A stretch of 64,000 nt of DNA, taken from the NCBI GenBank assembly GCA_900469625.1, contig UBXV01000027.1, forward strand, positions 62,001 to 126,000, in the 5' to 3' direction. A program made the translations under genes and the position numbers. Source of the stretch: Hyphomicrobiales bacterium (GTDB taxonomy: Bacteria > Pseudomonadota > Alphaproteobacteria > Rhizobiales > Rhizobiaceae). This document shows, piece after piece, positions 1-64,000 of this stretch (position 1 is its first letter; the number at the start of each line of letters is the position of its first letter). Under the pieces are notes generated by a model. The model was not told the origin of the DNA. It worked only from the letters and a program-made list of their open reading frames with translations, and did not search any database.

Positions 1-1186
1 CCGCGACGCCTTCGCCGCGTGAATGACCGACGGTGGTCACGACCGCCGACCGGGCAGCCGCCGTCATCGGCTTTTCGAAGCTGGCATCGAAGGCCGGAAC
101 CTTGGCGCCGTGGCCGAGCGTGAGTGCCGCAAGCGCGAGACCTGCCGGAAACTGTGCCTCGATGCTGTGACCGACCACGCCGCCATAGGCGCGCACCGGC
201 GCACCGGCAAGCCTTGTCTGCAGGAAGGCCTTCTCGCTGCCGACGAGGTCATGCAGCCCCGAGGTGCCGGAAAAGACCACCGTCTGTGCCGGATCGAGCG
301 TCTCGGCCGGTTTTGCAAGGTCTGCAAGGCGCGCTTCGAGCTTGCCGTCGGCGCGGCTGCCGCGGTCGCTGCCGATCGCGTCGATCGTCGCGTAGATGCG
401 TGCGCCACGGGCCTCGGCGTATTCGCGCGATTCCAGCACCAGGAAGGCGCCGACCGATCCGGGGATCATGCCGCCGCCGTTTTCACGGCTGCGCGACCAG
501 ATCGGGTGCCAGTCGCCGGTCGCCTGGCCCTGGATCGCCTCGATCATCAGCATGATGTCCAGACGCTCGGCCGAGAACGCACCGCCGACCAACGTATGCG
601 TCGACTGCCCGGCCTTGATCCGGAAGAAGGCCGTTTCGATCGCGGAAATGCCGGCCGCCTCTTCGCCCATGAAGGTGCGCGACGATCCCGTCACCTTGTG
701 GACGATCGAGATATTGCCGGCGAGAAGATTGGAGAGCTGGGCCAGGAACAGCGTCGGACGCAGTTCGGTCGTCAGCTTCTCGTTGAGCAACTGCTCACGG
801 TCGTTGCGCTTCAGCGCCTCGTCGACGATCAGCGAATCGACATTGATGTCGCGCTCGCCACCGCCGGCAGCCACGATCATATCCATGCTGCCGCAGGCGT
901 CGAGATTGTCCTTGAGGCCGGCATCGTCGAGCGCGAGCCCGGCGGCGAACACGCCGAGGCGCTGCCAGTTTTCCATCTGGCGCTGGTCGCCACGCTTGGC
1001 GATCTGCTGCGACCAGTCGATTTCCGGCAGCGGATGCACGGGATAGGGCTTGAACTTTTCCGTCTCGACGCGTGCCGCCGGCGTCTCGGCCGCGCTCAAA
1101 AGCGCGATATGCGGCTCGACGCCGACCCCAAGGCTCGTGACGATACCGACGCCGGTGATCACCACGTCGTTTGCGGATTTGCTCAT
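1..1186 (-). CDS. fabF2XL: FabF2XL, KAS-like subunit (3' end outside window)
   Basis: Ketosynthase-fold protein of the cluster that makes the very-long-chain 27-OH fatty acid of rhizobial lipid A on AcpXL. It starts at the ATG ending at 1184, two bases after the fabZXL stop, and runs off the window's left edge; about 395 residues are visible. The thiolase-fold pattern of FabF is clear, but at the nucleophile position FabF's Cys is Glu (FMGEEAAGISAI), and the first catalytic His (NAHGTST) is Ser (VVFSGTSG). The second His survives in GGVVGHSIEAQF. This resembles chain-length factors of type II polyketide synthases, which also lack the active Cys. I infer a non-catalytic partner of FabF1XL. Identity is assigned from synteny (acpXL-fabZXL-fabF2XL) and sequence character. 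Confidence 0.85.
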   Translation of the reverse strand, partial: MSKSANDVVITGVGIVTSLGVGVEPHIALLSAAETPAARVETEKFKPYPVHPLPEIDWSQQIAKRGDQRQMENWQRLGVFAAGLALDDAGLKDNLDACGSMDMIVAAGGGERDINVDSLIVDEALKRNDREQLLNEKLTTELRPTLFLAQLSNLLAGNISIVHKVTGSSRTFMGEEAAGISAIETAFFRIKAGQSTHTLVGGAFSAERLDIMLMIEAIQGQATGDWHPIWSRSRENGGGMIPGSVGAFLVLESREYAEARGARIYATIDAIGSDRGSRADGKLEARLADLAKPAETLDPAQTVVFSGTSGLHDLVGSEKAFLQTRLAGAPVRAYGGVVGHSIEAQFPAGLALAALTLGHGAKVPAFDASFEKPMTAAARSAVVTTVGHSRGEGVA

Positions 1187-1188
1187 CT

Positions 1189-1674
1189 TCACTTCTCCGA
1201 AGCGGCGTTTGCCGCAATTGCCGCCATCAGGCCAACCTCGACGGCGCGCTTGCGCACGATATCGCCGAGCGGCACCTGATCGAACGGCATCGTCCTGAGT
1301 TTCAACTGTGCGTCACAGACCTTCTTGCCCGCCGACGTGATCTTCGCCTTGGTCACGGCAAAGCCGGAACCGTCATGCTCGAGGAAGGCTTCGATATCGA
1401 GTTCGGCCGAGGGCTCGACGAAGGTCCGCATCTTGGCACCATCCACCGACATCAAAAACGGCATCGCTGCGAAATCGGTCGCCGCCAGCACGAGAAATCC
1501 CGAAGCCTGCGCCATCGTCTCGATCAAAAGCACGCCCGGCACCAGCGGATAGCCTGGAAAGTGGCCCTCGAATACCGGGCTCTTTTCGGGAACGACGGAA
1601 CGCGCCGTCAGCCGGCCAGCCGAAAGATCGACCGTTTCGACACGATCGATCATCTGGAAATATTCAAGGAGCAT
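1189..1674 (-). CDS. fabZXL: FabZXL, 3-hydroxyacyl-ACP dehydratase of the acpXL cluster
   Basis: 161-residue hot-dog-fold dehydratase, the usual FabZ size, expected to dehydrate 3-hydroxyacyl-AcpXL intermediates during synthesis of the very-long-chain lipid A acyl group. The catalytic pair is visible: His38 in EGHFPGYPLVPG and Glu52 in LLIETMAQ, 14 residues apart as in E. coli FabZ. It sits between acpXL (115 bp upstream) and fabF2XL (2 bp downstream), so it is probably cotranscribed. The 'XL' assignment rests on this neighbourhood, since the sequence alone does not separate it from housekeeping FabZ. Confidence 0.9.
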   Translation of the reverse strand: MLLEYFQMIDRVETVDLSAGRLTARSVVPEKSPVFEGHFPGYPLVPGVLLIETMAQASGFLVLAATDFAAMPFLMSVDGAKMRTFVEPSAELDIEAFLEHDGSGFAVTKAKITSAGKKVCDAQLKLRTMPFDQVPLGDIVRKRAVEVGLMAAIAANAASEK

Positions 1675-1789
1675 GGAGGCTCACCCCGTTGGTTTCGGGC
1701 TCAAGTAAAAACGCCAATGCCGCCTGTCAAGCGCAGGGCGCGACCGGCGGCATTGGAAATCGAGTGAAAAGGCTTGAACCTTGGCCCGA

Positions 1790-2074
1790 TCAGGCCTTGG
1801 CAGCCCGCAGCTCGTCGATCTTGGCGCAGAGGTTCTTCAGCACGAAGTACTCTTCGGTCGAAACCTTGCCTTCGTTGACTTCCTGCGTCCACTGTTCCAG
1901 CGGAATCTTGATGCCGAATTCCTTGTCGATCGCAAAGACGATGTCGAGGAAGTCCAGGCTGTCGATGCCCAGATCGTCGATTGTGTGGCTTTCCGGCGTA
2001 ATCGTCTCGCGATCGATCTCGCTCGTTTCCGCGATGATGTCGGCAACCTTGTCGAATGTAGCAGTCACGCGCAT
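1790..2074 (-). CDS. acpXL: AcpXL, acyl carrier protein for very-long-chain fatty acids
   Basis: 94-residue acidic acyl carrier protein. The 4'-phosphopantetheine attachment site is Ser39 in [15 protein letters not shown]. It is slightly longer than housekeeping AcpP (about 78 residues), as expected for AcpXL, which carries the C28 hydroxy-acyl chain transferred to lipid A by LpxXL. It is the first gene of the visible minus-strand cluster, with a 104 bp upstream gap after the hemN stop that must hold its promoter. The fabZXL and fabF2XL genes downstream support the specialised role. Confidence 0.93.
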
Positions 2075-2178
2075 ACCTCTTTATTATTTTATTCCGAGTC
2101 TCGGCGATCCTATAGGTAAATGCGCCGCAAAAGCCAATGGCCTTGATCGCAACCTTGGCGTTTTGAAATGCGGTGTTG

Positions 2179-3525
2179 CTAAACAGCGACCGAATGGCGG
2201 CCCCGGCCGCTCTGCAGGTGGGCGTCGAAAACCGCCGCCACCGACCGGGCAAAGGGCCGCCCGCGCGCGGTCAGCCGGAAGATGCCGTCCTCGATCGTCG
2301 TCAATCCGTCCACATCCCTGGCACGAAAGAGCTTTGCCTCCTCGATGACGGCGCCGCCACCTGGAAATTCGCCGGCGACCTCGGCAAAGGAGAATGAGAA
2401 ATCGCACATGATCGAGGCGATGACCCGCGCCCGCAGCCGATCGTCCGGTGTCAGCCGGTAGCCGCGTATGGCGGCGAGACCCGTCTGCTCGACCTGGCGC
2501 AGATATTCGCCGGTTGCCGGCATGTTCTGGACATAACCTTGACGAAACTGGCCGATCGACGAAGCGCCGAGGCCGATCAGGGTTTCGGCGCTGTCGGTGG
2601 TGTAGCCTTGAAAATTCCGGCGCAGGCGCCCTTCCCGGCTGGCAATCGCAAGGCTGTCATCGGGCTTGGCGAAATGGTCGATGCCAACCGCCTCATATCC
2701 GGCGGCGACAAGCATCTCGGCAGCCCGGCTCATCTGGTCGAAGCGCTCGACGATGCCCGGCAGGCTTTCATCCGGTATCATCGACTGGTGCTTCTTCATC
2801 CAGGGCACATGCGCATAGCCGAAGAGCGCGACACGGTCGGGGGCAAGCGACGTCACCGCGTCGATCGTTGCCTCCAGCGACGGCAGGCTCTGGTACGGCA
2901 GGCCGTAAAGCACGTCGCAATTGACCGAGCGCACGCCGCGTGCACGCGACGCCTCGATCGCGTCGCGCGTCTGCTCAAAGGTCTGGATGCGGTTGATCGC
3001 CTTCTGAACAACGGAGTCGAAGTCCTGGACGCCGAAACTCGCCCGCGTCATGCCGATCGCCGCCAGCGCGTCGTGGCGCGCCTCGTCGAGATCGTTCGGA
3101 TCCATTTCGACGCTGATCTCGCAATCACCAGAAAACGCGAAATGGCGGGCGAACGCCTGCTTGAGCGCGATCAGGTCGTCCGGCCGGAGCAAGGTCGGGG
3201 ATCCGCCGCCCAGATGCAGCGCCGTGACCTTCGCCTCGCCGTTCACCCGCCCGCCGATAGCCGCAATCTCACGGTGCAAACCGTTCAGATAGGTCGCCAC
3301 GGGCTCATAGCGCAGCGTCTGCTTTGTGTGACAGGCGCAGAACCAGCAGAGCCGGTCGCAATAGGGAACATGGGCATAAATCGACAGCGCCTCGCCCGGC
3401 TCGATTGCCGAAAGCCAGGTCTCATATTCGCTGCAGCCAACCGCTTCGGAAAAATGCGGCGCGGTCGGATAGCTGGTATAGCGCGGCACCGGCTTTGCGT
3501 TCTTCAGGATCAGGTCGTCGTCCAT
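2179..3525 (-). CDS. hemN: HemN, oxygen-independent coproporphyrinogen III oxidase
   Basis: Radical-SAM enzyme that converts coproporphyrinogen III to protoporphyrinogen IX under low oxygen. The 448-residue length fits the family. The cluster motif is C56-x3-C60-x2-C63, with an extra C65 typical of true HemN. The start is the ATG of MDDDLILK, which has GGAG eight bases upstream; a longer frame adds 22 unlikely residues. A perfect Fnr/FixK box lies about 60 bp upstream of the start codon, and an Fnr-type regulator gene is divergent. Microaerobic induction is therefore likely. Confidence 0.95.
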   Translation of the reverse strand: MDDDLILKNAKPVPRYTSYPTAPHFSEAVGCSEYETWLSAIEPGEALSIYAHVPYCDRLCWFCACHTKQTLRYEPVATYLNGLHREIAAIGGRVNGEAKVTALHLGGGSPTLLRPDDLIALKQAFARHFAFSGDCEISVEMDPNDLDEARHDALAAIGMTRASFGVQDFDSVVQKAINRIQTFEQTRDAIEASRARGVRSVNCDVLYGLPYQSLPSLEATIDAVTSLAPDRVALFGYAHVPWMKKHQSMIPDESLPGIVERFDQMSRAAEMLVAAGYEAVGIDHFAKPDDSLAIASREGRLRRNFQGYTTDSAETLIGLGASSIGQFRQGYVQNMPATGEYLRQVEQTGLAAIRGYRLTPDDRLRARVIASIMCDFSFSFAEVAGEFPGGGAVIEEAKLFRARDVDGLTTIEDGIFRLTARGRPFARSVAAVFDAHLQSGRGRHSVAV

Positions 3526-3577
3526 CGATTTCTCCGTCTGGTTGACAACGGCATAGGACGCGGAGCGACGGGCGGCT

Positions 3578-3591
3578 TTGATTTTGATCAA
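3578..3591. promoter_or_regulatory. Fnr/FixK box (anaerobox)
   Basis: TTGAT-TTTG-ATCAA, an exact match to the TTGAT-N4-ATCAA Fnr/FixK consensus, lies between hemN and the divergent fnr-type gene. Its centre is about 60 bp upstream of the hemN ATG and 156 bp upstream of the regulator start. Placement favours activation of hemN; autoregulation is also possible. Confidence 0.85.
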
Positions 3592-3740
3592 GTTGCCGAA
3601 TTAACACGTTAAATTTGACAATCCGCAATTTCGCATGAGACATTGTTTCGCGCCTCCGGAATTAGCAGCTGTCAACTCTTGATTTAACCGCCCTCATCCT
3701 CTTTGGTCCTCCCAACAGACCCGATGCAGGGAAGAAAGAT

Positions 3741-4478
3741 TTGCAGATCGTGACCGAACAACGCCGCAAGGATATCCACAATTCGGACATTCCATCCGTA
3801 TGCGCTGCCTGCGAGGCGCGCCACGGCGGCGTTTGCGGCACGCTGAGTGCCGATCAGCTTCTTGACCTCAGCCGGCATTCCACCCGGCGCCGGATCGAGC
3901 CCGGCCGCGAGGTCGTCGGACAGGGCGAAATGACCGACAGCTACGCCAACATCATCTCGGGCGTCGTCAAGCTGAGCAAGGTGCTGTCCGACGGGCGCCA
4001 GCAGATCGTCGGCCTGCAGTTCGCGCCGGATTTCATGGGCCGCCCCTTCACCCGCGAAAGCGCACTGACCGCGGAAGCGGCGATCGACACCGACATCTGT
4101 TCGTTCCCGCGCAACGTCATGGAGCGGCTCGTGACAGAGGCGCCGGGGCTTGAGCATCGCCTGCACGAGCAGGCCCTGAAGGAACTGGATGAAGCGCGCG
4201 ACTGGATGCTGACGCTCGGCCGCAAGACCGCTCAGGAAAAGGTGGCGAGCTTCCTCTATATCATCGCCACCCATATCGATCCGGAAAACGGCACGGCGAC
4301 CGCCTTCGACCTGCCGTTGTCGCGCGCCGACATCGCCGACTATCTCGGCCTGACGATCGAGACGGTCAGCCGGCAGATCACCAAGCTGCGCAAGGACAAC
4401 GTCATCCGCATCGAAAACAGCCGGCATGTGACCGTTCCGAGCATGGACCGGCTGATGCATGTGGCCGGGATCGACTGA
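3741..4478 (+). CDS. fnrN: Fnr/FnrN-type oxygen-sensing transcription factor
   Basis: 245-residue Crp/Fnr-family regulator. Four cysteines suitable for an oxygen-labile [4Fe-4S] cluster are present: C21, C24 and C32 at the N-terminus and C120 in the effector domain, which separates it from FixK, which lacks them. A cyclic-nucleotide-fold domain (about 40-160) is followed by a helix-turn-helix with ADIADYLGLTIETVSRQ, carrying the E-x2-SR pattern that recognises TTGAT half-sites. The start is a TTG at 3741, 6 bp after an AGGGAAG ribosome site; a GTG at 3750 is possible. It is divergent from hemN, its probable target. Confidence 0.9.
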   Translation: MQIVTEQRRKDIHNSDIPSVCAACEARHGGVCGTLSADQLLDLSRHSTRRRIEPGREVVGQGEMTDSYANIISGVVKLSKVLSDGRQQIVGLQFAPDFMGRPFTRESALTAEAAIDTDICSFPRNVMERLVTEAPGLEHRLHEQALKELDEARDWMLTLGRKTAQEKVASFLYIIATHIDPENGTATAFDLPLSRADIADYLGLTIETVSRQITKLRKDNVIRIENSRHVTVPSMDRLMHVAGID

Positions 4479-4482
4479 AGCA

Positions 4483-4560
4483 TTTCCAGGAAAAGTGCGA
4501 AGCGGTTTTTCGTCCGGAAATGCGCAAACACGTTTCCGGAAAAGTGCGAAGCGGTTTTCC
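4483..4560. repeat. Two copies of a short rhizobial intergenic repeat
   Basis: A motif reading GGAAAAGTGCGAAGCGGTTTT occurs twice in direct orientation (about 4484-4510 and 4533-4560), separated by a spacer. It fills most of the 123 bp gap after the fnr-type gene. Short elements with this core are common between genes in rhizobial chromosomes; no function is assigned. Confidence 0.75.
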
Positions 4561-4601
4561 TCCCAAGGTGCTGGGACGGAATCGGCGGCGCTCTGCCGCG
4601 C

Positions 4602-5030
4602 TCAGTGCGTGATCACGATCCGCGTGTTGCTGAGGCCATGCTCGCGGGCAAGCGCAAAAAACTCCGCCGCATTGTTGGGGTGCAGCCGGACGCAGCCATG
4701 CGAGGCGGGCCGGCCCAGCCGCTTGACGTCATAGGTCGCGTGTACGGCATAGCCGCCATTGAAGAAAACCGCGTAAGGCATTGGCGCATTGTCATATTTT
4801 CGCGAGCGATGATTTCGCGAAAGCCACTTCGCCTTCCAGCTTCCCTTGGGGGTGACGTAACCCTTGCGGGCGGTGGAAACCTTCCACCGATACATCACCA
4901 CGCCGTTTTCTTTCACGACCATGGTCTGGGACGACAGGCTGATATTGGCAACGAGATTGGCAGCGCTCAGCGGCTGCGCGGGAAACTGCATCAATGCGGC
5001 CATCAGCACAGTCACGAATACATGTCGCAT
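4602..5030 (-). CDS. L,D-transpeptidase (YkuD family), exported
   Basis: 142-residue periplasmic protein with an N-terminal signal peptide (about 1-23) and a YkuD catalytic domain. The catalytic motif is complete: His97, His111 and nucleophile Cys113 in RPASHGCVRLHP. Such enzymes form 3-3 cross-links in peptidoglycan or attach proteins to it. It is a minimal version with no LysM or other targeting domain. It appears monocistronic: the nearest gene in the same direction is cobD, 180 bp upstream, with no sign of coupling. Confidence 0.92.
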   Translation of the reverse strand: MRHVFVTVLMAALMQFPAQPLSAANLVANISLSSQTMVVKENGVVMYRWKVSTARKGYVTPKGSWKAKWLSRNHRSRKYDNAPMPYAVFFNGGYAVHATYDVKRLGRPASHGCVRLHPNNAAEFFALAREHGLSNTRIVITH

Positions 5031-5209
5031 GCTTCACTCTCCGCATGCGCGCCCTGTCGGGCGCACACCGCTGCATCAGGTGGAACCAAACGTCAGCAGA
5101 GAATAGCCGTCCCGTAATGCTACAAGTTTAATACACATGGAAAGCAAAGTCTTAACGCCATTATCAACTTGTCGTGGATCGACGGTCTCAGACGATCAAT
5201 TCATGGCGA

Positions 5210-6184
5210 TCAGATCATGGCGATCAAAGCAACCATCAAGGTCATCGCCGAACAGGCACCATAAAAGACAGAAACGCCGGCATCGATGTCTTCACGTGTC
5301 GCCACGGAGCGACCCGGGCCGTTGATCATCGGCTCGCTCACCTTGACGCCGCCATAGATGCGCGGGCCTGCAAGCTGCAGGTCGAGCGCACCGGCCATGG
5401 CAGCCTCCGGCCAGCCGGAGTTTGGAGAGCGGTGCAGGCCATGGTCACGCAACGCCACCGCAAGTGCATCGGCAGCCGCCGGCCGGCCCCGTCGGAAAAA
5501 CGCACCCGCCGCGATCAACAGGATCGACAGCCGTGCCGCCGGCAGGTTGGCGACATCGTCGAGCCTTGCCGATGCCCAGCCGAAATGGAGATATCGCGGC
5601 GATTTGTGGCCGATCATCGAATCGGCGGTGTTCAGCATCTTGTAGGCGAAAAGCCCGGGAAGACCGGCGACCGCATACCAGAAGGCGGGCGCAACCACGC
5701 CGTCGGAAAAATTCTCGGCAAGGCTTTCGATTGCCGCCCGGCAGACGGCGGGCGCATCGAGCGTCTTCGGATCGCGCCCGACGATCATCGACACGGCAGC
5801 ACGGCCGCCATCCAGCCCGTCCCGACGCAAACCGTCCGCAACGCGCAGGACATGATCGCCGAGGCTTTTTTGCGCCAGGAACACCGCGACGACGACGATC
5901 TCCAGCAGGTAACCGATGAGGCCGAGGAGGCCGAACGCCTTGTGCAGGATCGCGCCCGCAGCGACGCTTGCGAGCAGCAGCAAGCCGATCGTCAGCGCGC
6001 CGCGAAGCTTCAAGGTCAAGGGTTTCAGCGCCTCGTGCCGGTTGAGGGCGCCATCGAAGGCGGCGATCGCCTTGCCGAAATAAACGACCGGATGCGTCAG
6101 GCGCGACCAGAGCCAGTCCGGGTCGCCGACGAGACGGTCGAGCAGCAGCGCGGCGACGAGAATGAGAAGGATTTCGCTCGACAC
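5210..6184 (-). CDS. cobD: CobD (CbiB), adenosylcobinamide-phosphate synthase
   Basis: 324-residue polytopic membrane protein that attaches the aminopropanol arm to adenosylcobyric acid. The N-terminus contains the family pattern LLLDRLVGDPDWLWSRLTHPVVYFG, split here across a membrane helix and loop. The start is GTG at 6184, one base after the cobC stop. An in-frame ATG farther upstream would overlap cobC by 80 bp and add a non-homologous arginine-rich stretch, so it was rejected. It is the last gene of the cobE-A-B-C-D run. Confidence 0.92.
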   Translation of the reverse strand: MSSEILLILVAALLLDRLVGDPDWLWSRLTHPVVYFGKAIAAFDGALNRHEALKPLTLKLRGALTIGLLLLASVAAGAILHKAFGLLGLIGYLLEIVVVAVFLAQKSLGDHVLRVADGLRRDGLDGGRAAVSMIVGRDPKTLDAPAVCRAAIESLAENFSDGVVAPAFWYAVAGLPGLFAYKMLNTADSMIGHKSPRYLHFGWASARLDDVANLPAARLSILLIAAGAFFRRGRPAAADALAVALRDHGLHRSPNSGWPEAAMAGALDLQLAGPRIYGGVKVSEPMINGPGRSVATREDIDAGVSVFYGACSAMTLMVALIAMI

Positions 6185-6185
6185 G

Positions 6186-7205
6186 TCAAATGGCCCCGGA
6201 AGGTCGCATCGCCACAGACCGCAACGCTTCCGCCAGCCGAAGGTCGCCATCGGCATCGGGCGCAAGCCCGATCCTCAGCCAGCGGGGGGCGTAGTCGAAT
6301 TTGCGCGTCAGGATCCGCGCCTCGCAGAGCTGGCGATGAAGCGCGCCGGCTTCCGCATGCTCGACCAGCACGAACAGGCCGGTTCCGCCGATGCGCTTCA
6401 AGCCGGCATGGTCGAGCACCGCATCGAGGCCCGCGCGCCGCTCCAGGATGCCGGCCGCAATCGCGCCGGTGTCGCCCGCCATCAGGGCGGTGGAGATCAC
6501 CAGCGCCGGCCCGGACACCGCCCAGGGACCGAGCCATTCGCGAAACCCATCGAGCACGGCATCGTTTGCCACCACGAACCCGAGGCGCAGGCCGGCAAGA
6601 CCAAAGAATTTTCCGAAGGAACGGAAGACGATGAGGTTGTCGTTTTCACCCACACGGCCGGCCACGCTCAACTCAGGCTGCAGGTCGCCGAAAGCCTCGT
6701 CGACGACGAGCACGCCGCCGTTTGCCTTCATCAGAGCGGCGATCTCAAGGATGTGCCCCGGCGCAAAGGCCCGGCCGGTCGGATTGTTGGGATTGACCAG
6801 CACGGCAAGGCCGTGGTCGGGCGTAAGGTCTTCTGCGCGCTCGACCTGGTCGACGGCAAAGCCTGCCGCCAGGAGCACGCGCGTGTATTCGCCGTAGGTC
6901 GGCCCGAAGACCGCGACGCGGCGCCCAGCCTCAACCAGCCGGGGCAACAGCTGGATCACCGACTGGGTGCCGGGAACAGGCAACGGCTGGACGCCGTTGG
7001 TTGCGTAGTGGCTGGCGGCGGCTTCCCGCGCGCGATCGACCGTCAGCCTGTCGGGCAGCCTGTGCCAGGCCTGCTGCGGCACGTCAGGCAGCGTTGCCGG
7101 ACGCGGATTGATGCCGGTCGAAAGATCGAGCCACTCCTCGAAGCGGCCGCCGAAGCGTGCGGCGGCTTCGGTGATGCCGCCGCCATGCACGATCGGCGCG
7201 CTCAT
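6186..7205 (-). CDS. cobC: CobC, threonine-phosphate decarboxylase-like aminotransferase
   Basis: 339-residue fold-type I PLP enzyme supplying the (R)-1-amino-2-propanol (phosphate) arm of cobalamin. The PLP-binding Lys lies in VFRSFGKFFGLAGLR and the substrate-binding Asn in LVNPNNPTGR. The start ATG overlaps the cobB stop by four bases (ATGA), and cobD begins one base after its stop, so translation of cobB-cobC-cobD is coupled. The length and motifs are normal for CobC/CobD-type decarboxylases. Confidence 0.93.
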   Translation of the reverse strand: MSAPIVHGGGITEAAARFGGRFEEWLDLSTGINPRPATLPDVPQQAWHRLPDRLTVDRAREAAASHYATNGVQPLPVPGTQSVIQLLPRLVEAGRRVAVFGPTYGEYTRVLLAAGFAVDQVERAEDLTPDHGLAVLVNPNNPTGRAFAPGHILEIAALMKANGGVLVVDEAFGDLQPELSVAGRVGENDNLIVFRSFGKFFGLAGLRLGFVVANDAVLDGFREWLGPWAVSGPALVISTALMAGDTGAIAAGILERRAGLDAVLDHAGLKRIGGTGLFVLVEHAEAGALHRQLCEARILTRKFDYAPRWLRIGLAPDADGDLRLAEALRSVAMRPSGAI

Positions 7206-8506
7206 GCGTTACTCGCGATGTCGATCAGATGCATGAACGAGCCGGCGACATTGCCCCGCTTCAGGCCCGCTTGCCCGAGATCGACGCTCGCCGCATCGCT
7301 GACGGAAAACAGCCGATCGGCCGCACCTTCGGAAACGATGGTCGCGTAGTGGAATTCGTGCGCGGTCATGGGTCCATCGAAGAACGTGGTGTCGACAGGC
7401 ACGACGCGGCGGTAGCCGAGGTGCCGCCTGCGTTCGGCAAAACTGGTGGTGAGCGGCAGCAGGCCGAGCATGTCGTAACGCGCGCCATCGGCCGCGACAA
7501 GCCCCTCGCCGAGCACCATGTAACCACCGCACTCGCCGAAGATCCGCGCACCGCGCTGCGCGGCCGCGCCCATGCCCGACCGGAACGAGCCGGCCGCCTG
7601 CAGCCGGCCGGCATGCAGCTCGGGATAGCCACCCGGAAGGTAGACGGCATCGGCTGCCGCATCCGGCGCCTCGTCGGCGAGTGGCGAAAAGAAGGAAATC
7701 TCCGCCCCGCCACCGCGCCAGCCGGCCAGCAGATGCTCGTAGCAGAAGGCAAAGGCCACATCGCGCGCGACCGAGATACGCTGGCCGAACGGTTTGAACC
7801 TGGCGACCTCGGGTCCTGCCCGCTCGCCGTTTGAGAGCGTCGCGGCTGCGCGGATGCCGTCGAGATCGCAACTCGCCTCGACCCGGTCTGCGGCATCGTC
7901 GACGAAGGTATCGAGCGCGCCATGCTCTCCGGCCTGGACCAGGCCGAGGTGTCGCTCGGGCAGCTTCAGGGCGCTATCGTGCCGCAGCACGCCGAAGACA
8001 GGCATGCCGACCCGGCTCAGCGCATCCCGCAGCATCATCTCGTGGCGGTCGCTGCCGACCTTGTTGAGAATGACGCCGGCAACGTGGATATCCCCCCTGT
8101 GATCGGCATAGCCGCGCACAAGGGCCGCCACCGAATGCGACATGCGGGCGCAATCCACCACTAGGATGACGGCGAGATCGAGCGCGGCCGCAAGGTCGGC
8201 CGGCGTACCGGTTCCGTCGGCAGCGCCGTCGTGCAGCCCCATCATGGCTTCCACGACCAGAATGCGTCCGTCGGCGACGGCGTGGACCGCGTTGGCCGCA
8301 AGCAGTGCCGGCCGCATCGCCCAGGGGTCGTAGTTGAGGCACGGCTCGCCGCTTGCAAACGTATGGAACGCCGGATCGATATAGTCGGGGCCGGCCTTGC
8401 CCGGTGCGATCGCCATGCCGCGCCGGCGCATGGCGCGCATCAACCCGAGTGTCACCGTGGTCTTGCCGGAGCCCGATGCGGGCGCGGCGATCAGCAAGCC
8501 GCTCAT
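7202..8506 (-). CDS. cobB: CobB, hydrogenobyrinic acid a,c-diamide synthase
   Basis: 434-residue glutamine-dependent amidotransferase that amidates the a and c side chains of hydrogenobyrinic acid before cobalt insertion. The N-terminal ATPase domain has the P-loop ASGSGKTTVTLG and the motif APGKAGPDYIDPAFH. The C-terminal glutaminase domain carries the nucleophile Cys in GECGGYMVLGEG. The ATG overlaps the cobA stop by four bases. A longer in-frame extension over cobA is arginine-rich and was rejected. Confidence 0.94.
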   Translation of the reverse strand: MSGLLIAAPASGSGKTTVTLGLMRAMRRRGMAIAPGKAGPDYIDPAFHTFASGEPCLNYDPWAMRPALLAANAVHAVADGRILVVEAMMGLHDGAADGTGTPADLAAALDLAVILVVDCARMSHSVAALVRGYADHRGDIHVAGVILNKVGSDRHEMMLRDALSRVGMPVFGVLRHDSALKLPERHLGLVQAGEHGALDTFVDDAADRVEASCDLDGIRAAATLSNGERAGPEVARFKPFGQRISVARDVAFAFCYEHLLAGWRGGGAEISFFSPLADEAPDAAADAVYLPGGYPELHAGRLQAAGSFRSGMGAAAQRGARIFGECGGYMVLGEGLVAADGARYDMLGLLPLTTSFAERRRHLGYRRVVPVDTTFFDGPMTAHEFHYATIVSEGAADRLFSVSDAASVDLGQAGLKRGNVAGSFMHLIDIASNA

Positions 8507-9345
8507 GCGGGATCCCTGAGTTCGCGGCTGGCGAAGGGGTCGGCGACGAGCGGACGCCCGCCGAGTGCCCCGATCCAGTCGAGCGAGGCCCTCAGCCGCA
8601 CGACTTCGCCGACGACGACGATTGCAGGCGGCTGCAGGCCTGATGCCGTAACATCGGCTTCCGCGCGCGAAAGCGTCGTCTCGAGCACCGTCTGCTCCGC
8701 TGTCGCCGCGTTGCAGACGAAGGCGACCGGCTCGTCGGGCGAACGACCGGCAGCCATGAGATTGGCGGCAATCGCGCCGATATGCTTCATCGCCATGTAC
8801 ATGACGATGACAGGCGAGCCCGAGGCAATGCCCTGCCAATTGATCCGGTCCGGCACGAGGCCCGAGGAATCATGCCCCGTCAGGAACGTGACGGCATGAT
8901 TGACCTCCCGGTGGGTGACCGGGATGCCGGCATAGGCAAGTCCGCCGATCCCGGCGGTGATGCCCGGCACGATGCGAAACGGAATGCGGTTTTCCACCAG
9001 CGTCAGCGCTTCCTCGCCACCGCGCCCGAAAACGAAGGGATCGCCACCCTTCAGACGCAGCACGCGCTGGCCGGCGCGCGCCAGCTCGACGAGCCGGAGC
9101 GAAATATCGCGCTGTTTCGGTGACGGCTTGCCGCCGCGCTTGCCGGCAAATTCCAGCACGGCGCCCGGCCGCGCGAGCTTCAGGCAATCCTCGTTGACGA
9201 GCGCATCATGGACGATGACATCGGCCTGGCGCAGCGCATTGGCGGCGTGAAGCGTCAAGAGCCCGGGGTCGCCGGGGCCGGCGCCGACGAGCCAGACAGT
9301 GCCGGGCTCAAGCGCCGGCAGGCCGGTAAAGATCGTGTCGCTCAT
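8503..9345 (-). CDS. cobA: CobA, uroporphyrinogen-III C-methyltransferase
   Basis: 280-residue SAM-dependent SUMT that methylates uroporphyrinogen III at C2 and C7 to precorrin-2, the branch point from heme to cobalamin. Diagnostic motifs are VGAGPGDPGLLT at the N-terminus, RLKGGDPFVFGRGGEE in the middle and AGIPVTHR. There is no siroheme-synthase extension, so it is the single-domain corrin type. The start ATG follows AGGAGG at nine bases. The stop overlaps cobB by four bases. Confidence 0.95.
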   Translation of the reverse strand: MSDTIFTGLPALEPGTVWLVGAGPGDPGLLTLHAANALRQADVIVHDALVNEDCLKLARPGAVLEFAGKRGGKPSPKQRDISLRLVELARAGQRVLRLKGGDPFVFGRGGEEALTLVENRIPFRIVPGITAGIGGLAYAGIPVTHREVNHAVTFLTGHDSSGLVPDRINWQGIASGSPVIVMYMAMKHIGAIAANLMAAGRSPDEPVAFVCNAATAEQTVLETTLSRAEADVTASGLQPPAIVVVGEVVRLRASLDWIGALGGRPLVADPFASRELRDPA

Positions 9346-9481
9346 GCCCCGCCTCCTGAAGCTTGCCCAGGGCCAGATGCTGCACCGCTTTGGCAAGACG
9401 CGGATTCGGATTGACAGAAAATCCGCATAGGCAATTGAATTCTTTGCGATATTATCGACGTTTCGGCCAAAGATATCTGCG

Positions 9482-9934
9482 TCATGGCGCGACCACCATT
9501 TTCGCCGGCTCGCCGACAAGGCGGCGTTCGCCTGGCCCGGCGATGGCAGCCGTCGCATGCGACGAGGTGATCTTGGCAACCAGCAGCACGCTGTCCGGGC
9601 CCGCACCGACGAGCGCGGCACCCTCGGCGACCCCATGGCAGCCGGTATGGGCAAAGACGATCGCCGAGGGGGTCTCCAGCCGCGCGGCTTCCGCCTCAAG
9701 CGTCGCAGCATCGAAGAACCGGGCCTCCGCGGCAAAATGTTTCGCGGCTGCGTGGATCGCCGGTTCGTCGCGCCGTGCATCGAGCGAGGCGACGAAGCCG
9801 ATATCGTCGCGGCCGGCGCCCGCCCTGGCCAAAGCCGCTTGTGCAAGCGCGATGACTTCGTCGGCCGGCGTGCCGCGCTCGCAGCCGAGACCGAGGACGA
9901 GCGACCCCGGCGGCGCTATGCTGAATGAATTCAT
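9482..9934 (-). CDS. cobE: CobE, cobalamin biosynthesis protein (CbiG C-terminal-like)
   Basis: 150-residue protein matching the CobE/CbiG_C family, with GLGCERGTPADEVIALA at the N-terminus and FAHTGCHGVAEGAALVGAG near the C-terminus. CobE acts in the aerobic pathway around corrin ring contraction, and its exact role is not settled. The start ATG at 9934 is preceded by a GGGAGC-type site. It lies 136 bp upstream of cobA in the same direction. Remaining ring-modifying genes (cobF-M) are not in this window. Confidence 0.85.
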   Translation of the reverse strand: MNSFSIAPPGSLVLGLGCERGTPADEVIALAQAALARAGAGRDDIGFVASLDARRDEPAIHAAAKHFAAEARFFDAATLEAEAARLETPSAIVFAHTGCHGVAEGAALVGAGPDSVLLVAKITSSHATAAIAGPGERRLVGEPAKMVVAP

Positions 9935-10301
9935 TGTCGACCCCGGCTCCCTTCGCGGCAATTCACACGAAGCGCCGTCCGGATAAAGGTCCGGATCGGT
10001 CTGGACAGCACCGGTCAAAGCCCCCTGCCTGGGTCGGCCGCACCGGACGCTCTTACAGTCCGCTCGAAGCGGACGCCGTCGCACATTCGTCATTTTTACC
10101 GGAGGCGGCCGCACGGGTCAAACCGGTTTGCGGCATGGACGTGTCGCAGCTGGCCAATTCCAGCCCTCTGCACCGATGTCGCGAACGGACCCGTCACCGG
10201 TGAGCGACACCCCGGAAACATGGGCTTTGCATTTCCGCTCATGCTCTGACACAAGGCGTTGACGCTCTCCCGCAACCGTTTTCTCCCTTTGAGTCCCTGC
10301 C
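9935..10301. other. Intergenic region between cobE and the TSUP gene
   Basis: 367 bp between divergent genes. It contains the hairpin GTCCGCT-CGA-AGCGGAC (10058-10074) and a direct repeat of GTCCGGAT near 9977-9995. I looked for the conserved cobalamin-riboswitch boxes on both strands and did not find them. It probably holds promoters for both flanking genes; no specific site is recognised. Confidence 0.6.
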
Positions 10302-11087
10302 GTGCAAGATCTCGCCTTTCACCTGCTCGTGTTCCTGTTCGTCGCCGCCTTCATTGCCGGCTTCATCGATTCGATCGCCGGCGGTGGCGGCATGATCACC
10401 ATTCCCGCCATGCTGATTGCCGGCATACCGCCGCTCCAGACACTCGGCACCAACAAGCTGCAGGGGCTGTTCGGCTCGGGTTCGGCAACGCTTTCCTATG
10501 CGCGCAAGGGCCATGTGAACCTGAAAGAGCAATTGCCGATGGCGCTGATGTCGATGGCGGGCTCTGTGCTTGGCGCGCTGCTCGCGACCATCGTTCCCGG
10601 AGATGTTCTGAAGGCGATACTGCCCTTCCTGCTGATTGCCATCGCGCTTTATTTCGGGCTGAAGCCCAACATGGGTGACGTCGATCAGCACCGCCGCATC
10701 ACGCCTTTCTTCTTCACGCTGACGCTGGTGCCGCTCATCGGCTTCTATGACGGCGTGTTCGGTCCCGGCACCGGCTCGTTCTTCATGCTCGGCTTCGTCA
10801 CGCTCGCCGGCTTCGGCGTGCTCAAGGCGACCGCGCACACGAAATTCCTGAACTTCGGCTCCAATATCGGCGCCTTCGCCGTCTTCCTGTTCTTCGGCGC
10901 CATCCTCTGGAAAGTCGGCCTGATGATGGGCGTCGGCCAGTTCCTCGGCGCCCAGGTCGGTTCACGCTACGCCATGGCCAAGGGCGCCAAGATCATCAAG
11001 CCGCTGCTGGTGGTCGTCTCCATCGCGCTTGCGATCCGCCTGCTCGCCGACCCGACGCATCCGCTGCGGATCTGGCTGGGGCTCTGA
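10302..11087 (+). CDS. TSUP-family (TauE/SafE) membrane transporter
   Basis: 261-residue integral membrane protein of the TauE/SafE family. N-terminal GGGGMITIPAML and the mid-protein GPGTGSFFMLGF are the two homologous half-repeat signatures. About seven to eight hydrophobic segments are present. Family members export sulfite, sulfonates or related anions; some are linked to cobalt genes, so the position beside cobE is suggestive but not proof. The start is GTG at 10302. Substrate unknown. Confidence 0.88.
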   Translation: MQDLAFHLLVFLFVAAFIAGFIDSIAGGGGMITIPAMLIAGIPPLQTLGTNKLQGLFGSGSATLSYARKGHVNLKEQLPMALMSMAGSVLGALLATIVPGDVLKAILPFLLIAIALYFGLKPNMGDVDQHRRITPFFFTLTLVPLIGFYDGVFGPGTGSFFMLGFVTLAGFGVLKATAHTKFLNFGSNIGAFAVFLFFGAILWKVGLMMGVGQFLGAQVGSRYAMAKGAKIIKPLLVVVSIALAIRLLADPTHPLRIWLGL

Positions 11088-11389
11088 GCCGGAGCGGCTT
11101 TGGCGTGGTTTGACAGAGCGCGGAGACCGGTCCTGCCGTCGCTGACAATGGTCGAGCGGCAGCCGGCGAAGAGGTCGCGGCCTCACGCCCCAGCTGAGGG
11201 CACTCATGGAGATTTCGTGTAACCGGGCCGATGTCCGGTTTCTTTGTTCCGGCTGCGCGGGACGCCAGCGCCCGGTGATCGCCGCGTCCGCCGATCTGAT
11301 GGACTTGCCGGTTGAGATCATCATCAGGCAATGTTCGATTGCTAAGGGTGAAGCCTCGCACGACGATGTAACGCGACCGGGAAGCCAGG
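11088..11389. other. Intergenic region upstream of LolC-like gene
   Basis: 302 bp between two same-direction genes. No convincing gene, riboswitch or terminator is seen. The LolC-like start codon is preceded by GGGAAGCCAGG. Presumably it carries the promoter for the downstream gene. Confidence 0.5.
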
Positions 11390-12688
11390 ATGACCGCCGT
11401 GACGGAAGATCAGGTTCAGGCCGCTGGCCAATCCGCAAAGTCCGCCAGCCGCCCCTTTTCCGCCTTCGAGCGCATGGTCGCCTGGCGCTACCTGCGCTCG
11501 CGGCGCAAGGAAGCCTTCATTTCGGTGATCGCCGGCTTCTCCTTCATCGGCATCATGCTCGGCGTTGCCACGCTGATCATCGTCATGGCGGTGATGAACG
11601 GTTTTCGCACCGAACTCATCTCGCGCATCCTCGGCATCAACGGTCACATGATCGTCCAGCCGATCGATGGCCCGCTCAACAACTATGCCGATCTTGCCAC
11701 GCGCTTTTCCGGCGTGAAGGGCGTGACGATGGCGATCCCGCTCATCGAGGGCCAGGTCCTGGCACAGGGTGTGGGCGACAGCTCGACCGGCGCGCTCGTC
11801 CGGGGCATCCGCGCCGATGATCTTGGCAAGATGAAGTCGGTCTCCGAGCAGATCAAGTCCGGCGACCTCGTCGGCTTTGCCGCAGGCACCGGTGTCGCGA
11901 TCGGTTCGCGCATGGCAGAAAAACTCGGCATCCAGGTGGGCGGCACCATTACACTCACTTCGGCCACCGGCGACGTGACGCTGCCGCTCGTGAAAGCCTA
12001 TACCGTTTCGGCGATCTACGAGATCGGCATGTGGGAATACGATTCGACCATCATCTTCATGCCGCTCGAAGAGGCGCAGCAGGTCTTCAACGCAGAAGGG
12101 CTTGCGCAATCCATCGAGATCTTCGTCGAGCACCCCGACGCCGTCGACGAACTGCGCCAACCGGTCGAGGATGCTGCCGGGCGGCAGATCTTCATCAGCG
12201 ACTGGCGCGACCGCAACCAGACCTTCTTCGCGACGATCGAGGTCCAGCGCAACGTGATGTTCATGATCCTGACGTTGATCGTGCTGGTCGCGGCGCTGAA
12301 CATCATTTCGGGCCTGATCATGCTGGTGAAGGACAAGGGAAGCGACATCGCCATCCTGAGGACGATGGGCGCGACGTCGGGATCGGTGATGCGGATCTTC
12401 TTCATGACCGGGGCTGCGATCGGCACGGCCGGAACCGTTGCAGGCGTGTTGCTCGGCGTAGTCGTCTGCCTCAACATCGAGGCGATCCGGCAGTTCTTCT
12501 CCTGGATTTCAGGAACCACCATCTTCAGCCCGGAACTCTACTTCCTCAATCAGCTCCCGGCCGACATGGACGCCGCCGAGACCATGCTCGTCATCGTCAT
12601 GGCGCTGAGCCTTTCCTTCCTCGCCACGATCGTCCCGGCCTGGCGCGCCTCGCGCCTCGATCCCGTGCAGGCCCTGCGCTACGAGTGA
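11390..12688 (+). CDS. LolC/LolE-type ABC transporter permease
   Basis: 432-residue permease of the MacB/FtsX superfamily matching LolC/LolE, the inner-membrane component that releases lipoproteins to LolA. A first membrane helix lies at about 40-65, a large periplasmic domain at 66-280, then three C-terminal helices. The signature NIISGLIMLVKDKGSDIAILRTMGA, here split by the helix, is typical, and the end LDPVQALRYE is the family C-terminus. The LolD ATPase gene that normally follows is absent here; the next genes are on the opposite strand. It may be a second copy or use LolD encoded elsewhere. Confidence 0.88.
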   Translation: MTAVTEDQVQAAGQSAKSASRPFSAFERMVAWRYLRSRRKEAFISVIAGFSFIGIMLGVATLIIVMAVMNGFRTELISRILGINGHMIVQPIDGPLNNYADLATRFSGVKGVTMAIPLIEGQVLAQGVGDSSTGALVRGIRADDLGKMKSVSEQIKSGDLVGFAAGTGVAIGSRMAEKLGIQVGGTITLTSATGDVTLPLVKAYTVSAIYEIGMWEYDSTIIFMPLEEAQQVFNAEGLAQSIEIFVEHPDAVDELRQPVEDAAGRQIFISDWRDRNQTFFATIEVQRNVMFMILTLIVLVAALNIISGLIMLVKDKGSDIAILRTMGATSGSVMRIFFMTGAAIGTAGTVAGVLLGVVVCLNIEAIRQFFSWISGTTIFSPELYFLNQLPADMDAAETMLVIVMALSLSFLATIVPAWRASRLDPVQALRYE

Positions 12689-12733
12689 CAAGCCGAGTGC
12701 AAGCGCCCGCGTTCGGCCGGCGTCGGGTTCGCT

Positions 12734-12967
12734 CTAAGAGAGAAACTGCAAAAGGAGCGACGGAGAACTGAGGAACAAGCCAAAGACGAGTCCCACGAAA
12801 CCCAACGCCAACGCCCCGACGAGCCCGTGGCTCTGCCAACCATAGTTGGCGCCGAAAGCGCTCGCCGCCGTCATGATCGAAATCGACCACACGATCTTGG
12901 CAGCCGATACCAGCCGGCCACGACTTGGCGAATTATCTTCCATGGTGAGCCCAACCTTAAGAAACAT
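12734..12967 (-). CDS. Small membrane protein, unknown
   Basis: 77-residue protein with two predicted membrane helices (about 22-40 and 48-72). No family is recognised. It overlaps the 3' end of the upstream 141-residue membrane protein by 11 bp, so the two are likely cotranscribed. A second ATG at residue 9 (MEDNSPSRGR) is an alternative start. Function unknown. Confidence 0.6.
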   Translation of the reverse strand: MFLKVGLTMEDNSPSRGRLVSAAKIVWSISIMTAASAFGANYGWQSHGLVGALALGFVGLVFGLFLSSPSLLLQFLS

Positions 12968-13382
12968 CTTTACGGCGAGAAACGATCAGCATTCGGACAC
13001 TGGCCAACCAATCGGCGAGCACGAAAACACCCGACGCTGAAACGACGAACTGCACGAATACCGGCAATTGCGTTACGTCTTGCGGCGTAAGGCCAGTCAA
13101 CAAGGTGGCGACAACCGCCATGCTCGCCTTGATGAACATGGCGCGCCGCAACTCGGGAAACTGTATATCGGCCAGGCGCGGTACGTATTCGGGTTCGAAC
13201 CAGAGGACAATCGTCGCAATAAAACTGAACGATATTATCGACCAGCCATAGATCAGCAGAGCGGCGGTTCGGCCCGACACAGCGTCCGTGCCGTGCAAAA
13301 CACCGGTCAACACTGTGACGACGACCAAAACCGCCAGCAGCGCCCAGACAATTTCTCTTTTCTTTCCGAAGAGCACATACAT
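12957..13382 (-). CDS. Membrane protein, unknown
   Basis: 141-residue protein with about four membrane helices: residues 10-28, 40-62, 85-104 and 109-130. A short charged loop with FEPEYVPRLADIQFPE lies between helices two and three. No recognised family. Its stop overlaps the start of the downstream 77-residue membrane protein, which suggests a two-gene operon. GC content is somewhat lower than in the flanking cob genes, consistent with accessory status, though this was judged by eye. Confidence 0.65.
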   Translation of the reverse strand: MYVLFGKKREIVWALLAVLVVVTVLTGVLHGTDAVSGRTAALLIYGWSIISFSFIATIVLWFEPEYVPRLADIQFPELRRAMFIKASMAVVATLLTGLTPQDVTQLPVFVQFVVSASGVFVLADWLASVRMLIVSRRKDVS

Positions 13383-13689
13383 GACTGCATGCTGTAATTG
13401 AACTACATTAACAGTTCACTCAGTGCGAGCAGTGGGGCCGTATTCGGCCTCCGGCTTCGGCACGACGTTGACCGACAAGGGTAAAATGCTGGCTTCACGC
13501 TCATCTGGCCGGAGGCAAAGATCGCCGCGACCGATGTCGTCGGGTCTGAGCCTTCCGGCAATCATAGGTCAAGATCACGGGCTGTCGCACTGTCGAAATA
13601 CGACACCTGGCGTATGTCGCCGGCGCGGCAATCATTCTAGGCCAAGTCTCCCGCACTCGGGCGGGAGGTTTGTATATAGGAGACGACCA
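13383..13689. other. Intergenic region
   Basis: 307 bp between a minus-strand membrane protein gene and a plus-strand small secreted protein gene. The left end is AT-richer and likely holds divergent promoters. No conserved element is recognised. Confidence 0.5.
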
Positions 13690-13866
13690 ATGAAGATCCT
13701 CATCGCCGTAGTGGCATCTCTCGCCATGGCGGGTTCCGCCTTTGCCGCCGTATCGTCGACGTCCCCGGAGAAGCGGGCATCGGTCAAGGCCAAGCAGGTC
13801 GAATTGGCATTGGGCAAGAACCGTTCGGGCCAGGCGACGCCTTCGAGCGGCAAGACCTTCCGCTGA
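13690..13866 (+). CDS. Small exported protein, unknown
   Basis: 58-residue protein with a clear signal peptide (MKILIAVVASLAMAGSAFA, cleavage near residue 19) and a basic, Ser/Lys-rich mature part of about 39 residues ending in SSGKTFR. The start ATG has AGGAGA eight bases upstream. No family is recognised. It is flanked by gaps of about 300 bp on both sides and appears monocistronic. Confidence 0.7.
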   Translation: MKILIAVVASLAMAGSAFAAVSSTSPEKRASVKAKQVELALGKNRSGQATPSSGKTFR

Positions 13867-13963
13867 TCCGGCGCAATGCGGAAGGCGGGCCGAGGTCGTC
13901 CTGATCGGCGGCATCGTGCCATGAGGCGAAGACCCTCACGCCAACATCCTGCGGAACCAACCC

Positions 13964-13986
13964 TTCACCGGCCGCGCGCCGGTGAA
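13964..13986. other. Perfect hairpin in intergenic region
   Basis: TTCACCGGC-CGCGC-GCCGGTGAA, a perfect 9 bp stem, lies in the 298 bp gap between the small exported protein and the ICMT-like gene. There is no T-run after it, so it is not a standard intrinsic terminator. The rest of the gap holds nothing recognised. Confidence 0.55.
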
Positions 13987-14164
13987 AATCCGGCAACTGA
14001 CCTTCCGGTAACCAAGACGAAAGTCGATCGCGCCACCCTCTTGAACCTCTAGTAACTAGAGATTGCACTCTGCGAAAAATGCGTCGCGCAGAGTGGGGGA
14101 GAGATCAGACAAGCCTCCCGCCCTGCAAGCGTCGTCCTGCCACTACGCTCAGCCGGAGGTCCCG

Positions 14165-14758
14165 ATGTTCACCACCCTGCCCGCTATCCTGATGCTTGTC
14201 GTCGGCCTGTTCACGCTGGCGCTCGCAATCCTGCGCCGCGCGCAATCCGGCCGCTCTCCCGTTGTCCTGACCTATGGCGACGATGCGGAAGGGTTTGCCG
14301 GAAAGCTCTTTCGCGTGATCGTGGTTGTGCTGGTGATCCATCTTCTGGCCGTCGCAGCCTTTCCCGAAGCGGTCAGCGCGTCGCTCGGCCGGATCCCGGC
14401 GCTCGACACGCCAATCGTGCATGCGGGCGGCCTTGCCCTCATGGTGCTTGGCGGCGGGCTGACAATGCTGTCGCAGTGGGCGATGCGCCACTCCTGGAAG
14501 ATCGGCATTCCCGAGGAGCAGGACGCGCCGCTGGTGACATCGGGCCTCTATGCCTTCTCGCGCAATCCGATCTATGTCGGCATGGTGGCGGCGCTGATCG
14601 GCACGGTCCTTGCGGTGCCCAATGTCGTCTCGGTCGCGCTTGCGCTTTCCGCCTGGATCTCGATCTCCTACCAGATCCGCATGGAGGAGACGCACCTCTC
14701 GCGCGTTTTTGGCGAGGCGTATGGCGCCTATCGCAAAAGCGTCCGCCGCTGGATCTGA
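14165..14758 (+). CDS. Isoprenylcysteine carboxyl methyltransferase-like membrane protein
   Basis: 197-residue membrane protein of the ICMT/PEMT superfamily. Helices lie at about 3-22, 44-64 and 80-98. The C-terminal SAM-binding region has [18 protein letters not shown] and [23 protein letters not shown], split here by helices; these are family signatures. It should methylate a membrane-associated substrate, which is unknown in bacteria lacking prenylated proteins. The start ATG follows GGAGG at five bases. No operon partner. Confidence 0.82.
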
Positions 14759-14786
14759 AATCACGCGGCCGGACCTGCGGCCTTCA

Positions 14787-15212
14787 TCAGAACACCGCCA
14801 ACAGCAGTGCACCCGCAGCGATGAAGACCACGCCGAGCCAGTTCATCAGGTTGAGTTTTTCGCCGAGGAACAGGACGCCGAAGATCGCGACCATGACGAT
14901 CGACAGTTTGTCGACCGGCGCCACACGCGCCGCATCGCCGAGCTTCAGCGCCCGGAAATAGGCAAGCCAGGAGGCGCCGGTGGCAAGGCCCGACAGCGCC
15001 AGGAACAGCCAGGTTCGCCCTGGGATTTCCGAGGGTTTTTGCCATTGTCCCGTTGCCGCCACGATACCGGCGAGCACGAACAGGATGACGACGGTGCGGA
15101 TCAGCGTGGCGAAGTCGGAGTTGATCTGCGCAACCCCGACCTTGGCAAAAACGGCCGTCAGCGCCGCAAAGGCCGCCGACAGCAACGCCCAGAACTGCCA
15201 GCTCTGGCTCAT
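14787..15212 (-). CDS. Half-size EamA/DMT-family transporter
   Basis: 141-residue membrane protein with about five hydrophobic segments and one EamA repeat; typical DMT exporters have two repeats and about 290 residues, so this is a single-repeat, presumably dimeric form. The last helix is preceded by FLGEKLNLMNWLGVVFIAAG, the family end motif. Its ATG overlaps the cobO stop by one base, which places it in the riboswitch-led cobP-W-N-O unit. A role in cobalt or corrinoid precursor movement is inferred from position only. Confidence 0.85.
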   Translation of the reverse strand: MSQSWQFWALLSAAFAALTAVFAKVGVAQINSDFATLIRTVVILFVLAGIVAATGQWQKPSEIPGRTWLFLALSGLATGASWLAYFRALKLGDAARVAPVDKLSIVMVAIFGVLFLGEKLNLMNWLGVVFIAAGALLLAVF

Positions 15213-15856
15213 CAGAACTCGACGCCTTTCTGCGCCTTGATGCCGGAGCGGAACGGATGCTTGATCAGTTCCATTTCCGTCACCAGATCCGCAGCCTCGA
15301 TCAGGTCTTCCTTGGCGTTGCGACCGGTGAGCACCACATGGGTCATGTGCGGCTTTTCCTCTTTCAGGAACCGCACGACCTCGGCAACGTCGATGTAATC
15401 GTAGCGCAGCGCGATGTTGATCTCGTCGAGCAGCACCATGGAATTGCGCTCGTCGCGGATCAGCTCCTTGGCCTTCTCCCAGGCCTTTTCCGCCATCGCC
15501 ACGTCGCGGGCGCGGTCCTGCGTTTCCCAGGTAAAGCCTTCGCCGAGCGTATAGAACTGGCAGACATCACCGAAATGCTTCTCGATCAGGTCGCGCTCGC
15601 CGGTCTCCCAGGCGCCCTTGATGAACTGCACGACGGCGCAGGGCATGCCATGGGCGATGTGGCGGAAGATCATGCCGAAGCCGGCGGTCGACTTGCCCTT
15701 GCCCTTGCCGGTATTGACGATGATGAGACCCTTTTCGTCGGTCTTCGTCGCCATGATCTTTTCACGCGCCGTCTTCTTCTTCGCCATCTTCATGGCGTGG
15801 CGGGCGTCATCCTTCTCGGCGACGCCCTCACCCGTGCTCACCACATCTTCGCTCAT
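15212..15856 (-). CDS. cobO: CobO, cob(I)yrinic acid a,c-diamide adenosyltransferase
   Basis: 214-residue CobA/CobO-type ATP:corrinoid adenosyltransferase, which adds the 5'-deoxyadenosyl ligand to the cobalt. The P-loop is VNTGKGKGKSTAGFG. Later motifs MVLLDEINIALRY and HVVLTGRNA fit the family. The ATG at 15856 follows AGGAGAA at four to nine bases; a GTG 18 bases upstream is less likely. The N-terminal 35 residues are charged and variable, as in other rhizobial CobO proteins. Confidence 0.95.
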   Translation of the reverse strand: MSEDVVSTGEGVAEKDDARHAMKMAKKKTAREKIMATKTDEKGLIIVNTGKGKGKSTAGFGMIFRHIAHGMPCAVVQFIKGAWETGERDLIEKHFGDVCQFYTLGEGFTWETQDRARDVAMAEKAWEKAKELIRDERNSMVLLDEINIALRYDYIDVAEVVRFLKEEKPHMTHVVLTGRNAKEDLIEAADLVTEMELIKHPFRSGIKAQKGVEF

Positions 15857-15976
15857 GACGTTCTCCTGGATCACTCAGCTTCTATAGAGGATGCGGGCGT
15901 ATGGCCGTCCGCAATCCCATTCCTTGCACTTGCGCAACTCCGCGCGGAAAACCGCTTCGCGGCTTCCCGGGTTTGC

Positions 15977-18900
15977 TCATTCATTTCCGGCGCGAAGCCG
16001 AACTGCAGTCGTCGCGCGGCCGCTCAGTTCAAATCGCGCCGAGTTGGAACGCGGGGTCCACAGATTGCGGTCGATCGCCTCCAGCAGCCTTTCGGACAGC
16101 TCGGCGAGTGCCGCCGGGTTCTTGTCGCGCAGGAAGTTTGACACCCGCTCGTCGACGATGAAGGCTTGATAGGCCGCCTCGAAATGGTGGTCGCGCACGG
16201 CACCCGTTGTGGCGGCAAAGGCGAACATGTAGTCGACCGTGGCGGCGATCTCGAAGGCGCCCTTGTAACCGTGGCGCATGACGCCATCGATCCACTTGGG
16301 ATTGACGACGCGGGCGCGCACCACGCGGCCGATCTCTTCCTCCAGCGAACGGATGACGGGCTTTTCCGGGCGCGAATGGTCGTTGTGATAGATCGCCGGC
16401 CGCGCACCACCAAGATGCTCGGCAGCAAGGCTCATGCCGCCTTCGAACTGGTAGTAGTCGTCGCTGTCGAGCAGGTCGTGCTCGCGATTGTCCTGGTTCT
16501 GGACGACGGCCTCGATCGTGCGCAGCCGCTCCTCGAAGAGGTCCCGTTCGGCCTTACCCTCCTCGCCGGCGCCATAGGCATAGGCGCCCCAGGTGAGATA
16601 GGCGTCAGCAAGATCGGCTTTTCTGTCCCACCCTTTCTCGTCGATCAGCGCCTGCAGGCCGGCGCCATAGGCACCGGGCTTGGCGCCGAAGACGCGGTAG
16701 GAGGCGCGGCGCTCAGCTTCCGCTGCCTCGACACCAGACGCCTGCAGCCGCTGCGTCTCGGCGCGCATGCGCGCGGCGATCATGTTGTCGGCATCGTCCT
16801 CTTCAAGCGCACCGACGGCGCGGATCGCCTTGTCGAACAGCGCGATCTGGTCCGGGAAGGCATCGCGGAAGAAGCCGGAGATCCTCAGCGTCACGTCGAC
16901 GCGCGGCCGCCCGAGCAACGCGAGCGGCACGATTTCGTAGCCCATCACCCGGCGCGAGATCATGTCCCAGGTGGGCTTGGTGCCGATCAGCGCCATGGCC
17001 TGGGCGATATCGTCGCCGCCGGTGCGCATGTTGGCCGTGCCCCAGGCCGTCAGCCCGAAGGAGGACGGCCATTCGCCATGATCCTGCAGGTAGCGGCGGA
17101 TGAGCAGCTCGGCGGATTTCTTGCCAAGCTCGTAAGCGGCCGGCGTCGGCACGGAGCGGCTGTCGACGGAGTAGAAATTGCGCCCGGTCGGCAACACGTC
17201 GGGCCGCCCTCGCGTCGGCGCGCCGGACGGCCCGGGCGCCACGAAGCGGCCATCGAGGCCGGTCAGGAAACCGGCCATCTCGGCAGCACCGGAATTGACG
17301 ATCGACGGCTTTAGCCGTGTCTCGATTTCGCCGAGCACGGCGCTGGTGGCCGACCAGGCCGCCGGTGCCGGCGCCTCGCCGCTCACGAAAGAGGCCGCCA
17401 GCAGCTCGATGCGCTCGACCGTATCGCCGGCCGTGCGCCAGCGCTGATCGGAAACAGCAGCCAGGAGATCCGGCCGCAATCCGTCCCAAGGGTCAGACAT
17501 CACGCAATCGAGCGGGTCAAAGCCGAGGCCTGCATCCGCTGCGATCGCGCGCTGCAGGCTCTGGTCGACACCTTCGCCGAGGCCGCGCGGCACGCGGGCG
17601 AGCGCCACCGTCAGATCGGTCAGAAGCCGCCCCTCCGGCGCCACGCCGAAGATGTGCAGGCCGTCGCGGATCTGCATCTCCTTGAGGTCGCAGAGATAGG
17701 CGTCGAGCTTTTCCAGCGCCTTGTCGTCGCTGTCGCCCTTGTCGATGCCGGCGTCGTGGTCGAGGCCGATATCGCGCACGAGGTCGAGGATCTGCCGGCT
17801 CAGGAGCCTCAGCCGGCGCGGATCGCCGCCGGCGGCGTCGTAATATTCGTCGACCAGCGCCTCGAGGTCCTTCAGCGGCCCGTAGGATTCCGCCCGGGTC
17901 AAAGGCGGCGTCAGGTGGTCGATGATGACGGCGCTGGTGCGGCGCTTTGCCTGCGTGCCCTCGCCGGGGTCGTTGACGATGAAGGGGTAGACATGCGGCA
18001 ACGGCCCGAAGATCGCCTCGGGGTAACAGGTCTCCGACAGCGCCAGCGCCTTGCCCGGCAGCCATTCGAGATTGCCGTGCTTGCCCATGTGCACGATCGC
18101 CTGCGCTCCGAACTGGTTGCGCAGGAAAGCATAGAAGGCGAGATAGCCGTGCGGCGGCACGAGGTCCGGCGAGTGGTAGCTCTCCTTAGGGTCGATGTTG
18201 TAGCCGCGCGCCGGCTGGATGCCGACGACGACCTCGCCGAAGCGGGCGAGCGGCAGCGCAAAGGCACCATCGAGGAAGAACGGATCGGCTTCCGGCGCGC
18301 CCCAGCGACTGGTCACCTCATCTTTTATCTGTTTCGGAAGCGAATCGAAGAACGCTTTGTAATCGCTCAGCGAAATTGTCTCGCGGATCTCGCGGTCGTG
18401 GCTTACCGCATTGGTCGGCCCGGCCATGAGATAGCGGATCAGCGCGTCGCCATCTGCCGGCAAATCGGTTACGCCATAACCTTCGACGGCCATGGCGCGC
18501 AGCACCTCAACTGTGCCGGCAGGCGTATCGAGCCCGACGCCATTGCCGAGCCTGCCGTCGCGGTTGGGGTAGTTGGCCATGATGATGGCGATGCGGCGTT
18601 CGGCCGGCCTGGCGCGGCGCAACTTCGCCCAGTTGACGGCGAGCCGGGCTGCAAACCGCACGCGGTCGGCAAGCGGCTCATGGCCGACAATATTGGCTTC
18701 CACCCTGGGATCGTAGATCGAGGCCGCCTTGAAGGAGACGGCGCGCGCGAGAATGCGGCCATCGACCTCCGGGAGCGCGACATTCATGGCAAGGTCGCGG
18801 GCCATCAGCCCCTGCGGCGACGTCTCCCATTGCGCCCGCGACGAGCCGGAAAAGATCACCTGCAGCACCGGTGCGCCGGTCGATTCCAGCACCGTCGGCT

Positions 18901-19753
18901 GCCTGTCGGCGCCCGGCGACGAGACGGCAAAGCCGGTGGCGTTCATCACCACGTCGGGAGCCGCCTCGGCAAAGATCGATTGCAGCGTGCCGACCGAAAC
19001 GGCATCCTTGAGGCTGGAAACGAACAGCGGCAGCACGCGCATGCCCTCGGCGGCAAGCGCGTCGATCAGCGCCTCGACCGGCCGCGTCTCGCCGCTCTGC
19101 ACCAAGGCGCGATAGAAGCAGATCCCGATGGTCGGGGGTTCGGCTCCCTCCCCGGTAACCGTTCTTTCGCGGACACGGGCCCGCCATTCGCTGACGCCGA
19201 TGACGCCCGCCCCCGGCCACCAGATGCCGGCCTTCAGAAGCGGCTTTGCCGGCTGCGGCTTCTCGGCTCCCGAGATCAGTGCCTCGGCATAATCGAGAAA
19301 CAGACCTGCATTGTCGGCGCCACCTTCGGTGAAATAGGCCCACAGGCGCTGGCGGTCGTCGGGCTCGACCGTGGAGAACGGTTCGAGGCCCGGATCCGGC
19401 TTGTCGTCGCCCGGTAGCACCGCGATCTGGAAGCGGTGGGTGACGGCGGCGGCATGCAATGCTTCCAGCACATAACGGAAATAGCTGGCGCCACCGAGCG
19501 GTCTCACCACGATGAGCTTTGCATGCCGCGCCGTGCGCTCGACATAGGTGTCGACCGACATCGGGTGCATCAGGTTCATCAGGCTGGCGATGCGCAGGCT
19601 CGCTCCCTCGCCGCGCCGACCATGGGCCGCAGCGATCGAGGAAAGCTCGGTGTCGGCGGCCGACAGGAAAAGCACGTCGGCCGGCGTTTGCCCCAGGTCG
19701 ATCGCTTCGTTGCCGTCGGCGATCGTTCCTTTCTGGGCGAGAAGCAGATGCAT
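15977..19753 (-). CDS. cobN: CobN, aerobic cobaltochelatase large subunit
   Basis: 1258-residue homologue of the magnesium chelatase H subunit. With CobS and CobT it inserts cobalt into hydrogenobyrinic acid a,c-diamide using ATP, the hallmark of the aerobic pathway. Recognisable stretches are ANYPNRDGRLGNGVGLDTPA, VHMGKHGNLEWLPGK and WKGYKGAFE-like HGYKGAFEIAATVDYMFAFA. Its length matches the family. It lies 57 bp downstream of cobW and 120 bp upstream of cobO. CobS and CobT are not in this window. Confidence 0.97.
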   Translation of the reverse strand: MHLLLAQKGTIADGNEAIDLGQTPADVLFLSAADTELSSIAAAHGRRGEGASLRIASLMNLMHPMSVDTYVERTARHAKLIVVRPLGGASYFRYVLEALHAAAVTHRFQIAVLPGDDKPDPGLEPFSTVEPDDRQRLWAYFTEGGADNAGLFLDYAEALISGAEKPQPAKPLLKAGIWWPGAGVIGVSEWRARVRERTVTGEGAEPPTIGICFYRALVQSGETRPVEALIDALAAEGMRVLPLFVSSLKDAVSVGTLQSIFAEAAPDVVMNATGFAVSSPGADRQPTVLESTGAPVLQVIFSGSSRAQWETSPQGLMARDLAMNVALPEVDGRILARAVSFKAASIYDPRVEANIVGHEPLADRVRFAARLAVNWAKLRRARPAERRIAIIMANYPNRDGRLGNGVGLDTPAGTVEVLRAMAVEGYGVTDLPADGDALIRYLMAGPTNAVSHDREIRETISLSDYKAFFDSLPKQIKDEVTSRWGAPEADPFFLDGAFALPLARFGEVVVGIQPARGYNIDPKESYHSPDLVPPHGYLAFYAFLRNQFGAQAIVHMGKHGNLEWLPGKALALSETCYPEAIFGPLPHVYPFIVNDPGEGTQAKRRTSAVIIDHLTPPLTRAESYGPLKDLEALVDEYYDAAGGDPRRLRLLSRQILDLVRDIGLDHDAGIDKGDSDDKALEKLDAYLCDLKEMQIRDGLHIFGVAPEGRLLTDLTVALARVPRGLGEGVDQSLQRAIAADAGLGFDPLDCVMSDPWDGLRPDLLAAVSDQRWRTAGDTVERIELLAASFVSGEAPAPAAWSATSAVLGEIETRLKPSIVNSGAAEMAGFLTGLDGRFVAPGPSGAPTRGRPDVLPTGRNFYSVDSRSVPTPAAYELGKKSAELLIRRYLQDHGEWPSSFGLTAWGTANMRTGGDDIAQAMALIGTKPTWDMISRRVMGYEIVPLALLGRPRVDVTLRISGFFRDAFPDQIALFDKAIRAVGALEEDDADNMIAARMRAETQRLQASGVEAAEAERRASYRVFGAKPGAYGAGLQALIDEKGWDRKADLADAYLTWGAYAYGAGEEGKAERDLFEERLRTIEAVVQNQDNREHDLLDSDDYYQFEGGMSLAAEHLGGARPAIYHNDHSRPEKPVIRSLEEEIGRVVRARVVNPKWIDGVMRHGYKGAFEIAATVDYMFAFAATTGAVRDHHFEAAYQAFIVDERVSNFLRDKNPAALAELSERLLEAIDRNLWTPRSNSARFELSGRATTAVRLRAGNE

Positions 19754-19810
19754 TGTTCTATCCGTTCAGGCCGGTCCGGGGTGTTCCCGGAACGGCGTTG
19801 CTTCAAGGCG

Positions 19811-20875
19811 TCAGACGAGCGCGGTAATGGCAGCGCGCACGGCTGCTTCGTCCATATCGTGCAGGCCAATGACCACGAGGCGGGTGCCGCGCTTTTCGCC
19901 GGCCGCCCAGGCCCGGTCGTAATACTGGTCGATGCGGGCGCCGACGGCCTGGATCAAAAGACGCATCGGCTTGCCGGGCACATCGGCAAAGCCCTTGAGA
20001 CGCAGCACGTCGTGCTCAGCGATCACGCTCTTGAGGCGATCGATGAAGGCCGCGGGATCGGCAATCGCGCCGAGCTCCACGACGAAGCTGTCGAACTCGT
20101 CGTGAGAGTGCTCCTCGCCGGCCTCATGTTCCATCTCGTGGTGCGACTTGCGGTTGGCGATATCACTTTCCGTGCCGACACCAAGGCCGAGCAGGATGGC
20201 AGCAGCCACTTCGCCGTTCTTGGCTTCGATCATCGCGGGCTTGCGGCTGGTGCGCGAGGCGACCTCGTCACGCACGGCCTTCAGGCCGGAGGCGTCGATA
20301 AGGTCCGTCTTGTTGAGCACGATCAGGTCGGCAGCCGTCAGCTGATCCTCGAACAGCTCCTCGATCGGGCTTTCGTGATCGAGATTGTCATCCTCGACGC
20401 GCAGCGCATCGACCTTGTCATGGTCGTCGGCAAAGCGGCCGGCGGCAACGGCCGCGCTGTCGACCACGGTGACGACGCCGTCGACGGTCACTTCGCTGCG
20501 GATATCCGGCCAGTTGAAGGCAGCGATCAGCGGCTGCGGCAGCGCGAGACCCGAGGTCTCGATGATGATGTGGTCAGGACGGTTTTCGCGCTCGAGCAGC
20601 TTGGTCATGGTCGGAATGAAATCATCGGCAACCGTGCAGCAGATGCAGCCATTGGTCAGCTCGATGATGTCGTCTTCCGAGCAGGCTTCAGCGCCGCACC
20701 CCTTCAGGACGTCGCCATCGACGCCGAGATCGCCGAACTCGTTGATGATGAGCGCGATCCGCTTGCCGTCGGCGTTCTGCAGCAGGTTGCGGATCATCGT
20801 GGTCTTGCCGGCACCGAGGAAGCCGGTGATGACGGTCGCCGGGATCTTGCCCTGGTTGGCTCTCGCAGTGGTCAT
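19811..20875 (-). CDS. cobW: CobW, G3E GTPase / cobalt metallochaperone
   Basis: 354-residue P-loop GTPase of the COG0523 family. The P-loop is TGFLGAGKTT and the metal-binding motif is NGCICCTV. A His/Glu/Asp-rich loop (KSHHEMEHEAGEEHSHDEF, about residues 237-255) is a likely extra metal site. CobW is thought to deliver Co(II) to the CobNST chelatase. It lies three bases after cobP and 57 bp before cobN, consistent with the riboswitch-controlled unit. Confidence 0.95.
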   Translation of the reverse strand: MTTARANQGKIPATVITGFLGAGKTTMIRNLLQNADGKRIALIINEFGDLGVDGDVLKGCGAEACSEDDIIELTNGCICCTVADDFIPTMTKLLERENRPDHIIIETSGLALPQPLIAAFNWPDIRSEVTVDGVVTVVDSAAVAAGRFADDHDKVDALRVEDDNLDHESPIEELFEDQLTAADLIVLNKTDLIDASGLKAVRDEVASRTSRKPAMIEAKNGEVAAAILLGLGVGTESDIANRKSHHEMEHEAGEEHSHDEFDSFVVELGAIADPAAFIDRLKSVIAEHDVLRLKGFADVPGKPMRLLIQAVGARIDQYYDRAWAAGEKRGTRLVVIGLHDMDEAAVRAAITALV

Positions 20876-20878
20876 GGA

Positions 20879-21403
20879 TCAACCCTTCATTTTCAGCGGC
20901 AATCCAGCCGCGACAAAGTAAACTTCCGCGGATTTCTCCGCAACGATCTGGTGAAGCCGGCCGGCATGGTCGCGGAAGTCGCGGGCCATGCGGTTCTCGG
21001 GCACGATGCCGAGGCCGACTTCGTTGGAAACAAGGATGAGGCGCGCCTGCGCCTCAGGCAGAAAGCCGGCAAGGGCAGCGAATTCCGCCGCCATGTCGCG
21101 CTCTTCCATCATCAGGTTGGTGACCCACAGCGTCAGGCAGTCGACGAGGACCACGCGGTTCTCACCGTCGATGCGCGTCAGCAGCGATACGAGATCGAGT
21201 GGCTCCTCATGCGTGGTCCAGCCCTCGCCGCGCCTTTCCCGGTGATGGTCGATGCGCTCGCGCATCTCGTCGTCCCAGGCTCGCCCGGTCGCGACATAGT
21301 GCATGTCGAGACCCGAGGCTTCGACGAGCCGTTCGGAGAAGCTGGATTTGCCGGAACGGGCGCCACCGAGGACCAGAACCGGCCCGGCATGGGGAATGCT
21401 CAT
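20879..21403 (-). CDS. cobP: CobP (CobU), cobinamide kinase / cobinamide-phosphate guanylyltransferase
   Basis: 174-residue bifunctional enzyme that phosphorylates adenosylcobinamide and transfers GMP in nucleotide-loop assembly. The P-loop is [16 protein letters not shown]. The motif [20 protein letters not shown] contains the His that carries GMP in the CobU family. [12 protein letters not shown] and [21 protein letters not shown], here interrupted, are also typical. It is the first gene after the cobalamin riboswitch, about 155 bp downstream of the B12 box. Confidence 0.95.
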
Positions 21404-21559
21404 CTGCCTTGCCGCCTCACGTCGCCGCAGCGGGCGATTTTGAACGGCAACAGAAGCTCGGCGCGCTCAAGGCGCGTTCGGAAAATGGTCGATAAGCCAA
21501 GACAACCTCCGTGATGGCGTTGGGAAGCGGGCTTCCCTTCGGGCGGAATGCCCCTGTCG

Positions 21560-21960
21560 GACGGCAGGTCTCCTGGCTCACGGCGTCACGAGCCCATGGC
21601 ATCGCTTCGCGTCGCGACGCGAAAACAATGCAAGGGCCCGAACGGCCCGCCTCACCTTCCCGGCGCTTTCCGGTGCCACAGCAAACCTTTGCGCGTCGTT
21701 TCCGATGCGCGGCGCGGTGGGCGGTTTCGTGAAAGGCGGACGATTCGTAGAAGAAGAGGCGTCCAGCCCGGCTGATCACGAAGCCACGCCAGTGGCTTTT
21801 CCGGCTTGATCCCTGACCTGCCCCGATTGCCCATGCAACCGGCCGACAACCCGGCATCAAACCCGACGGCGAACCCTGACCGTTCTACAGTCGCGGGGTC
21901 GGCTGCGATAAGGATGCCCGGTTTGGGTCCATCCGTCACATTCCCAATTATTCCCCCGCA
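21560..21960 (-). promoter_or_regulatory. Cobalamin riboswitch (large form) upstream of cobP
   Basis: On the minus strand the conserved cobalamin-riboswitch elements occur in order: CCCCGCGACTGTAG (21885-21898), GCCACTGG (about 21788-21795), GGGAAGGTG (about 21654-21662) and the B12 box AGCCAGGAGACCTGCC (21563-21578). It should repress cobP-cobW-cobN-cobO when adenosylcobalamin is plentiful. The element is about 400 nt, roughly twice the common size, because the arms between GCCACTG and the B12 box are expanded. One arm holds a perfect 18 bp palindrome at 21606-21623. The 5' boundary is approximate. Confidence 0.93.
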
Positions 21961-22065
21961 TCGCCACGATCCGGGGAAACCATCCAACGCCAGATGATTA
22001 GGAAGCGGGGGGCGCAAAGTCAATCGACGCGTGCGACGGCCAACAACGCGATTGCGGCGCGCTGG

Positions 22066-23523
22066 CTAATTCCCGAGCAGTTGCTCCAGCCAACGCCTGT
22101 CGAGCACCGCCTCGAGTTCGCTCGCGACGTCGTCGAGCGCCGCGTCGACCGATTGACGATAATTGCCGATGCCGCCCTCGATCCCGAAGCTTCTCAGCAG
22201 TGCCGAGCGATAGGCATCGCTTGCAAACAGGCCGTGCAGATAGGTCCCCATCACCCGGCCATCGGCAGAAAGAGCACCATCCGCGCGGCCGTCGATGCTG
22301 ACCGCAGGACGGTCGCAATCGGCGCCCGTCGTCTTGCCCAGGTGGATCTCGTAGCCTTCGAGCGCCACGTCGTGCTCCAGAGACCAGGCGCGACTGTTGC
22401 GCACGGTCTTTTCCGGCGCCATCTCGGTTTCGATATCGAGCAGACCGAGCCCGGCGATTTCATGGTCGCGCCCCTCGATCCCCAGCGGATCGGTGACGCG
22501 CCGGCCGAGCATCTGGTATCCGCCGCAGATGCCGATAACCCGGCCACCGCGCCGGACATGACGCTTGATGTCGCCGTCCCAGCCCTGCGCGCGCAGATCC
22601 TTCAGGTCGGCAATGGTCGATTTCGACCCGGGAATGACGACGAGACCCGCATCTGCCGGGATCGGGTTGCCTGGCTTCACGAAGACGAGCTCGACCTCCG
22701 GCTCGGCGGCGAGCGGATCGAGATCGTCGAAATTGGCGATACGGGACAACACGGGAACGGCGACCTTCAACGCCCGCCCCTCGCCGCGCACGCGCTTTTC
22801 GAGCACGACGGAATCTTCCGCCGGCAGCCGGCCCGCCGCCTTCAACCACGGCACGACGCCAAAGCAGGGCCAGCCGGTGTAGCCGCCGATGGCGGCAATG
22901 CCGTCGTCAAACAGGGTGACGTCGCCACGGAACTTGTTGATGAGGTAGCCGGAGATCATGCGCCGGTCGTCCGCCGGCAGGATCGCATGCGTGCCGACCA
23001 GCGAGGCGATGACACCGCCGCGGTCGATGTCGCCCACGAGGATGACAGGCACGTCCGCACGGGTCGCAAAGCCCATATTGGCGATGTCGCCGGCCCTCAG
23101 ATTGATCTCGGCCGGAGACCCCGCGCCTTCGACGACGACAAGATCGACGCCGGCCGAAATCTGCTCGAAGCTGTCCATGACCGCGCCGAGCAATTTCGGC
23201 TTCAGCGCCTGATATTCGCGCCCGCGCGCCTGCCCTGCGACCTTGCCCTGCACCACGATCTGGCTGCCGACATCCGACTGCGGCTTCAGGAGCACCGGGT
23301 TCATGTGCACGGAGGACGGCACGCGGGCAGCCAGCGCCTGCAGCCACTGCGCCCGGCCGATTTCGCCGCCGTCGTCAGACACCGCGGCATTGTTCGACAT
23401 GTTCTGCGGCTTGAACGGCCTGACCTTCAACCCGCGATTGGAAGCGAGCCGGCAGAGGCCTGCCACCAATACCGATTTTCCGACATCCGAGCCGGTTCCC
23501 TGCAGCATGATCTTGCGTGTCAT
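22066..23523 (-). CDS. cobQ: CobQ, cobyric acid synthase
   Basis: 485-residue glutamine-dependent amidotransferase that amidates side chains b, d, e and g of adenosylcobyrinic acid a,c-diamide. The N-terminal ATPase motif is QGTGSDVGKSVLVAGLCR and RPFKPQNMSNNA follows. The glutaminase domain has the nucleophile Cys in GICGGYQMLGRR and the catalytic His region GTYLHGLFASD. The start is the ATG at 23523 (MTRKIML); upstream codons in the same frame are not homologous to CobQ. It is transcribed toward, but separate from, the riboswitch upstream of cobP. Confidence 0.95.
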   Translation of the reverse strand: MTRKIMLQGTGSDVGKSVLVAGLCRLASNRGLKVRPFKPQNMSNNAAVSDDGGEIGRAQWLQALAARVPSSVHMNPVLLKPQSDVGSQIVVQGKVAGQARGREYQALKPKLLGAVMDSFEQISAGVDLVVVEGAGSPAEINLRAGDIANMGFATRADVPVILVGDIDRGGVIASLVGTHAILPADDRRMISGYLINKFRGDVTLFDDGIAAIGGYTGWPCFGVVPWLKAAGRLPAEDSVVLEKRVRGEGRALKVAVPVLSRIANFDDLDPLAAEPEVELVFVKPGNPIPADAGLVVIPGSKSTIADLKDLRAQGWDGDIKRHVRRGGRVIGICGGYQMLGRRVTDPLGIEGRDHEIAGLGLLDIETEMAPEKTVRNSRAWSLEHDVALEGYEIHLGKTTGADCDRPAVSIDGRADGALSADGRVMGTYLHGLFASDAYRSALLRSFGIEGGIGNYRQSVDAALDDVASELEAVLDRRWLEQLLGN

Positions 23524-23767
23524 GGCGCCACGGGTAACATCGATTTGATCGGGCGCAAAGCCCTGCTTTGACAAGATTTCGCCGCATTTGCGGCGCGTCG
23601 ATGACGGACTGTTTCGGTCGCTAATCAAGCTTGTCGAGTTTCTCTCCAAAACTAGCGTAATTGCGACATCCTGTGACGAGTTTGGCATTCAATTTCGCTT
23701 GCGGCGAGCCTATATCAGCGCCACCGAAACACATACCGGACCAATGGGGTCCGGCCTCTCAAGGTCC

Positions 23768-23917
23768 ATGTCCATGCTGTACATCTTCAGCAAGCCCAAT
23801 TTCGTTCAGATCGCCTGGAATTCCAAGGTCCCCGCCAGTCAGTCGCGCGTCCGCAACGTCGTTCTCGACGCTCCCTTCGGACCGCTCGGCTTCATCCGCA
23901 CGTCCAACGTCGGCTGA
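23768..23917 (+). CDS. Possible small protein, unknown
   Basis: 49-residue frame (MSMLYIFSKPNFVQIAWNSK at the N-terminus) ending in GFIRTSNVG, with an alternative ATG two codons in. It is followed at 74 bp by a strong intrinsic terminator on the same strand, which supports a real short transcript. The ribosome site is weak (AAGGTCC). No family is recognised. It could instead be part of a small non-coding RNA. Confidence 0.5.
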   Translation: MSMLYIFSKPNFVQIAWNSKVPASQSRVRNVVLDAPFGPLGFIRTSNVG

Positions 23918-23990
23918 CCCGATGGCCCGGTCCCCGGGCGTCCTATTGGCCAAGGCTTCGCATTCCAGCAGCTAACGCCTCCTCCTCCAG

Positions 23991-24020
23991 CCGTCTCCCC
24001 TCGTGGAGACGGTTTTTTTT
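23991..24020 (+). terminator. Strong intrinsic terminator
   Basis: CCGTCTCC-CCTCGT-GGAGACGG followed by eight T. It ends a plus-strand transcript beginning upstream of or at the small 49-residue frame. There is no larger plus-strand gene upstream, so this is evidence for a short RNA or small mRNA. Confidence 0.88.
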
Positions 24021-24728
24021 GGTCCGTCGATCACCGTCAACAGCCATAAACGCGAAAGCCGCATCGACCTCTCTCGAGGGATGCGGCTTCCAAAAAACAC
24101 TGGTCACTCCGGAAATACACACCGGAGGCTCGCTTCAAACCCGGGACGCACTACCTTGATCCGGGTCGGCGGCCGTTTCCTGCCGCGCAACAACAATTAG
24201 CCGGACATCGTTACCGGATGGTTATTGAGGATTTAACGAAAGATGAATTCCGGCTTTTTTTGAATGTTTTTCGCGACATTCGCAAAATTTGCGCGTGACG
24301 CATTCGAGACAGGAAAGGTCCTCAATGCAACAGACCGGAAACCAGCATTGTGGCGAGCGCTAAATTTTGCGGCACTAATTGTCGCAAATGCTTAAATTTA
24401 GCCGCCGGGAGCCGAAAAATTCCGCTTGCGCCATGTCGCAGACAGACGCCGCTACCCTATCGGTCACGCCCCTCTCCGATTGAAGAGGTTGATTTCTCAA
24501 CGAGAATACTTAGGCTTGGCTTGCGGTATAGAGGAAATCCGGCCGGCGACAGGGTTCCGCGGCCAGGACCAGAACGAATTCCCATCACCGCCGCAGCGGG
24601 GCTACCCTTGGCGTGAACTGCGCCGAAGCCCAGGCTGCTTATTTGGGTCGGGTGACCGGGATGCAAGGGCGTCCCCATGACGCCCGTTCGATCGTTGGCT
24701 GCAGATAAAGACTGGGAGGTCTTGCAAC
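24021..24728. other. Long leader / intergenic region before the betaine transporter
   Basis: 708 bp without a convincing gene. It holds the perfect hairpin AAGCCGCATC...GATGCGGCTT (24056-24089), a group of TGTCGC-type half-sites (24349-24439), and just before the transporter start the hairpin GGGCGT-CCCCATG-ACGCCC (about 24667-24685). The ribosome site of the transporter gene is GGGAGG. The length suggests complex control or a small RNA. Confidence 0.6.
24349..24439 (+). promoter_or_regulatory. Putative TGTCGC-N8-AA operator sites
   Basis: TGTGGC-N8-AA (24349-24364) and TGTCGC-N8-AA (24380-24395) lie in direct orientation 31 bp apart, followed by another TGTCGC at 24434-24439. The half-site TGTCGC-N8-AA is, as I recall, that of the GlxA-like AraC regulator ArgR of Pseudomonas aeruginosa, in the same subfamily as GbdR. 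A regulator of this subfamily is encoded at 59651-60655. Assignment is an inference. Confidence 0.45.
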
Positions 24729-25727
24729 ATGAAGAAACTCCTCGCTTCCACCATTCTCGCCGCAGGCCTTTATGCCATGGCGGGTTCCGCGCAGGCCGCG
24801 GAATGCGGTGAAGTCAGCATTGCCGAAATGAACTGGGCATCTGCGGGCGTCGCTGCGCATGTGGACAAGTTCATTCTGGAAAACGGTTACGGTTGCACCG
24901 TGACGCTGGTTACCGGCGACACCATGCCGACCTTTGCCTCCATGAACGAAAAGGCTCAGCCGGACATGGCGCCGGAACTCTGGGTCAACGCCGTGCGCAC
25001 GCCGCTCGACGCGGCGATCAAGGAAGGCCGGCTGATCGAGGCCGCCAAGATCTTGAGCGAAGGCGGCGTCGAAGGCTGGTGGATCCCGAAATTCCTCGCC
25101 GATGCCCACCCCGACATCAAGACGGTGCAGGACGCGCTGAAACACCCCGATCTCTTCCCGGCACCGGAAGACCCGTCCAAGGCCGCCGTGCACAATTGCC
25201 CGTCGGGCTGGAACTGCCAGGTTTCGACCGCCAACCTCTACAAGGCGATCGATGCAGAGAAGGCCGGCTTCCAGCTGGTCGACACCGGGTCTGCCGCTGG
25301 CCTCGACGGCTCGATCGCCAATGCCTTTGCCAAGAAGACCGGCTGGCTCGGCTACTACTGGGCACCGACCGCCATCCTCGGCAAATACGAGATGACCCGC
25401 CTCTCCTTCGGCGTCGACCACGACAAGAAGGAATGGGACGCCTGCTCGGCGGTTCCTGATTGCCCGAGCCCGAAGGTCAACTCCTACCCGGTCTCCGACG
25501 TGTTCACGGTCGTGACCAAGTCCTTCGCCGACAAGGCGGGCGTCGCCATGGACTACGTCAAGGCGCGCAAATGGGACAACGGCACGGTCAACAAGGTTCT
25601 CGCCTGGATGGATGAGAACCAGGGCACCAACGAGGATGCGGCCAAGCATTTCCTCGCCGAGTTCCCCGACATGTGGACCACCTGGGTGAGCCCGGAAGTG
25701 GCCGAGAAGGTCAAGGCTGCGCTTTGA
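24729..25727 (+). CDS. Betaine-type ABC transporter substrate-binding protein (OpuAC/ProX family)
   Basis: 332-residue periplasmic protein with a signal peptide (about 1-23, ending SAQAAE). The mature part matches OpuAC-type proteins for quaternary ammonium compounds: an early AEMNWASAGVAAHVDKF, then VTGDTMPTFASM, and a late WDNGTVNKVLAWMDENQGT-like segment. Aromatic residues in GWWIPKFLA and WLGYYWAPTA could form the box that holds a trimethylammonium head. Four to five Cys may form disulfides. It is followed by permease and ATPase genes. Ligand could be glycine betaine, proline betaine, choline or carnitine; the sequence does not decide. Confidence 0.9.
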   Translation: MKKLLASTILAAGLYAMAGSAQAAECGEVSIAEMNWASAGVAAHVDKFILENGYGCTVTLVTGDTMPTFASMNEKAQPDMAPELWVNAVRTPLDAAIKEGRLIEAAKILSEGGVEGWWIPKFLADAHPDIKTVQDALKHPDLFPAPEDPSKAAVHNCPSGWNCQVSTANLYKAIDAEKAGFQLVDTGSAAGLDGSIANAFAKKTGWLGYYWAPTAILGKYEMTRLSFGVDHDKKEWDACSAVPDCPSPKVNSYPVSDVFTVVTKSFADKAGVAMDYVKARKWDNGTVNKVLAWMDENQGTNEDAAKHFLAEFPDMWTTWVSPEVAEKVKAAL

Positions 25728-25734
25728 TGCGATT

Positions 25735-25777
25735 GCCGATGCAGGCGCCCGCGTAAAAAGCGGTCGCCTGCATCGGC
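25735..25777 (+). other. Intercistronic hairpin after the binding-protein gene
   Basis: GCCGATGCAGGCG and CGCCTGCATCGGC form a perfect 13 bp stem, extended by an inner CCGC/GCGG stem around GTAAAAA. It starts eight bases after the stop. There is no T-run, so it probably protects the binding-protein mRNA from 3' decay and gives it higher expression than the permease genes. Confidence 0.7.
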
Positions 25778-26001
25778 GTCTTCGCCGGCAGCCTGGGTAA
25801 CCGGGCACGACGGCGACGCTTCCGACGACGAACGGGCTCGGTTCGCGTCGCATTCAGTAAAGCGGGCGACACGTTCCGCTGTCACATTTCTCACGCCGGG
25901 ACCCGAAGAGGTCACTCGTCAAGTCTGCGCAGGAGATCGGCAACGACCGGTCCGAAGACGCAGTCGGCGTCATAAGACTTCCGGCCAAGAAGGGGAAAAA
26001 T

Positions 26002-26913
26002 ATGGCATCCATCTGCAGTGTCTTGCCAGCGTTGCTCTGCAAGTTCCCTGCCATCGACGACGGAACGATCCGGCTCGCGCGCAAGACCATCGACGATGGC
26101 TTCAAAGGGTTCGTCCGTTCTTATGGCGACGCCATCGATACGGTCGTACAGCCGCTTCAGTGGTTCCTGAATTATCTCGAGGGCGCGTTCGTGGCGTCGC
26201 CCTGGATCCTGGTGCTGATCGTCATGGTCGCCGTGGTCTATTACGGCAGCCGCAACATCAACATCACCATCGGCACGGCGCTGTCGATGATCGCCATCGG
26301 CCTCGTCGGTCTTTGGAACGACACGATGATCACGCTGGCGATGGTGACCGTCTGTACGCTGATCTCGATCCTGATCGGCATTCCGATCGGCATTCTGATG
26401 GCCCGCTCCGACCGGGTACAGTCGATCGTCAATCCGGTGCTCGACGTGATGCAGACGATGCCGAGCTTCGTTTATCTCATCCCCGTGGTCATGATCTTCG
26501 GCATCGGCAAGGTGCCGGGTCTGATCGCCGTCGTCATCTATGCCGTGCCGCCGATGATCCGGCTCACCAATCTCGGCATCCGCCTCGTCGACAAGGAAGT
26601 GCTGGAGGCGGCCGACGCCTTCGGGTCCTCTGCCTGGCAGAAACTGAAGAACGTGCAGATGCCCCTGGCGCTGCCGACCATCATGGCCGGCATCAACCAG
26701 ACCATCATGATGTCGCTGGCCATGGTCGTCGTCGCATCGATGATCGGTGTCGGCGGTCTCGGCAAGAACGTGCTGCAGGCGATCGCCAACCAGTTCTTCA
26801 CTGTCGGCTTCCTCAACGGCTTCGCCCTTGTCGGCATCGCCATCATTTTCGACCGGACCAGCCAGGCCTTCGGCAGGCGGCTGCAGAAGCATTCGGAGGT
26901 TATCCATGGCTAG
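26002..26913 (+). CDS. Betaine-type ABC transporter permease (ProW/OpuAB family)
   Basis: 303-residue inner-membrane permease of the proline/glycine betaine family. About seven hydrophobic segments lie between residues 70 and 290. The EAA loop that contacts the ATPase is EAADAFGSSAWQKLKNVQMP, followed by LPTIMAGINQTIMMSLAMVV. The N-terminal 60 residues are soluble, as in ProW. The ATG follows AAGGGGAAAAAT. Its stop overlaps the ATPase start by eight bases. A 274 bp gap with a hairpin separates it from the binding-protein gene. Confidence 0.92.
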   Translation: MASICSVLPALLCKFPAIDDGTIRLARKTIDDGFKGFVRSYGDAIDTVVQPLQWFLNYLEGAFVASPWILVLIVMVAVVYYGSRNINITIGTALSMIAIGLVGLWNDTMITLAMVTVCTLISILIGIPIGILMARSDRVQSIVNPVLDVMQTMPSFVYLIPVVMIFGIGKVPGLIAVVIYAVPPMIRLTNLGIRLVDKEVLEAADAFGSSAWQKLKNVQMPLALPTIMAGINQTIMMSLAMVVVASMIGVGGLGKNVLQAIANQFFTVGFLNGFALVGIAIIFDRTSQAFGRRLQKHSEVIHG

Positions 26914-27952
26914 TCACGCGATCGAGGTGAAGAACCTCTACAAGATCTTCGGCCCCAATGGCGGCGACTATGTCGATGCGGTCAAGCGGGGCCTTGGCAA
27001 GGCGGAGCTCAACGAGAAACACGGCCACGTGCTCGGCCTGCAGGACATCAACATCTCGATGCCGGCCGGCGGCGTGATGGTGGTGATGGGGCTTTCGGGC
27101 TCTGGCAAGTCGACGTTGATCCGCCACATCAACCGGCTGATCGACCCGACCGCGGGCGAAGTGCTCTATGACGGTGTCGACGTCTGCCAGATGAGCGACA
27201 ACGACCTGCGCGAATTCCGTCGCCACAAGACGGCGATGGTGTTCCAGAAATTCGCGCTTTTGCCGCACCGCACCGTTCTCGACAACACGGTCTACGGCCT
27301 TGAGATCCAGGGCGTCGGCAAGGCCGAGAGCGAAAAGCGGGCGCGCGGCTGGATCGAGCGCGTCGGGCTGAAGGGCTTCGAGAATCATTATCCGAACCAG
27401 CTCTCGGGCGGTATGCAGCAGCGCGTGGGCCTTGCCCGGGCACTGACCAACGACGCCGACATCCTGCTGATGGACGAGGCCTATTCGGCGCTCGATCCGC
27501 TGATCCGTGTCGACATGCAGACCGTGCTTCTCGACCTGCAGAAGGAATTGAAGAAGACCGTCGTCTTCATCACCCACGATCTCGACGAGGCGCTCCGGCT
27601 CGGCGACAAGATCGCCATCCTGCGCGACGGCCGCGTCGTTCAGCAGGGCACGGGCCAGCAGATCGTGCTTTCGCCCGCCGACGACTACATCTCGGCCTTC
27701 GTCAAGGAAGTGAACCGCGGACGCGTCATCAATGTCGAGACGATCATGCGGCCGCTTGCCGGAAACCCGGAAGGCTTGCCGCTGGCGATGGGCACCGTGC
27801 TGGAATCGGCCGCCCGCGCCATGACCGGCGCCCACCTCAACACGGCCCATGTCGTCGACGAGAATGGTCGCCCGATCGGTACGCTCGATCTGCAGACGAT
27901 CATCTCGGCCATGGTGACGCCGACCAGCCATGAGGACAAGAGGGCTGCGTAA
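26906..27952 (+). CDS. Betaine-type ABC transporter ATPase (ProV/OpuAA family)
   Basis: 348-residue ATPase. Walker A is GLSGSGKSTLIRHINRL, the Q-loop lies in AMVFQKFALLPH, the ABC signature is NQLSGGMQQRVGLARAL and Walker B is ILLMDEAYSALDP. The N-terminal extension before Walker A (about 50 residues) is the betaine-importer form. The C-terminal part after residue 260 is shorter than a full pair of CBS domains, so osmotic gating through CBS may be reduced. The ATG overlaps the permease gene by eight bases. Confidence 0.93.
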   Translation: MASHAIEVKNLYKIFGPNGGDYVDAVKRGLGKAELNEKHGHVLGLQDINISMPAGGVMVVMGLSGSGKSTLIRHINRLIDPTAGEVLYDGVDVCQMSDNDLREFRRHKTAMVFQKFALLPHRTVLDNTVYGLEIQGVGKAESEKRARGWIERVGLKGFENHYPNQLSGGMQQRVGLARALTNDADILLMDEAYSALDPLIRVDMQTVLLDLQKELKKTVVFITHDLDEALRLGDKIAILRDGRVVQQGTGQQIVLSPADDYISAFVKEVNRGRVINVETIMRPLAGNPEGLPLAMGTVLESAARAMTGAHLNTAHVVDENGRPIGTLDLQTIISAMVTPTSHEDKRAA

Positions 27953-28020
27953 AGCGCCGCACGCGCTCTGAGGCCGGCGATCGCCAAACCGCCTCGCCAG
28001 CACGTTAACCCGGACGACGC

Positions 28021-28077
28021 GCCTGCCGTCAGGCAGGCGTGAGGCATCGGCCCCCGCGTTGACGCGAGGCCGATGCC
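28021..28077. terminator. Hairpins between convergent genes
   Basis: Two perfect stems in tandem: GCCTGCC-GTCA-GGCAGGC (28021-28038) and GGCATCGGC...GCCGATGCC (28043-28077). They lie between the transporter ATPase gene and the convergent D,D-carboxypeptidase gene. They lack long T-runs but probably limit read-through in both directions. Confidence 0.6.
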
Positions 28078-28085
28078 AGCCGTCT

Positions 28086-28952
28086 TCAGTTGGTGGTCGT
28101 CGTTTCGGCTGCAGCCGGCTCGACGGCACTTGCGGAAGACGCCGAGTCTTCACGTGCAAGGAAATACTTGTCGAGCAGGTCGATCATCTGATTGTCGCGC
28201 TTTTCGGCGGTCTCGCCGCCCATGACGACGCCGACGAGGCGCTTGCCGTCGCGGGTCGCCGAGGTGACCAGATTGTAGCCAGAGGCCTGCGTGTAGCCGG
28301 TCTTGATGCCATCGGCACCGGCGTAGCGGTTCATCACATTGTTGTGGCCGCGAAGCTTCATGCCCCGGAACTCGATCCGGCGGTTGGAAAACAGCGTGAA
28401 CTCCTGCGGAAAATCGCGCATCAGGGCAATGCCGAGCGTCGCCATGTCCCGCGCAGTCGTTACCTGTTCGGGATCCGGCAGGCCGTTGGCGTTCTTGAAG
28501 ACGGTGCTGGCCATGCCGAGCTGGCGTGCCTTGCCCGTCATCATCGTGGCAAAAGCGGTTTCGGTGCCTGCCAGTTGCTCGCCGATGGCAATGGACGCAT
28601 CGTTGGCCGACAGCACGATCATGCCCATGACCGCTTCGCGCACAGATACGGTGCGCCCGACACCGACCGCCAGCTTGAACGGCTCCTTGCTGTTGGCATT
28701 TTCCGACATCGTCAGCCGCTGATCCCAGGTCAACCGGCCATCGCGAAGGGCTTCGAACGCCAGGTAGATCGTCATCATCTTGGTGAGCGAGGCGGGATAG
28801 TTCAGCACGTCGGCGTTTTCGGCCTCAAGGACCGTGCCGGTCTGCGCGTCGAGAACCAGATGCGCCTTTCCGGCGAAGGCATGGGACGCACCGCCAAGCA
28901 GCAGACCAAGTGAAACGGCCGCCGACGCGAGTGTCCGGAGTTTGAAGTTCAT
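28086..28952 (-). CDS. D-alanyl-D-alanine carboxypeptidase (PBP5/6 class)
   Basis: 288-residue exported serine peptidase with a signal peptide (about 1-28). The active-site tetrad is Ser55-x2-Lys58 in PASLTKMM, the second motif is SAND (VLSANDASIAIGEQ) and the third is KTG (GIKTGYTQASGYNLV). It trims pentapeptide side chains of peptidoglycan. It ends soon after the catalytic domain and lacks the C-terminal PBP5 domain and membrane anchor, so it is a short form. The C-terminal tail is Ser/Ala/Glu/Thr-rich. Confidence 0.93.
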   Translation of the reverse strand: MNFKLRTLASAAVSLGLLLGGASHAFAGKAHLVLDAQTGTVLEAENADVLNYPASLTKMMTIYLAFEALRDGRLTWDQRLTMSENANSKEPFKLAVGVGRTVSVREAVMGMIVLSANDASIAIGEQLAGTETAFATMMTGKARQLGMASTVFKNANGLPDPEQVTTARDMATLGIALMRDFPQEFTLFSNRRIEFRGMKLRGHNNVMNRYAGADGIKTGYTQASGYNLVTSATRDGKRLVGVVMGGETAEKRDNQMIDLLDKYFLAREDSASSASAVEPAAAETTTTN

Positions 28953-29299
28953 GGTGTTCTTCTCGTTTGAGACTATCGATCAGCGCGCGATATCCGCGGG
29001 CACGCGAGCAACTACATAAGTTCGGCCTTTTACAGCGATAGCAGCCGGGCCGCAATCGCCTATAGGCTGCGGCTTTTCGTCGTGAGCGACCGCCGCGCTT
29101 CGGCCACAATGGCATTGACCGGTCGGATGACAGGGGCCAGGCATGGCGACCGCGATAACCTTGAGGCACCAGCGCTTCGGCAGCCACCTGGGGGCAAGGC
29201 CCGTTTCATTCCGCTTTAACCCAATTGCGCCATGTTTGGTGGCTGGTCCCGGCCCGCTCGGTGCGAGTGCAGGCAGGACTGGAAACCGGAGGCGGCGCC
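28953..29299. other. Intergenic region between divergent genes
   Basis: 347 bp between the carboxypeptidase and the O-antigen-ligase-like gene. It is expected to contain both promoters. No conserved motif, hairpin with T-run or small gene is recognised. Confidence 0.5.
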
Positions 29300-30688
29300 G
29301 TGTCGGCGGCGCCCCGTCAAAGCGATCTCGGCGTTCTGATGCAAACACCCCCCGCCACGGCAGTTAATTCTACACGACGGTACCCGGTGCCGGCGCTGTC
29401 GAGCAGCGACGCCGGGCTGACGCAACTGACCCGTCACCTTGCATCGCTGTTGTCGGGCCTCGGGCTCTTCCTCATGGTCTTTACGCTGATGCCGTTTCAG
29501 GGTGCGGTGGAGGTCGACCCGAATGCCGGCAATGACGGCAACATCGTCAATCAGATCGGCTACCTCGTGCTCGGCGTCGTCTACCTGTCTGCCATGCTGC
29601 TCGTCGTCGACCGGCGGGTACTGGCGCGGTTGATTTCTCCGGCCTGGGTCGCCGTTTTCGCCATCGCCTATTTCTCCTGCCTGCAATCCTACGACCCCGC
29701 AGCCTCCGCCCGCGGCCTGACGCTCAGCCTCATCGCCATGATCATGGTGGCAGGCGTCCTGGTGCTGCCGCGCAGCGAGCAGGACTTCGTTCATGCCGGG
29801 GCCAATGCCATCCTGCTGATCGTGTTGATCGACTATGCGGCGCTGATCGTCGCGCCGGATCTTGCCATCCATTCGGCCGACGGCGGCGAGCCCTGGCACG
29901 CCGGCTTCTGGCGCGGCCATCTTCTGCACAAGAACGTCTCGGCCCCGGTCTTTTCGATCCTGTGCGTGTTCGGCATCTACTGCGCACGCTCCGGCGCCAC
30001 GCTTCGCGGCTGGGCCATTGCGCTGCTGTCGTTCAATTTCGTGCTGCACACCGGCTCCAAGACCACCATAGGCTTCCTGCCCATCGCCATCGCGCTGGTG
30101 CTTGCCGGGCGCGCGCTGCGCAGCCCAGGCCTGATGATCGCCGCGCATATTGCCATGTCGGTGATGATCTTCGGCCTCACGCTCGGCACGATCTATTCCG
30201 ACACCCTGCTGGCGGCGACCCGCGCAATCATCGACGACGCCACCTTCACCGGTCGCGACGACATCTGGAAATTCGCCAGCGCCAGCATCGCCGATCACCC
30301 ATGGTTCGGCCAGGGCTATTCCAGCTTCTGGCTCTCGCCTGTCATCATGGGCCTCGAGGCAAATTTCGAAGCCAGCTGGGACGTGCGCGGCATCGTGACC
30401 GGCCACAACAGCTATCTCGACGCCGCACTGATGTTCGGCCTGCCCGGCGGCATCCTCATGACGCTGCTGCTGTTCGTCAAACCGCTGTTCGACTACATCC
30501 GCGCCGCGCGCCGCCCGCAAGGCGGCGCCTTTGCCGATTTCTGCGTCATGGTCGTCATCTTCATGACCTACAACGCCATGCTCGAAAGCTTCTTCCTCAA
30601 CCGCGCCGACCCGATGTGGCTCCTGACGGCACTGGCGGTTTTCGGCCTTGGCCTTGCCGGCCGCATGGGCCTGCGCAGCGAACAATAG
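29300..30688 (+). CDS. O-antigen ligase / polymerase-like membrane protein (Wzy_C family)
   Basis: 462-residue polytopic membrane protein with about eleven hydrophobic segments and the large loop typical of the O-antigen ligase/ExoQ superfamily (FTGRDDIWKFASASIADHPW, then GHNSYLDAALMFGLPGG). It should polymerise or ligate a surface polysaccharide on the periplasmic side. The GTG at 29300 has GGAGG ten bases upstream and is preferred over a TTG at 29225; an ATG at 29338 is another option. No other polysaccharide genes are adjacent. Confidence 0.85.
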   Translation: MSAAPRQSDLGVLMQTPPATAVNSTRRYPVPALSSSDAGLTQLTRHLASLLSGLGLFLMVFTLMPFQGAVEVDPNAGNDGNIVNQIGYLVLGVVYLSAMLLVVDRRVLARLISPAWVAVFAIAYFSCLQSYDPAASARGLTLSLIAMIMVAGVLVLPRSEQDFVHAGANAILLIVLIDYAALIVAPDLAIHSADGGEPWHAGFWRGHLLHKNVSAPVFSILCVFGIYCARSGATLRGWAIALLSFNFVLHTGSKTTIGFLPIAIALVLAGRALRSPGLMIAAHIAMSVMIFGLTLGTIYSDTLLAATRAIIDDATFTGRDDIWKFASASIADHPWFGQGYSSFWLSPVIMGLEANFEASWDVRGIVTGHNSYLDAALMFGLPGGILMTLLLFVKPLFDYIRAARRPQGGAFADFCVMVVIFMTYNAMLESFFLNRADPMWLLTALAVFGLGLAGRMGLRSEQ

Positions 30689-30721
30689 TCGCCTGCCCGC
30701 CGCAGCAATGCTTGCAAAGAC

Positions 30722-30737
30722 ATAAAGATATCTTTAT
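30722..30737. promoter_or_regulatory. Perfect 16 bp palindrome upstream of bmt
   Basis: ATAAAGATATCTTTAT, 35 bp before the bmt start codon. It stands out as AT-rich in a GC-rich genome. It looks like operators proposed for ArsR-type SAM-cycle regulators (SahR) in alphaproteobacteria, from memory. A role in coupling bmt to methionine/SAH status is an inference. Confidence 0.55.
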
Positions 30738-30771
30738 ATCTTGTTTCATTCATTCTAGCCGGGAAAAGCCG

Positions 30772-31788
30772 ATGACCCTTGCCGCCAATGTTCTCTCCGA
30801 CCTCATCGCCGAAAAGGGCGTTCTTCTCGCCGATGGCGCCACCGGGACTTCGCTGTTCGCGATGGGTCTGGAAGCGGGCGAAGCGCCTGAGATCTGGAAC
30901 GAGACCAGGCCGGAGAACATCACCAAGCTGCACCAGGACTTCGTCGATGCCGGCGCAGACATCATCCTGACCAATTCCTTCGGCGGCACGCGCCACCGGC
31001 TGAAGCTGCACCACGCCCAGGATCGCGTCTATGCGCTCAACAAGCGCGCAGCCGAAATCGCCCGCGCCGTCGCCGACAAGGCGTCACGCAAGGTCATCAC
31101 CGCCGGTTCCGTCGGTCCGACCGGCGAACTGCTGATCCCGCTCGGCGCGCTGTCCTACGAGGACGCGGTCCTCGCCTTCGTCGAGCAGATGGAAGGCCTG
31201 AAGGCCGGTGGCGCCGAAGTCGCCTGGATCGAGACGATGTCGTCCCCCGACGAGATCCGCGCCGCTGCCGAAGCGGCCGCCAAGGTCGGCCTTCCCTATG
31301 TCTATACCGGTTCCTTCGACACCGCCGGCAAGACGATGATGGGCCTGCACCCCAAGGACATCCACGATGTCGCCAAGGGCCTGGGCGACGGCCCGGTCGC
31401 CGTCGGCGCCAATTGCGGAGTCGGCGCATCCGACATCCTGTCATCGCTGCTCGACATGACCTCGGCAAACCCGCAGGCAACCGTGATCGTCAAGGGCAAT
31501 TGCGGCATTCCCGAATTCCGCGGCTCCGAGATCCATTACTCCGGCACGCCGCCGCTGATGGCGGAATATGCGCGCCTGGCCGCCGATGCCGGCGCGAAGA
31601 TCATCGGCGGCTGCTGCGGCACCACCTGCGGCCACCTCGCCGCCATGCGTGTCGCGCTTGACGAGCATTCGCCGCGCGAGCGCCCGACGCTCGATGTGAT
31701 CATCGAAAGGATCGGCCCGCTGCGCAACAAGACCGCCAACGAAGGCCCGTCGGCGCCTGCCCGCGAGCGCCGAGGCCGCCGGGGCTGA
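30772..31788 (+). CDS. bmt: Bmt, betaine-homocysteine methyltransferase-type enzyme
   Basis: 338-residue zinc-dependent homocysteine S-methyltransferase. The N-terminal motif is LLADGATGTSLFAMGL. The three zinc-ligand cysteines are C215 (GANCGVG) and C281/C282 (GGCCGTTC). It resembles the rhizobial Bmt that uses glycine betaine as methyl donor to remake methionine, but donor choice cannot be read from sequence; a methyl-THF or S-methylmethionine role is possible. The last 15 residues are basic (PARERRGRRG). A palindromic operator precedes it and a terminator follows. Confidence 0.85.
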   Translation: MTLAANVLSDLIAEKGVLLADGATGTSLFAMGLEAGEAPEIWNETRPENITKLHQDFVDAGADIILTNSFGGTRHRLKLHHAQDRVYALNKRAAEIARAVADKASRKVITAGSVGPTGELLIPLGALSYEDAVLAFVEQMEGLKAGGAEVAWIETMSSPDEIRAAAEAAAKVGLPYVYTGSFDTAGKTMMGLHPKDIHDVAKGLGDGPVAVGANCGVGASDILSSLLDMTSANPQATVIVKGNCGIPEFRGSEIHYSGTPPLMAEYARLAADAGAKIIGGCCGTTCGHLAAMRVALDEHSPRERPTLDVIIERIGPLRNKTANEGPSAPARERRGRRG

Positions 31789-31808
31789 CCGGCCCCTGAA
31801 CCAACTAT

Positions 31809-31850
31809 AAAAAACGCTCCGGCATCCCACGATCCGGAGCGTTTTTTTTA
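31809..31850 (+). terminator. Intrinsic terminator after bmt
   Basis: ACGCTCCGG...CCGGAGCGT stem followed by eight T, with A-run before it on the left. It ends bmt and, through the A-run, may also act on the minus strand for the convergent aminotransferase gene. Confidence 0.9.
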
Positions 31851-31982
31851 CCTGCGGCGCCTGATCGAGGCGCTTGCCGAAATTGCGGTACGCCTTCGGC
31901 ATCATCCCCTGATGGCAAAGGACCGGCATGACGTGCGGACACCCATCAGGGTTTGCCGCTTCTGCGGGCTGCCCCGCGGAAT

Positions 31983-33137
31983 TCAGGCGATGCGTTTCGC
32001 CACGCCATCCGCCAGAAGGTGCCGACGCCATGCCGCGAGCCCGGTCTCGATGTTCCGGCGGCCGAAGCCGACACGAAAGCGATCCTGGGCAACGGGCAGC
32101 AGATCGGAGACGAACAGGCTCGAAGGCAGCAGCAGGACGCCGGCCTCCTCCACCAGGCGACGGCAATGGCTCTCGACGCCGTCCGACCCGAGATAGCGGG
32201 CAAAGCCGACGCAACCACCGTCCGGCTCCCGCCATTCGTAGAGATCGGGGAAGTCGGCAAGGAAGGCGCCGAGCTTTTCCAGGTTCGTGGCGCAGAGAGC
32301 GCGGTTTCTGGCCAGCAGCGTCTCGCGCGCCTTGAGCGCGATGGTCGCCAGCACCTCCGACGGACGCGAATTGCAGATCGACAGATAGTGCTTCATCTTC
32401 TCCATGCGCTCGAGCAGGTGATGATCGCGGCAGGCGATCCAGCCGATGCGCAGGCCCGGCAGGCCATAGGCCTTGGACATGACATTCAGCGAGATGCCGC
32501 GCTCGAACAGCTCGGCCGCCTGCGGCAGCCGGAGCGCCGGGTCGCGCTCGAGGCCGCGGTAGACCTCGTCACTGAAGAGATGGATGCCGCGCTCGGCGCA
32601 GAGCTCGGCCAGCGCCCTGTAGGTCTGCTGATCGGCGATCGAGCCTGTCGGATTGTTGGGAAAGTTGACGGCGATCAGTTTCGTGTTCGGCTGCAGCGCC
32701 GCGCGCACATCGGCTAGATCCAGCCGCCAGTTGTTTTCCGGGCGCAGCGGCACGCCGCTGACCGACGCGGCGATCGTTACCGGCAGCGTTTCCATCGACT
32801 GGTAGTTGGGCACGGTAACGATGGCGTGGTCTTCAGGCCCCAGCAGCGCCAGCATGGCGCAGTAGAGCCCCTCTTCCGCCCCGGCAAAGCAGAGGATGTC
32901 GTCGGCCGAAAGCCCGCTATAGGTCGAAGCGATGGCCGCCCGCAACGCTGGCGCGCCGTAGGTCTCGGTGTAGCCGAGCGTGAGCTTGTCCCAGGCTCCC
33001 CGGTCGGCATCGTCCGCAAGCGCCAGCAATTCACCCATGGAGATGGTTTCGGCATCGCTCGCTGTCATGTGATGGCGCGCCTTGAACTCCCAGCGGGAGA
33101 AATGCGTTTCGAGGCGGAAGTCTGGCAGGGTTGTCAT
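31983..33137 (-). CDS. PLP-dependent aminotransferase, class I/II
   Basis: 384-residue fold-type I aminotransferase. The PLP Lys lies in LNVMSKAYGLPGLRIGW, the Asn of VNFPNNPTGS and the Asp/Tyr of FSDEVYRGLE complete the cofactor site. The ATG at 33137 follows CGGAGG; longer in-frame reading would enter the regulator gene. It is 58 bp downstream of a YheO-like regulator gene in the same direction and is probably controlled by it. Substrate unknown. This subgroup (MalY/PatB-like or aspartate-type) is not resolved. Confidence 0.88.
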   Translation of the reverse strand: MTTLPDFRLETHFSRWEFKARHHMTASDAETISMGELLALADDADRGAWDKLTLGYTETYGAPALRAAIASTYSGLSADDILCFAGAEEGLYCAMLALLGPEDHAIVTVPNYQSMETLPVTIAASVSGVPLRPENNWRLDLADVRAALQPNTKLIAVNFPNNPTGSIADQQTYRALAELCAERGIHLFSDEVYRGLERDPALRLPQAAELFERGISLNVMSKAYGLPGLRIGWIACRDHHLLERMEKMKHYLSICNSRPSEVLATIALKARETLLARNRALCATNLEKLGAFLADFPDLYEWREPDGGCVGFARYLGSDGVESHCRRLVEEAGVLLLPSSLFVSDLLPVAQDRFRVGFGRRNIETGLAAWRRHLLADGVAKRIA

Positions 33138-33195
33138 ATCGGGTCCTCCGGTCGCTGCGTCCTTGGGACAGGCGACATGATTGTCTTCGTCGTGA

Positions 33196-33831
33196 TCAGG
33201 AAGCATCGCTGCGGGCGGCAGCGAGATAATTGTAGATCGAGGCGCGCGAGGTGCCGATGAGGCTCGCCAGATGATCCACCGCGTTGCGGGTCTTGAACAG
33301 ACCGCGCTCCTCAAGTGCGGCAACGAGCGCGACGCGATCCGCCCGCTTGAGCGCTGCAAGCGCGATGCCCCGCTCCTTCAGCCAATCATGCAGCGAGGCG
33401 TTGATCTCCTCGCGCCAGTCGCGCGAAAACAGCGCCTGCGGCCGCGGCTGCGCCGCGCCGGCAAAGGCGGACAGAAGTTGCAGCGCATTGTCGATCATCG
33501 AGACGTCGAGATTGATGCAGAGCAGCCCCGCGGCCTTGCCTCTGGCATCGCGCAGCACCGCCGAGACCGACTTGACGCGCCGGCCGTCGGCGCCGGTCTT
33601 TTCATAGGGGCCAAGCACGCTTTCCTCGCCCGAGACCGTGCCGAACGTATCCTCGATCAGAGAGTCCTCGCCGACGACGCGCCCCGAGGACGCATTCCAT
33701 ATGGCCGCCACCGTGCCGCTTCCCAGATCATGCAGCACGACCTCCGCATGCGGATAGAGCAAGGCGCTGATCGCTGCGGCCGAAGGCGCGTGCATGGCGA
33801 TATCGAAGGCGGTGGCAGGTTCCAGGTTCAT
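33196..33831 (-). CDS. YheO/DauR-like transcriptional regulator
   Basis: 211-residue regulator with an N-terminal YheO-type PAS-like domain (about 15-125; LHDLGSGTVAAIWN and RDARGKAAGLLCINLD) and a C-terminal helix-turn-helix (RNAVDHLASLIGTSRASIYNYL). DauR, a member of this family, controls a D-arginine catabolic operon, so the neighbouring aminotransferase is its probable target. The ATG at 33831 is chosen; a TTG 36 bases upstream is possible. Ligand unknown. Confidence 0.85.
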   Translation of the reverse strand: MNLEPATAFDIAMHAPSAAAISALLYPHAEVVLHDLGSGTVAAIWNASSGRVVGEDSLIEDTFGTVSGEESVLGPYEKTGADGRRVKSVSAVLRDARGKAAGLLCINLDVSMIDNALQLLSAFAGAAQPRPQALFSRDWREEINASLHDWLKERGIALAALKRADRVALVAALEERGLFKTRNAVDHLASLIGTSRASIYNYLAAARSDAS

Positions 33832-33959
33832 GGCCAACGGAATGAATGATTCTGGAATTTTTGTCAATATTGGATGCTTAGTACAATTTCATCGACGCTT
33901 GCGCGCCCGGCGACCCTGTCCTATCCCGATTGAAACGAGATTCGCCTGGAGAGACCGAC

Positions 33960-34307
33960 ATGAACGCTGGCCCCGCTTCCTTTCCCGACCGGGACACCGT
34001 TGCCGACAAGCTTTCCTCTTTCGGCGAAGCGGACCAGGCCTTCGTGCGGTTGCTGATGGAAAACCCCGAACAGGACGACCGGCTGCTGGATGGGCTTTAC
34101 CGCTATCTCGATATCGCCTCCGAAGCCCGCTTTCTCAACACGCTGAAGCTCGACAAGCTCGGACAGTGGCTCGGCAACGAGGCCCCGGCCCGGCTGCAGA
34201 TGCGCCTGATGGAAGCCGCCCGCGCGAGCCAGCACCCGGCCTACCAGGCGTTCAAGATGGGCCTGACAAAATCCGGCGGTCTGGAGCGCGCCTTTCCGAA
34301 GGCGTGA
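33960..34307 (+). CDS. Conserved-looking hypothetical protein
   Basis: 115-residue soluble, helix-rich protein. The ATG follows GGAGAG nine bases upstream. No recognised family and no signal peptide. It is divergent from the YheO-like regulator gene, with about 130 bp between, so it could share a promoter region with it. Its codon use looks like neighbouring housekeeping genes. Confidence 0.7.
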   Translation: MNAGPASFPDRDTVADKLSSFGEADQAFVRLLMENPEQDDRLLDGLYRYLDIASEARFLNTLKLDKLGQWLGNEAPARLQMRLMEAARASQHPAYQAFKMGLTKSGGLERAFPKA

Positions 34308-34414
34308 GGCGACGGCGCCTGATACATCCCCTCACTGTCCTGCCGGACATCTCTCCCCGCACGCGGAGAGAGAGAGAGCCGCTAGGCGCACCCTTGGGTG
34401 CCAAATCCCAGCGT

Positions 34415-34448
34415 TTCCCAAATCTCAGTGCTTCCCAAATCTCAGTGC
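34415..34448. repeat. Tandem 17 bp repeat
   Basis: Two exact copies of TTCCCAAATCTCAGTGC (34415-34431 and 34432-34448), preceded by a degenerate third copy at about 34398-34414. It lies in the gap between the hypothetical gene and the VWA-protein gene. Confidence 0.85.
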
Positions 34449-34499
34449 TTCATTGTCAGATTTCGGCCGTCGCCATAGGCAATGCCGCAGCCGCTCGTC

Positions 34500-34552
34500 C
34501 CTTCTCCCCGCCGGCGGGGAGAAGGTGGCGGCAGCCGGATGAGCGGCCGCGC
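34500..34552. repeat. Dispersed palindromic element, copy 1
   Basis: CCTTCTCCCCGCC|GGCGGGGAGAAGG is a perfect 26 bp palindrome followed by GGCGGCAGCCGGATGAG. A diverged copy with the same tail lies at 56636-56690. This is the look of rhizobial intergenic mosaic elements. Confidence 0.8.
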
Positions 34553-34592
34553 GCGGGTGTCGGCGGAGCAGCGCCAAGGCCCTCGCCGCCCC

Positions 34593-36707
34593 TCAATTGG
34601 CCGAGTTGTCTCCGCCCGAAAGACCCTTGGCGAGCCTGACCAGATTGACGAACTCGCTGCGATAGCCGAACGGATCGGCTCCCTTGGCCGCGGCCGCGAG
34701 ATCGACGACGGCGTCGTAGGAATAGTCAGAAAGCGTGCTCACGCCCGAAAGCTTCTGCCCGAAGGCGGCGACCGCCACCGAGAACCGCACATCGGCCGGC
34801 GCCTCGGCGAGCGAGGGCACGGCGTTCGCCTCCGTGACCGGCGTCGTGATCAGCGCGCTGCTGTCGCCGTCCGGCTTCTTGTAACGGATTTTCAGGAAGG
34901 CGAGTTCGCCGGCGTTGGCGGTGGCATCGGCCGCGGTCTTCTGCGCCGGCTTGTAGCGCAGCTCGTCGGTGAGCACCGCCGGGCTGCCCTTCGGCGTCAC
35001 CTCATAGATCGCGGTCACACTGTGGCCAGAACCGATGTCGCCGGCATCCACCTTGTCGTTGTTGAAATCCTCGCGCTTCAATGCCCGGGTCTCGTAGCCG
35101 ATCAGCCGGTACTCGGCGATGGCAGCCGGATTGAACTCTACCTGCAGCTTGACGTCCTTGGCGATCGGGAAGAGCGATGCGCCCGCCTCCTCCACCAATG
35201 TCTTCTGCGCCTCGGCCAGCGTGTCGATATAGGCGGCGGTGCCGTTGCCGTTCTGGGCGATCGCCTGCATCAGCGCGTCGTTGTAGTTGCCGCGGCCGAA
35301 GCCGAGCACCGACAGGAAGATGCCGCTCTTGCGCTTCGTCTCGATCATCGCCTTGAGGTCGTCGTCACTGGCCGGCCCGACATTGAAGTCACCGTCGGTT
35401 GCCAGCATCACCCGGTTGACGCCGCCCTTGACGAAAGCCTTTTCCGCCAGCCGATAGGCCGCATCGATGCCCTCGGCACCCGCCGTCGAACCACCCGGCT
35501 GCAGCGTGTCGATCGCCTGCAGTATCCTAGCCTTGTCCTTGACAGCCGTCGTTTCCAGCACCGTGCCGGCATTGCCGGCATAGGTGACGATCGAGACGGT
35601 ATCGTCCGGCTTCAGCGTCTCGACGAGCAGCCGGAAGGCGGCCTTCAGAAGCGGCAGCTTGTCGGGCTCGTCCATCGAGCCGGAAACGTCGATCAGGAAC
35701 ACCAGGTTCGCCTTCGGCGCCTCGGCCGGTACGACGTCATAGCCCTTGATCGCCACATGCATCAGCCGCGTGCCACCATTCCAGGGTGTCGGCGTCACCG
35801 TCACCGTCGCCTTGAACGGTTCGGCGGCAGAGGCCGGGCGCGGCCAGTCATAGGGGAAGTAATTGACCATCTCCTCCACCCGCACAGCATCGCGATCCGG
35901 CACCTGGCCCTCCATCAGCGAGCGGCGCACGAAGGCATAGGAAGCCGTGTCGACATCGACCGAGAAGGTCGATACCGGATCGGTGGCGACGCTTTTGACC
36001 GGATTGTTCTCGGCCTTGCCGAAGCGCTCGCGGTTTTCCGGCGGTGCCGGCTGCATGTCCGGCGATACGATCGGCGCGGCGACCGAAAGCTGTGCGGCGC
36101 TGTCGCTCATCATCTGGTTGGCCATGGCATCCGCTTCGGCCGCAGCCGTGGGCGCCGGGCTCCCAGCCTGCGGTGCGGATTGAACCTCAACGGTCTTCTG
36201 TTCACGGGCGCGTGTCAGCAACCGGGCAATTTCCGGCTCGTCGGCCGTTGCCTTCGCCTTGCTGTCGGTGTCTTCAGGTGCCGGCGAACCGGAGGCCTCC
36301 GACTTTTTGGCCGCAGCCAGGCTCTCGTCCACCGTCGCTGCCGTCGAGGACGGTTTCGCAAGTGGCACGGCCTTCTGTCTCGGCTCCTCCTTGACGGCGA
36401 TTTCCGTGCCGCTACCCCCCGGAAGCGCCGTGTTGCGCGTCAGTTCCAGCGTCAGGAAGGCGGCGGCAGGCACGACCAGCAGCGTGGCGAGTGCCGATCC
36501 GGCAAGCAGTTTCCTGTTCATGATGGGGCTCCATATCCGGTTGAAGATGGAGCTTTGACGAACCGGCGGCACCGATCCTTGGGTGCTGGTCGAATTTTCT
36601 TCGGCGAGGTCGAAGGCCTGCATGGCGGCCGAAAGCGCGCGGGCGCGTGCCTCGTTCGAAGCCTTTGGCGCAGTCCGCCCGGAGAGCTTGTCGAATTCGT
36701 CGGTCAT
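34593..36707 (-). CDS. VWA-domain protein with N-terminal membrane anchor (YfbK-like)
   Basis: 704-residue protein. Residues 1-60 are cytoplasmic, one membrane helix lies at about 65-88, then a Pro/Ala/Glu-rich linker to about 200. A YfbK-type N-terminal domain (VDVDTASYAFVRRSLMEGQ) precedes a von Willebrand A domain with the MIDAS motif DVSGSM and later TDGDFNVG. A C-terminal domain typical of YfbK ends the protein. The ATG lies 10 bp after AGGAGG, three bases past the sigma-factor stop, so the two genes are coupled. I infer that the cytoplasmic N-terminus may hold the ECF sigma factor, as an atypical anti-sigma. Confidence 0.88.
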   Translation of the reverse strand: MTDEFDKLSGRTAPKASNEARARALSAAMQAFDLAEENSTSTQGSVPPVRQSSIFNRIWSPIMNRKLLAGSALATLLVVPAAAFLTLELTRNTALPGGSGTEIAVKEEPRQKAVPLAKPSSTAATVDESLAAAKKSEASGSPAPEDTDSKAKATADEPEIARLLTRAREQKTVEVQSAPQAGSPAPTAAAEADAMANQMMSDSAAQLSVAAPIVSPDMQPAPPENRERFGKAENNPVKSVATDPVSTFSVDVDTASYAFVRRSLMEGQVPDRDAVRVEEMVNYFPYDWPRPASAAEPFKATVTVTPTPWNGGTRLMHVAIKGYDVVPAEAPKANLVFLIDVSGSMDEPDKLPLLKAAFRLLVETLKPDDTVSIVTYAGNAGTVLETTAVKDKARILQAIDTLQPGGSTAGAEGIDAAYRLAEKAFVKGGVNRVMLATDGDFNVGPASDDDLKAMIETKRKSGIFLSVLGFGRGNYNDALMQAIAQNGNGTAAYIDTLAEAQKTLVEEAGASLFPIAKDVKLQVEFNPAAIAEYRLIGYETRALKREDFNNDKVDAGDIGSGHSVTAIYEVTPKGSPAVLTDELRYKPAQKTAADATANAGELAFLKIRYKKPDGDSSALITTPVTEANAVPSLAEAPADVRFSVAVAAFGQKLSGVSTLSDYSYDAVVDLAAAAKGADPFGYRSEFVNLVRLAKGLSGGDNSAN

Positions 36708-36709
36708 GA

Positions 36710-37237
36710 TCACACGGCCTCCTTGCCAAGCACTGTCTTCAGCCGCTTGCGCGCCTCATGCACGTGCCAGGACACGGTTGATTCCGAGCATCCGAGCACG
36801 TCGGCGGCGGCGGCATGGCTCATCCCCTCGGCATAGACGAGCAGCACCGCGTCGCATTGCTTTTCCGGGAGCCCCCTGACCGCCGTCCAGAGCGCCTGCT
36901 CGCGCTCGTCCTCGCCGCTATCACCTGCGCCGAGAACCGCCTGCTCGCTGGCATAAGCCTGCATCCCGGTGCAGTCCCGCGTCTGGCGGCGCCTGTGGTC
37001 GCGAGCGGCATTGAGGGTGAGCGTGTAGAGCCAGGTGCGAAACCGGCTGGTGCCGCGAAAGCCGCGAATGGCCGAGCCGAGCCGCACGCAGACATCCTGG
37101 GCGATATCCTCCGCATCCGCGGTGTTTCCCGACCAGCGCCAGGCGACGGCATGGACAAAATCATAGTGCCGCTCGACCAGTTGGCCGAACGCCTGTCTGT
37201 CGCCAGACACCGCTTTGTCGACAAGTTCAGCGTCCAA
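36710..37237 (-). CDS. ECF-family RNA polymerase sigma factor
   Basis: 175-residue sigma-70 factor of the ECF class. Region 2 (about 10-80) contains DAEDIAQDVCVRL and FRTWLYTLTLNAARDHRRR; region 4 (about 115-170) contains GMSHAAAADVLGCSESTVSWHVHEAR. The start is a TTG with GGGAG upstream. No zinc anti-sigma gene is adjacent; instead it is followed directly by the membrane-anchored VWA protein, a known ECF arrangement. Target promoters unknown. Confidence 0.92.
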   Translation of the reverse strand: MDAELVDKAVSGDRQAFGQLVERHYDFVHAVAWRWSGNTADAEDIAQDVCVRLGSAIRGFRGTSRFRTWLYTLTLNAARDHRRRQTRDCTGMQAYASEQAVLGAGDSGEDEREQALWTAVRGLPEKQCDAVLLVYAEGMSHAAAADVLGCSESTVSWHVHEARKRLKTVLGKEAV

Positions 37238-37333
37238 TGGCGTGCCCGCTCCCAGCTGTTTCAGACCTTAGACGTTGCACGGCGGCAATTCCTTGGGGTC
37301 CCGCGCGAAAAAATCTTCGGAACCAGGAAAAAA

Positions 37334-38083
37334 CTAGCGTGGAAACGTTCCGACGACGGCGATCATCGGCCCCATCGGGAACAGCCGGTCGTGCCGGTTG
37401 ATGTCGGGCGCGTAGAGACTGGAGATCGTGCCGTCGAGAAAGAGCGCATTGGGGCAATCGAGTTCGTCACGAAAGAGCGTGGCGAAGTCGTGAAACCGCA
37501 CCGGCCGTTTCGAGACGGCGAACACCACCTCGCCGGTTTTCGTCACGCCGACGCCGTTTCGGGTCTTCAGGCTGGTGCTGTCGGGCAGGAAGCGCGGATG
37601 CAGCGCGCCGTCGATCACCAGCATCGGGCCGGACTGGGTGGCAAAGCGAGGGGTGATCCCGGCATCGCGATAGGCGTCCGCAGCCATCACGCCGGCCTTG
37701 CCGCCGTCGACATAGAAGACGCCGTTCGGCAGCAGATGGAAATTGCCCCAGCCGGTGTTGGTGTTGAGCGGCGCCTGCTCGCGCCCCTCCTCGACATGCA
37801 GGCCCACCGGCGACAGGTCGTCGTGATACATGCCACCGTTCATGGCAAAGAGCATGTATTCGTCGCGGTGGCGCAGCTCCAGCGACAGCGCCCGGAACGA
37901 GCGGAAGGGAACGCCCGCCTGATCCTTGTTGTAAAGGCGGATGTCATTCTCCGCCGGGTCGACGGTGCAGGCGATGTAGTCCTGCCCGAGATGGCTGACA
38001 TCGCGGCAGGCGCCGAGCGCCGGGCCGGCAAGTCCGGCGGAAAGAACGGCACCAACAAGAAAAGGCTTCGGAAACAGCGGCAT
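37334..38083 (-). CDS. Phosphodiester glycosidase-family protein (DUF2233), exported
   Basis: 249-residue exported protein with a signal peptide (about 1-25, ending GPALGAC). It matches the NAGPA/DUF2233 fold: AMNGGMYHDDLSPVGLHVE, FYVDGGKAGV and FLDGTISSLYAP are its characteristic glycine-rich motifs. Related enzymes cleave sugar phosphodiesters; the substrate here is unknown. The ATG at 38083 is preferred over a GTG nine bases upstream. It lies upstream of the sigma-factor gene on the same strand with a 96 bp gap, so it may or may not share its transcript. Confidence 0.85.
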   Translation of the reverse strand: MPLFPKPFLVGAVLSAGLAGPALGACRDVSHLGQDYIACTVDPAENDIRLYNKDQAGVPFRSFRALSLELRHRDEYMLFAMNGGMYHDDLSPVGLHVEEGREQAPLNTNTGWGNFHLLPNGVFYVDGGKAGVMAADAYRDAGITPRFATQSGPMLVIDGALHPRFLPDSTSLKTRNGVGVTKTGEVVFAVSKRPVRFHDFATLFRDELDCPNALFLDGTISSLYAPDINRHDRLFPMGPMIAVVGTFPR

Positions 38084-38244
38084 GAAAAACACCCAATGGA
38101 ATCAGTCGCCCAGCATCATCCAGATTGCGGCGGTTCTGGCGCAGGCGCGAGGAAAAAGCGGATAGCATGGCGAAGCCTGCCTGCAAGGCCGGCGGCCAGG
38201 CAGGCGGATTATCACCACCGCCGCCAACACCGCTGCGCCGTCAG

Positions 38245-38405
38245 TCTTCTCCCCTCACCCCTGTGCTCGTCACAGGGGTCCAGCCACGGCGCGTCTGCGC
38301 CGTGAAGGAACCCGCACTGCGCCGCATCAATAACTCAGTCGTCTGGTGCCGCAGACGCGGCACCGCTGGATCTCTGTGACGAGCACAGAGATGAGGGAGA
38401 GCAGA
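38245..38405. repeat. Inverted pair of two-hairpin elements with compensatory changes
   Basis: Plus-strand copy (38245-38305): CCCCTGTG-CTCGT-CACAGGGG, TCCAGC, CACGGCGC-GTCT-GCGCCGTG. Minus-strand copy (38344-38405): TCTCTGTG-CTCGT-CACAGAGA, TCCAGC, GGTGCCGC-GTCT-GCGGCACC. Loops and the linker are identical, while both stems differ by paired changes. The two copies lie about 40 bp apart in opposite orientation. The rest of the 437 bp gap (38084-38520) has no recognised gene. Confidence 0.85.
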
Positions 38406-38520
38406 GGTCAGTGCCATGGCCGCAACCGAATGTGGCTTGTCGGACGCCTGCGCCAATGCGGCGCCCCTCTTCCGGCGTGCGACGAATGCGAGCAGCATCA
38501 CATCGCAACGCCCCCCGCAT

Positions 38521-39072
38521 TCACACCCCGGGGAGAAATCCGGCAATGCTGGCCAGCACGAAACAACCGGCGGCCGCGGCCAGGCCAAAGATCGCCGAAA
38601 GGCAGGCAAGGCCAGCAACGCCACCACTGAGGTATGACTTGGGATCGCCGGGCAGGATCTCGCGCGACAATGTGGTCAGCAGACGCTTTTCCTGCAATGT
38701 GTAGCGCAGATTGCTCGCATGTTTGCGGCCGAGCCGTTGCACCTCGCCGTAATTGTTGGCGATGGCAAAGAAGGTGGCGAGCAGCCCGATGCAGCTGACC
38801 ACGAGCGCCGCCTTGCGTAGCAGGTCGATCGCCTGCGGCAGCAGATTGGCGCCCGTTCCGGAGGCCTCGAACAGCCCGCTGAAGCCGGCGATGCAGGCGG
38901 CAATCACGGCGGCATGGGCGCCGGCGATCGCCAGGAGGCGCTTGTACGCCTCGTCGAGAAGCTGCGAATTGGCGGCGTGAATGCTGTCCAGGCGCGAGAC
39001 CTGCGCATCGACATCCTCGCGCGACAAGCGCGGGGGGAAGTTGCTCGGCGATACCACTGGACTGCGTGTCAT
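38521..39072 (-). CDS. Membrane protein, unknown
   Basis: 183-residue protein with a soluble, charged N-terminal third and about four hydrophobic segments: near residues 45-68, 85-107, 145-165 and 162-182, the last two close together. The charged loop NNYGEVQRLGRKHASNLRY lies between helices. No family is recognised. Its ATG follows a GGAGG site (TTGGAGGCCATCTC). It appears monocistronic. Confidence 0.7.
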   Translation of the reverse strand: MTRSPVVSPSNFPPRLSREDVDAQVSRLDSIHAANSQLLDEAYKRLLAIAGAHAAVIAACIAGFSGLFEASGTGANLLPQAIDLLRKAALVVSCIGLLATFFAIANNYGEVQRLGRKHASNLRYTLQEKRLLTTLSREILPGDPKSYLSGGVAGLACLSAIFGLAAAAGCFVLASIAGFLPGV

Positions 39073-39206
39073 GAGATGGCCTCCAACGCCACACTGTCCA
39101 AAACGATATAAATCCGGAAATTTTGCGTTTCCAGAAAAGCTCGAATTTTAGTCATTCCCGGTATTTGCACGCTGTTCTTCCACAGCTTGGCGTCGGTGGA
39201 CGGCGC

Positions 39207-39911
39207 TTAGAGGTGCAGGGCGGCCATGTGAAAGTGTAGCTGATCGGGCGGATAGCGAAAGTCCTGACCAATGGGACAGGCATCGCGGGAAAGGCAAGCG
39301 TGTGTAAGGCAGCCGCGCCTGCCCGCCTCCGTCGCGAGATGGCCGCGACAGCGTCCGACATCGAAATGCAGCCGTTCGAGCGCGCCGGCGGGACAGGCGG
39401 AGACACAGGGCTTTTCCACGCAACTGTCGCAAGGGTGCGCGGCCGATCGCGCGCCGCCCTCGGGCAAGGCGCTGTCGAAGGCCAGCGCGCCGCGATAGCC
39501 GTGCCAGAGCCCGAAGCGCGGATGAATGAGGATGCCCAATGGCGAAGGTCTGAGGCCCTCCGCCCGCATCGCCCATTGCTGGAATGGCTGCCAGGGCGGA
39601 TCCGACGGGAAATAGGCCGTGGCTCCATGGGCACGAGCGATCTCGCCGATGACCACCTTTGACCAGTGGTCGAGCGGATCGGCGCCGCCGCGGTCCGGCG
39701 CGCTTTCACGCCAGCGCACGAACGGCTGCCAGAGCGAACCGCCGATATTGCCGATCAACACCACGCCGGCCGCCGGGCGACCGTCTGCCAGAAGCGGCGC
39801 GGCGTCGTCGCGGGCGAAATTCAGTGTTCCGCGCAAAAAAAGTCCGTGCGGCCCAAGAGCCGCACGGACGGTTTCAAGTCGAGTGTCCGCAGATGCGGAA
39901 GGCGCCGTCAT
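39207..39911 (-). CDS. 4Fe-4S ferredoxin-like protein
   Basis: 234-residue soluble protein. The C-terminal third has CDSCVEKPCVSACPAGA (C-x2-C-x4-C-x3-C-P) and later Cys in GCLTHACLSRDACP, enough for one or two [4Fe-4S] clusters. The N-terminal part (about 1-150) looks like the ferredoxin/QueG-related proteins found in rhizobia. It is 107 bp downstream of the MttB-type gene in the same direction, so it could supply electrons to reduce corrinoid, but this is positional inference. A role unrelated to methyl transfer is equally possible. Confidence 0.8.
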   Translation of the reverse strand: MTAPSASADTRLETVRAALGPHGLFLRGTLNFARDDAAPLLADGRPAAGVVLIGNIGGSLWQPFVRWRESAPDRGGADPLDHWSKVVIGEIARAHGATAYFPSDPPWQPFQQWAMRAEGLRPSPLGILIHPRFGLWHGYRGALAFDSALPEGGARSAAHPCDSCVEKPCVSACPAGALERLHFDVGRCRGHLATEAGRRGCLTHACLSRDACPIGQDFRYPPDQLHFHMAALHL

Positions 39912-40018
39912 TTCGGTTTCGGCCCCTGTAGATCGTAATGCGGGCGCCAGACCTCCTTCTGGATCATGTCAGCCACCTGCGCCGCGCCGCCTTGCTCCCT
40001 GGCTCTCTCGGGACCCTT

Positions 40019-41593
40019 TCAGGTGAAAGCGTCGGGCATCGAATTCTTGCGCTGGTCGATGAAGGCCTTGAGCGCATCATCGATCGCAGGATCGAGGTAA
40101 GGCGCCTCGTAGTGTTCCAGCCAGCTGCGGCAAAGCGCATTGGCGCGCTGCTCGATGCGCTTTTCGCCTTCCACTTCCCACTGTTCGTAGGAATTGTTGT
40201 CGGCCAGCGGCGAGCGGTAGAACGCGGTCTGGAAATGGGCCTGGGTATGGGCGCAGCCTAGATAATGGCTGCCGGGGCCCACTTCGCGGATGGCGTCCAG
40301 CGCCTGCGCATCCTCGGAGAGATCGATGCCTTCGGCCATCTTCTGCATCATGCCGAGCTGGTCCTGGTCGATCATGAACTTCTCGTAGGACGAGATCAGA
40401 CCGCCCTCGAGCCAGCCGGCCGCATGCAGCACGAAGTTGGTACCGGCAAGCAGCGTCATGTTGAGCGTATTGGCCGATTCGTGCGCCGCCTGGGCGTCCG
40501 GAACCTTGGAGCCGCAGAGCGACCCGCCGGTGCGGAACGGCAGCTTCAGACGTCGGGCGAGCTGGGCCGCACCATAGGAGACCAGCGACGGTTCCGGCGT
40601 GCCGAAGGTGGGCGCTCCCGACTGCATCGAGATCGAGGCGGCGAACGTGCCGAACAGCACCGGCGCGCCCTTGCGGATCAGCTGGGTGAAGGAGGCACCG
40701 GCCAGCACTTCGGCCAGAATCTGTGTCAGCGTGCCGGCCACCGTCACCGGGCTCATGGCGCCCGACAGGATGAACGGCGAGAGCACACAGGCCTGGTTGT
40801 GGCGCGCATAGACCTTGAGCGCGCCGACCATGGTCTCGTCGAAAACCATCGGCGAGTTGGCGTTGATGAGATTCAAGGTAACGCAGTTGTTTTCGACGAA
40901 CTCGTCGCCGAAGACGATCTTGGCCATGGCGATGGTGTCTTCGGCGCGCTCGGGCGCGGTCACCGAGCCCATGAACGGCTTGTCGGAATATTTGATGTGG
41001 CTGTAGACCATGTCGAGGTGACGCTTGTTCACCGGAATGTCCACGGGTTCGCAGACGGTGCCGCCGGACGAATGCATCGACGGCGCCATGTAGGCGAGCT
41101 TCACGAAATTGCGGAAGTCCTCGATCGTTGCGTAGCGCCGGACACCTTCGAGGTCGCGCACGAAGGGCGGGCCGTAGACCGGCGCGAAGATCGTCGCCTT
41201 GCCGCCGACCTGCGCGCTGCGGGCCGGATTGCGGGCATGCCAGGTAAATTCAGACGGCGCGGTCTTCAGGAGTTCGCGGCAAAGGCCCTTGGGAAAGTGA
41301 ACGCGCTGGCCGCGCACGTCGGCGCCGGCCTGCTTCCAGAGCTCCAGCGCCTCGGCGTCGTCGCGGAATTCGATGCCGATTTCCTCGAGGATCGTATCGG
41401 CGTTGCGTTCGATCAGCTGGAGGCCTTCCTCGTCGAGGACCTCGTATTCCCTGATCTTGCGCTGGATATAGGGCAGAGATGGCCCCGGTCCGCCGCCGGT
41501 GCGCGAGGCACGCCGCGCTGCCGCTCCCCGCCCCTCGCCACGCGAGCGGCGACCGCCACCCTCAACCGCGTCCTGTTCTGTCACGTCGCTCAT
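40019..41593 (-). CDS. mttB: MttB/MtgB-type trimethylamine/betaine:corrinoid methyltransferase
   Basis: 524-residue TIM-barrel methyltransferase of the MttB superfamily. It has no in-frame UAG, so it is the non-pyrrolysine class, whose members demethylate glycine betaine, proline betaine or carnitine onto a corrinoid protein. Family stretches include HSSGGTVCEPVDIPV, TLNLINANSPMVFD and GPGSHYLGCAHTQAHF. The ATG at 41593 follows AGAGGA. Residues 12-35 are Arg/Gly-rich (seven Arg), an extension outside the catalytic fold. The corrinoid-protein gene is divergent, 335 bp away. Substrate not known. Confidence 0.9.
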   Translation of the reverse strand: MSDVTEQDAVEGGGRRSRGEGRGAAARRASRTGGGPGPSLPYIQRKIREYEVLDEEGLQLIERNADTILEEIGIEFRDDAEALELWKQAGADVRGQRVHFPKGLCRELLKTAPSEFTWHARNPARSAQVGGKATIFAPVYGPPFVRDLEGVRRYATIEDFRNFVKLAYMAPSMHSSGGTVCEPVDIPVNKRHLDMVYSHIKYSDKPFMGSVTAPERAEDTIAMAKIVFGDEFVENNCVTLNLINANSPMVFDETMVGALKVYARHNQACVLSPFILSGAMSPVTVAGTLTQILAEVLAGASFTQLIRKGAPVLFGTFAASISMQSGAPTFGTPEPSLVSYGAAQLARRLKLPFRTGGSLCGSKVPDAQAAHESANTLNMTLLAGTNFVLHAAGWLEGGLISSYEKFMIDQDQLGMMQKMAEGIDLSEDAQALDAIREVGPGSHYLGCAHTQAHFQTAFYRSPLADNNSYEQWEVEGEKRIEQRANALCRSWLEHYEAPYLDPAIDDALKAFIDQRKNSMPDAFT

Positions 41594-41928
41594 GTACTCA
41601 TTCCTCTCCCGCGCATTTCGATATCCTGCGCCTTCAAGCACCGATTGGCCCTCATGCTACCAAGCCGCAGGGACTGTACGGGTCTCAATGCGCCAACGAG
41701 TGGCGCAACTCGAACACTGCCGACTGCGTCATTGCCGGCCAAAAACCGCATGGCGCGAATATATTGTTTTTGTTAAGAATATATAGGCCCCGAAAGAAGC
41801 GGCTCTCCGTCGCTTTTTGCCATATGCGACGTCGCTTTCGAAAACAGATTTTTACAGGTCGCCCGCTATTGATTGTTGAACGTGCCCGGATTTTTGCCCG
41901 GCCGTGCCAGGAACCGAGGAACCCTACT
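41594..41928. promoter_or_regulatory. Divergent promoter region of methyltransferase and corrinoid protein
   Basis: 335 bp. It contains an AT-rich imperfect inverted repeat (AATATATT...AGAATATAT, 41758-41784) and three TGTCGC-like half-sites: CGTCGC at 41808-41813 and 41830-41835 (22 bp apart) and GGTCGC at 41857-41862. These weakly resemble the sites upstream of the betaine transporter and the GlxA-type regulator. The assignment is tentative. Confidence 0.4.
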
Positions 41929-42627
41929 ATGGCAGACGATGAAATCATTCTGGAGGACCTTTCCGACGAGGAACTCGTGCAGCAGATGCATGACGACCTC
42001 TATGACGGCCTCAAGGAAGAGATCGAGGACGGCACCAACATCCTGCTCAAGCGCGGTTGGACGCCCTACGACGTCCTGACCCAGGCACTGGTCGAAGGCA
42101 TGCGCATCGTCGGCGTCGACTTCCGCGATGGCATCCTGTTCGTGCCGGAAGTTCTGCTGTCGGCCAATGCGATGAAGGCTGGCATGTTCATCCTGCGGCC
42201 GCTTCTGGCCGAAACCGGCGCGCCGAAGCTCGGCAAGATGGTGATCGGTACCGTCAAGGGCGACATTCACGACATCGGCAAGAATCTCGTCGGCATGATG
42301 ATGGAAGGCGCCGGCTTCGACGTCGTCGACCTCGGCATCAACAATCCGGTCGAGAACTACCTCGAAGCGATCGAGCGCGAGCAGCCTGACATCCTCGGCA
42401 TGTCGGCACTGCTGACCACCACCATGCCCTACATGAAGGTCGTCATCGATACCTTGAAGGAAAAGGGATTGCGTGACGACTATGTCGTGCTGGTCGGCGG
42501 CGCGCCGCTCAACGAGGAGTTTGGCAAGGCCGTCGGCGCCGACGCCTATTGCCGCGACGCGGCCATCGCCGTGGAGACGGCTAAGGATTTCATGAAGCGC
42601 AAGCACAACCTGCTCGCTGCCGGCTGA
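41929..42627 (+). CDS. Corrinoid protein (MtgC/MtbC type)
   Basis: 232-residue cobalamin-binding protein. The methionine-synthase-like cap (about 15-95) precedes the B12 domain with the base-off/His-on motif D112-x-H114-x2-G117 (GDIHDIGKNLV); later GMSALLTTTMPYMK and VVLVGGAPLNEEF complete the site. It shuttles methyl groups between the MttB-type enzyme and a methyl-THF methyltransferase. The first 35 residues contain 15 acidic and one basic residue, which could pair with the Arg-rich tails of its partners. The ATG follows GAGGA. Confidence 0.93.
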   Translation: MADDEIILEDLSDEELVQQMHDDLYDGLKEEIEDGTNILLKRGWTPYDVLTQALVEGMRIVGVDFRDGILFVPEVLLSANAMKAGMFILRPLLAETGAPKLGKMVIGTVKGDIHDIGKNLVGMMMEGAGFDVVDLGINNPVENYLEAIEREQPDILGMSALLTTTMPYMKVVIDTLKEKGLRDDYVVLVGGAPLNEEFGKAVGADAYCRDAAIAVETAKDFMKRKHNLLAAG

Positions 42628-42645
42628 GCCGGTTTGAAAACCATG

Positions 42646-42685
42646 AAAGCCGGCCGCAGCGACGATGTCTGTGGCCGGCTTTTTT
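42646..42685 (+). terminator. Intrinsic terminator after the corrinoid-protein gene
   Basis: AAAGCCGGCC...GGCCGGCTTTTTT, a nine-to-ten bp GC-rich stem with a T-run. It separates the corrinoid gene from the convergent entericidin-like gene. The DUF1638 gene downstream must therefore have its own promoter or depend on read-through. Confidence 0.9.
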
Positions 42686-42700
42686 CATTTGCGAAGGACG

Positions 42701-42859
42701 TCAGTTGGCGGCGTTCGCCACCTTCTTGCCGGCCGACTGTGTCGCGTTGACAGTGTTTGCGGTATCCTGCCCCATGCCGCGAATGGTGTTGCCGCAGGCG
42801 CTGAGCGTGGTCAGTGCAATAAGGATGACACTGACGGTCGCAAGGGTTTGAGCTTTCAT
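42701..42859 (-). CDS. Entericidin A/B-family small lipoprotein
   Basis: 52-residue lipoprotein precursor. The lipobox ends in LTTLSACGNT with the lipidated Cys at about residue 22, followed by NTIRGMGQDT, which matches the entericidin pattern CNTxxGxGxD. The ATG follows AAGGAAG. Entericidins are small envelope lipoproteins described as antidote/toxin pairs in E. coli; in rhizobia single copies are common and their role is unclear. It is convergent with the corrinoid gene and divergent from DUF1638. Confidence 0.88.
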   Translation of the reverse strand: MKAQTLATVSVILIALTTLSACGNTIRGMGQDTANTVNATQSAGKKVANAAN

Positions 42860-42897
42860 GGCCAGCTTCCTTCACATTGGTGGGTAGTGGGATCGAG

Positions 42898-43518
42898 ATG
42901 GAAAATGTATCGCGCACTATAGAACGCACGACGCCGGAAAAAGTTCACGTCATCGGTTGCGGCGCGATCGCGCGCGAAATTCTCGCTGTATGCCAGGCAA
43001 ACCGGCTCGACCATGTCGACCTTAGCTGTCTTCCCGCCATCTGGCACAATACCCCCGACCGGATCACCCCCGGCGTGCGCGAGGCGATCGCCACGGCGCG
43101 CCAGCGGGGTTTCGAGCGCATCTTCGTTGCCTATGCCGATTGCGGAACCGGCGGCCACCTCGACCGGCTGTGCGAAGAGGAAGGTGTCGAGCGCATCCCC
43201 GGCCCGCACTGTTATTCCTTCTTTGCCGGCAACGAGGCCTTTGCCAGCCGCTGGGACGACGATCTCACCGCCTTCTTCCTCACCGACTTTCTCGCCCGCC
43301 AGTTCGAGGCCTTCGTGATCGAGCCTCTTGGCCTGAAACGGCATCCGGAGCTCAGGGACATGTATTTCGGCCACTACCGCAAGCTCGTCTACCTCTCGCA
43401 GCAGGAGGACGAGGCGCTGAAGGCCAAGGCGAAGGAAGCGGCCGATTACCTCGGCCTCGAATACGAATACCGCTTCACCGGCTATGGCGACCTGACGACA
43501 TCGCTCCTGAGCGCCTGA
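42898..43518 (+). CDS. DUF1638 protein
   Basis: 206-residue soluble protein of DUF1638, a family often found beside corrinoid methyltransferase genes. The N-terminal HVIGCGAIAREI looks nucleotide-binding; ADCGTGGHLDRLCEEEGVER and GPHCYSFFAGNE contain conserved Cys. Function unknown; it may assist corrinoid or folate chemistry. The ATG at 42898 is preferred to a TTG at 42877. It follows the corrinoid gene, with the convergent entericidin gene in between. Confidence 0.85.
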   Translation: MENVSRTIERTTPEKVHVIGCGAIAREILAVCQANRLDHVDLSCLPAIWHNTPDRITPGVREAIATARQRGFERIFVAYADCGTGGHLDRLCEEEGVERIPGPHCYSFFAGNEAFASRWDDDLTAFFLTDFLARQFEAFVIEPLGLKRHPELRDMYFGHYRKLVYLSQQEDEALKAKAKEAADYLGLEYEYRFTGYGDLTTSLLSA

Positions 43519-43553
43519 TCCAAAGAGAGGCCGGTCCGCATCTGGGCTCACTC

Positions 43554-43619
43554 CATTGCGAGGGTCTGGCATTGCGAGGGTCTGGCATTGTGGAGGGTCC
43601 GGCATTGTGGGGGTCGGGG
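43554..43619. repeat. Tandem degenerate 16-17 bp repeat, four copies
   Basis: CATTGCGAGGGTCTGG occurs twice exactly (43554-43569, 43570-43585), then two diverged 17 bp copies CATTGTGGAGGGTCCGG and CATTGTGGGGGTCGGGG (43586-43619). The array lies at the broken end of a decayed gene. Confidence 0.88.
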
Positions 43620-43629
43620 CAATCCGATG

Positions 43630-43847
43630 CCCGCAGGCAGCGCGCTGGTGTCGCGCGGCAATCACCACGCCGGTTGCCGTCATCGCGCTGCCGGCCACGC
43701 GGTCCAGCGCGCGCAAGGCGAGCCCGCAGGCAGGCACCGGCCGATGCCCCGGCGGATACCCGTCGAAAGCACAGCAAACGTCGCCGTACCCGGCGTGAGC
43801 ACGGCCAGCAACAGCGCCAGCACGCGCGTGAAGAAGGCAGCAACGGT
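43630..43847 (-). pseudogene. LysE/RhtB-family exporter remnant
   Basis: The minus-strand frame starting at 43847 begins MTVAAFFTRVLALLLAVLTP and continues GTATFAVLSTGIRRG, which matches the N-terminal helix of LysE/RhtB exporters. After about 35 residues homology-like sequence shifts frame (LPACGLALRALDRVAGSAM) and then stops. Full-length exporters have about 200 residues. I infer a truncated and frameshifted remnant; the left end abuts the tandem repeat. Confidence 0.45.
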
Positions 43848-44231
43848 CATCGCGACAATCCGGCCAAAATGTCTTCCCGCCGAGTTTATTTCCGATAACA
43901 TCCGGAATGCGACGGCTTGATCAGTCAAAATCACATAATAAAAACATCAACCAACAAATATTGTCGACAAATATCAAAATCAACGAAAGCCTTATTCCCG
44001 ATAAAACCGCAATATAAACCGGCAATTACGTGCACTATCCGCGTCTCTTTCTCGTCATTTAGGAGATAGGATTTCGACATTCACGATCTTATTCTGAAGA
44101 GATCGCAATATTGTTTGGGAACAAATGACCTGTCCTCCCGTTTAACAACCACAGAATAACCTATCTGACGCTTCCTCCGCCGACTGACAATCGCCGTCGT
44201 TGCGCCGAGATCTGATACGCGGGAGCGTCCT
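43848..44231. other. AT-rich intergenic region
   Basis: About 380 bp, clearly richer in A and T than neighbouring DNA between 43920 and 44150 (for example runs such as AAAATCACATAATAAAAACATC). No gene is seen. It may hold promoters for the small genes that follow, or mark foreign DNA. Confidence 0.6.
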
Positions 44232-44456
44232 ATGACCAGACATATCAAGTACGAAAATGAAGCCCTGCTTCGCGGCTGGGATGCAGTCTACGATCTGGAG
44301 GAGTTCATTCGCGCCTATCGGCTGCCGCCGCTTGCCGCGCGGGAGATTTTTGTAAAGGCCGGCCCCCGCAGGCTCGACCTTGCCATCGCAATGGATGCGA
44401 GAGACCTGATCGCAGGGCGCCATGGCGCCGGTAACGCATTTATGTCCGCGCCTTGA
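44232..44456 (+). CDS. Small hypothetical protein
   Basis: 74-residue soluble protein with no recognised family. The ATG follows GGGAG about six bases upstream. It is the first of three small same-direction genes, each with a ribosome site, between the AT-rich region and the YciE-like gene. Coding potential is plausible but not proven. Confidence 0.55.
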   Translation: MTRHIKYENEALLRGWDAVYDLEEFIRAYRLPPLAAREIFVKAGPRRLDLAIAMDARDLIAGRHGAGNAFMSAP

Positions 44457-44572
44457 AGGAAGCCTGTTGTACCACTTTGTGATTGCGCGCAGGGTACTCT
44501 GTCGACAGCGATTGAAGCGGGCGCTGTTGCGAACGGGTCTATGTGCCTGTGCCCCAACCAAAGGAGGACGCG

Positions 44573-44887
44573 TTGTCTTCCAGCCATCCAGAACATTATC
44601 TTGATTCCGACGACCTGAACCTCCTGGTCGAGGTGCTGACAACTGCGGGCTTTTACGGAACGACAGCAAACGCCGATCTCGATGGGCGGCTTGCTGCCGC
44701 GCGCTTTCTCATGACCGCGCTCGAAAACGGCATCGCCACGAGAGACATGCTGGCTGCAGCCCTGGTCGAGCGCGGCAATGCGTCGGCAGGCGAACATCAT
44801 ACGCCTCAACAGACGAAAGCCGAGGCGATTGACCGATGGGATGACGAAGGCGGTGCTGCCTCTGGCGCAGCCGCGAAGTCTCCTTGA
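44573..44887 (+). CDS. Small hypothetical protein, acidic
   Basis: 104-residue acidic soluble protein starting at a TTG that follows AAAGGAGG at five bases, a near-perfect ribosome site that decides the start. An ATG 30 bases upstream lacks one. No recognised domain; the central part (LVEVLTTAGFYG...RFLMTALENG) is helical. It lies 63 bp before the next small gene. Confidence 0.65.
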   Translation: MSSSHPEHYLDSDDLNLLVEVLTTAGFYGTTANADLDGRLAAARFLMTALENGIATRDMLAAALVERGNASAGEHHTPQQTKAEAIDRWDDEGGAASGAAAKSP

Positions 44888-44950
44888 CCGCCAGCTCGAT
44901 CGGCAAGGCTTAGCAGGCGGCCCCTCCACTGTTCCAAACAGGAGACTTCG

Positions 44951-45283
44951 ATGTACACACTGCCCAGCCTGAAAGGCCACCATCTCAGCCCCGACGAACT
45001 TTCGGTGGTGCGAAGGGTTTTTGAAGCCACCTGTTTGAAGACTGCGAACCAGGGGCGCGGAAAGCAGGCCGATCGCCTGGCCCGGTTCATTATGGACGAG
45101 CTCCGCTTCGGCAACACAGACGAACGGTCCCTTCTCGAATGTGCCCTGTGGCATGAAACCCGACGCATTCCGTCGAAAGCAAAGAACCACGCGGTCGTTG
45201 ACATCCAGGCAGCCAGGACGCGTGAGGGCCGCGATCCCGGTCAGATCCGCAAGACAGGTCTTGGCGACCTAGGCGCCCGCTAG
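44951..45283 (+). CDS. Small hypothetical protein
   Basis: 110-residue soluble, basic protein. The ATG follows CAGGAGAC six bases upstream. Helical central part with RVFEATCLKTANQGRGKQAD. No recognised family. The same direction and spacing as the preceding small gene suggest co-expression. Confidence 0.65.
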   Translation: MYTLPSLKGHHLSPDELSVVRRVFEATCLKTANQGRGKQADRLARFIMDELRFGNTDERSLLECALWHETRRIPSKAKNHAVVDIQAARTREGRDPGQIRKTGLGDLGAR

Positions 45284-45416
45284 CAGCTTTTCGTACCGAG
45301 CAGCCGCTCGTCCGCCAACCATCCAAACCCTTATACCTGGCTTCCCTCTTGGGCAGCCAGCAAGACCAGGCACGTCGCCTGGAGAATGGCAGTCCCCTCT
45401 AACCATAGGAGCCATC

Positions 45417-45920
45417 ATGGCCAAGGAAATCAAAACACTGGACGTGCTTTTTCACGATACGTTGAAGGACGTCTACTTCGCCGAGAACAAGATCGTCGAC
45501 ACGCTACCGAAGATGCGCGATGCCGCCAAGAGCAAGCCGCTCAAGGACGCGTTCATCAAGCACCTCGGCGAGACAAAGGTTCATGTCGAGCGTCTGGAAG
45601 AAGTGTTCAAGATCATCGGCAAGAAGCCGGAGAAGAAGACATGCGACGCGATCATGGGCATCACCAAGGAAGGCGCCTCGATTATCGACGAGTACGAAGG
45701 CTCTCCCGCGCTCGACGCCGGATTGCTGGCGGCCGCACAGGCCGTCGAACATTACGAAATGTCGCGCTACGGCACCTTGCGGACCTGGGCGCTGGAACTG
45801 GGCATGAAAGATGCCGCCAAGCTTCTTCAGACGACGCTTGATGAAGAACAGGCGACAGACATTGCCCTGACGGCGATCGCCACCAAGGTCGTCAACCAGA
45901 ATGCAGAAAAAGCGGCGTAG
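45417..45920 (+). CDS. YciE/DUF892 ferritin-like protein
   Basis: 167-residue four-helix-bundle protein of the DUF892/YciE family, related to ferritins and often stress-induced. Conserved carboxylate-bearing positions appear in LKDVYFAENKIVDTLP, HVERLEEVF and VEHYEMSRYGTLR, which could bind a di-iron site. The ATG follows a TAGGAG ribosome site. A terminator follows at about 80 bp. The neighbouring small genes may belong to the same stress-response set. Confidence 0.9.
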   Translation: MAKEIKTLDVLFHDTLKDVYFAENKIVDTLPKMRDAAKSKPLKDAFIKHLGETKVHVERLEEVFKIIGKKPEKKTCDAIMGITKEGASIIDEYEGSPALDAGLLAAAQAVEHYEMSRYGTLRTWALELGMKDAAKLLQTTLDEEQATDIALTAIATKVVNQNAEKAA

Positions 45921-45997
45921 CGGAGGGCGGCGGCTCGAACCTGCGTCCCGAGGAAAATGGACGCGATCCCGGCCTGCCTTGGTAGGCATCAAACAGC

Positions 45998-46023
45998 GAA
46001 GGGCGGCCCGAGGGCCGCCCTTC
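45998..46023. terminator. Hairpin terminator between convergent genes
   Basis: GAAGGGCGGCCC-GA-GGGCCGCCCTTC with a TC-rich tail on the plus strand. It lies between the YciE-like gene and the convergent small exported protein gene and may serve both. Confidence 0.8.
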
Positions 46024-46051
46024 TTCTATGGGACCAAAGTGGTTCTGCAGT

Positions 46052-46423
46052 TTACTTGGCGCGGCGCCAGACACCGTTGACACCGTCGCCTTTCACATCT
46101 CCGGCCTTCTTGTCTTCGGCGTAGGTATAGAGCGGCTTGCCGTCATAAGCCCACATCTGCTTGCCGGCCGTATCCTTGACCAACGTCCATTCACCTTCCG
46201 CCTTCGAATTTGCGGCGGCGTGGAATGCCGGCCACATCTTCAGGCAATCTGCGTCGCAGGTCGACTTGCCCTTGGCGTCCTTGCCAAAGGTGTAGAGGGT
46301 CATGCCGCTCTCGGTGGTCATGACCTTCCCCACCTTTGTGTCGACCATCTTGGCCGGTTCGGCGGCATAGGCTGACCACGACGTAGCGGCGGCTACGCCC
46401 AGTGCGAGTAGAAACGTTTTCAT
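46052..46423 (-). CDS. Exported protein with two Yx(F/Y)xxD repeats (COG4315)
   Basis: 123-residue exported protein with a signal peptide (about 1-20, ending SAYAAE). Two repeats of the COG4315 type are visible: LYTFGKDAKGKSTCD and LYTYAEDKKAGD, each with the Y-x-(F/Y)-x2-D motif, and a CxxxC pair (CDADCLKMWP). The family occurs as small secreted or lipoproteins of unknown function. It is about 257 bp from the next minus-strand gene upstream, which is probably independent. Confidence 0.88.
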   Translation of the reverse strand: MKTFLLALGVAAATSWSAYAAEPAKMVDTKVGKVMTTESGMTLYTFGKDAKGKSTCDADCLKMWPAFHAAANSKAEGEWTLVKDTAGKQMWAYDGKPLYTYAEDKKAGDVKGDGVNGVWRRAK

Positions 46424-46680
46424 GATTTTATCCCATCGGGGATGCCGGCGGAATGCCGGTAGTGCCCGAAGTCTAACACATGGGAACGCGTGGATGGGAT
46501 TGTGGTTCCATGACGCGTGGCCATAGGGATGGCGCAGATCGAAAGATCCTGAAACGCGGCCCGAACCGTGCCGCGTTGCAGCTGCCTCACAGCGCGCAGC
46601 CGGGATCGCCGGATGGCATTGAAAGCGGACGCCTTCCCTTGCGGTCGACGAAGTGCACGCTTCAGTGTTCTCGAAGGCGC

Positions 46681-48120
46681 CTACCCCGCCTTCTTCACCG
46701 CCGGGATGACCCACGAGCCATCGAGGATCGATGGCGGGCTGTCGTCTGGCCAGTAGAGCCGCATCATCAGGATGAATTTGTCCTTCGGCGCCGGCAGCCA
46801 GTTGCTTTCCTTGTCCGCGCCGGGGGATTCGTGCTGGATGTAGATATCCGTCGAACCGTCCGCATTGGCCTTGAGGTGCTGCCGGGCGCTGATCGAGTAG
46901 CGATCGAGCGGATTGTCGACGAAGAAATACTGGTCGTTGTACATCGTGATCGACCAGAACCCCCGCACCGGCGGCAATTGCCCCTTGGGAAAGGTGACGA
47001 CGTAGTTGTTCGACCCGTGATAGCCGCGCGCGATCAAGCCGTCCTTTGACTTCAGCGACGTCGGATAGACGGCGTCCTGCGGCCTGTTGGCCCCAAGGCC
47101 GATGGCGGTGATCAAGGCGCGCTGGAGATAATTGGTACCGTAGATCCCGGTGCTGGTGGTGTAGCCCCAGCCATTGACGTCCTTGATGTCGCCGTCGCTG
47201 AACTTGAAATGCAGCATGATGCGGTGAAACGCGAACTCCGGGACACGGCCGGCCCATGTGCCGTCCAGTTTGGTCTTGTCGAAATCCTGGCCGGGGACAA
47301 TGCCGATCTGGGCGAACTTCGCCACCGTGCCCGCATCCTCAGCCGTTGGCGGGTTGGTCTTCATCAGTTCGCTCAAGAGCGTGAAGTATTCCACCGCATC
47401 CATGCGATTGACCTGCTCGCGCACGGCGGTCTTCATGTCGATATCGGGATCGACCTTGGCGGGCGGTGGCGTCCAGTCCTTGCCATAGGCGCTGAGCGGC
47501 ACCAGCTTGCACTGGTCTTGCAGCGCGTGAACGAGCTTGTAGTCTTCCGGCGTGCCGTCGCAATAGATGCGGCCGAGAATCCAGACGAGGCTTGTCGGCG
47601 ACCTGTATTCGGTGACGCCGTCGGGCAATTGACCTTTGAAGCCTGGGCCGGTGATCGCGTAGGAATGCGCAGCACCCCCCGTCGTTCTCTTGCCGGGCAC
47701 CTGGAAAACCGTCGTCCATCCATCGAGCATCGGAAACAGGAAGAAACGATCCTTCATGTCCGGTATCGACAGCACCCAGGGCTCCTCGCCGACATCGACA
47801 AACGCGGTGGTGTAGAGCGTGTCTGCATTCGGCGCGGTGACGTCCTTGAAGGACGGGCCCGGATATTCGCGCAGCTTGATGATGTGACCCATCGGGCCTT
47901 TGCTGCCCACCGGCTTTTCGACATTGGTGACGACGCGGCGCGTCATCTCCGTCGTCACCAGCGGATAGCCGTAGATATAGGCTTCGACGGCCAGCCAGAA
48001 TTCATCGGCCGCCTCGATCGGGTCGATCAGTGGAGATTCAAAGGCATTCGCGGTTGTAAACGATGCGCTGGCAAGCAGGCCAACGCCTCCCAGCGCAACG
48101 GCGCGGCGTGTCAGATCCAT
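46681..48120 (-). CDS. DUF1254/DUF1214 protein, exported
   Basis: 479-residue protein with an N-terminal twin-Arg-like signal (MDLTRRAVALGGVGLLASAS). The DUF1254 domain (about 40-170; YGYPLVTTEMTRRVV, TAPNADTLYTTAFVDV) is followed by DUF1214 (about 340-460; RGYHGSNNYVVTFPKGQLPP). Function unknown. The ATG follows AGGAGGAGGAG, an unusually strong ribosome site. It appears monocistronic. Confidence 0.92.
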   Translation of the reverse strand: MDLTRRAVALGGVGLLASASFTTANAFESPLIDPIEAADEFWLAVEAYIYGYPLVTTEMTRRVVTNVEKPVGSKGPMGHIIKLREYPGPSFKDVTAPNADTLYTTAFVDVGEEPWVLSIPDMKDRFFLFPMLDGWTTVFQVPGKRTTGGAAHSYAITGPGFKGQLPDGVTEYRSPTSLVWILGRIYCDGTPEDYKLVHALQDQCKLVPLSAYGKDWTPPPAKVDPDIDMKTAVREQVNRMDAVEYFTLLSELMKTNPPTAEDAGTVAKFAQIGIVPGQDFDKTKLDGTWAGRVPEFAFHRIMLHFKFSDGDIKDVNGWGYTTSTGIYGTNYLQRALITAIGLGANRPQDAVYPTSLKSKDGLIARGYHGSNNYVVTFPKGQLPPVRGFWSITMYNDQYFFVDNPLDRYSISARQHLKANADGSTDIYIQHESPGADKESNWLPAPKDKFILMMRLYWPDDSPPSILDGSWVIPAVKKAG

Positions 48121-48597
48121 GGTCTCCTCCTCCTGTTTTCTCTTCGCGCCCGGACGTTAGCACATGCTAATTCATGCTACTAGGCATTGTGCAGCGCGCA
48201 ATCACATCTTGAAAACGCCAGGACTGGACACCGTTTTTGGCTGGCTGGCATCGTGCCGTGCGGTCCGCCCGCCAGCCGGGCAAGCAAACATGCACAACCG
48301 CCTCAATTGAAACTCAATCGACGCGCTATGGTGGAGCCAAGTTGATTTGGCCGAGTGTGGCTTTCGCGGTATCAGAGCTTCGAACCGCCCCAATCCCCTG
48401 AATTCTCGACAGACTGGCAAGCTCGCTTTCGGTGCTTGCGGCCGACGCTTCGTCTCGAAGCCGATCTCTTTCGAGCCGTCTGTTCGTCCGCCCCGTTACA
48501 GCGAGGATCTTCCAACCGTCGGCAGCCGGCGCGAAAACGCGACATGGTTGTCCCCGCCGGTTGAACGTACCAACGCTTGAGGAGGACCAAGGCCATC
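48121..48597. other. Intergenic region between divergent genes
   Basis: 477 bp between the DUF1254 gene and a small hypothetical gene. A short frame exists on each strand but none has a credible ribosome site. No recognised motif or hairpin. Confidence 0.5.
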
Positions 48598-48906
48598 ATG
48601 AATGCCCTATCGTTCACGAAACGCAGTATCCGCACCCCGGCCGGCGCGCCGCCGATCCACCGCTTTCACGTTGGCCAGCTCGTGCGCACCAAAGACCCAC
48701 TGACGCGGGAGTCCACCACCGGGGAAACCTATCGCATTACGGCGACGCTGCCGATCCGCGACAATGCGCTCCAGTATCGCATCCAGAGCAGCCGGGAAAT
48801 TCATGAGCGAGTGGCGGACGAGAGCAATCTCGAAGTGGTTGCCAGCGGCGGCAAGGACGGTCCGGCCCTGGCCGACCGCACGTTCAGGAGAACGCATATC
48901 CTTTAG
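48598..48906 (+). CDS. Small hypothetical protein with SH3-like pattern
   Basis: 102-residue soluble, basic protein. The middle part (HRFHVGQLVRTKDPLTRE, then TYRITATLPIRDNALQYRIQ) looks like a small beta-barrel (KOW/SH3-like) and resembles small proteins common in rhizobia. The ATG at 48598 follows AGGAGGACC 16 bases upstream. No function is assigned. A DUF1488 gene lies 93 bp downstream. Confidence 0.7.
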   Translation: MNALSFTKRSIRTPAGAPPIHRFHVGQLVRTKDPLTRESTTGETYRITATLPIRDNALQYRIQSSREIHERVADESNLEVVASGGKDGPALADRTFRRTHIL

Positions 48907-48999
48907 GGGGCAATGTGCTGTGATGGCGTTGCACGACGTCACATTGCCACCCGCAGGCTTGCGCCTGCGCCAACGACTACAGCCAAGAAGGATGACGCC

Positions 49000-49263
49000 A
49001 TGCCACTGAGCTTCCCCAACCAGAGCCGAAGCTTCGACGACACGAGGAACGCCGTTCGCTTCCTCGGCCATGATGGCATGTTCGAAGTGCCTTTCTATGT
49101 TGAGGCGGCGGCGCTGTCGCGTGATGCCCCCACCCGTACGACCGAAGCGGCCTGCCTCCTGGCTTTCGACGCCGCACGCGGCAAGATCTACGAGGCGGCA
49201 AAGGCGACCTATGCCCATGGCCGCCGCACGATCTACGTCCTGACGGCCGCGGACCTCCGCTAG
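49000..49263 (+). CDS. DUF1488 protein
   Basis: 87-residue protein of DUF1488: MPLSFPNQSRSFDDTRNAV and RFLGHDGMFEVPFYVE at the N-terminus are diagnostic. The family is small and widespread in rhizobia and has no known function. The ATG follows AAGGA. It is in the same direction as the preceding small gene and may be cotranscribed with it. Confidence 0.82.
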   Translation: MPLSFPNQSRSFDDTRNAVRFLGHDGMFEVPFYVEAAALSRDAPTRTTEAACLLAFDAARGKIYEAAKATYAHGRRTIYVLTAADLR

Positions 49264-49334
49264 GGCCGAGCAAACCATATGTTGCCGATATCCGCCCTTA
49301 AGCCGGCGGTAACGGCGCAGCCGTCATATCTGGT

Positions 49335-50162
49335 GTGAGCAAAGCATCAGGGGCCGGCATGGCGGACGCAGACAAACAGAACAATACCTCGGCCAGGCAA
49401 GCGGGCCGCATCGTCGTGGTGACGGCTGGCGGGGAAAATCCCTGGATCATGATCAATGCGCTCGCCCAGCGCTTCGACGATATCGTCGTTTTCCAGGAAC
49501 AGCCGGAACCGAAGGGGCCCTTCCTGCGCCGCCGGGCGAAAAAACTCGGCTGGCCGAATGCGATCGGGCAGCTGGCAACCATGGTTGCTTCGCGCTTCGG
49601 AAAGCGCTTCACCCGCAAACGGGCGCAAGACATTCTCGCGCTTTACGGCGTCTCAGGCACGCCCGACGCGCGCGTGCCTGTTCGCCAGATCGTATCCGTC
49701 AACGACGAAGCCGCCGTTTCGCAGATCCGGGCCGTCGCCCCGCAGGTCGTCTTCCTCATCAGCTGCCGCATGCTGAAGCCGGCGACGCTGGCGCAGACCC
49801 CCTGCCCGGTCATCAATTTCCATGCCGGCATCAATCCCTTGTATCGCGGCCTGATGGGCGGCTACTGGGCGAGGATCAACGACGACGTCGGCAATTTCGG
49901 CGCAACCGTGCACCTGGTCGATGAAGGCGTCGATACCGGTAGCGTCCTCTACCAATCCCGCCAGGTGCCGGCGCGCGCCGATACGATGCACACCTACCCG
50001 CTGCTGCAGACCGCCGCATCCACCGGCATCGCCATTGCCGCCGTCGAAGATACGCTTAAGGGCCGGCTGCGCCCCGTCGATGTCGCAGGTCCGTCGCAAC
50101 AATGGTATCACCCGCCGATCTGGACCTGGCTCGGCAACGGAATTCGCCGCGGCATCTGGTAG
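49335..50162 (+). CDS. Formyltransferase-domain protein
   Basis: 275-residue protein with the formyl-THF transferase fold (about 95-240). The catalytic pattern is NFHAGINPLYRGLMGGYW (H-x-G-x2-P-x-Y-R-G), preceded by PCPVI, and the later Asp lies in GATVHLVDEGVDTGSV. The N-terminal 90 residues contain a Rossmann-like start (VVVTAGGENPWIMI) and a basic stretch. It should formylate an unknown amine using 10-formyl-THF, not Met-tRNA or GAR by its length. GTG at 49335 is used; an ATG at 49359 is possible. It lies 361 bp upstream of the C1 operon. Confidence 0.85.
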   Translation: MSKASGAGMADADKQNNTSARQAGRIVVVTAGGENPWIMINALAQRFDDIVVFQEQPEPKGPFLRRRAKKLGWPNAIGQLATMVASRFGKRFTRKRAQDILALYGVSGTPDARVPVRQIVSVNDEAAVSQIRAVAPQVVFLISCRMLKPATLAQTPCPVINFHAGINPLYRGLMGGYWARINDDVGNFGATVHLVDEGVDTGSVLYQSRQVPARADTMHTYPLLQTAASTGIAIAAVEDTLKGRLRPVDVAGPSQQWYHPPIWTWLGNGIRRGIW

Positions 50163-50523
50163 AAAAACAACAGACAGCCCGGCCCCGCGCGGCACATGCT
50201 TGAGCGATGCGAAACAGCCGTAACACCCTGTAATGTCTTGATGTCACCGGCTACCGGATATCCCGGCGCGCGGGCTTGCCCGCGCCGTGCCAGCGCGTAG
50301 AGTGCGGCAAGCCCTGGGGCTTGCGGAGCGGCGTCGTTTTTGGACATATCCAACGTCGTGGCGAGGTGAGCCACCGCGTCGGGACATGCGCATTGTCTGA
50401 CTTCGGGACCACGCATCGTTCAGGCGTGCAAAGGTCGCTGGAGCGCTTGGGAGTGCTGCATGTCCTTGGCCTTCGATCGGATCCGATCAAGGCAAACATG
50501 CAGGAAGAGGAGAACGACACCCG
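50163..50523. other. Upstream region of the C1 operon
   Basis: 361 bp. It contains the hairpin GCGCGGGC-TT-GCCCGCGC (50268-50285). The first gene of the operon is preceded by AGGAGAA. No clear regulator site is found; the TGTCGC-N8-AA motif is not present in recognisable form. Confidence 0.55.
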
Positions 50524-50826
50524 ATGGCAGATCGCATTATCGTCTACTGGCGCGACATCCCGGCCCAGGTCATCATCAAGAAGGGCCGCACGACCGCCAA
50601 GCGCGAGCTGTCACTGCGCTTCACCGAGGCGATCGACATGTGCGCCATGCGCACCGGCGCTGCCGAAACCGACGATTATCTTGCCGAGTGGCGCAAGGCC
50701 GAGCCTCAGCCGGTCTCCGACGAGCTGGAGGCGGAAGCCGACCGGGCAGCAGCCGAACTCGAGGCCGCCTATGACCGCGAGCGGCTGGTCGCTCTCGTCA
50801 AATCCGGAGGCCGCGACAATGGCTGA
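50524..50826 (+). CDS. Virulence-factor-domain protein (PF13769-like)
   Basis: 100-residue soluble protein matching the small 'virulence factor' family: IIVYWRDIPAQVIIKKGR at the N-terminus and ELSLRFTEAIDMCAMRTG in the middle. The family name is historical; in alphaproteobacteria members lie next to MTHFR_C genes. Its stop overlaps the start of the MetV-like gene by eight bases, so they are coupled. Its role in C1 metabolism is unknown. Confidence 0.82.
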   Translation: MADRIIVYWRDIPAQVIIKKGRTTAKRELSLRFTEAIDMCAMRTGAAETDDYLAEWRKAEPQPVSDELEAEADRAAAELEAAYDRERLVALVKSGGRDNG

Positions 50827-51427
50827 GCCGAAGGCCGCAGCCGCCGCGCAGCCGCCCATCGTCAAGGGCAATGCGGCCCCCGGCGCCAAGGCCGCGACGG
50901 GCGCCTTTACGCCTGCCGGCGTCTCGCCGAGCCGTCGCTCGCGCCACAAATACACGGTCCGCCTCTGGGCCGTGCGCAATTCGCGCTTCCTCGAATGGTT
51001 CTACCACCGCTTCGCCGACCTGTTCCTGCTTCTGCATCCACTGTGGAAGGCGATCGGCTACAGCAGGGTGGAGCGCCCCGTCACCTTCGTCGAGCGTCAC
51101 GTCAAGGGCTTCCTCTTCGACTGTCGCATGTGCGGCCAGTGCGCGCTGTCGTCGACCGGCATGTCCTGCCCGATGAACTGTCCCAAGCAGTTGCGCAACG
51201 GCCCCTGTGGTGGCGTCAGGGCCAATGGCAACTGCGAGGTCGAGCCGGATATGCCCTGCGTCTGGGTTCAGGCGTGGAAAGGCTCGCAGAACATGACGAG
51301 GGGTGACGCGATCTTGAATGTGCAGAAGCCGGTGAACCAGTCGTTGCGCGAAACGTCTTCCTGGCTGCGGGTGACGGCGGAAGCAGCCGCCCGGCGCGAG
51401 GCCCAGGCGAAAGAGAACCAGGCATGA
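50819..51427 (+). CDS. MTHFR_C (MetV-like) Cys-rich protein
   Basis: 202-residue protein. An Ala/Pro-rich N-terminus (1-45) precedes a helical region and a Cys-rich MTHFR_C domain (about 98-165): C102, C105 and C108 in CRMCGQC, then CPMNCPKQLRNGPCGG. The same domain is MetV, the partner of MetF in acetogens such as Moorella, where it carries a metal and helps methylene-THF reductase. Here it directly precedes metF with ATGA overlap. I infer a MetVF complex, possibly running in the methyl-THF oxidising direction. The N-terminal extension is unusual. Confidence 0.88.
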   Translation: MAEPKAAAAAQPPIVKGNAAPGAKAATGAFTPAGVSPSRRSRHKYTVRLWAVRNSRFLEWFYHRFADLFLLLHPLWKAIGYSRVERPVTFVERHVKGFLFDCRMCGQCALSSTGMSCPMNCPKQLRNGPCGGVRANGNCEVEPDMPCVWVQAWKGSQNMTRGDAILNVQKPVNQSLRETSSWLRVTAEAAARREAQAKENQA

Positions 51428-52515
51428 GCCCCGATTACAACCCATACGATCCCGGCGCGCCGCTCGATCCCCTGCCGGGACACTCCTCGCGTGGACGGCT
51501 GGAGCGCGTGCTGCGCCGCGGCGAATTTGCCGTGACCGCCGAGCTCAACCCGCCCGACAGCGCCAATCCGCAGGATGTCTATGAGCGCGCGGCGATCTTC
51601 GACGGCTGGGTCGACGGCATCAACGCGGTCGATGCGTCCGGCGCCAACTGCCACATGTCCTCGGTCGGCATCTGCGCCCTTTTGACCCGCATGGGCTATG
51701 CCCCGATCATGCAGATCGCCTGCCGCGACAAGAACCGCATCGCCATCCAGGGCGACGTGCTCGGCGCTTCCGCCATGGGCGTGCAGAACATCATGTGCCT
51801 GACGGGAGACGGCGTGCAGGCCGGCGACCAGCCGGGCGCCAAGCCCGTTTTCGACCTCGACTGCATGTCGCTGCTCGAAACCGTGCGCATCATGCGCGAC
51901 AACTCGAAATTCCTGTCGGGCCGCAAGCTGACGACGCCGCCGCAGGTGTTTCTCGGCGCCGCCATCAACCCCTTTGCGCCGCCCTACGACTTCCGCCCCT
52001 ATCGCCTCGCCAAGAAGATCGAGGCCGGCGCACAGTTCGTCCAGAGCCAGTACTGCTTCGACGTGCCGATGTTCCGCGAATACATGAAGAAGGTGCGCGA
52101 CCTCGGGCTCGACGAAAAGTGCTTCATCCTCGTCGGCGTCGGACCGATGGCATCGGCCAAGACAGCGCGCTGGATCCGCTCCAACGTGCCCGGCATCCAC
52201 ATTCCCGACAGCATCATCACGCGGCTCGAAGGCGCGCAGGACCAGAAGAAGGAAGGCAAGCAGCTCTGCATCGACATCATCAACGAGGTCAAGGAGATCA
52301 AGGGCGTCTCCGGCGTCCACGTCATGGCCTACCGCCAGGAAGAATATGTCGCAGAGATCGTGCATGAATCCGGCGTCTTGAAGGGCCGCCAGCCCTGGAA
52401 GCGCGAGACGCTGCCGGCCGATGCGCTGGTGGCCGAACGGCTGGAGCACATTCGCGAAGGCAAGGAAGAAAACCAGCAGGAGATGGCGGGCGCTGCAGCC
52501 CACCACCCTCACTGA
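51424..52515 (+). CDS. metF: MetF-type methylenetetrahydrofolate reductase
   Basis: 363-residue TIM-barrel flavoprotein of the MTHFR family, somewhat longer than E. coli MetF (296). The catalytic Glu region is AVTAELNPPDSANPQDV, with GVQNIMCLTGDGVQ and AQFVQSQYCFDVPMF as folate/flavin-binding segments. It interconverts methylene-THF and methyl-THF. It overlaps the MetV-like gene by four bases and is 99 bp upstream of a methyl-THF:corrinoid methyltransferase, so in this operon it probably oxidises methyl-THF derived from demethylation; direction is inferred. Confidence 0.92.
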   Translation: MSPDYNPYDPGAPLDPLPGHSSRGRLERVLRRGEFAVTAELNPPDSANPQDVYERAAIFDGWVDGINAVDASGANCHMSSVGICALLTRMGYAPIMQIACRDKNRIAIQGDVLGASAMGVQNIMCLTGDGVQAGDQPGAKPVFDLDCMSLLETVRIMRDNSKFLSGRKLTTPPQVFLGAAINPFAPPYDFRPYRLAKKIEAGAQFVQSQYCFDVPMFREYMKKVRDLGLDEKCFILVGVGPMASAKTARWIRSNVPGIHIPDSIITRLEGAQDQKKEGKQLCIDIINEVKEIKGVSGVHVMAYRQEEYVAEIVHESGVLKGRQPWKRETLPADALVAERLEHIREGKEENQQEMAGAAAHHPH

Positions 52516-52614
52516 CGACGTTCACAGACACACCGGCGCCGGCAAGCCCGGCCGCTTTCATCGATCAACGGGTGCGATAACGAAACCCGACGCCACAGGA
52601 TCAAAGGATCTGAC

Positions 52615-53580
52615 ATGACCCGTACCATCGTCGCTTCCGCCACCCGCGAAATCATCATCGGCTTCGACCAGCCCTTTTGCGTCATCGGCGAGCGCATCAA
52701 CCCGACCGGCCGCAAGAAGCTGGCCGCCGAAATGATCGAGGGCAATTTCGACACCGTGATCAAGGATGCGCTGGAACAGGTGGCAGCCGGTGCAACCATG
52801 CTCGACGTCAATGCCGGCGTCACCGCCGTCAACCCGAACGAGACCGAACCGCCGCTGCTCGTCAAGACGCTGGAAATCGTCCAGGGCCTCGTCGACGTGC
52901 CGCTGTCGATCGACAGCTCCGTGTCGGCGGCGATCGAGGCGGCCCTGCGCGTCGCCAAGGGGCGGCCGCTGGTCAACTCGGTGACGGGCGAAGAGGAAAA
53001 GCTCGAGGCGATCCTGCCGCTTTGCAAGAAATACGACGTGCCGGTGGTCGCCATCTCCAACGACGAGACCGGCATTTCGATGGATCCGGATGTGCGCTTT
53101 GCCGTTGCCAAGAAGATTGTCGAGCGCGCCATGGATCACGGCATCAAGCCGCACGACATCGTCGTCGATCCGCTGGTCATGCCGATTGGCGCGCTGGGCG
53201 ACGCTGGCCGCCAGGTGTTTGCGCTGCTGCGCCGTCTGCGCGAGGAGCTGAAGGTCAACACCACCTGCGGCCTTTCCAACATCTCCTTCGGCCTGCCGCA
53301 TCGCCACGGCATCAACGCCGGCTTCATCCCCATGGTCATCGGCGCCGGCATGACGTCGGCGATCATGAACCCCTGCCGCCCGCAGGAAATGGAGGCCGTT
53401 CGCGCCGCCAATGTGCTCAACGGCACCGACGCCAACTGCACCAACTGGATCAGGACGTACCGCGACCACAAGCCGGCAGAAGGCGGCCACGCCGTGGCGG
53501 CAGCAGCAACACCGGCAGCCTCCGGCGGCCGTCGCGGCGGCCGCGCTGGACGCACCGGCGGGGCTGCGGCAAGCGAATAG
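52615..53580 (+). CDS. Methyl-THF:corrinoid methyltransferase (pterin-binding, MtgA/AcsE type)
   Basis: 321-residue pterin-binding TIM barrel. ERINPTGRKKL at the N-terminus, LDVNAG in the middle and TTCGLSNISFGLPHR are the diagnostic motifs of methyl-THF methyltransferases (AcsE, MtgA, MtvA). It should transfer the methyl group between the corrinoid protein and THF. It lacks the homocysteine domain of MetH. The C-terminal 30 residues are Ala/Gly/Arg-rich (GGRRGGRAGRTGG), beyond the fold. The ATG follows AAAGGATCTGAC. Confidence 0.92.
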   Translation: MTRTIVASATREIIIGFDQPFCVIGERINPTGRKKLAAEMIEGNFDTVIKDALEQVAAGATMLDVNAGVTAVNPNETEPPLLVKTLEIVQGLVDVPLSIDSSVSAAIEAALRVAKGRPLVNSVTGEEEKLEAILPLCKKYDVPVVAISNDETGISMDPDVRFAVAKKIVERAMDHGIKPHDIVVDPLVMPIGALGDAGRQVFALLRRLREELKVNTTCGLSNISFGLPHRHGINAGFIPMVIGAGMTSAIMNPCRPQEMEAVRAANVLNGTDANCTNWIRTYRDHKPAEGGHAVAAAATPAASGGRRGGRAGRTGGAAASE

Positions 53581-53621
53581 GTTTTCGGTCAGCGTCGAAC
53601 CGCGACCAGAGGAACAATCCG

Positions 53622-53927
53622 TTGACGAGAAGCTACCTGCGCCTCTTTGCCGTGATCGTTCCCTTGGCCCTCATCGCACGATACGTGCTGTTTGAGGATG
53701 CGGCCGAGTTCAAAAGGTTCTACGCTGCGCTCAGGATCTACGTTCTGCCGGTCCTGTTCGCAAACCTCGCCGTGCTTGCCGTCATACTACTGGCGGCATT
53801 CACCAAGAGGATCGACTTCGGCTCGCAGGAAAGAGTCATAAAGGTCTTTTCCTGGGCAAGCTCGATCACACTGGCGGCAGCGTTTGCCTGGGCAATCGCA
53901 GCCGTAAAGCTCACCACGGCATCATAG
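53622..53927 (+). CDS. Small three-helix membrane protein, unknown
   Basis: 101-residue protein with three membrane helices (about 5-22, 38-60 and 77-97). The start is a TTG that follows AGAGGAA. It lies 41 bp after the methyl-THF methyltransferase gene in the same operon. No recognised family. It could anchor the complex to the membrane or be unrelated; position is the only evidence. Confidence 0.6.
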   Translation: MTRSYLRLFAVIVPLALIARYVLFEDAAEFKRFYAALRIYVLPVLFANLAVLAVILLAAFTKRIDFGSQERVIKVFSWASSITLAAAFAWAIAAVKLTTAS

Positions 53928-53974
53928 TCAGGCATCCGACCGCCGCTGTCGCGGCACAAGAGTAGGGATCAACG

Positions 53975-54322
53975 ATGACAACGCGCCGACTTCACCTGGA
54001 CACGTTCACGCTCTTTTTCGAGGCTCCATTCGTGATGGCACTTCGGCTGCACGAGATGCAGATGGCGGCCCTGACCGGCAAGAGCCAGGATTCGACCGAG
54101 ATCACCCGCATGGTTTCGGAGAAGGTCGCGGCCACCGCCGAGAGCGCGATGGCGGTGAACATGGCACTCTGGCGCGCCGCCTTCGACAACACGATGCGGC
54201 TGATGACCGGCGGCAACGCGTCGTTCGGCCTGGGCGGCACGGCGATCGCCGCCGCCGCGCTCAAGCCCTACGGCACACGCGTGCGCGGCAATGCACGGCG
54301 GCTGTCGCGCAAATCGTCGTGA
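53975..54322 (+). CDS. Phasin-like hypothetical protein
   Basis: 115-residue protein with helical content and hydrophobic stretches such as LFFEAPFVMALRLHEMQM and VNMALWRAAFDNTMRLM, resembling phasin-like proteins; the C-terminus is basic (RVRGNARRLSRKSS). The ATG lies 47 bp after the small membrane protein. No firm family. It is inside the C1 operon between the methyl-THF methyltransferase and RACo genes. Confidence 0.6.
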   Translation: MTTRRLHLDTFTLFFEAPFVMALRLHEMQMAALTGKSQDSTEITRMVSEKVAATAESAMAVNMALWRAAFDNTMRLMTGGNASFGLGGTAIAAAALKPYGTRVRGNARRLSRKSS

Positions 54323-54483
54323 ACCGATAGGCCCGCGGGCGCACAACCCGCGGGAAATGATGCTCGCAGATCTTTCCATGTCGGGATCTGACAACTATCA
54401 GGCTGCATTCCGGTGCAGTCTGGAGCCGTTTACCCGTGCTTGGGCTCACCAGCCGAAGCGGGCTTTAGGAAAGACAGAACAGA

Positions 54484-56556
54484 ATGCGCATCGAAGGCAC
54501 TTCCGAGATCGAGACCAACATGACCGAAGCCGCGCATACGGATCCCCTCGTTCTGTTCATGCCGTCGGGCAAGCGCGGCCGGTTTCCGGTCGGAACCCCG
54601 GTGCTCGATGCCGCCCGCTCGCTCGGCGTCTATGTCGAAAGCGTATGCGGCGGCCGCGCCACCTGCGGACGCTGTCAGATCGAGGTGCAGGAAGGCAACT
54701 TCGCCAAGCACAAGATCGTCTCCTCCAACGATCATATCTCGCCGCTCGGCCCCAAGGAGCAGCGCTACGCCTCCGTGCGCGACCTGCCGGACGGGCGGCG
54801 CCTGTCCTGTTCCGCCCAGATCCTCGGCGATCTCGTCATCGACGTGCCGCAGGACACCGTCATCAACGCGCAGGTGGTGCGCAAGGCTGCCACCGACCGC
54901 GTGATCGAGCGCAACGCCGCCATCCAGCTCTGCTATGTCGAGGTCGACGAGCCCGACATGCACAAGCCGCTCGGCGATCTCGACCGCCTCAAGGTGATGC
55001 TGGAAAAGGACTGGGGCTGGAAGGATCTGCTGATCGCGCCGCACCTGATCCCGCAGGTACAGGGCATCCTGCGCAAGGGCAATTTTGCCGTCACCGCCGC
55101 CATCCACCGCGACATGGATTCATCGCGCCCCTTCATCGTCGGCCTGTGGCCGGGCCTGAAGAACGAGGCCTATGGCATCGCCTGCGACATCGGCTCGACG
55201 ACCATCGCCATGCATCTCGTCTCGCTGCTGTCGGGCCGTATCGTCGGCTCGTCGGGCACCTCGAACCCGCAGATCCGCTTCGGCGAGGATCTGATGAGCC
55301 GCGTTTCCTACGTGATGATGAACCCGGATGGCCGCGAGGCCATGACCAAGGCGGTGCGCGAGGCGGTCAACAGCCTGATCGGCAAGGTCTGCGCCGAAGG
55401 TGAGGTCGACCGCCACGACATTCTCGACATGGTCTTCGTCGGCAACCCGATCATGCACCATCTGTTCCTCGGCATCGACCCGACCGAACTCGGCCAGGCG
55501 CCGTTCGCGCTCGCCGTTTCCGGCGCGCTGCAGTACTGGGCGCACGAGATCGACATCGACGTCAATCGCGGCGCAAGGCTCTACATGCTGCCCTGCATCG
55601 CCGGCCATGTCGGCGCCGATGCCGCCGGCGCCACGCTTTCCGAAGGGCCGTACCGCCAGGACAAGATGATGCTGCTCGTCGATGTCGGCACCAATGCCGA
55701 GATCGTGCTCGGCAACAGGGAGCGTGTCGTCGCCGCCTCCTCGCCGACAGGACCCGCCTTCGAGGGGGCCGAGATCTCCTCGGGCCAGCGCGCAGCACCC
55801 GGCGCCATCGAGCGCGTGCGCATCGACCCCGAAACGCTCGAGCCGCGCTTCCGCGTCATCGGCGTCGACAAGTGGTCCGATGAGGAGGGATTTGCGGAAG
55901 CCGCCGCCTCCGTCGGCGTCACCGGCATCTGCGGCTCGGCGATCATCGAGATCGTCGCCGAGATGTATCTCTCCGGCATCATCTCGCAGGACGGCGTCGT
56001 CGACGGCGCGATGGCGGCAAAAAGCCCGCGCATCATCCCGAACGGCCGCACCTTCTCCTACCTGCTGCACGAGGGCCAGCAGCGCATCACCGTGACGCAG
56101 AACGACATCCGCGCCATCCAGCTCGCGAAAGCCGCCCTTTATGCCGGCATCAAGCTGCTGATGGAAAAGCTCGATATCGACCATGTCGACACCATCCGCT
56201 TTGCCGGCGCCTTCGGCTCCTTCATCGATCCGAAATACGCCATGGTGCTGGGTCTGATCCCGGACTGCGATCTCGAGGAAGTGAAGGCCGTCGGCAATGC
56301 CGCCGGCACCGGCGCGCTGATGGCGCTCCTGAACCGCGGCCACCGCCGCGAGATCGAGCAAACCGTCAGCAAAATCGAGAAGATAGAAACGGCTCTTGAA
56401 TCAAAGTTTCAGGAGCATTTCATCAACGCCATGGCGATGCCAAACAAGGTCGACGCCTTCCCGAAGCTCTCTCAGGTCGTCACCTGGCCAGAACCCAAGG
56501 TGGCAGCGGACGATGGCGAAGGCGGCGGCCGCAGGCGCAGGCGCAGCCGGGAGTAA
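54484..56556 (+). CDS. RACo-like ASKHA corrinoid reactivase (DUF4445)
   Basis: 690-residue protein. An N-terminal [2Fe-2S] ferredoxin domain has C55, C61, C64 and C109. The middle and C-terminal ASKHA/DUF4445 domains include IACDIGSTTIAMHL, VDVGTNAEIVLGN and RFAGAFGSFIDP. RACo proteins use ATP to re-reduce Co(II) corrinoid to Co(I), repairing oxidised methyltransferase systems. The end is Gly/Arg-rich (GEGGGRRRRRSRE). It is the last gene of the C1 operon, about 160 bp after the phasin-like gene. Confidence 0.93.
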   Translation: MRIEGTSEIETNMTEAAHTDPLVLFMPSGKRGRFPVGTPVLDAARSLGVYVESVCGGRATCGRCQIEVQEGNFAKHKIVSSNDHISPLGPKEQRYASVRDLPDGRRLSCSAQILGDLVIDVPQDTVINAQVVRKAATDRVIERNAAIQLCYVEVDEPDMHKPLGDLDRLKVMLEKDWGWKDLLIAPHLIPQVQGILRKGNFAVTAAIHRDMDSSRPFIVGLWPGLKNEAYGIACDIGSTTIAMHLVSLLSGRIVGSSGTSNPQIRFGEDLMSRVSYVMMNPDGREAMTKAVREAVNSLIGKVCAEGEVDRHDILDMVFVGNPIMHHLFLGIDPTELGQAPFALAVSGALQYWAHEIDIDVNRGARLYMLPCIAGHVGADAAGATLSEGPYRQDKMMLLVDVGTNAEIVLGNRERVVAASSPTGPAFEGAEISSGQRAAPGAIERVRIDPETLEPRFRVIGVDKWSDEEGFAEAAASVGVTGICGSAIIEIVAEMYLSGIISQDGVVDGAMAAKSPRIIPNGRTFSYLLHEGQQRITVTQNDIRAIQLAKAALYAGIKLLMEKLDIDHVDTIRFAGAFGSFIDPKYAMVLGLIPDCDLEEVKAVGNAAGTGALMALLNRGHRREIEQTVSKIEKIETALESKFQEHFINAMAMPNKVDAFPKLSQVVTWPEPKVAADDGEGGGRRRRRSRE

Positions 56557-56635
56557 CGACTGACCTCTTCCAACTCCGAGCGGACACCCCGCCGAATTGA
56601 CGGCTGGACTGGTTAAACAGTCGAGTGCGCCATCC

Positions 56636-56690
56636 CCTTCTCCCCGCCTGCGGGAAGAAGGTCGCGGCAGCGGGATGAAGGGCGGCCGCG
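56636..56690. repeat. Dispersed palindromic element, copy 2
   Basis: CCTTCTCCCCGCC-T-GCGGGAAGAAGG followed by CGCGGCAGCGGGATGA. It is an imperfect copy of the element at 34500-34552, in the gap after the RACo gene. The rest of that 257 bp gap shows nothing recognised. Confidence 0.8.
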
Positions 56691-56813
56691 ACGGCCTACG
56701 ATCACGTCAAACGCCCACCTCGCCGATCCCCCGATCAAGAAAGACGCCAACAGACCTCGCCTGCAACGTCCGGGACGGGATCAGGCAAGCGTCCGACCGA
56801 ACCTTGAGAAGCC

Positions 56814-57467
56814 CTAACCACCCAGCGCGATCGTCACGGCGACGAGCACGGCGCCGATCGCCGCCATGGCGAAGGCCATCGGCCAGGGGCTTCGGCCCAT
56901 GTACTGGCCGAGCCGTGCGCCGACGGCAAAGAGCATGACGAGCGCGATGGCGTTCGAAACGCGCATGGCGACATCGATCCGCTCTATGAACAGGAAGGGA
57001 ATGCTTGGCGGCAGCGTCGAGATCGCGACCAGCGCAAAGATTGCAAGCGCTGCCTTGAGGTCTGCCCCCGTGACGACGGATTGGCGGCCGGTGCGCGGCA
57101 GATCCCGGGCGCGGAGAAGCAGGGCGTCGATCTCGGGCTCGGACGCAACCAACCTGACAGTGTCGGGCAGATTGTCCAAGAACCGCTGGCGCGACCGTTC
57201 GAGCGGCTCGCGCCGGAGCGCGTCAATGAAGCCGCGGCGCCTCACCCGCTCCACCGCGTTCGTCAGCACGTGCATGACGCCGTCGACGATGCCCCAGGCG
57301 AGATTGCAGCCGAAAGCGGCAACGAGGACGGCATTGACCTTCTCGCCGCCGCCGACGGCCGCACTCATCGTGCCGGTGAAGGACAACGCCATCAGCAGCC
57401 CGAAGATGATCTCCGACAGCCGATCGATCGGATCGAGAATGCCACGCGGCCGGTCATCTTTTCCCAT
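56814..57467 (-). CDS. VIT1/CCC1-like membrane protein
   Basis: 217-residue membrane protein with hydrophobic segments near both ends (residues about 20-70, 140-215) and a soluble charged middle. IIFGLLMALSFTGTM and AAFGCNLAWGIVDGVMHVL resemble the VIT family of metal transporters, with the first part retaining the Gly-rich helix. Substrate (iron or manganese) unknown. It is 57 bp downstream of the LysR gene in the same direction and may be its target. Confidence 0.75.
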   Translation of the reverse strand: MGKDDRPRGILDPIDRLSEIIFGLLMALSFTGTMSAAVGGGEKVNAVLVAAFGCNLAWGIVDGVMHVLTNAVERVRRRGFIDALRREPLERSRQRFLDNLPDTVRLVASEPEIDALLLRARDLPRTGRQSVVTGADLKAALAIFALVAISTLPPSIPFLFIERIDVAMRVSNAIALVMLFAVGARLGQYMGRSPWPMAFAMAAIGAVLVAVTIALGG

Positions 57468-57523
57468 GCCACCCCCATGGCGAAGGTCAGCGGTTCACGC
57501 AGGGACCGCGACCTGACGTTCGG

Positions 57524-58447
57524 TCAGGCCACAGCGGATGCGAGCCGAACCTCGCCCGCCTGTATCCTCAGTTCGGCGAAAGCGTCGCGGACATGGTCGG
57601 CCACAGCCAGAACCGGCGCCGACGCACTGTCGATCACCTGCAGGCCGATATCATAGTGGCCGAGATCTGGAAGACCGTCACGTTCGCCCAGTTGCACCAT
57701 GTCGCCCTGGACAAGGTAACGCGGCAGCGGCGCGATCGCGAGGCCGGCGAGAACGGCCGCACGCTGGCCCGTGGTATAGGCACTGAGAAAGGCGATGCGG
57801 AACTTGCGGCCGGCGCGCTGCAGCTTCTCCACCGCATCGGCCCGCCAGACGCAGCCATCCTCCCACATCGACACCGGCAGCGGGTCCTTGAGATGCGCAT
57901 TGCCGCATTTGGCGCCGGCCCAGACCAGCTTCTCCTGCATCAGGATCTCTGCGTTCCTCGAGGACACAGCGGTCAGGCTGTTGAAGATGGCGATGTCCAG
58001 GCGATGCTCGTCGACCCGCTTGCGCATGGCGGTGCTCATGCCGATCGAAACGTCGACCGTCACGTTCGGATAGGATTCGGCAAAGCGCTTGAGTACCTCC
58101 GGCAGGATGCGCTCGCCGACATCTTCCGGTGCCCCGACGCGCACGACGCCGTTCATGTCCGGCAGCAGGAAGCGCGACACCGTCTCGTTGTTGAGCGCCA
58201 GCAGGCGGCGGGCAAAGCCGAGCAGCAATTCGCCCTTCGGCGTCAGCGACACGGAGCGCGCATCGCGCAGGAACAGCGTACAGCCGAGCAGCTCCTCCAG
58301 CTTCTTGATCTGCATCGAGACGGCTGACGGCGTGCGGTAGACGGTCTCGGCCGCAGTGGTGAAGTTGCCGGTCTCGGCGATCGCGACAAAAGTCTTCAGC
58401 ACATCCATTTCCAGAAGCGGAAGCGCGTGGCGCATCATCATGTTCAT
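57524..58447 (-). CDS. LysR-family transcriptional regulator
   Basis: 307-residue LTTR. The helix-turn-helix (about 15-75) includes DVLKTFVAIAETGNFTTAAE and TPSAVSMQIKKLEELLG. The ligand-binding domain (about 95-300) includes VRVGAPEDVGERILPEVLK. The ATG at 58447 has GAGGAT upstream; a TTG 18 bases earlier is less likely. It is divergent from a small gene and a DUF1127 gene; GTTTGA repeats lie in both intergenic stretches. Ligand unknown. Confidence 0.9.
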   Translation of the reverse strand: MNMMMRHALPLLEMDVLKTFVAIAETGNFTTAAETVYRTPSAVSMQIKKLEELLGCTLFLRDARSVSLTPKGELLLGFARRLLALNNETVSRFLLPDMNGVVRVGAPEDVGERILPEVLKRFAESYPNVTVDVSIGMSTAMRKRVDEHRLDIAIFNSLTAVSSRNAEILMQEKLVWAGAKCGNAHLKDPLPVSMWEDGCVWRADAVEKLQRAGRKFRIAFLSAYTTGQRAAVLAGLAIAPLPRYLVQGDMVQLGERDGLPDLGHYDIGLQVIDSASAPVLAVADHVRDAFAELRIQAGEVRLASAVA

Positions 58448-58484
58448 GGCGGCATCCTCGATCAATAAAACTGAAAGAAAGGTT

Positions 58485-58510
58485 CACATCATTTCGTTTG
58501 ATTGAACATC
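58485..58510. promoter_or_regulatory. TTCGTTTGA motif upstream of LysR gene
   Basis: CATCATTTCGTTTGATTGAAC lies between the divergent LysR gene and a small gene. The core TTCGTTTGA (58493-58501) recurs at 58901-58909 upstream of the DUF1127 gene. Likely a binding site for the LysR protein. Confidence 0.5.
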
Positions 58511-58561
58511 AGCAAAGACCGATAGTCAAGCTGCAAGGACGCCAAAGGAAGGAAACCAGTC

Positions 58562-58882
58562 ATGTCCGCGACAGCAATGGCCTTCGCCGCCCCGCTGGAC
58601 ATCCGGCACGCGAGCAAGGTGAAACCGAGGATGAACCACACGCCCGAACACGTGGTGCAGATCATTACGATCACGCCTGCCCTCAAGTCCAATCCCGACG
58701 GCGATCTGGTTCTCTCACTCCTCAACCGCGTGCAAACGCTGATCGACGGCATAGCGCGCAAACGCCAGGCAAAACGCATCGCCCGAAATCGGGTGGAAGC
58801 TTACCGCGAACTGGCGAAACTGCCGAAGCGGGTCCGCAACGACCTCCTCTTCGGCGAGACACCAAATGATCACCAAGTTTGA
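58562..58882 (+). CDS. Small hypothetical protein, basic C-terminus
   Basis: 106-residue soluble protein. The C-terminal half is basic and helical (RKRQAKRIARNRVEAYREL). The ATG follows AAGGAAGGAAA. No recognised family; the tail loosely resembles DUF1127-like proteins. It is divergent from the LysR gene and followed by the DUF1127 gene, so both may be controlled by LysR. Confidence 0.65.
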   Translation: MSATAMAFAAPLDIRHASKVKPRMNHTPEHVVQIITITPALKSNPDGDLVLSLLNRVQTLIDGIARKRQAKRIARNRVEAYRELAKLPKRVRNDLLFGETPNDHQV

Positions 58883-58909
58883 TGAAAAACATCAAACATA
58901 TTCGTTTGA
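58877..58909. promoter_or_regulatory. GTTTGA/TCAAAC repeat cluster (LysR box)
   Basis: GTTTGATG-AAAAA-CATCAAAC forms a perfect 8 bp stem (58877-58897), and TCAAAC-N6-GTTTGA forms an inverted repeat (58892-58909). It lies 71 bp before the DUF1127 start codon. The TTCGTTTGA core matches the site beside the LysR gene. Confidence 0.55.
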
Positions 58910-58979
58910 ATGATGATTAGGGTTGCGACATATTCACATCGTGGTCGCGACCTCTGAGGCACTCAGAAGGAGCCATGAA

Positions 58980-59183
58980 ATGTCTACCATCCATTTTTCC
59001 CAGACCTCGGAGCGGGCAACCTCCCACTCGTCCATCCCGGGTCTCTTCAATCTTCGTGCACGCGCCTGGGCTGCCTGGAAGCGCTTTGCCAACGAGCGTG
59101 CCCTTGAGAACCTGTCCTACGACACGTTGAAGGACATCGGCTTTCCCTCGGTCGACGATGCGGTGCACAAGACCGAACAATGA
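58980..59183 (+). CDS. DUF1127 (YjiS-like) small protein
   Basis: 67-residue protein. The C-terminal DUF1127 core is ERALENLSYDTLKDIGFPSVDD, split by a helix; the basic, Trp-rich middle (ARAWAAWKRFANERAL) is typical. DUF1127 proteins are small RNA-binding or phosphate/stress-related regulators in rhizobia and Agrobacterium. The ATG at 58980 follows AAGGAG. A LysR-type box lies just upstream. Confidence 0.88.
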   Translation: MSTIHFSQTSERATSHSSIPGLFNLRARAWAAWKRFANERALENLSYDTLKDIGFPSVDDAVHKTEQ

Positions 59184-59650
59184 ATGACCGCGTAACCTGT
59201 TTTCGGGGACCCAAGACCCCGAGACCGAACCGCTGAAGGGCATCGTCGACAAGACGGTGCCCTTCCTGCTTTCGGGCCTGCTTTCTCGCTTTCGTTGGCG
59301 CTTTTCGCCCCTTCGCGGCGCTTGCCCGCCCATCGTGCCAACTTGTCCGATACCGACACCCGGCGCCCTCACCGTTCCCGCGTCGCTTTCGGCAAACACA
59401 ACCCAGGGACGTTATTTCCGAAAATTGCGCATCCCTGGCGTTTCTTGTCAGATTGCGTCAGTTGCCGCGGCAAATCTGTCGCATTCCTTACAAAGACCCC
59501 CAGGCCGGCCAAGCGGTGGCTTTCAGGCCCAATGTCGCAATGCGAAATCTCTTTGCGGTCGCGGGTTTCCATGTCAGTGTCGCAAACAGACAAGCTGCAC
59601 GGTATCTTCCAAGCGACGAATATACGGCATCGCCAAGCATGGGAAGCCTC
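59184..59650 (+). promoter_or_regulatory. Promoter region of the GlxA-type regulator with TGTCGC half-sites
   Basis: 467 bp. Near the gene lie TGTCGC (59533-59538), GGTCGC (59557-59562) and TGTCGC-N8-AA (59578-59593); the last two are 21 bp apart, two helical turns, in direct orientation. This is the arrangement expected for autoregulation by a GlxA/ArgR/GbdR-type activator. The left part of the gap shows no recognised gene. Confidence 0.5.
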
Positions 59651-60655
59651 ATGAACAAGCCCTTGACCAAAAAGCGTTCCATCGTCTTCTTCCTGGTTCC
59701 GAATTTTTCCATGCTGCCATTTTCGGCTGCCATCGAAACGCTCCGCATCGCCAACCGCATGCTCGGTTACGAGGCCTATACCTGGCGCCTCACTTCGACC
59801 GACGGCGAGAAGGTTCTCTCTTCGAGCGGCATCGGCCTCGAGGTCAACTCGTCTCTTGCCGACGAACGCAAGTTCCTGGGCGGCGAAAACCGCCCGTCGA
59901 TGGTGCTGGTCTGTTCCGGCATCTATGTCGAGGATTTCAACAACAAGTCGGTCAATGCCTGGCTTCGCGAAGTCTACAATCGCGGCGTCGCCGTCGGCAG
60001 CCTCTGTACGGGCGCCCATGTGCTGGCCTCTGCCGGCCTGCTGACGGGCAAGCGCTGCGCCATCCACTGGGAAAACCTGCCGGGCTTCTCCGAAAACTTC
60101 CCGCAGGTCGACGTCTATGCCGACCTCTACGAGATCGACAGCAACATCTACACCTGCGCCGGCGGCACCGCCTCGCTCGACATGATGCTGAACCTGATCG
60201 ACCAGGATTTCGGCGAGAACCTCGTCAACCGCGTCTGCGAACAGGCGCTGACCGACCGCGTGCGCGGCCCCCACGATCGCCAGCGCCTGCCGCTGCGTGC
60301 CCGCCTCGGCGTCCAGAACGCCAAGGTACTGTCGATCATCGAGCTGATGGAGGGCAACCTGGCCGAGCCGCTGTCACTTCTGGAGATCGCCGAAGGCGCC
60401 GATCTTTCGCGCCGGCAGATCGAGCGGCTGTTCCGCCAGGAAATGGGCCGCTCCCCCGCCCGCTATTACCTGGAGATCCGGCTCGACCGGGCTCGCCACC
60501 TGCTGATCCAGTCGTCGATGCCGGTCGTCGAAGTGGCGGTCGCCTGCGGCTTCGTCTCCGCCTCGCACTTCTCCAAGTGTTATCGCGAACTCTACAACCG
60601 CTCGCCGCAGCAGGAGCGCGCCGACCGCAAGCTGACGCTGCAGATGGCGCGGTAA
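59651..60655 (+). CDS. GlxA-family transcriptional regulator (DJ-1/PfpI + AraC; GbdR-like)
   Basis: 334-residue regulator. The N-terminal DJ-1/PfpI-like domain (about 10-180) contains the elbow VGSLCTGAHVLASAGLL; the C-terminal AraC domain (about 220-320) contains LLEIAEGADLSRRQIERLFRQ and ACGFVSASHFSKCYRELYNRSP, split by a loop. GbdR, CdhR and ArgR, which control betaine, carnitine and arginine catabolism, have this architecture. The ATG at 59651 follows GGGAAG. It is a good candidate regulator of the betaine/C1 genes; this is inferred from family and context. Confidence 0.9.
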   Translation: MNKPLTKKRSIVFFLVPNFSMLPFSAAIETLRIANRMLGYEAYTWRLTSTDGEKVLSSSGIGLEVNSSLADERKFLGGENRPSMVLVCSGIYVEDFNNKSVNAWLREVYNRGVAVGSLCTGAHVLASAGLLTGKRCAIHWENLPGFSENFPQVDVYADLYEIDSNIYTCAGGTASLDMMLNLIDQDFGENLVNRVCEQALTDRVRGPHDRQRLPLRARLGVQNAKVLSIIELMEGNLAEPLSLLEIAEGADLSRRQIERLFRQEMGRSPARYYLEIRLDRARHLLIQSSMPVVEVAVACGFVSASHFSKCYRELYNRSPQQERADRKLTLQMAR

Positions 60656-60678
60656 CAACTGGTGCCGCAGAAGACACG

Positions 60679-60706
60679 GAAAGGGCGGGATTATCCGCCC
60701 TTTTTG
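60679..60706 (+). terminator. Intrinsic terminator after GlxA-type regulator
   Basis: AAAGGGCGG-GATTAT-CCGCCCTTTTT, a nine bp stem with a five-T tail, starting about 25 bp after the stop codon. Confidence 0.88.
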
Positions 60707-61053
60707 CTGACACAAGTTGCGACGAACGCGATGACGAGCCACCTTCCCGGTAGCGGCCGCCTGCCCCCTCGTTTCCGTCATGCTCGGGCTTGACCCGAGC
60801 ATCCAGATGCTCGGGTCCATCACGCAGCAAAGCGGGTTGCCAGCTCGGGCCTGAGGACGTGGCGGATCGGCACTTCAAGCATTCGCATCCAAAACCGTCT
60901 CCCCCGCAGCTCCCTCGCCTCATCGGCCTCGCTCGCGCCATGGGTGGCTTGCCCGATCGCGGATTTGCCTTGAAAGTTGCATCCTGGGAATCGCTGCGGT
61001 CGCAGCGCCTCGCTCGAACTCGAAACACTGCACCGTCAGGAGCAACTCGCCCT
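60707..61053. other. Intergenic region with short inverted repeat
   Basis: 347 bp. GATGCTCGGGTC / GACCCGAGCATC-type sequences (about 60779-60820: TGCTCGGGCTTGACCCGAGCA) form a hairpin seen often in rhizobial intergenic DNA. The remainder to 61053 contains a short open frame without a ribosome site. No gene is called. Confidence 0.6.
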
Positions 61054-61653
61054 ATGGCACCCGTGATCATCGACCCTGCAAAAGTCCGTGAATTCGTGGA
61101 CAAGGAACGCTTCTACGCCTGGCTCGGAGCCAACCACGAGAGCGAAACCGAGGTCTGGATCAAGATCCACAAGGTCGGCTCAGGGCTCGCCTCGATCACG
61201 CCGAAGGAGGCGATCGACGTGATCCTGTGCTGGGGCTGGATCGACGGCGTGCGCAAGGGCTTCGACGACAAGAGCTTCATGCAGCGCTACACCCCGCGCG
61301 GCAAGAAGAGCATCTGGAGCCAGATCAATGTCGACAATGTCGCAAGACTGATCACGGAGGGGCGCATGACCCCGCACGGATCGAAAGAGGTCGAGGCCGC
61401 CAAGGCCGACGGCCGCTGGGACCGCGCCTATGGCAGCGGCAAGGACATGAAGATCCCCGACGACCTGCAGGCCGCAATCGACGCCGAGCCTGAGGCGAAG
61501 GCGATGCTGGCGAAACTCAGCGCCCAGAACCGTTTCGCGCTAGCCTTCCGCACCCACAACATGAAGACGGAGGCGGGGCGCAAAAAGAAGATCGAGACCT
61601 TCGTCGCGATGCTGAAGCGCGGCGAGACCATCTATCCGCAGGCGCAGAAATAG
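61054..61653 (+). CDS. YdeI/OmpD-associated-family protein
   Basis: 199-residue soluble protein of the YdeI family. ETEVWIKIHKVGSGLASI, EAIDVILCWGWIDGVRKGFD and YTPRGKKSIWSQIN are diagnostic; the C-terminal RKKKIETFVAMLKRGETIYP is also typical. The function is not established; E. coli YdeI relates to peptide resistance. The ATG at 61054 follows CAGGAG. It appears monocistronic. Confidence 0.9.
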   Translation: MAPVIIDPAKVREFVDKERFYAWLGANHESETEVWIKIHKVGSGLASITPKEAIDVILCWGWIDGVRKGFDDKSFMQRYTPRGKKSIWSQINVDNVARLITEGRMTPHGSKEVEAAKADGRWDRAYGSGKDMKIPDDLQAAIDAEPEAKAMLAKLSAQNRFALAFRTHNMKTEAGRKKKIETFVAMLKRGETIYPQAQK

Positions 61654-61706
61654 CCTCTGGCGCACCGGCACTTCAGGCGACAATCTGCTCGGCTCGGTGG
61701 CTCCCC

Positions 61707-62189
61707 TCAGGCTCCGGGGCGGAAGGCGCGCTCCAGTCCGGCAATGTCGAGCTTGATCATGCCGAGCATCGCCTCGGTCGCCCGCTTGGCGCGATCACGA
61801 TCGGGATGCGCGACCATATCGCCGAGCACGCTTGGGACGATCTGCCAGCAAAGCCCCCAGCGATCGCGGATCCACCCACATTGTTCGGCTTCACCGCCGT
61901 TTTCGAGCAACGCGTTCCAGAGGCGATCGATCTCTTGCTGAGTGTCGCACTGGATCATGATCGAAAACGAATGGTTGAACGGATCAAGCGGCCCGGCCTC
62001 GAGCGCCAGGAAGTCCTGGCTGCCCAGCGTGAACTCGATCACCTTGACGCTGCCCGCCGGCCCGCTCGGCGATTCCGCCGGCATCACCGTCGTGCGCGTG
62101 ATCGCTGAGCCGGGAACGAGCGAGATGTAGAATTCGACGGCCTTGAGCGCGTCCTTCTCGAACCAGAGATTTGAGACGACATTGGTCAA
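61707..62189 (-). CDS. VOC-family protein (PhnB/3-demethylubiquinone-like glyoxalase fold)
   Basis: 160-residue protein with the PhnB-type VOC fold: NLWFEKDALKAVEFYISLVP, GSQDFLALEAGPLDPFNHSF and ENGGEAEQCGWIRDRWGLCWQ, here with the Cys/His-rich metal pocket pattern. It may bind a small ligand or metal; no enzymatic function is certain. The start TTG at 62189 follows GGAGGAG at seven bases; a longer frame upstream lacks a ribosome site. Confidence 0.88.
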   Translation of the reverse strand: MTNVVSNLWFEKDALKAVEFYISLVPGSAITRTTVMPAESPSGPAGSVKVIEFTLGSQDFLALEAGPLDPFNHSFSIMIQCDTQQEIDRLWNALLENGGEAEQCGWIRDRWGLCWQIVPSVLGDMVAHPDRDRAKRATEAMLGMIKLDIAGLERAFRPGA

Positions 62190-62318
62190 ATGCGGGCTCC
62201 TCCGTGCCAGCCTGGATCCTGCCCAGGCAACCGGAGGACGTTTCGCGGTCGGCGGATCCGACACGGGCTCAGGGTTTATTGCCTGCAAAGGCAGAAAAGA
62301 TTGGCCGATCCCGGCTTT

Positions 62319-63620
62319 CTAGGAAGCCAGCGCGTCGAGCAGCGCCAGCTCCGAGATCACCCGGTTTCGCCCGGCGTGCTTGGCCATGTAGAGAAACTGG
62401 TCGGCCGCATGCAGGTAATTGTCGAAGGATTCCGGCGTCTCGATGGTCGCAAGCCCGATCGAGACGGTGATCGAAAGCTCCTCGTCGTCGGCAAGGATGC
62501 GCGACCGTGCAAGCTCCATGCGCAGCTTCTCGCAGAAGGCAAAAGCCCGCTGCACGTCGAAGCCGTTGAACAGGATGCCGAACTCCTCGCCGCCGAGGCG
62601 GGCCAGCAGGTGTTCCTCGCCAACCAGCGTCGTCAACCGCTTGGCCACGTGCTTGAGCACAACGTCGCCGATCTCGTGGCCATAGGTGTCGTTCAGCCGC
62701 TTGAAATGGTCGATGTCGAGGATGGCGATCGCCGTCGTCTCCCCGCGCCGCAGGCACTGCTCGACGAGCCTCGGCCCCGTCAGGAAGAAATGGCGGCGAT
62801 TGTAGATATCGGTCAGGTAGTCGCTCGCCGCCTGGCGCTGCAGCGTCTGCAGCCGCTTCTGGATGCCGGCGGCATAGGCGATGCGGCCGTTGAACTCGGC
62901 CTCCAGGAACGGCTTCTGGATGAAGTCGGTGCCGCCGGCCTCGAGGAATTTCGCGCCGACCCGCCGGTCGCCGCTGTCGGAAAGCGCGATCACCGGGGGA
63001 GCCTCGTCGCCCTGTCGCCGGCGCACTTCGGCAAGGAGTGCAGCCCCGCTCATGTCCGAGAGATCCAGGTCGGTGACGACAAGATCGACCGCCTCGCCGG
63101 AATCGAGCACCTGCAGCGCTTCGGCGGCCGACGCCACCGCGCAGACGGATATCCGTTGCCGGCGCAGGATATCGGCAAGCTCGAGGCGCGACGGCGTGTC
63201 GGAATCGGCGAGCAATACCGTCGTCTTGCCGTTGGTGAGGGCCCGATCGACGGCACCGATCAGGAGATTGATCGATTCCGGCTGGTTCTTGATCACGCAG
63301 TCGAGCGCGCCGCGACCGAGAATCTGGTCGCGCGTGCTGTCGTTGAACGCCGCGGTGAAAACCACGGCCGGCACGTTGTTGGCGAGGATGAAGTCGAGCG
63401 CTTCGCAATTGGGCGCATCGGGAAGATTGAGGTCGAGCACGGCGAGCGAGAAACTGCCCGGGGCCGCGGCCATTTCCTGGCGCAAAGCCTCGAGCGAGGC
63501 GCAGTGCGTGACGCGGATGCCATGCACCGTTTCAAGTCCGTATTTCAGCGCGGTGGCAAACATGCGGGAATCTTCGATGAGCAGCATGCGCTTGTCGCCG
63601 TGCTTCTGCACAGAATTCAT
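62319..63620 (-). CDS. PleD-like response regulator with GGDEF domain
   Basis: 433-residue protein: REC domain 1 (about 10-125; phospho-acceptor Asp in LAVLDLNLPDAPN), REC domain 2 (about 130-250; VVTDLDLSDMSG) and a GGDEF domain (about 260-425) with DIDHFKRLNDTYGHEIGD and the active motif RLGGEEFGI. It should make cyclic di-GMP when phosphorylated. The start is the ATG at 63620; a longer frame lacks homology. No cognate kinase gene is adjacent. Confidence 0.93.
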   Translation of the reverse strand: MNSVQKHGDKRMLLIEDSRMFATALKYGLETVHGIRVTHCASLEALRQEMAAAPGSFSLAVLDLNLPDAPNCEALDFILANNVPAVVFTAAFNDSTRDQILGRGALDCVIKNQPESINLLIGAVDRALTNGKTTVLLADSDTPSRLELADILRRQRISVCAVASAAEALQVLDSGEAVDLVVTDLDLSDMSGAALLAEVRRRQGDEAPPVIALSDSGDRRVGAKFLEAGGTDFIQKPFLEAEFNGRIAYAAGIQKRLQTLQRQAASDYLTDIYNRRHFFLTGPRLVEQCLRRGETTAIAILDIDHFKRLNDTYGHEIGDVVLKHVAKRLTTLVGEEHLLARLGGEEFGILFNGFDVQRAFAFCEKLRMELARSRILADDEELSITVSIGLATIETPESFDNYLHAADQFLYMAKHAGRNRVISELALLDALAS

Positions 63621-64000
63621 CCGACCCGGCGTGCGGCGCAATCTCACGTCCCTGCAAATCCCGATTTCGAGCCGCAGGCGTGCTGTCCCGAAGGGCGACG
63701 CTGGCTCCCAATATACGATTATACCCGGCCCCGATCGCGCCAGACTTTGTGCCTTGGCCGACAGGATGGTACCGGGTTCCCCACTTTTATTGCGGCCGAT
63801 TGAAGACGCTTGGGATTGCAATTTCGTTAATGCGGCAACCGTAAGGAGTCTTTTCTCGCGACCCGAGCAATTTTATGGGTCGCAAGCGCGGGAATGCCGT
63901 AAAAGCGCCGGCACAGCTTGGCCGACGGACGAGCGACACCGCCTCGAAAGGGAGGCGGTGTGTGGTGTCCTTTGACGCAGCGATGCCGCGTCGGTGCTGT
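63621..64000. other. Right-end intergenic region
   Basis: 380 bp upstream of the GGDEF-protein gene to the window end. It contains the hairpin ACACCGCCTC-GAAAGG-GAGGCGGTGT (63936-63961) without a T-run. No gene is recognised before the edge; the next gene lies outside. Confidence 0.55.

Follow-up and report, generated by a model that had tools for sequence, protein, structure and literature searches.

Results and Discussion

A probable corrinoid/tetrahydrofolate demethylation block

The window (the whole analyzed stretch, 64,000 nucleotides of contig UBXV01000027.1) encodes what we take, with a probability of roughly 80%, to be the aerobic MtgBCD(E) system of methyl transfer between a corrinoid and tetrahydrofolate (THF) in its Rhizobiaceae version, in which a protein that we name CblFeS would load or repair the cofactor of the corrinoid protein MtgC. 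The computed basis for this reading is the presence of the genes, their open frames and conserved order, the pairing of cblFeS with mttB, and the predicted CblC-like fold of CblFeS. All named genes are open frames with Pfam scores above cut-off (CblFeS, discussed below, exceeds none); some Pfam scans were run on a longer ORF, and starts were taken from a codon model and Sinorhizobium meliloti CDS lengths. Every part that the earlier note had listed was recovered above cut-off, at or near where it had placed them. The source genome is that of a Sinorhizobium/Ensifer relative.

We infer the substrate and the following flow of methyl groups in this strain. A betaine would be imported by an ABC importer comprising an OpuAC/ProX-type betaine-binding protein (24729–25727, +; PF04069, E 2.1e-56), a permease (26032–26913, +; PF00528), and an ATPase (26906–27952, +; PF00005). 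MttB/MtgB, a non-pyrrolysine quaternary-amine:corrinoid methyltransferase (40019–41593, −; PF06253, 771 bits), would move one methyl group to cob(I)alamin on MtgC (41929–42627, +; PF02310 and PF02607), from which the pterin-binding methyl-THF:corrinoid methyltransferase MtgD (52615–53580, +; PF00809; NCBIfam PRK07535, 398.6 bits) would hand it to THF. The methylene-THF reductase (MTHFR) MetF2 (51424–52515, +; PF02219), with MetV (DUF5981; ~50819–51427, +; PF12225, in an ORF from 50276), would act as a methyl-THF oxidase, converting methyl-THF to methylene-THF. In an alternative branch, the homocysteine S-methyltransferase module MtgE (30772–31788, +; PF02574, E 2.6e-62) would use methyl-MtgC to form methionine. 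Air-oxidized cobalt would be returned to Co(I) by a RACo/RamA-like ATP-dependent corrinoid reactivase (54484–56556, +; PF14574, PF17651, PF17650, and PF00111) with a DUF1638 protein, a candidate reactivation factor (~42898–43518, +; PF07796, in an ORF from 42877, the start placed by S. meliloti CDS length). Lastly, CblFeS (39207–39911, −), which has two predicted [4Fe-4S] clusters, probably binds the corrinoid base-off and supplies electrons, so as to load or repair the cofactor of MtgC; we infer every CblFeS step.

The genome holds a single match each to MetV and RACo, and a PDB search with MetV returned 0 matches. The predicted model of the DUF1638 protein has a pLDDT of 91.9, and its fold search gave no match at E ≤ 0.001 (best E 1.4e-3). 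The block also includes a formyltransferase-like protein (49359–50162, +; PF00551, in an ORF from 49335), a small PF13769 ("Virulence_fact") protein that overlaps the metV start (50524–50826, +; E 7.4e-27) and is matched in position by a CDS annotated "virulence factor" in S. meliloti Ak57, and a small protein without a Pfam match between mtgD and the RACo gene (53975–54322, +). The latter two ORFs and cblFeS had been overlooked in the earlier note. To the left of the block lie a cobalamin riboswitch (21786–22000, −) and cob genes.

A GbdR/GlxA-type regulator (DJ-1/AraC; PF01965 and PF12833) is encoded at 59639–60655 (+), within a longer ORF from 59453. A scan for GlxA-type palindromes gave 14 matches against a chance mean of 11.2, which is not above chance. 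A motif from the mttB–mtgC intergenic region had 8 matches (≤3 mismatches, the source itself included) against a shuffle mean of 2.92, and 1 of 100 shuffles reached 8. A copy with 2 mismatches lies at 59381, upstream of gbdR.

Relationship to known systems

The proposed logic matches that of the published MtgBCD system, for which S. meliloti is itself named (PMC12478193), so the earlier idea of quaternary-amine demethylation in an aerobe through MttB, a corrinoid protein, methyl-THF, and RACo is mostly right and already in print. In Ruegeria pomeroyi, the corrinoid protein (mtgC) and the pterin methyltransferase (mtgD) are required both for glycine betaine use and for methionine synthesis, and proteomics back an MttB-type MtgB, MetF2, RamA/RACo, and DUF1638 (PMC12478193, PNAS 2025); as far as the available text of that paper goes, MtgB itself has proteomic support and no knockout. 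The S. meliloti genes are described as colocalized, and their locus is grouped with those of Ruegeria and Phaeobacter (PMC12478193). Like the R. pomeroyi and S. meliloti systems, the window has an MttB-type (PF06253) enzyme, a standalone corrinoid protein, a separate pterin methyltransferase and homocysteine module, RamA/RACo, DUF1638, and MetF2, the MetF-type gene lying beside mtgD. Gene order is the same as in S. meliloti, whereas the R. pomeroyi genes are reported as not clustered, and the window genome, with its clustered genes, retains MetH. Ferredoxin, iron-sulfur, and MetV have 0 mentions in the main text of PMC12478193, as far as that text was available, and a literature search with presumed S. 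meliloti locus tags around mttB found no papers.

The likeness to the anaerobic glycine-betaine pathway drawn in the earlier note holds for chemistry and modules, which are shared with MtgB/MtgC/MtgA of Desulfitobacterium hafniense (PMC12478193); the S. meliloti locus is the closest counterpart. The window set sits in a rhizobial genome, and its MtgC reaches neither of the two NCBIfam cut-offs for MtgC (MtgC_2, 212.6 bits against 370). Roseobacter MtgC has been placed in a distinct clade (PMC12478193).

Substrate of MttB

The window mttB has no in-frame stop, and a pyrrolysine-type (trimethylamine) MttB was rejected in the absence of an in-frame TAG and with a TIGR02369 score of 286.3 bits, far below the cut-off of 525; the enzyme had been classed correctly as non-pyrrolysine. 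Five solved sequences match MttB, among them 4yyc_A (1122.5 bits) and 9yce, a "glycine betaine methyltransferase" (413.9 bits). The genome carries three MttB paralogs, of which one (53% identical) adjoins an Oxidored_FMN/Pyr_redox enzyme and another (42% identical) lies near a DAO oxidoreductase; a search of the same genome yielded no standalone PF02607 protein besides MtgC, and one MtgC probably serves all three. Judged from sequence, the substrate could be glycine betaine or another betaine, and the three MttBs could differ. It is rather unlikely that, within an otherwise correctly identified system, the main substrate of the window MttB is another quaternary amine (e.g., proline betaine) and glycine betaine is handled elsewhere: the paralogs, two of them with oxidoreductase-type neighbors, and the betaine-generic importer family would allow this, but the block comes with MtgC/MtgD and a GbdR/GlxA-type regulator, and 9yce is among the matched structures, even though 4yyc and 2qne, neither with an assigned substrate, outscore it.

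MtgE and the methionine branch

The gene that the earlier note called Bmt is present, and its product matches NCBIfam PRK07534 ("betaine–homocysteine S-methyltransferase") at 569.8 bits; published work assigns this protein to MtgE, which contributes the homocysteine module to a split methionine synthase and is reportedly without the residues that bind betaine in true BHMT (PMC12478193). In Phaeobacter inhibens, which is described as metH-less, such a split enzyme is the methionine synthase and requires RamA-like (DUF4445) and DUF1638 proteins; the three synthase modules and both accessory proteins are shared with the window (PMC5764234). The window genome, in contrast, also encodes full-length MetH, activation domain included, so that methionine synthesis need not rely on the split system and the methionine branch may be idle here. 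Absence of metH is usual for, but not required of, aerobic MtgBCD(E) genomes, and exceptions are reported in Hyphomicrobiales (PMC12478193). That the window genes mainly constitute a split cobalamin-dependent methionine synthase (MtgC, MtgD, MtgE, RACo, and DUF1638), with MttB a minor add-on, is improbable, notwithstanding the precedent of Phaeobacter making methionine with the same modules and the location of mtgE inside the block: besides the presence of MetH, mttB occurs in 78 of the best 80 of 543 confirmed loci, frequently with the importer, metV, and metF2, which indicates catabolism.

Recurrence of the block

As far as 8-kb flanks reach, the block recurs in those 80 loci, a sample that leans to Rhizobiaceae as it comprises the best 80 of 543. 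In addition to mttB, mtgC and DUF1638 each occur in 75/80, the formyltransferase-like gene in 45/80, and the small ORF between mtgD and the RACo gene in 20/80 (at least half of the query matched, within 8 kb). The block is also present in annotated S. meliloti and Paracoccus aminovorans. Chance assembly was ruled out by this recurrence (80 contigs and the two annotated genomes), and a degraded cluster by the open and conserved frames. The genes had been described as dispersed, which is true of the window but not general, since Rhizobium sp. LC145 and Neorhizobium xiangyangii hold RACo, mtgD, metF2, metV, DUF1638, mtgC, mttB, mtgE, the ATPase, and OpuAC within ~12 kb (loci L143 and L149). In four other compact loci (L138–L140 and L147), metV and metF2 were not found within the stretch examined. 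Across the class, 212 genomes were surveyed, the source genome among them: MTTB was found in 45, DUF1638 in 41, and RACo in 49; all 41 DUF1638 genomes have RACo, and the MTTB genomes have DUF1638 in 40/45 and RACo in 44/45.

CblFeS, a putative CblC-type iron-sulfur protein

What appears to be new here is cblFeS, which lies directly downstream of mttB on the same strand and was characterized from predicted fold, conservation, and synteny. The 234-residue product combines a predicted MMACHC/CblC-like domain with a C-terminal eight-cysteine domain predicted to bind two [4Fe-4S] clusters. The best AlphaFold model has a pLDDT of 84.3 (means of 68.3–84.3 over five models), and in a Foldseek search with this predicted model ranks 1–13 were all chains of one protein, human MMACHC (E 1.8e-4 to 1.5e-3, six matches at E ≤ 0.001; prob 1.00, TM 0.44–0.54, rmsd 4.4–8.8). 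Sequence searches are consistent with this at sub-threshold level: the window protein scores 11.6 bits against PF16690 (MMACHC; gathering score 27), and MMACHC is the commonest Pfam match among CblFeS members (17/27 at E ≤ 1; best E 0.0076, all under cut-off). A profile search placed QueG on top (E 0.01), and a single-sequence PDB search returned mostly Keap1 in its top rows (E 0.18 and weaker). QueG and reductive dehalogenases have the same cobalamin-binding fold as MMACHC, and, as predicted for CblFeS, they follow it with iron-sulfur motifs, although CblFeS is shorter than QueG (5d08, 437 residues). CblFeS resembles human and Caenorhabditis elegans MMACHC/CblC in its predicted fold and has a short H-P-x-x-G-x-W-x-x-x-R-G stretch in common with them; it differs in its additional eight-cysteine domain.

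Among 153 aligned members, the eight cysteine positions and R140 are near-invariant; this rests on aligned positions rather than strict spacing, as a strict-spacing pattern matched 78/80, 40/45, 4/10 (family f20), and 0/11 (family f153) members. The same alignment shows loss of W136 from the majority of f20 members and of H130 from f153. These cysteines, a best NCBIfam match to a NapG-type ferredoxin (residues 158–212; 29.4 bits, cut-off 269), the "ferredoxin" annotation of the S. meliloti Ak57 orthologue, and the Fer2 domain of RACo, which needs a donor, would all suit a simple ferredoxin-type donor to RACo or MetV/MetF2, with a CblC-like fold that is a relic binding no cobalamin. We consider this doubtful, because the CblC-like half carries H130, G134, W136, and R140, invariant in 27 members at positions common to MMACHC, and because a distant homolog (32% identical) in Methylibium comes after a cobalamin gene run.

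In the 22 sampled genomes of the same family, presence of cblFeS agrees throughout with that of mttB: all 14 carriers of cblFeS also hold mttB, and mttB is likewise missing from the 8 others (two genomes with partial matches near E 1e-4, G246 and G577, being scored as without CblFeS), and the two genes are 110–175 bp apart in 13/14 pairs. Across the class, 50/212 genomes matched CblFeS, of which four (G034, G036, G048, and G141; partial, E above 1e-7) were dropped; 13 of the remaining 46 carriers lack MTTB, and 12/45 MTTB genomes lack CblFeS. Fisher co-occurrence values, for the class and for the family, take no account of shared descent. In a wider survey of 397 genomes for CblFeS, 80 of which were tested for MTTB, all nine f147, f151, and f153 carriers that were tested proved to be without MTTB. 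Occurrence in MttB-less genomes rules out CblFeS as an MttB-only factor; we thus read it as a B12-handling protein that this system would have taken on to hold MtgC in its active state under air.

Outside Rhizobiaceae, a broadly conserved neighbor was sought and rejected, the largest neighbor cluster covering 6 of 45 loci; the gene itself and a 19-locus opposite-strand cluster, read as its shadow ORF, were excluded from this count. Gene context in f20 is conserved (9–10/10 loci), but was set aside as functional evidence, as the neighbors, judged from one representative each, are YidC, an amino-acid kinase, a GTPase, parts of ABC transporters, and a histidine phosphatase.

Tentatively, at slightly less than even odds, CblFeS would be an alphaproteobacterial CblC-type protein that carries its own pair of [4Fe-4S] clusters and either loads MtgC or reduces it again, an obligate partner of MttB in Rhizobiaceae, and a third, ATP-independent repair arm beside RACo and DUF1638. 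It would then be a bacterial counterpart of human MMACHC, although one paper holds that CblC has no homologs in bacteria (PMC5070874).

Significance

The core of the system, already published, shows a chemistry known chiefly from anaerobes at work in aerobic, plant-associated bacteria. The conserved CblFeS, linked to mttB across the Rhizobiaceae sampled, may bear on the question of how a corrinoid protein in the Co(I) state can persist under oxygen. Loss of human MMACHC (CblC) leads to cblC disease; if the proposed role of CblFeS is true, bacteria would gain a relative of this B12-processing protein.

The mtg Block and Its Genomic Context

Every gene named in an earlier note on this DNA was recovered by a codon-model gene scan and Pfam scans, and the mttB frame contains no in-frame stop, in line with a non-pyrrolysine MttB-type methyltransferase. 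The gene called Bmt in that note is present; in the available text of PMC12478193, S. meliloti Bmt is read as MtgE and is said to be without the residues with which true BHMT binds betaine. The same text describes MtgB, MtgC, MtgD, MtgE, MetF2, RamA, and DUF1638 in Ruegeria pomeroyi, in which mtgC and mtgD mutants do not grow on betaine and are methionine auxotrophs. According to PMC5764234, the split methionine synthase requires RamA-like and DUF1638 proteins, which show near-identical occurrence across alphaproteobacteria; its accessible text offers no specific role for DUF1638, and records MetH in S. meliloti too. This co-occurrence also holds in our class sample of 212 genomes (MTTB in 45, DUF1638 in 41, RACo in 49), with RACo in 41/41 DUF1638 genomes and 44/45 MTTB genomes. 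Given the published MtgBCDE system and the same class-wide pattern, the window block is therefore the known system in another Sinorhizobium/Ensifer-like genome, and the core demethylation system is not new.

The host genome (6.54 Mb in 74 contigs, 99.75% complete) yielded three MTTB matches, single RACo and DUF5981 (MetV) matches, one MetH with an activation domain, and three PF02574 matches (including one within MetH). Of its two B12-binding_2 matches one sits in MetH, which leaves MtgC as the sole PF02607 protein found standing alone in the genome. Cobalamin genes were found to the left of the block by Pfam: CobN, CobW, CobU, two CbiA/GATase_3 proteins, CobD/CbiB, CobA/CobO, and a tetrapyrrole methylase. 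A cobalamin riboswitch (21786-22000, minus strand), barely over its gathering score (31.9 vs. 31.5 bits), sits upstream of the CobU-CobW-CobN run.

Against PDB sequences, the window MttB matched 4yyc_A over its full length (1122.5 bits); scores were lower for 2qne (416.4 bits) and for 9yce (413.9 bits), an entry that bears the name glycine betaine methyltransferase. The two further MttBs in the genome are 53 and 42% identical to it, the former encoded near Oxidored_FMN with Pyr_redox and the latter near a DAO oxidoreductase; both probably feed the same MtgC. The 53%-identical MttB (G000:C50:69628-71121; L198:8611-10248) directly adjoins its Oxidored_FMN/Pyr_redox enzyme, a 689-residue protein that we class with dimethylglycine or N-methylproline demethylases, and this pairing suggests a second betaine route with a shared MtgC.

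Layout and Regulation of the Block

Neighbors were counted in the best 80 of 543 confirmed related loci, within 8-kb flanks and for matches covering half the query or more, so that genes past the flanks are missed: mttB 78, mtgC 75, DUF1638 75, metV 56, mtgE 55, metF2 52, mtgD 51, formyltransferase 45, and RACo 10. The block had been described as dispersed, which is true of the window but not of two relatives, Rhizobium sp. LC145 and Neorhizobium xiangyangii, where the full set (RACo, mtgD, metF2, metV, DUF1638, mtgC, mttB, cblFeS, mtgE, ATPase, and OpuAC) is packed into ~12 kb; we infer that insertions spread it out in the window's lineage. Four about equally compact loci (L138-L140, L147) had no metV or metF2 within the retrieved stretch. 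In S. meliloti Ak57, RACo to the importer ATPase spans ~22 kb, and the divergent core recurs, with a GlxA-type regulator, in Paracoccus aminovorans, which belongs to another order. A 3.7-Mb S. meliloti record labeled pSymB (CP090106.1) also bears the block; from size and content, it looks like a mislabeled chromosome.

The DUF1638 protein (42898-43518, plus strand) gave a confident model (pLDDT 91.9) that matched no solved fold at E ≤ 0.001. The formyltransferase-like protein (PF00551; 49359-50162, plus strand), with the block in 45 of those 80 loci, could handle formyl-THF downstream of MetF2. A small PF13769 "Virulence_fact" ORF (50524-50826, plus strand) overlaps the metV start; S. meliloti Ak57 has a "virulence factor" CDS annotated at the matching place. 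Between mtgD and RACo lies a small protein without a Pfam match (53975-54322, plus strand), seen in 20 of the best 80 loci, whose flanks are limited. The divergent mttB-mtgC promoter region (41594-41928) contains a conserved motif, CGTCGCTTTCGAAAA, possibly a regulator site; with up to three mismatches it occurs eight times in the window vs. a mean of 2.92, including a two-mismatch copy at 59381, upstream of gbdR.

CblFeS, a Predicted MMACHC-Like Iron–Sulfur Protein

A previously missed gene that we name cblFeS (39207-39911, minus strand; 234 residues) immediately follows mttB in the same orientation; by its protein, the genome's nearest named relative among the best 80 of 543 loci is Ensifer adhaerens SD006 (85% identity). 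CblFeS has no Pfam match at E 0.001, and its best NCBIfam match, a NapG-type ferredoxin, is sub-threshold (29.4 bits). Under relaxed Pfam limits, MMACHC was top (E 0.21; 11.6 bits vs. a cut-off of 27), and 17 of 27 family members matched it at E ≤ 1 (best 0.0076). The family profile against PDB sequences placed QueG first (0.01) and MMACHC (0.13) behind several iron–sulfur proteins and one MaoC-type protein; with the N-terminal part alone, MaoC-type proteins came top (0.024, 0.084), then six MMACHC entries (0.11-0.23), whose 21-residue alignments fall on H-P-x-x-G-x-W-x-x-x-R-G.

The best of five AlphaFold models (pLDDT 68.3-84.3) has pLDDT 84.3 and pTM 0.78. In Foldseek searches with this predicted model, the first 13 hits were chains of human MMACHC, with E from 1.8e-4 to 1.5e-3, probability 1.00, and TM 0.44-0.54; PceA reductive dehalogenase, Caenorhabditis elegans CblC, and QueG came next. 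Six hits had E ≤ 0.001. The search also shows a related fold in QueG and reductive dehalogenases. Across 153 aligned members, R140 and cysteines 161, 164, 169, 173, 188, 201, 206, and 212 are nearly invariant, and the eight cysteines could accommodate two [4Fe-4S] clusters. H130 is kept in 80/80 Rhizobiaceae-type loci (best 80 of 543), 45/45 class loci, and 10/10 loci of family f20, and is replaced by N in 11/11 loci of family f153; W136 is kept in just 1/10 f20 loci.

No description of CblFeS was found in the literature searched, a weak negative since most subscription journals fall outside its coverage, and figures or supplements of PMC12478193 may show the gene unlabeled. In their available text, PMC8085122 presents TonB as the bacterial analog of CblC/D, and PMC3603451 and PMC4705923 name no bacterial CblC-type protein.

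In the proposed scheme, betaine would first be imported, and its methyl group would pass from MttB to MtgC, MtgD, and THF; methyl-THF would be oxidized by MetF2 with MetV, methionine formation would be a side branch, and Co(I) would be restored by RACo and CblFeS. The need for mtgC and mtgD and the requirement for RamA-like and DUF1638 proteins were shown in other species; gene content, order, and fold prediction were shown for the window block itself.

Distribution of cblFeS and Pairing With mttB

Among the best 80 of 543 loci, mttB lies upstream of cblFeS on the same strand in 78 (at least half its length matched), the other two having a close contig end and a partial mttB match; the distance is 92-337 bp (n = 80). 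A phosphodiester glycosidase-family gene (37334-38092, minus strand) is near cblFeS in 66 of these loci, with no obvious link. The phylum sample (397 genomes) holds 22 genomes besides the window's own in its family (Rhizobiaceae, going by named relatives): MTTB occurs in 14/14 with cblFeS and is absent in 8/8 without it (Fisher 3.1e-6, uncorrected for descent), and genus g181 includes both states. In 13 of these 14 pairs the two genes share a strand and are separated by 110-175 bp, measured between matches; the remaining pair is separated by 1571 bp. Another 28 genomes of the order were tested: both genes occurred in one (at a distance of 36 kb), MTTB alone in one, and neither in 26.

Beyond the order the link weakens, with MTTB in 33/46 cblFeS carriers of the class sample. 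Six of 45 retrieved class neighborhoods have mtg genes near cblFeS: mtgC or mtgD is no more than 300 bp away in four (G107, G073, G100, G188), and mttB no more than 2.5 kb away in two (G029, G139); since G100/G188 and G029/G139 are pairs, these represent four genera. In family f20, MTTB was present in 19/20 tested carriers and adjoined cblFeS in 0/10 loci examined; MTTB was absent in 9/9 tested carriers of families f147, f151, and f153. A homolog with 32% identity, carried on a plasmid of Methylibium petroleiphilum PM1, ends a cobalamin biosynthesis run, preceded by cobO, cbiB, an aminotransferase, cobyric acid synthase, cobT, cobS, a histidine phosphatase, and a 2'-5' RNA ligase. This distribution fits a general B12-handling role for CblFeS, which would have become tied to MttB in Rhizobiaceae.
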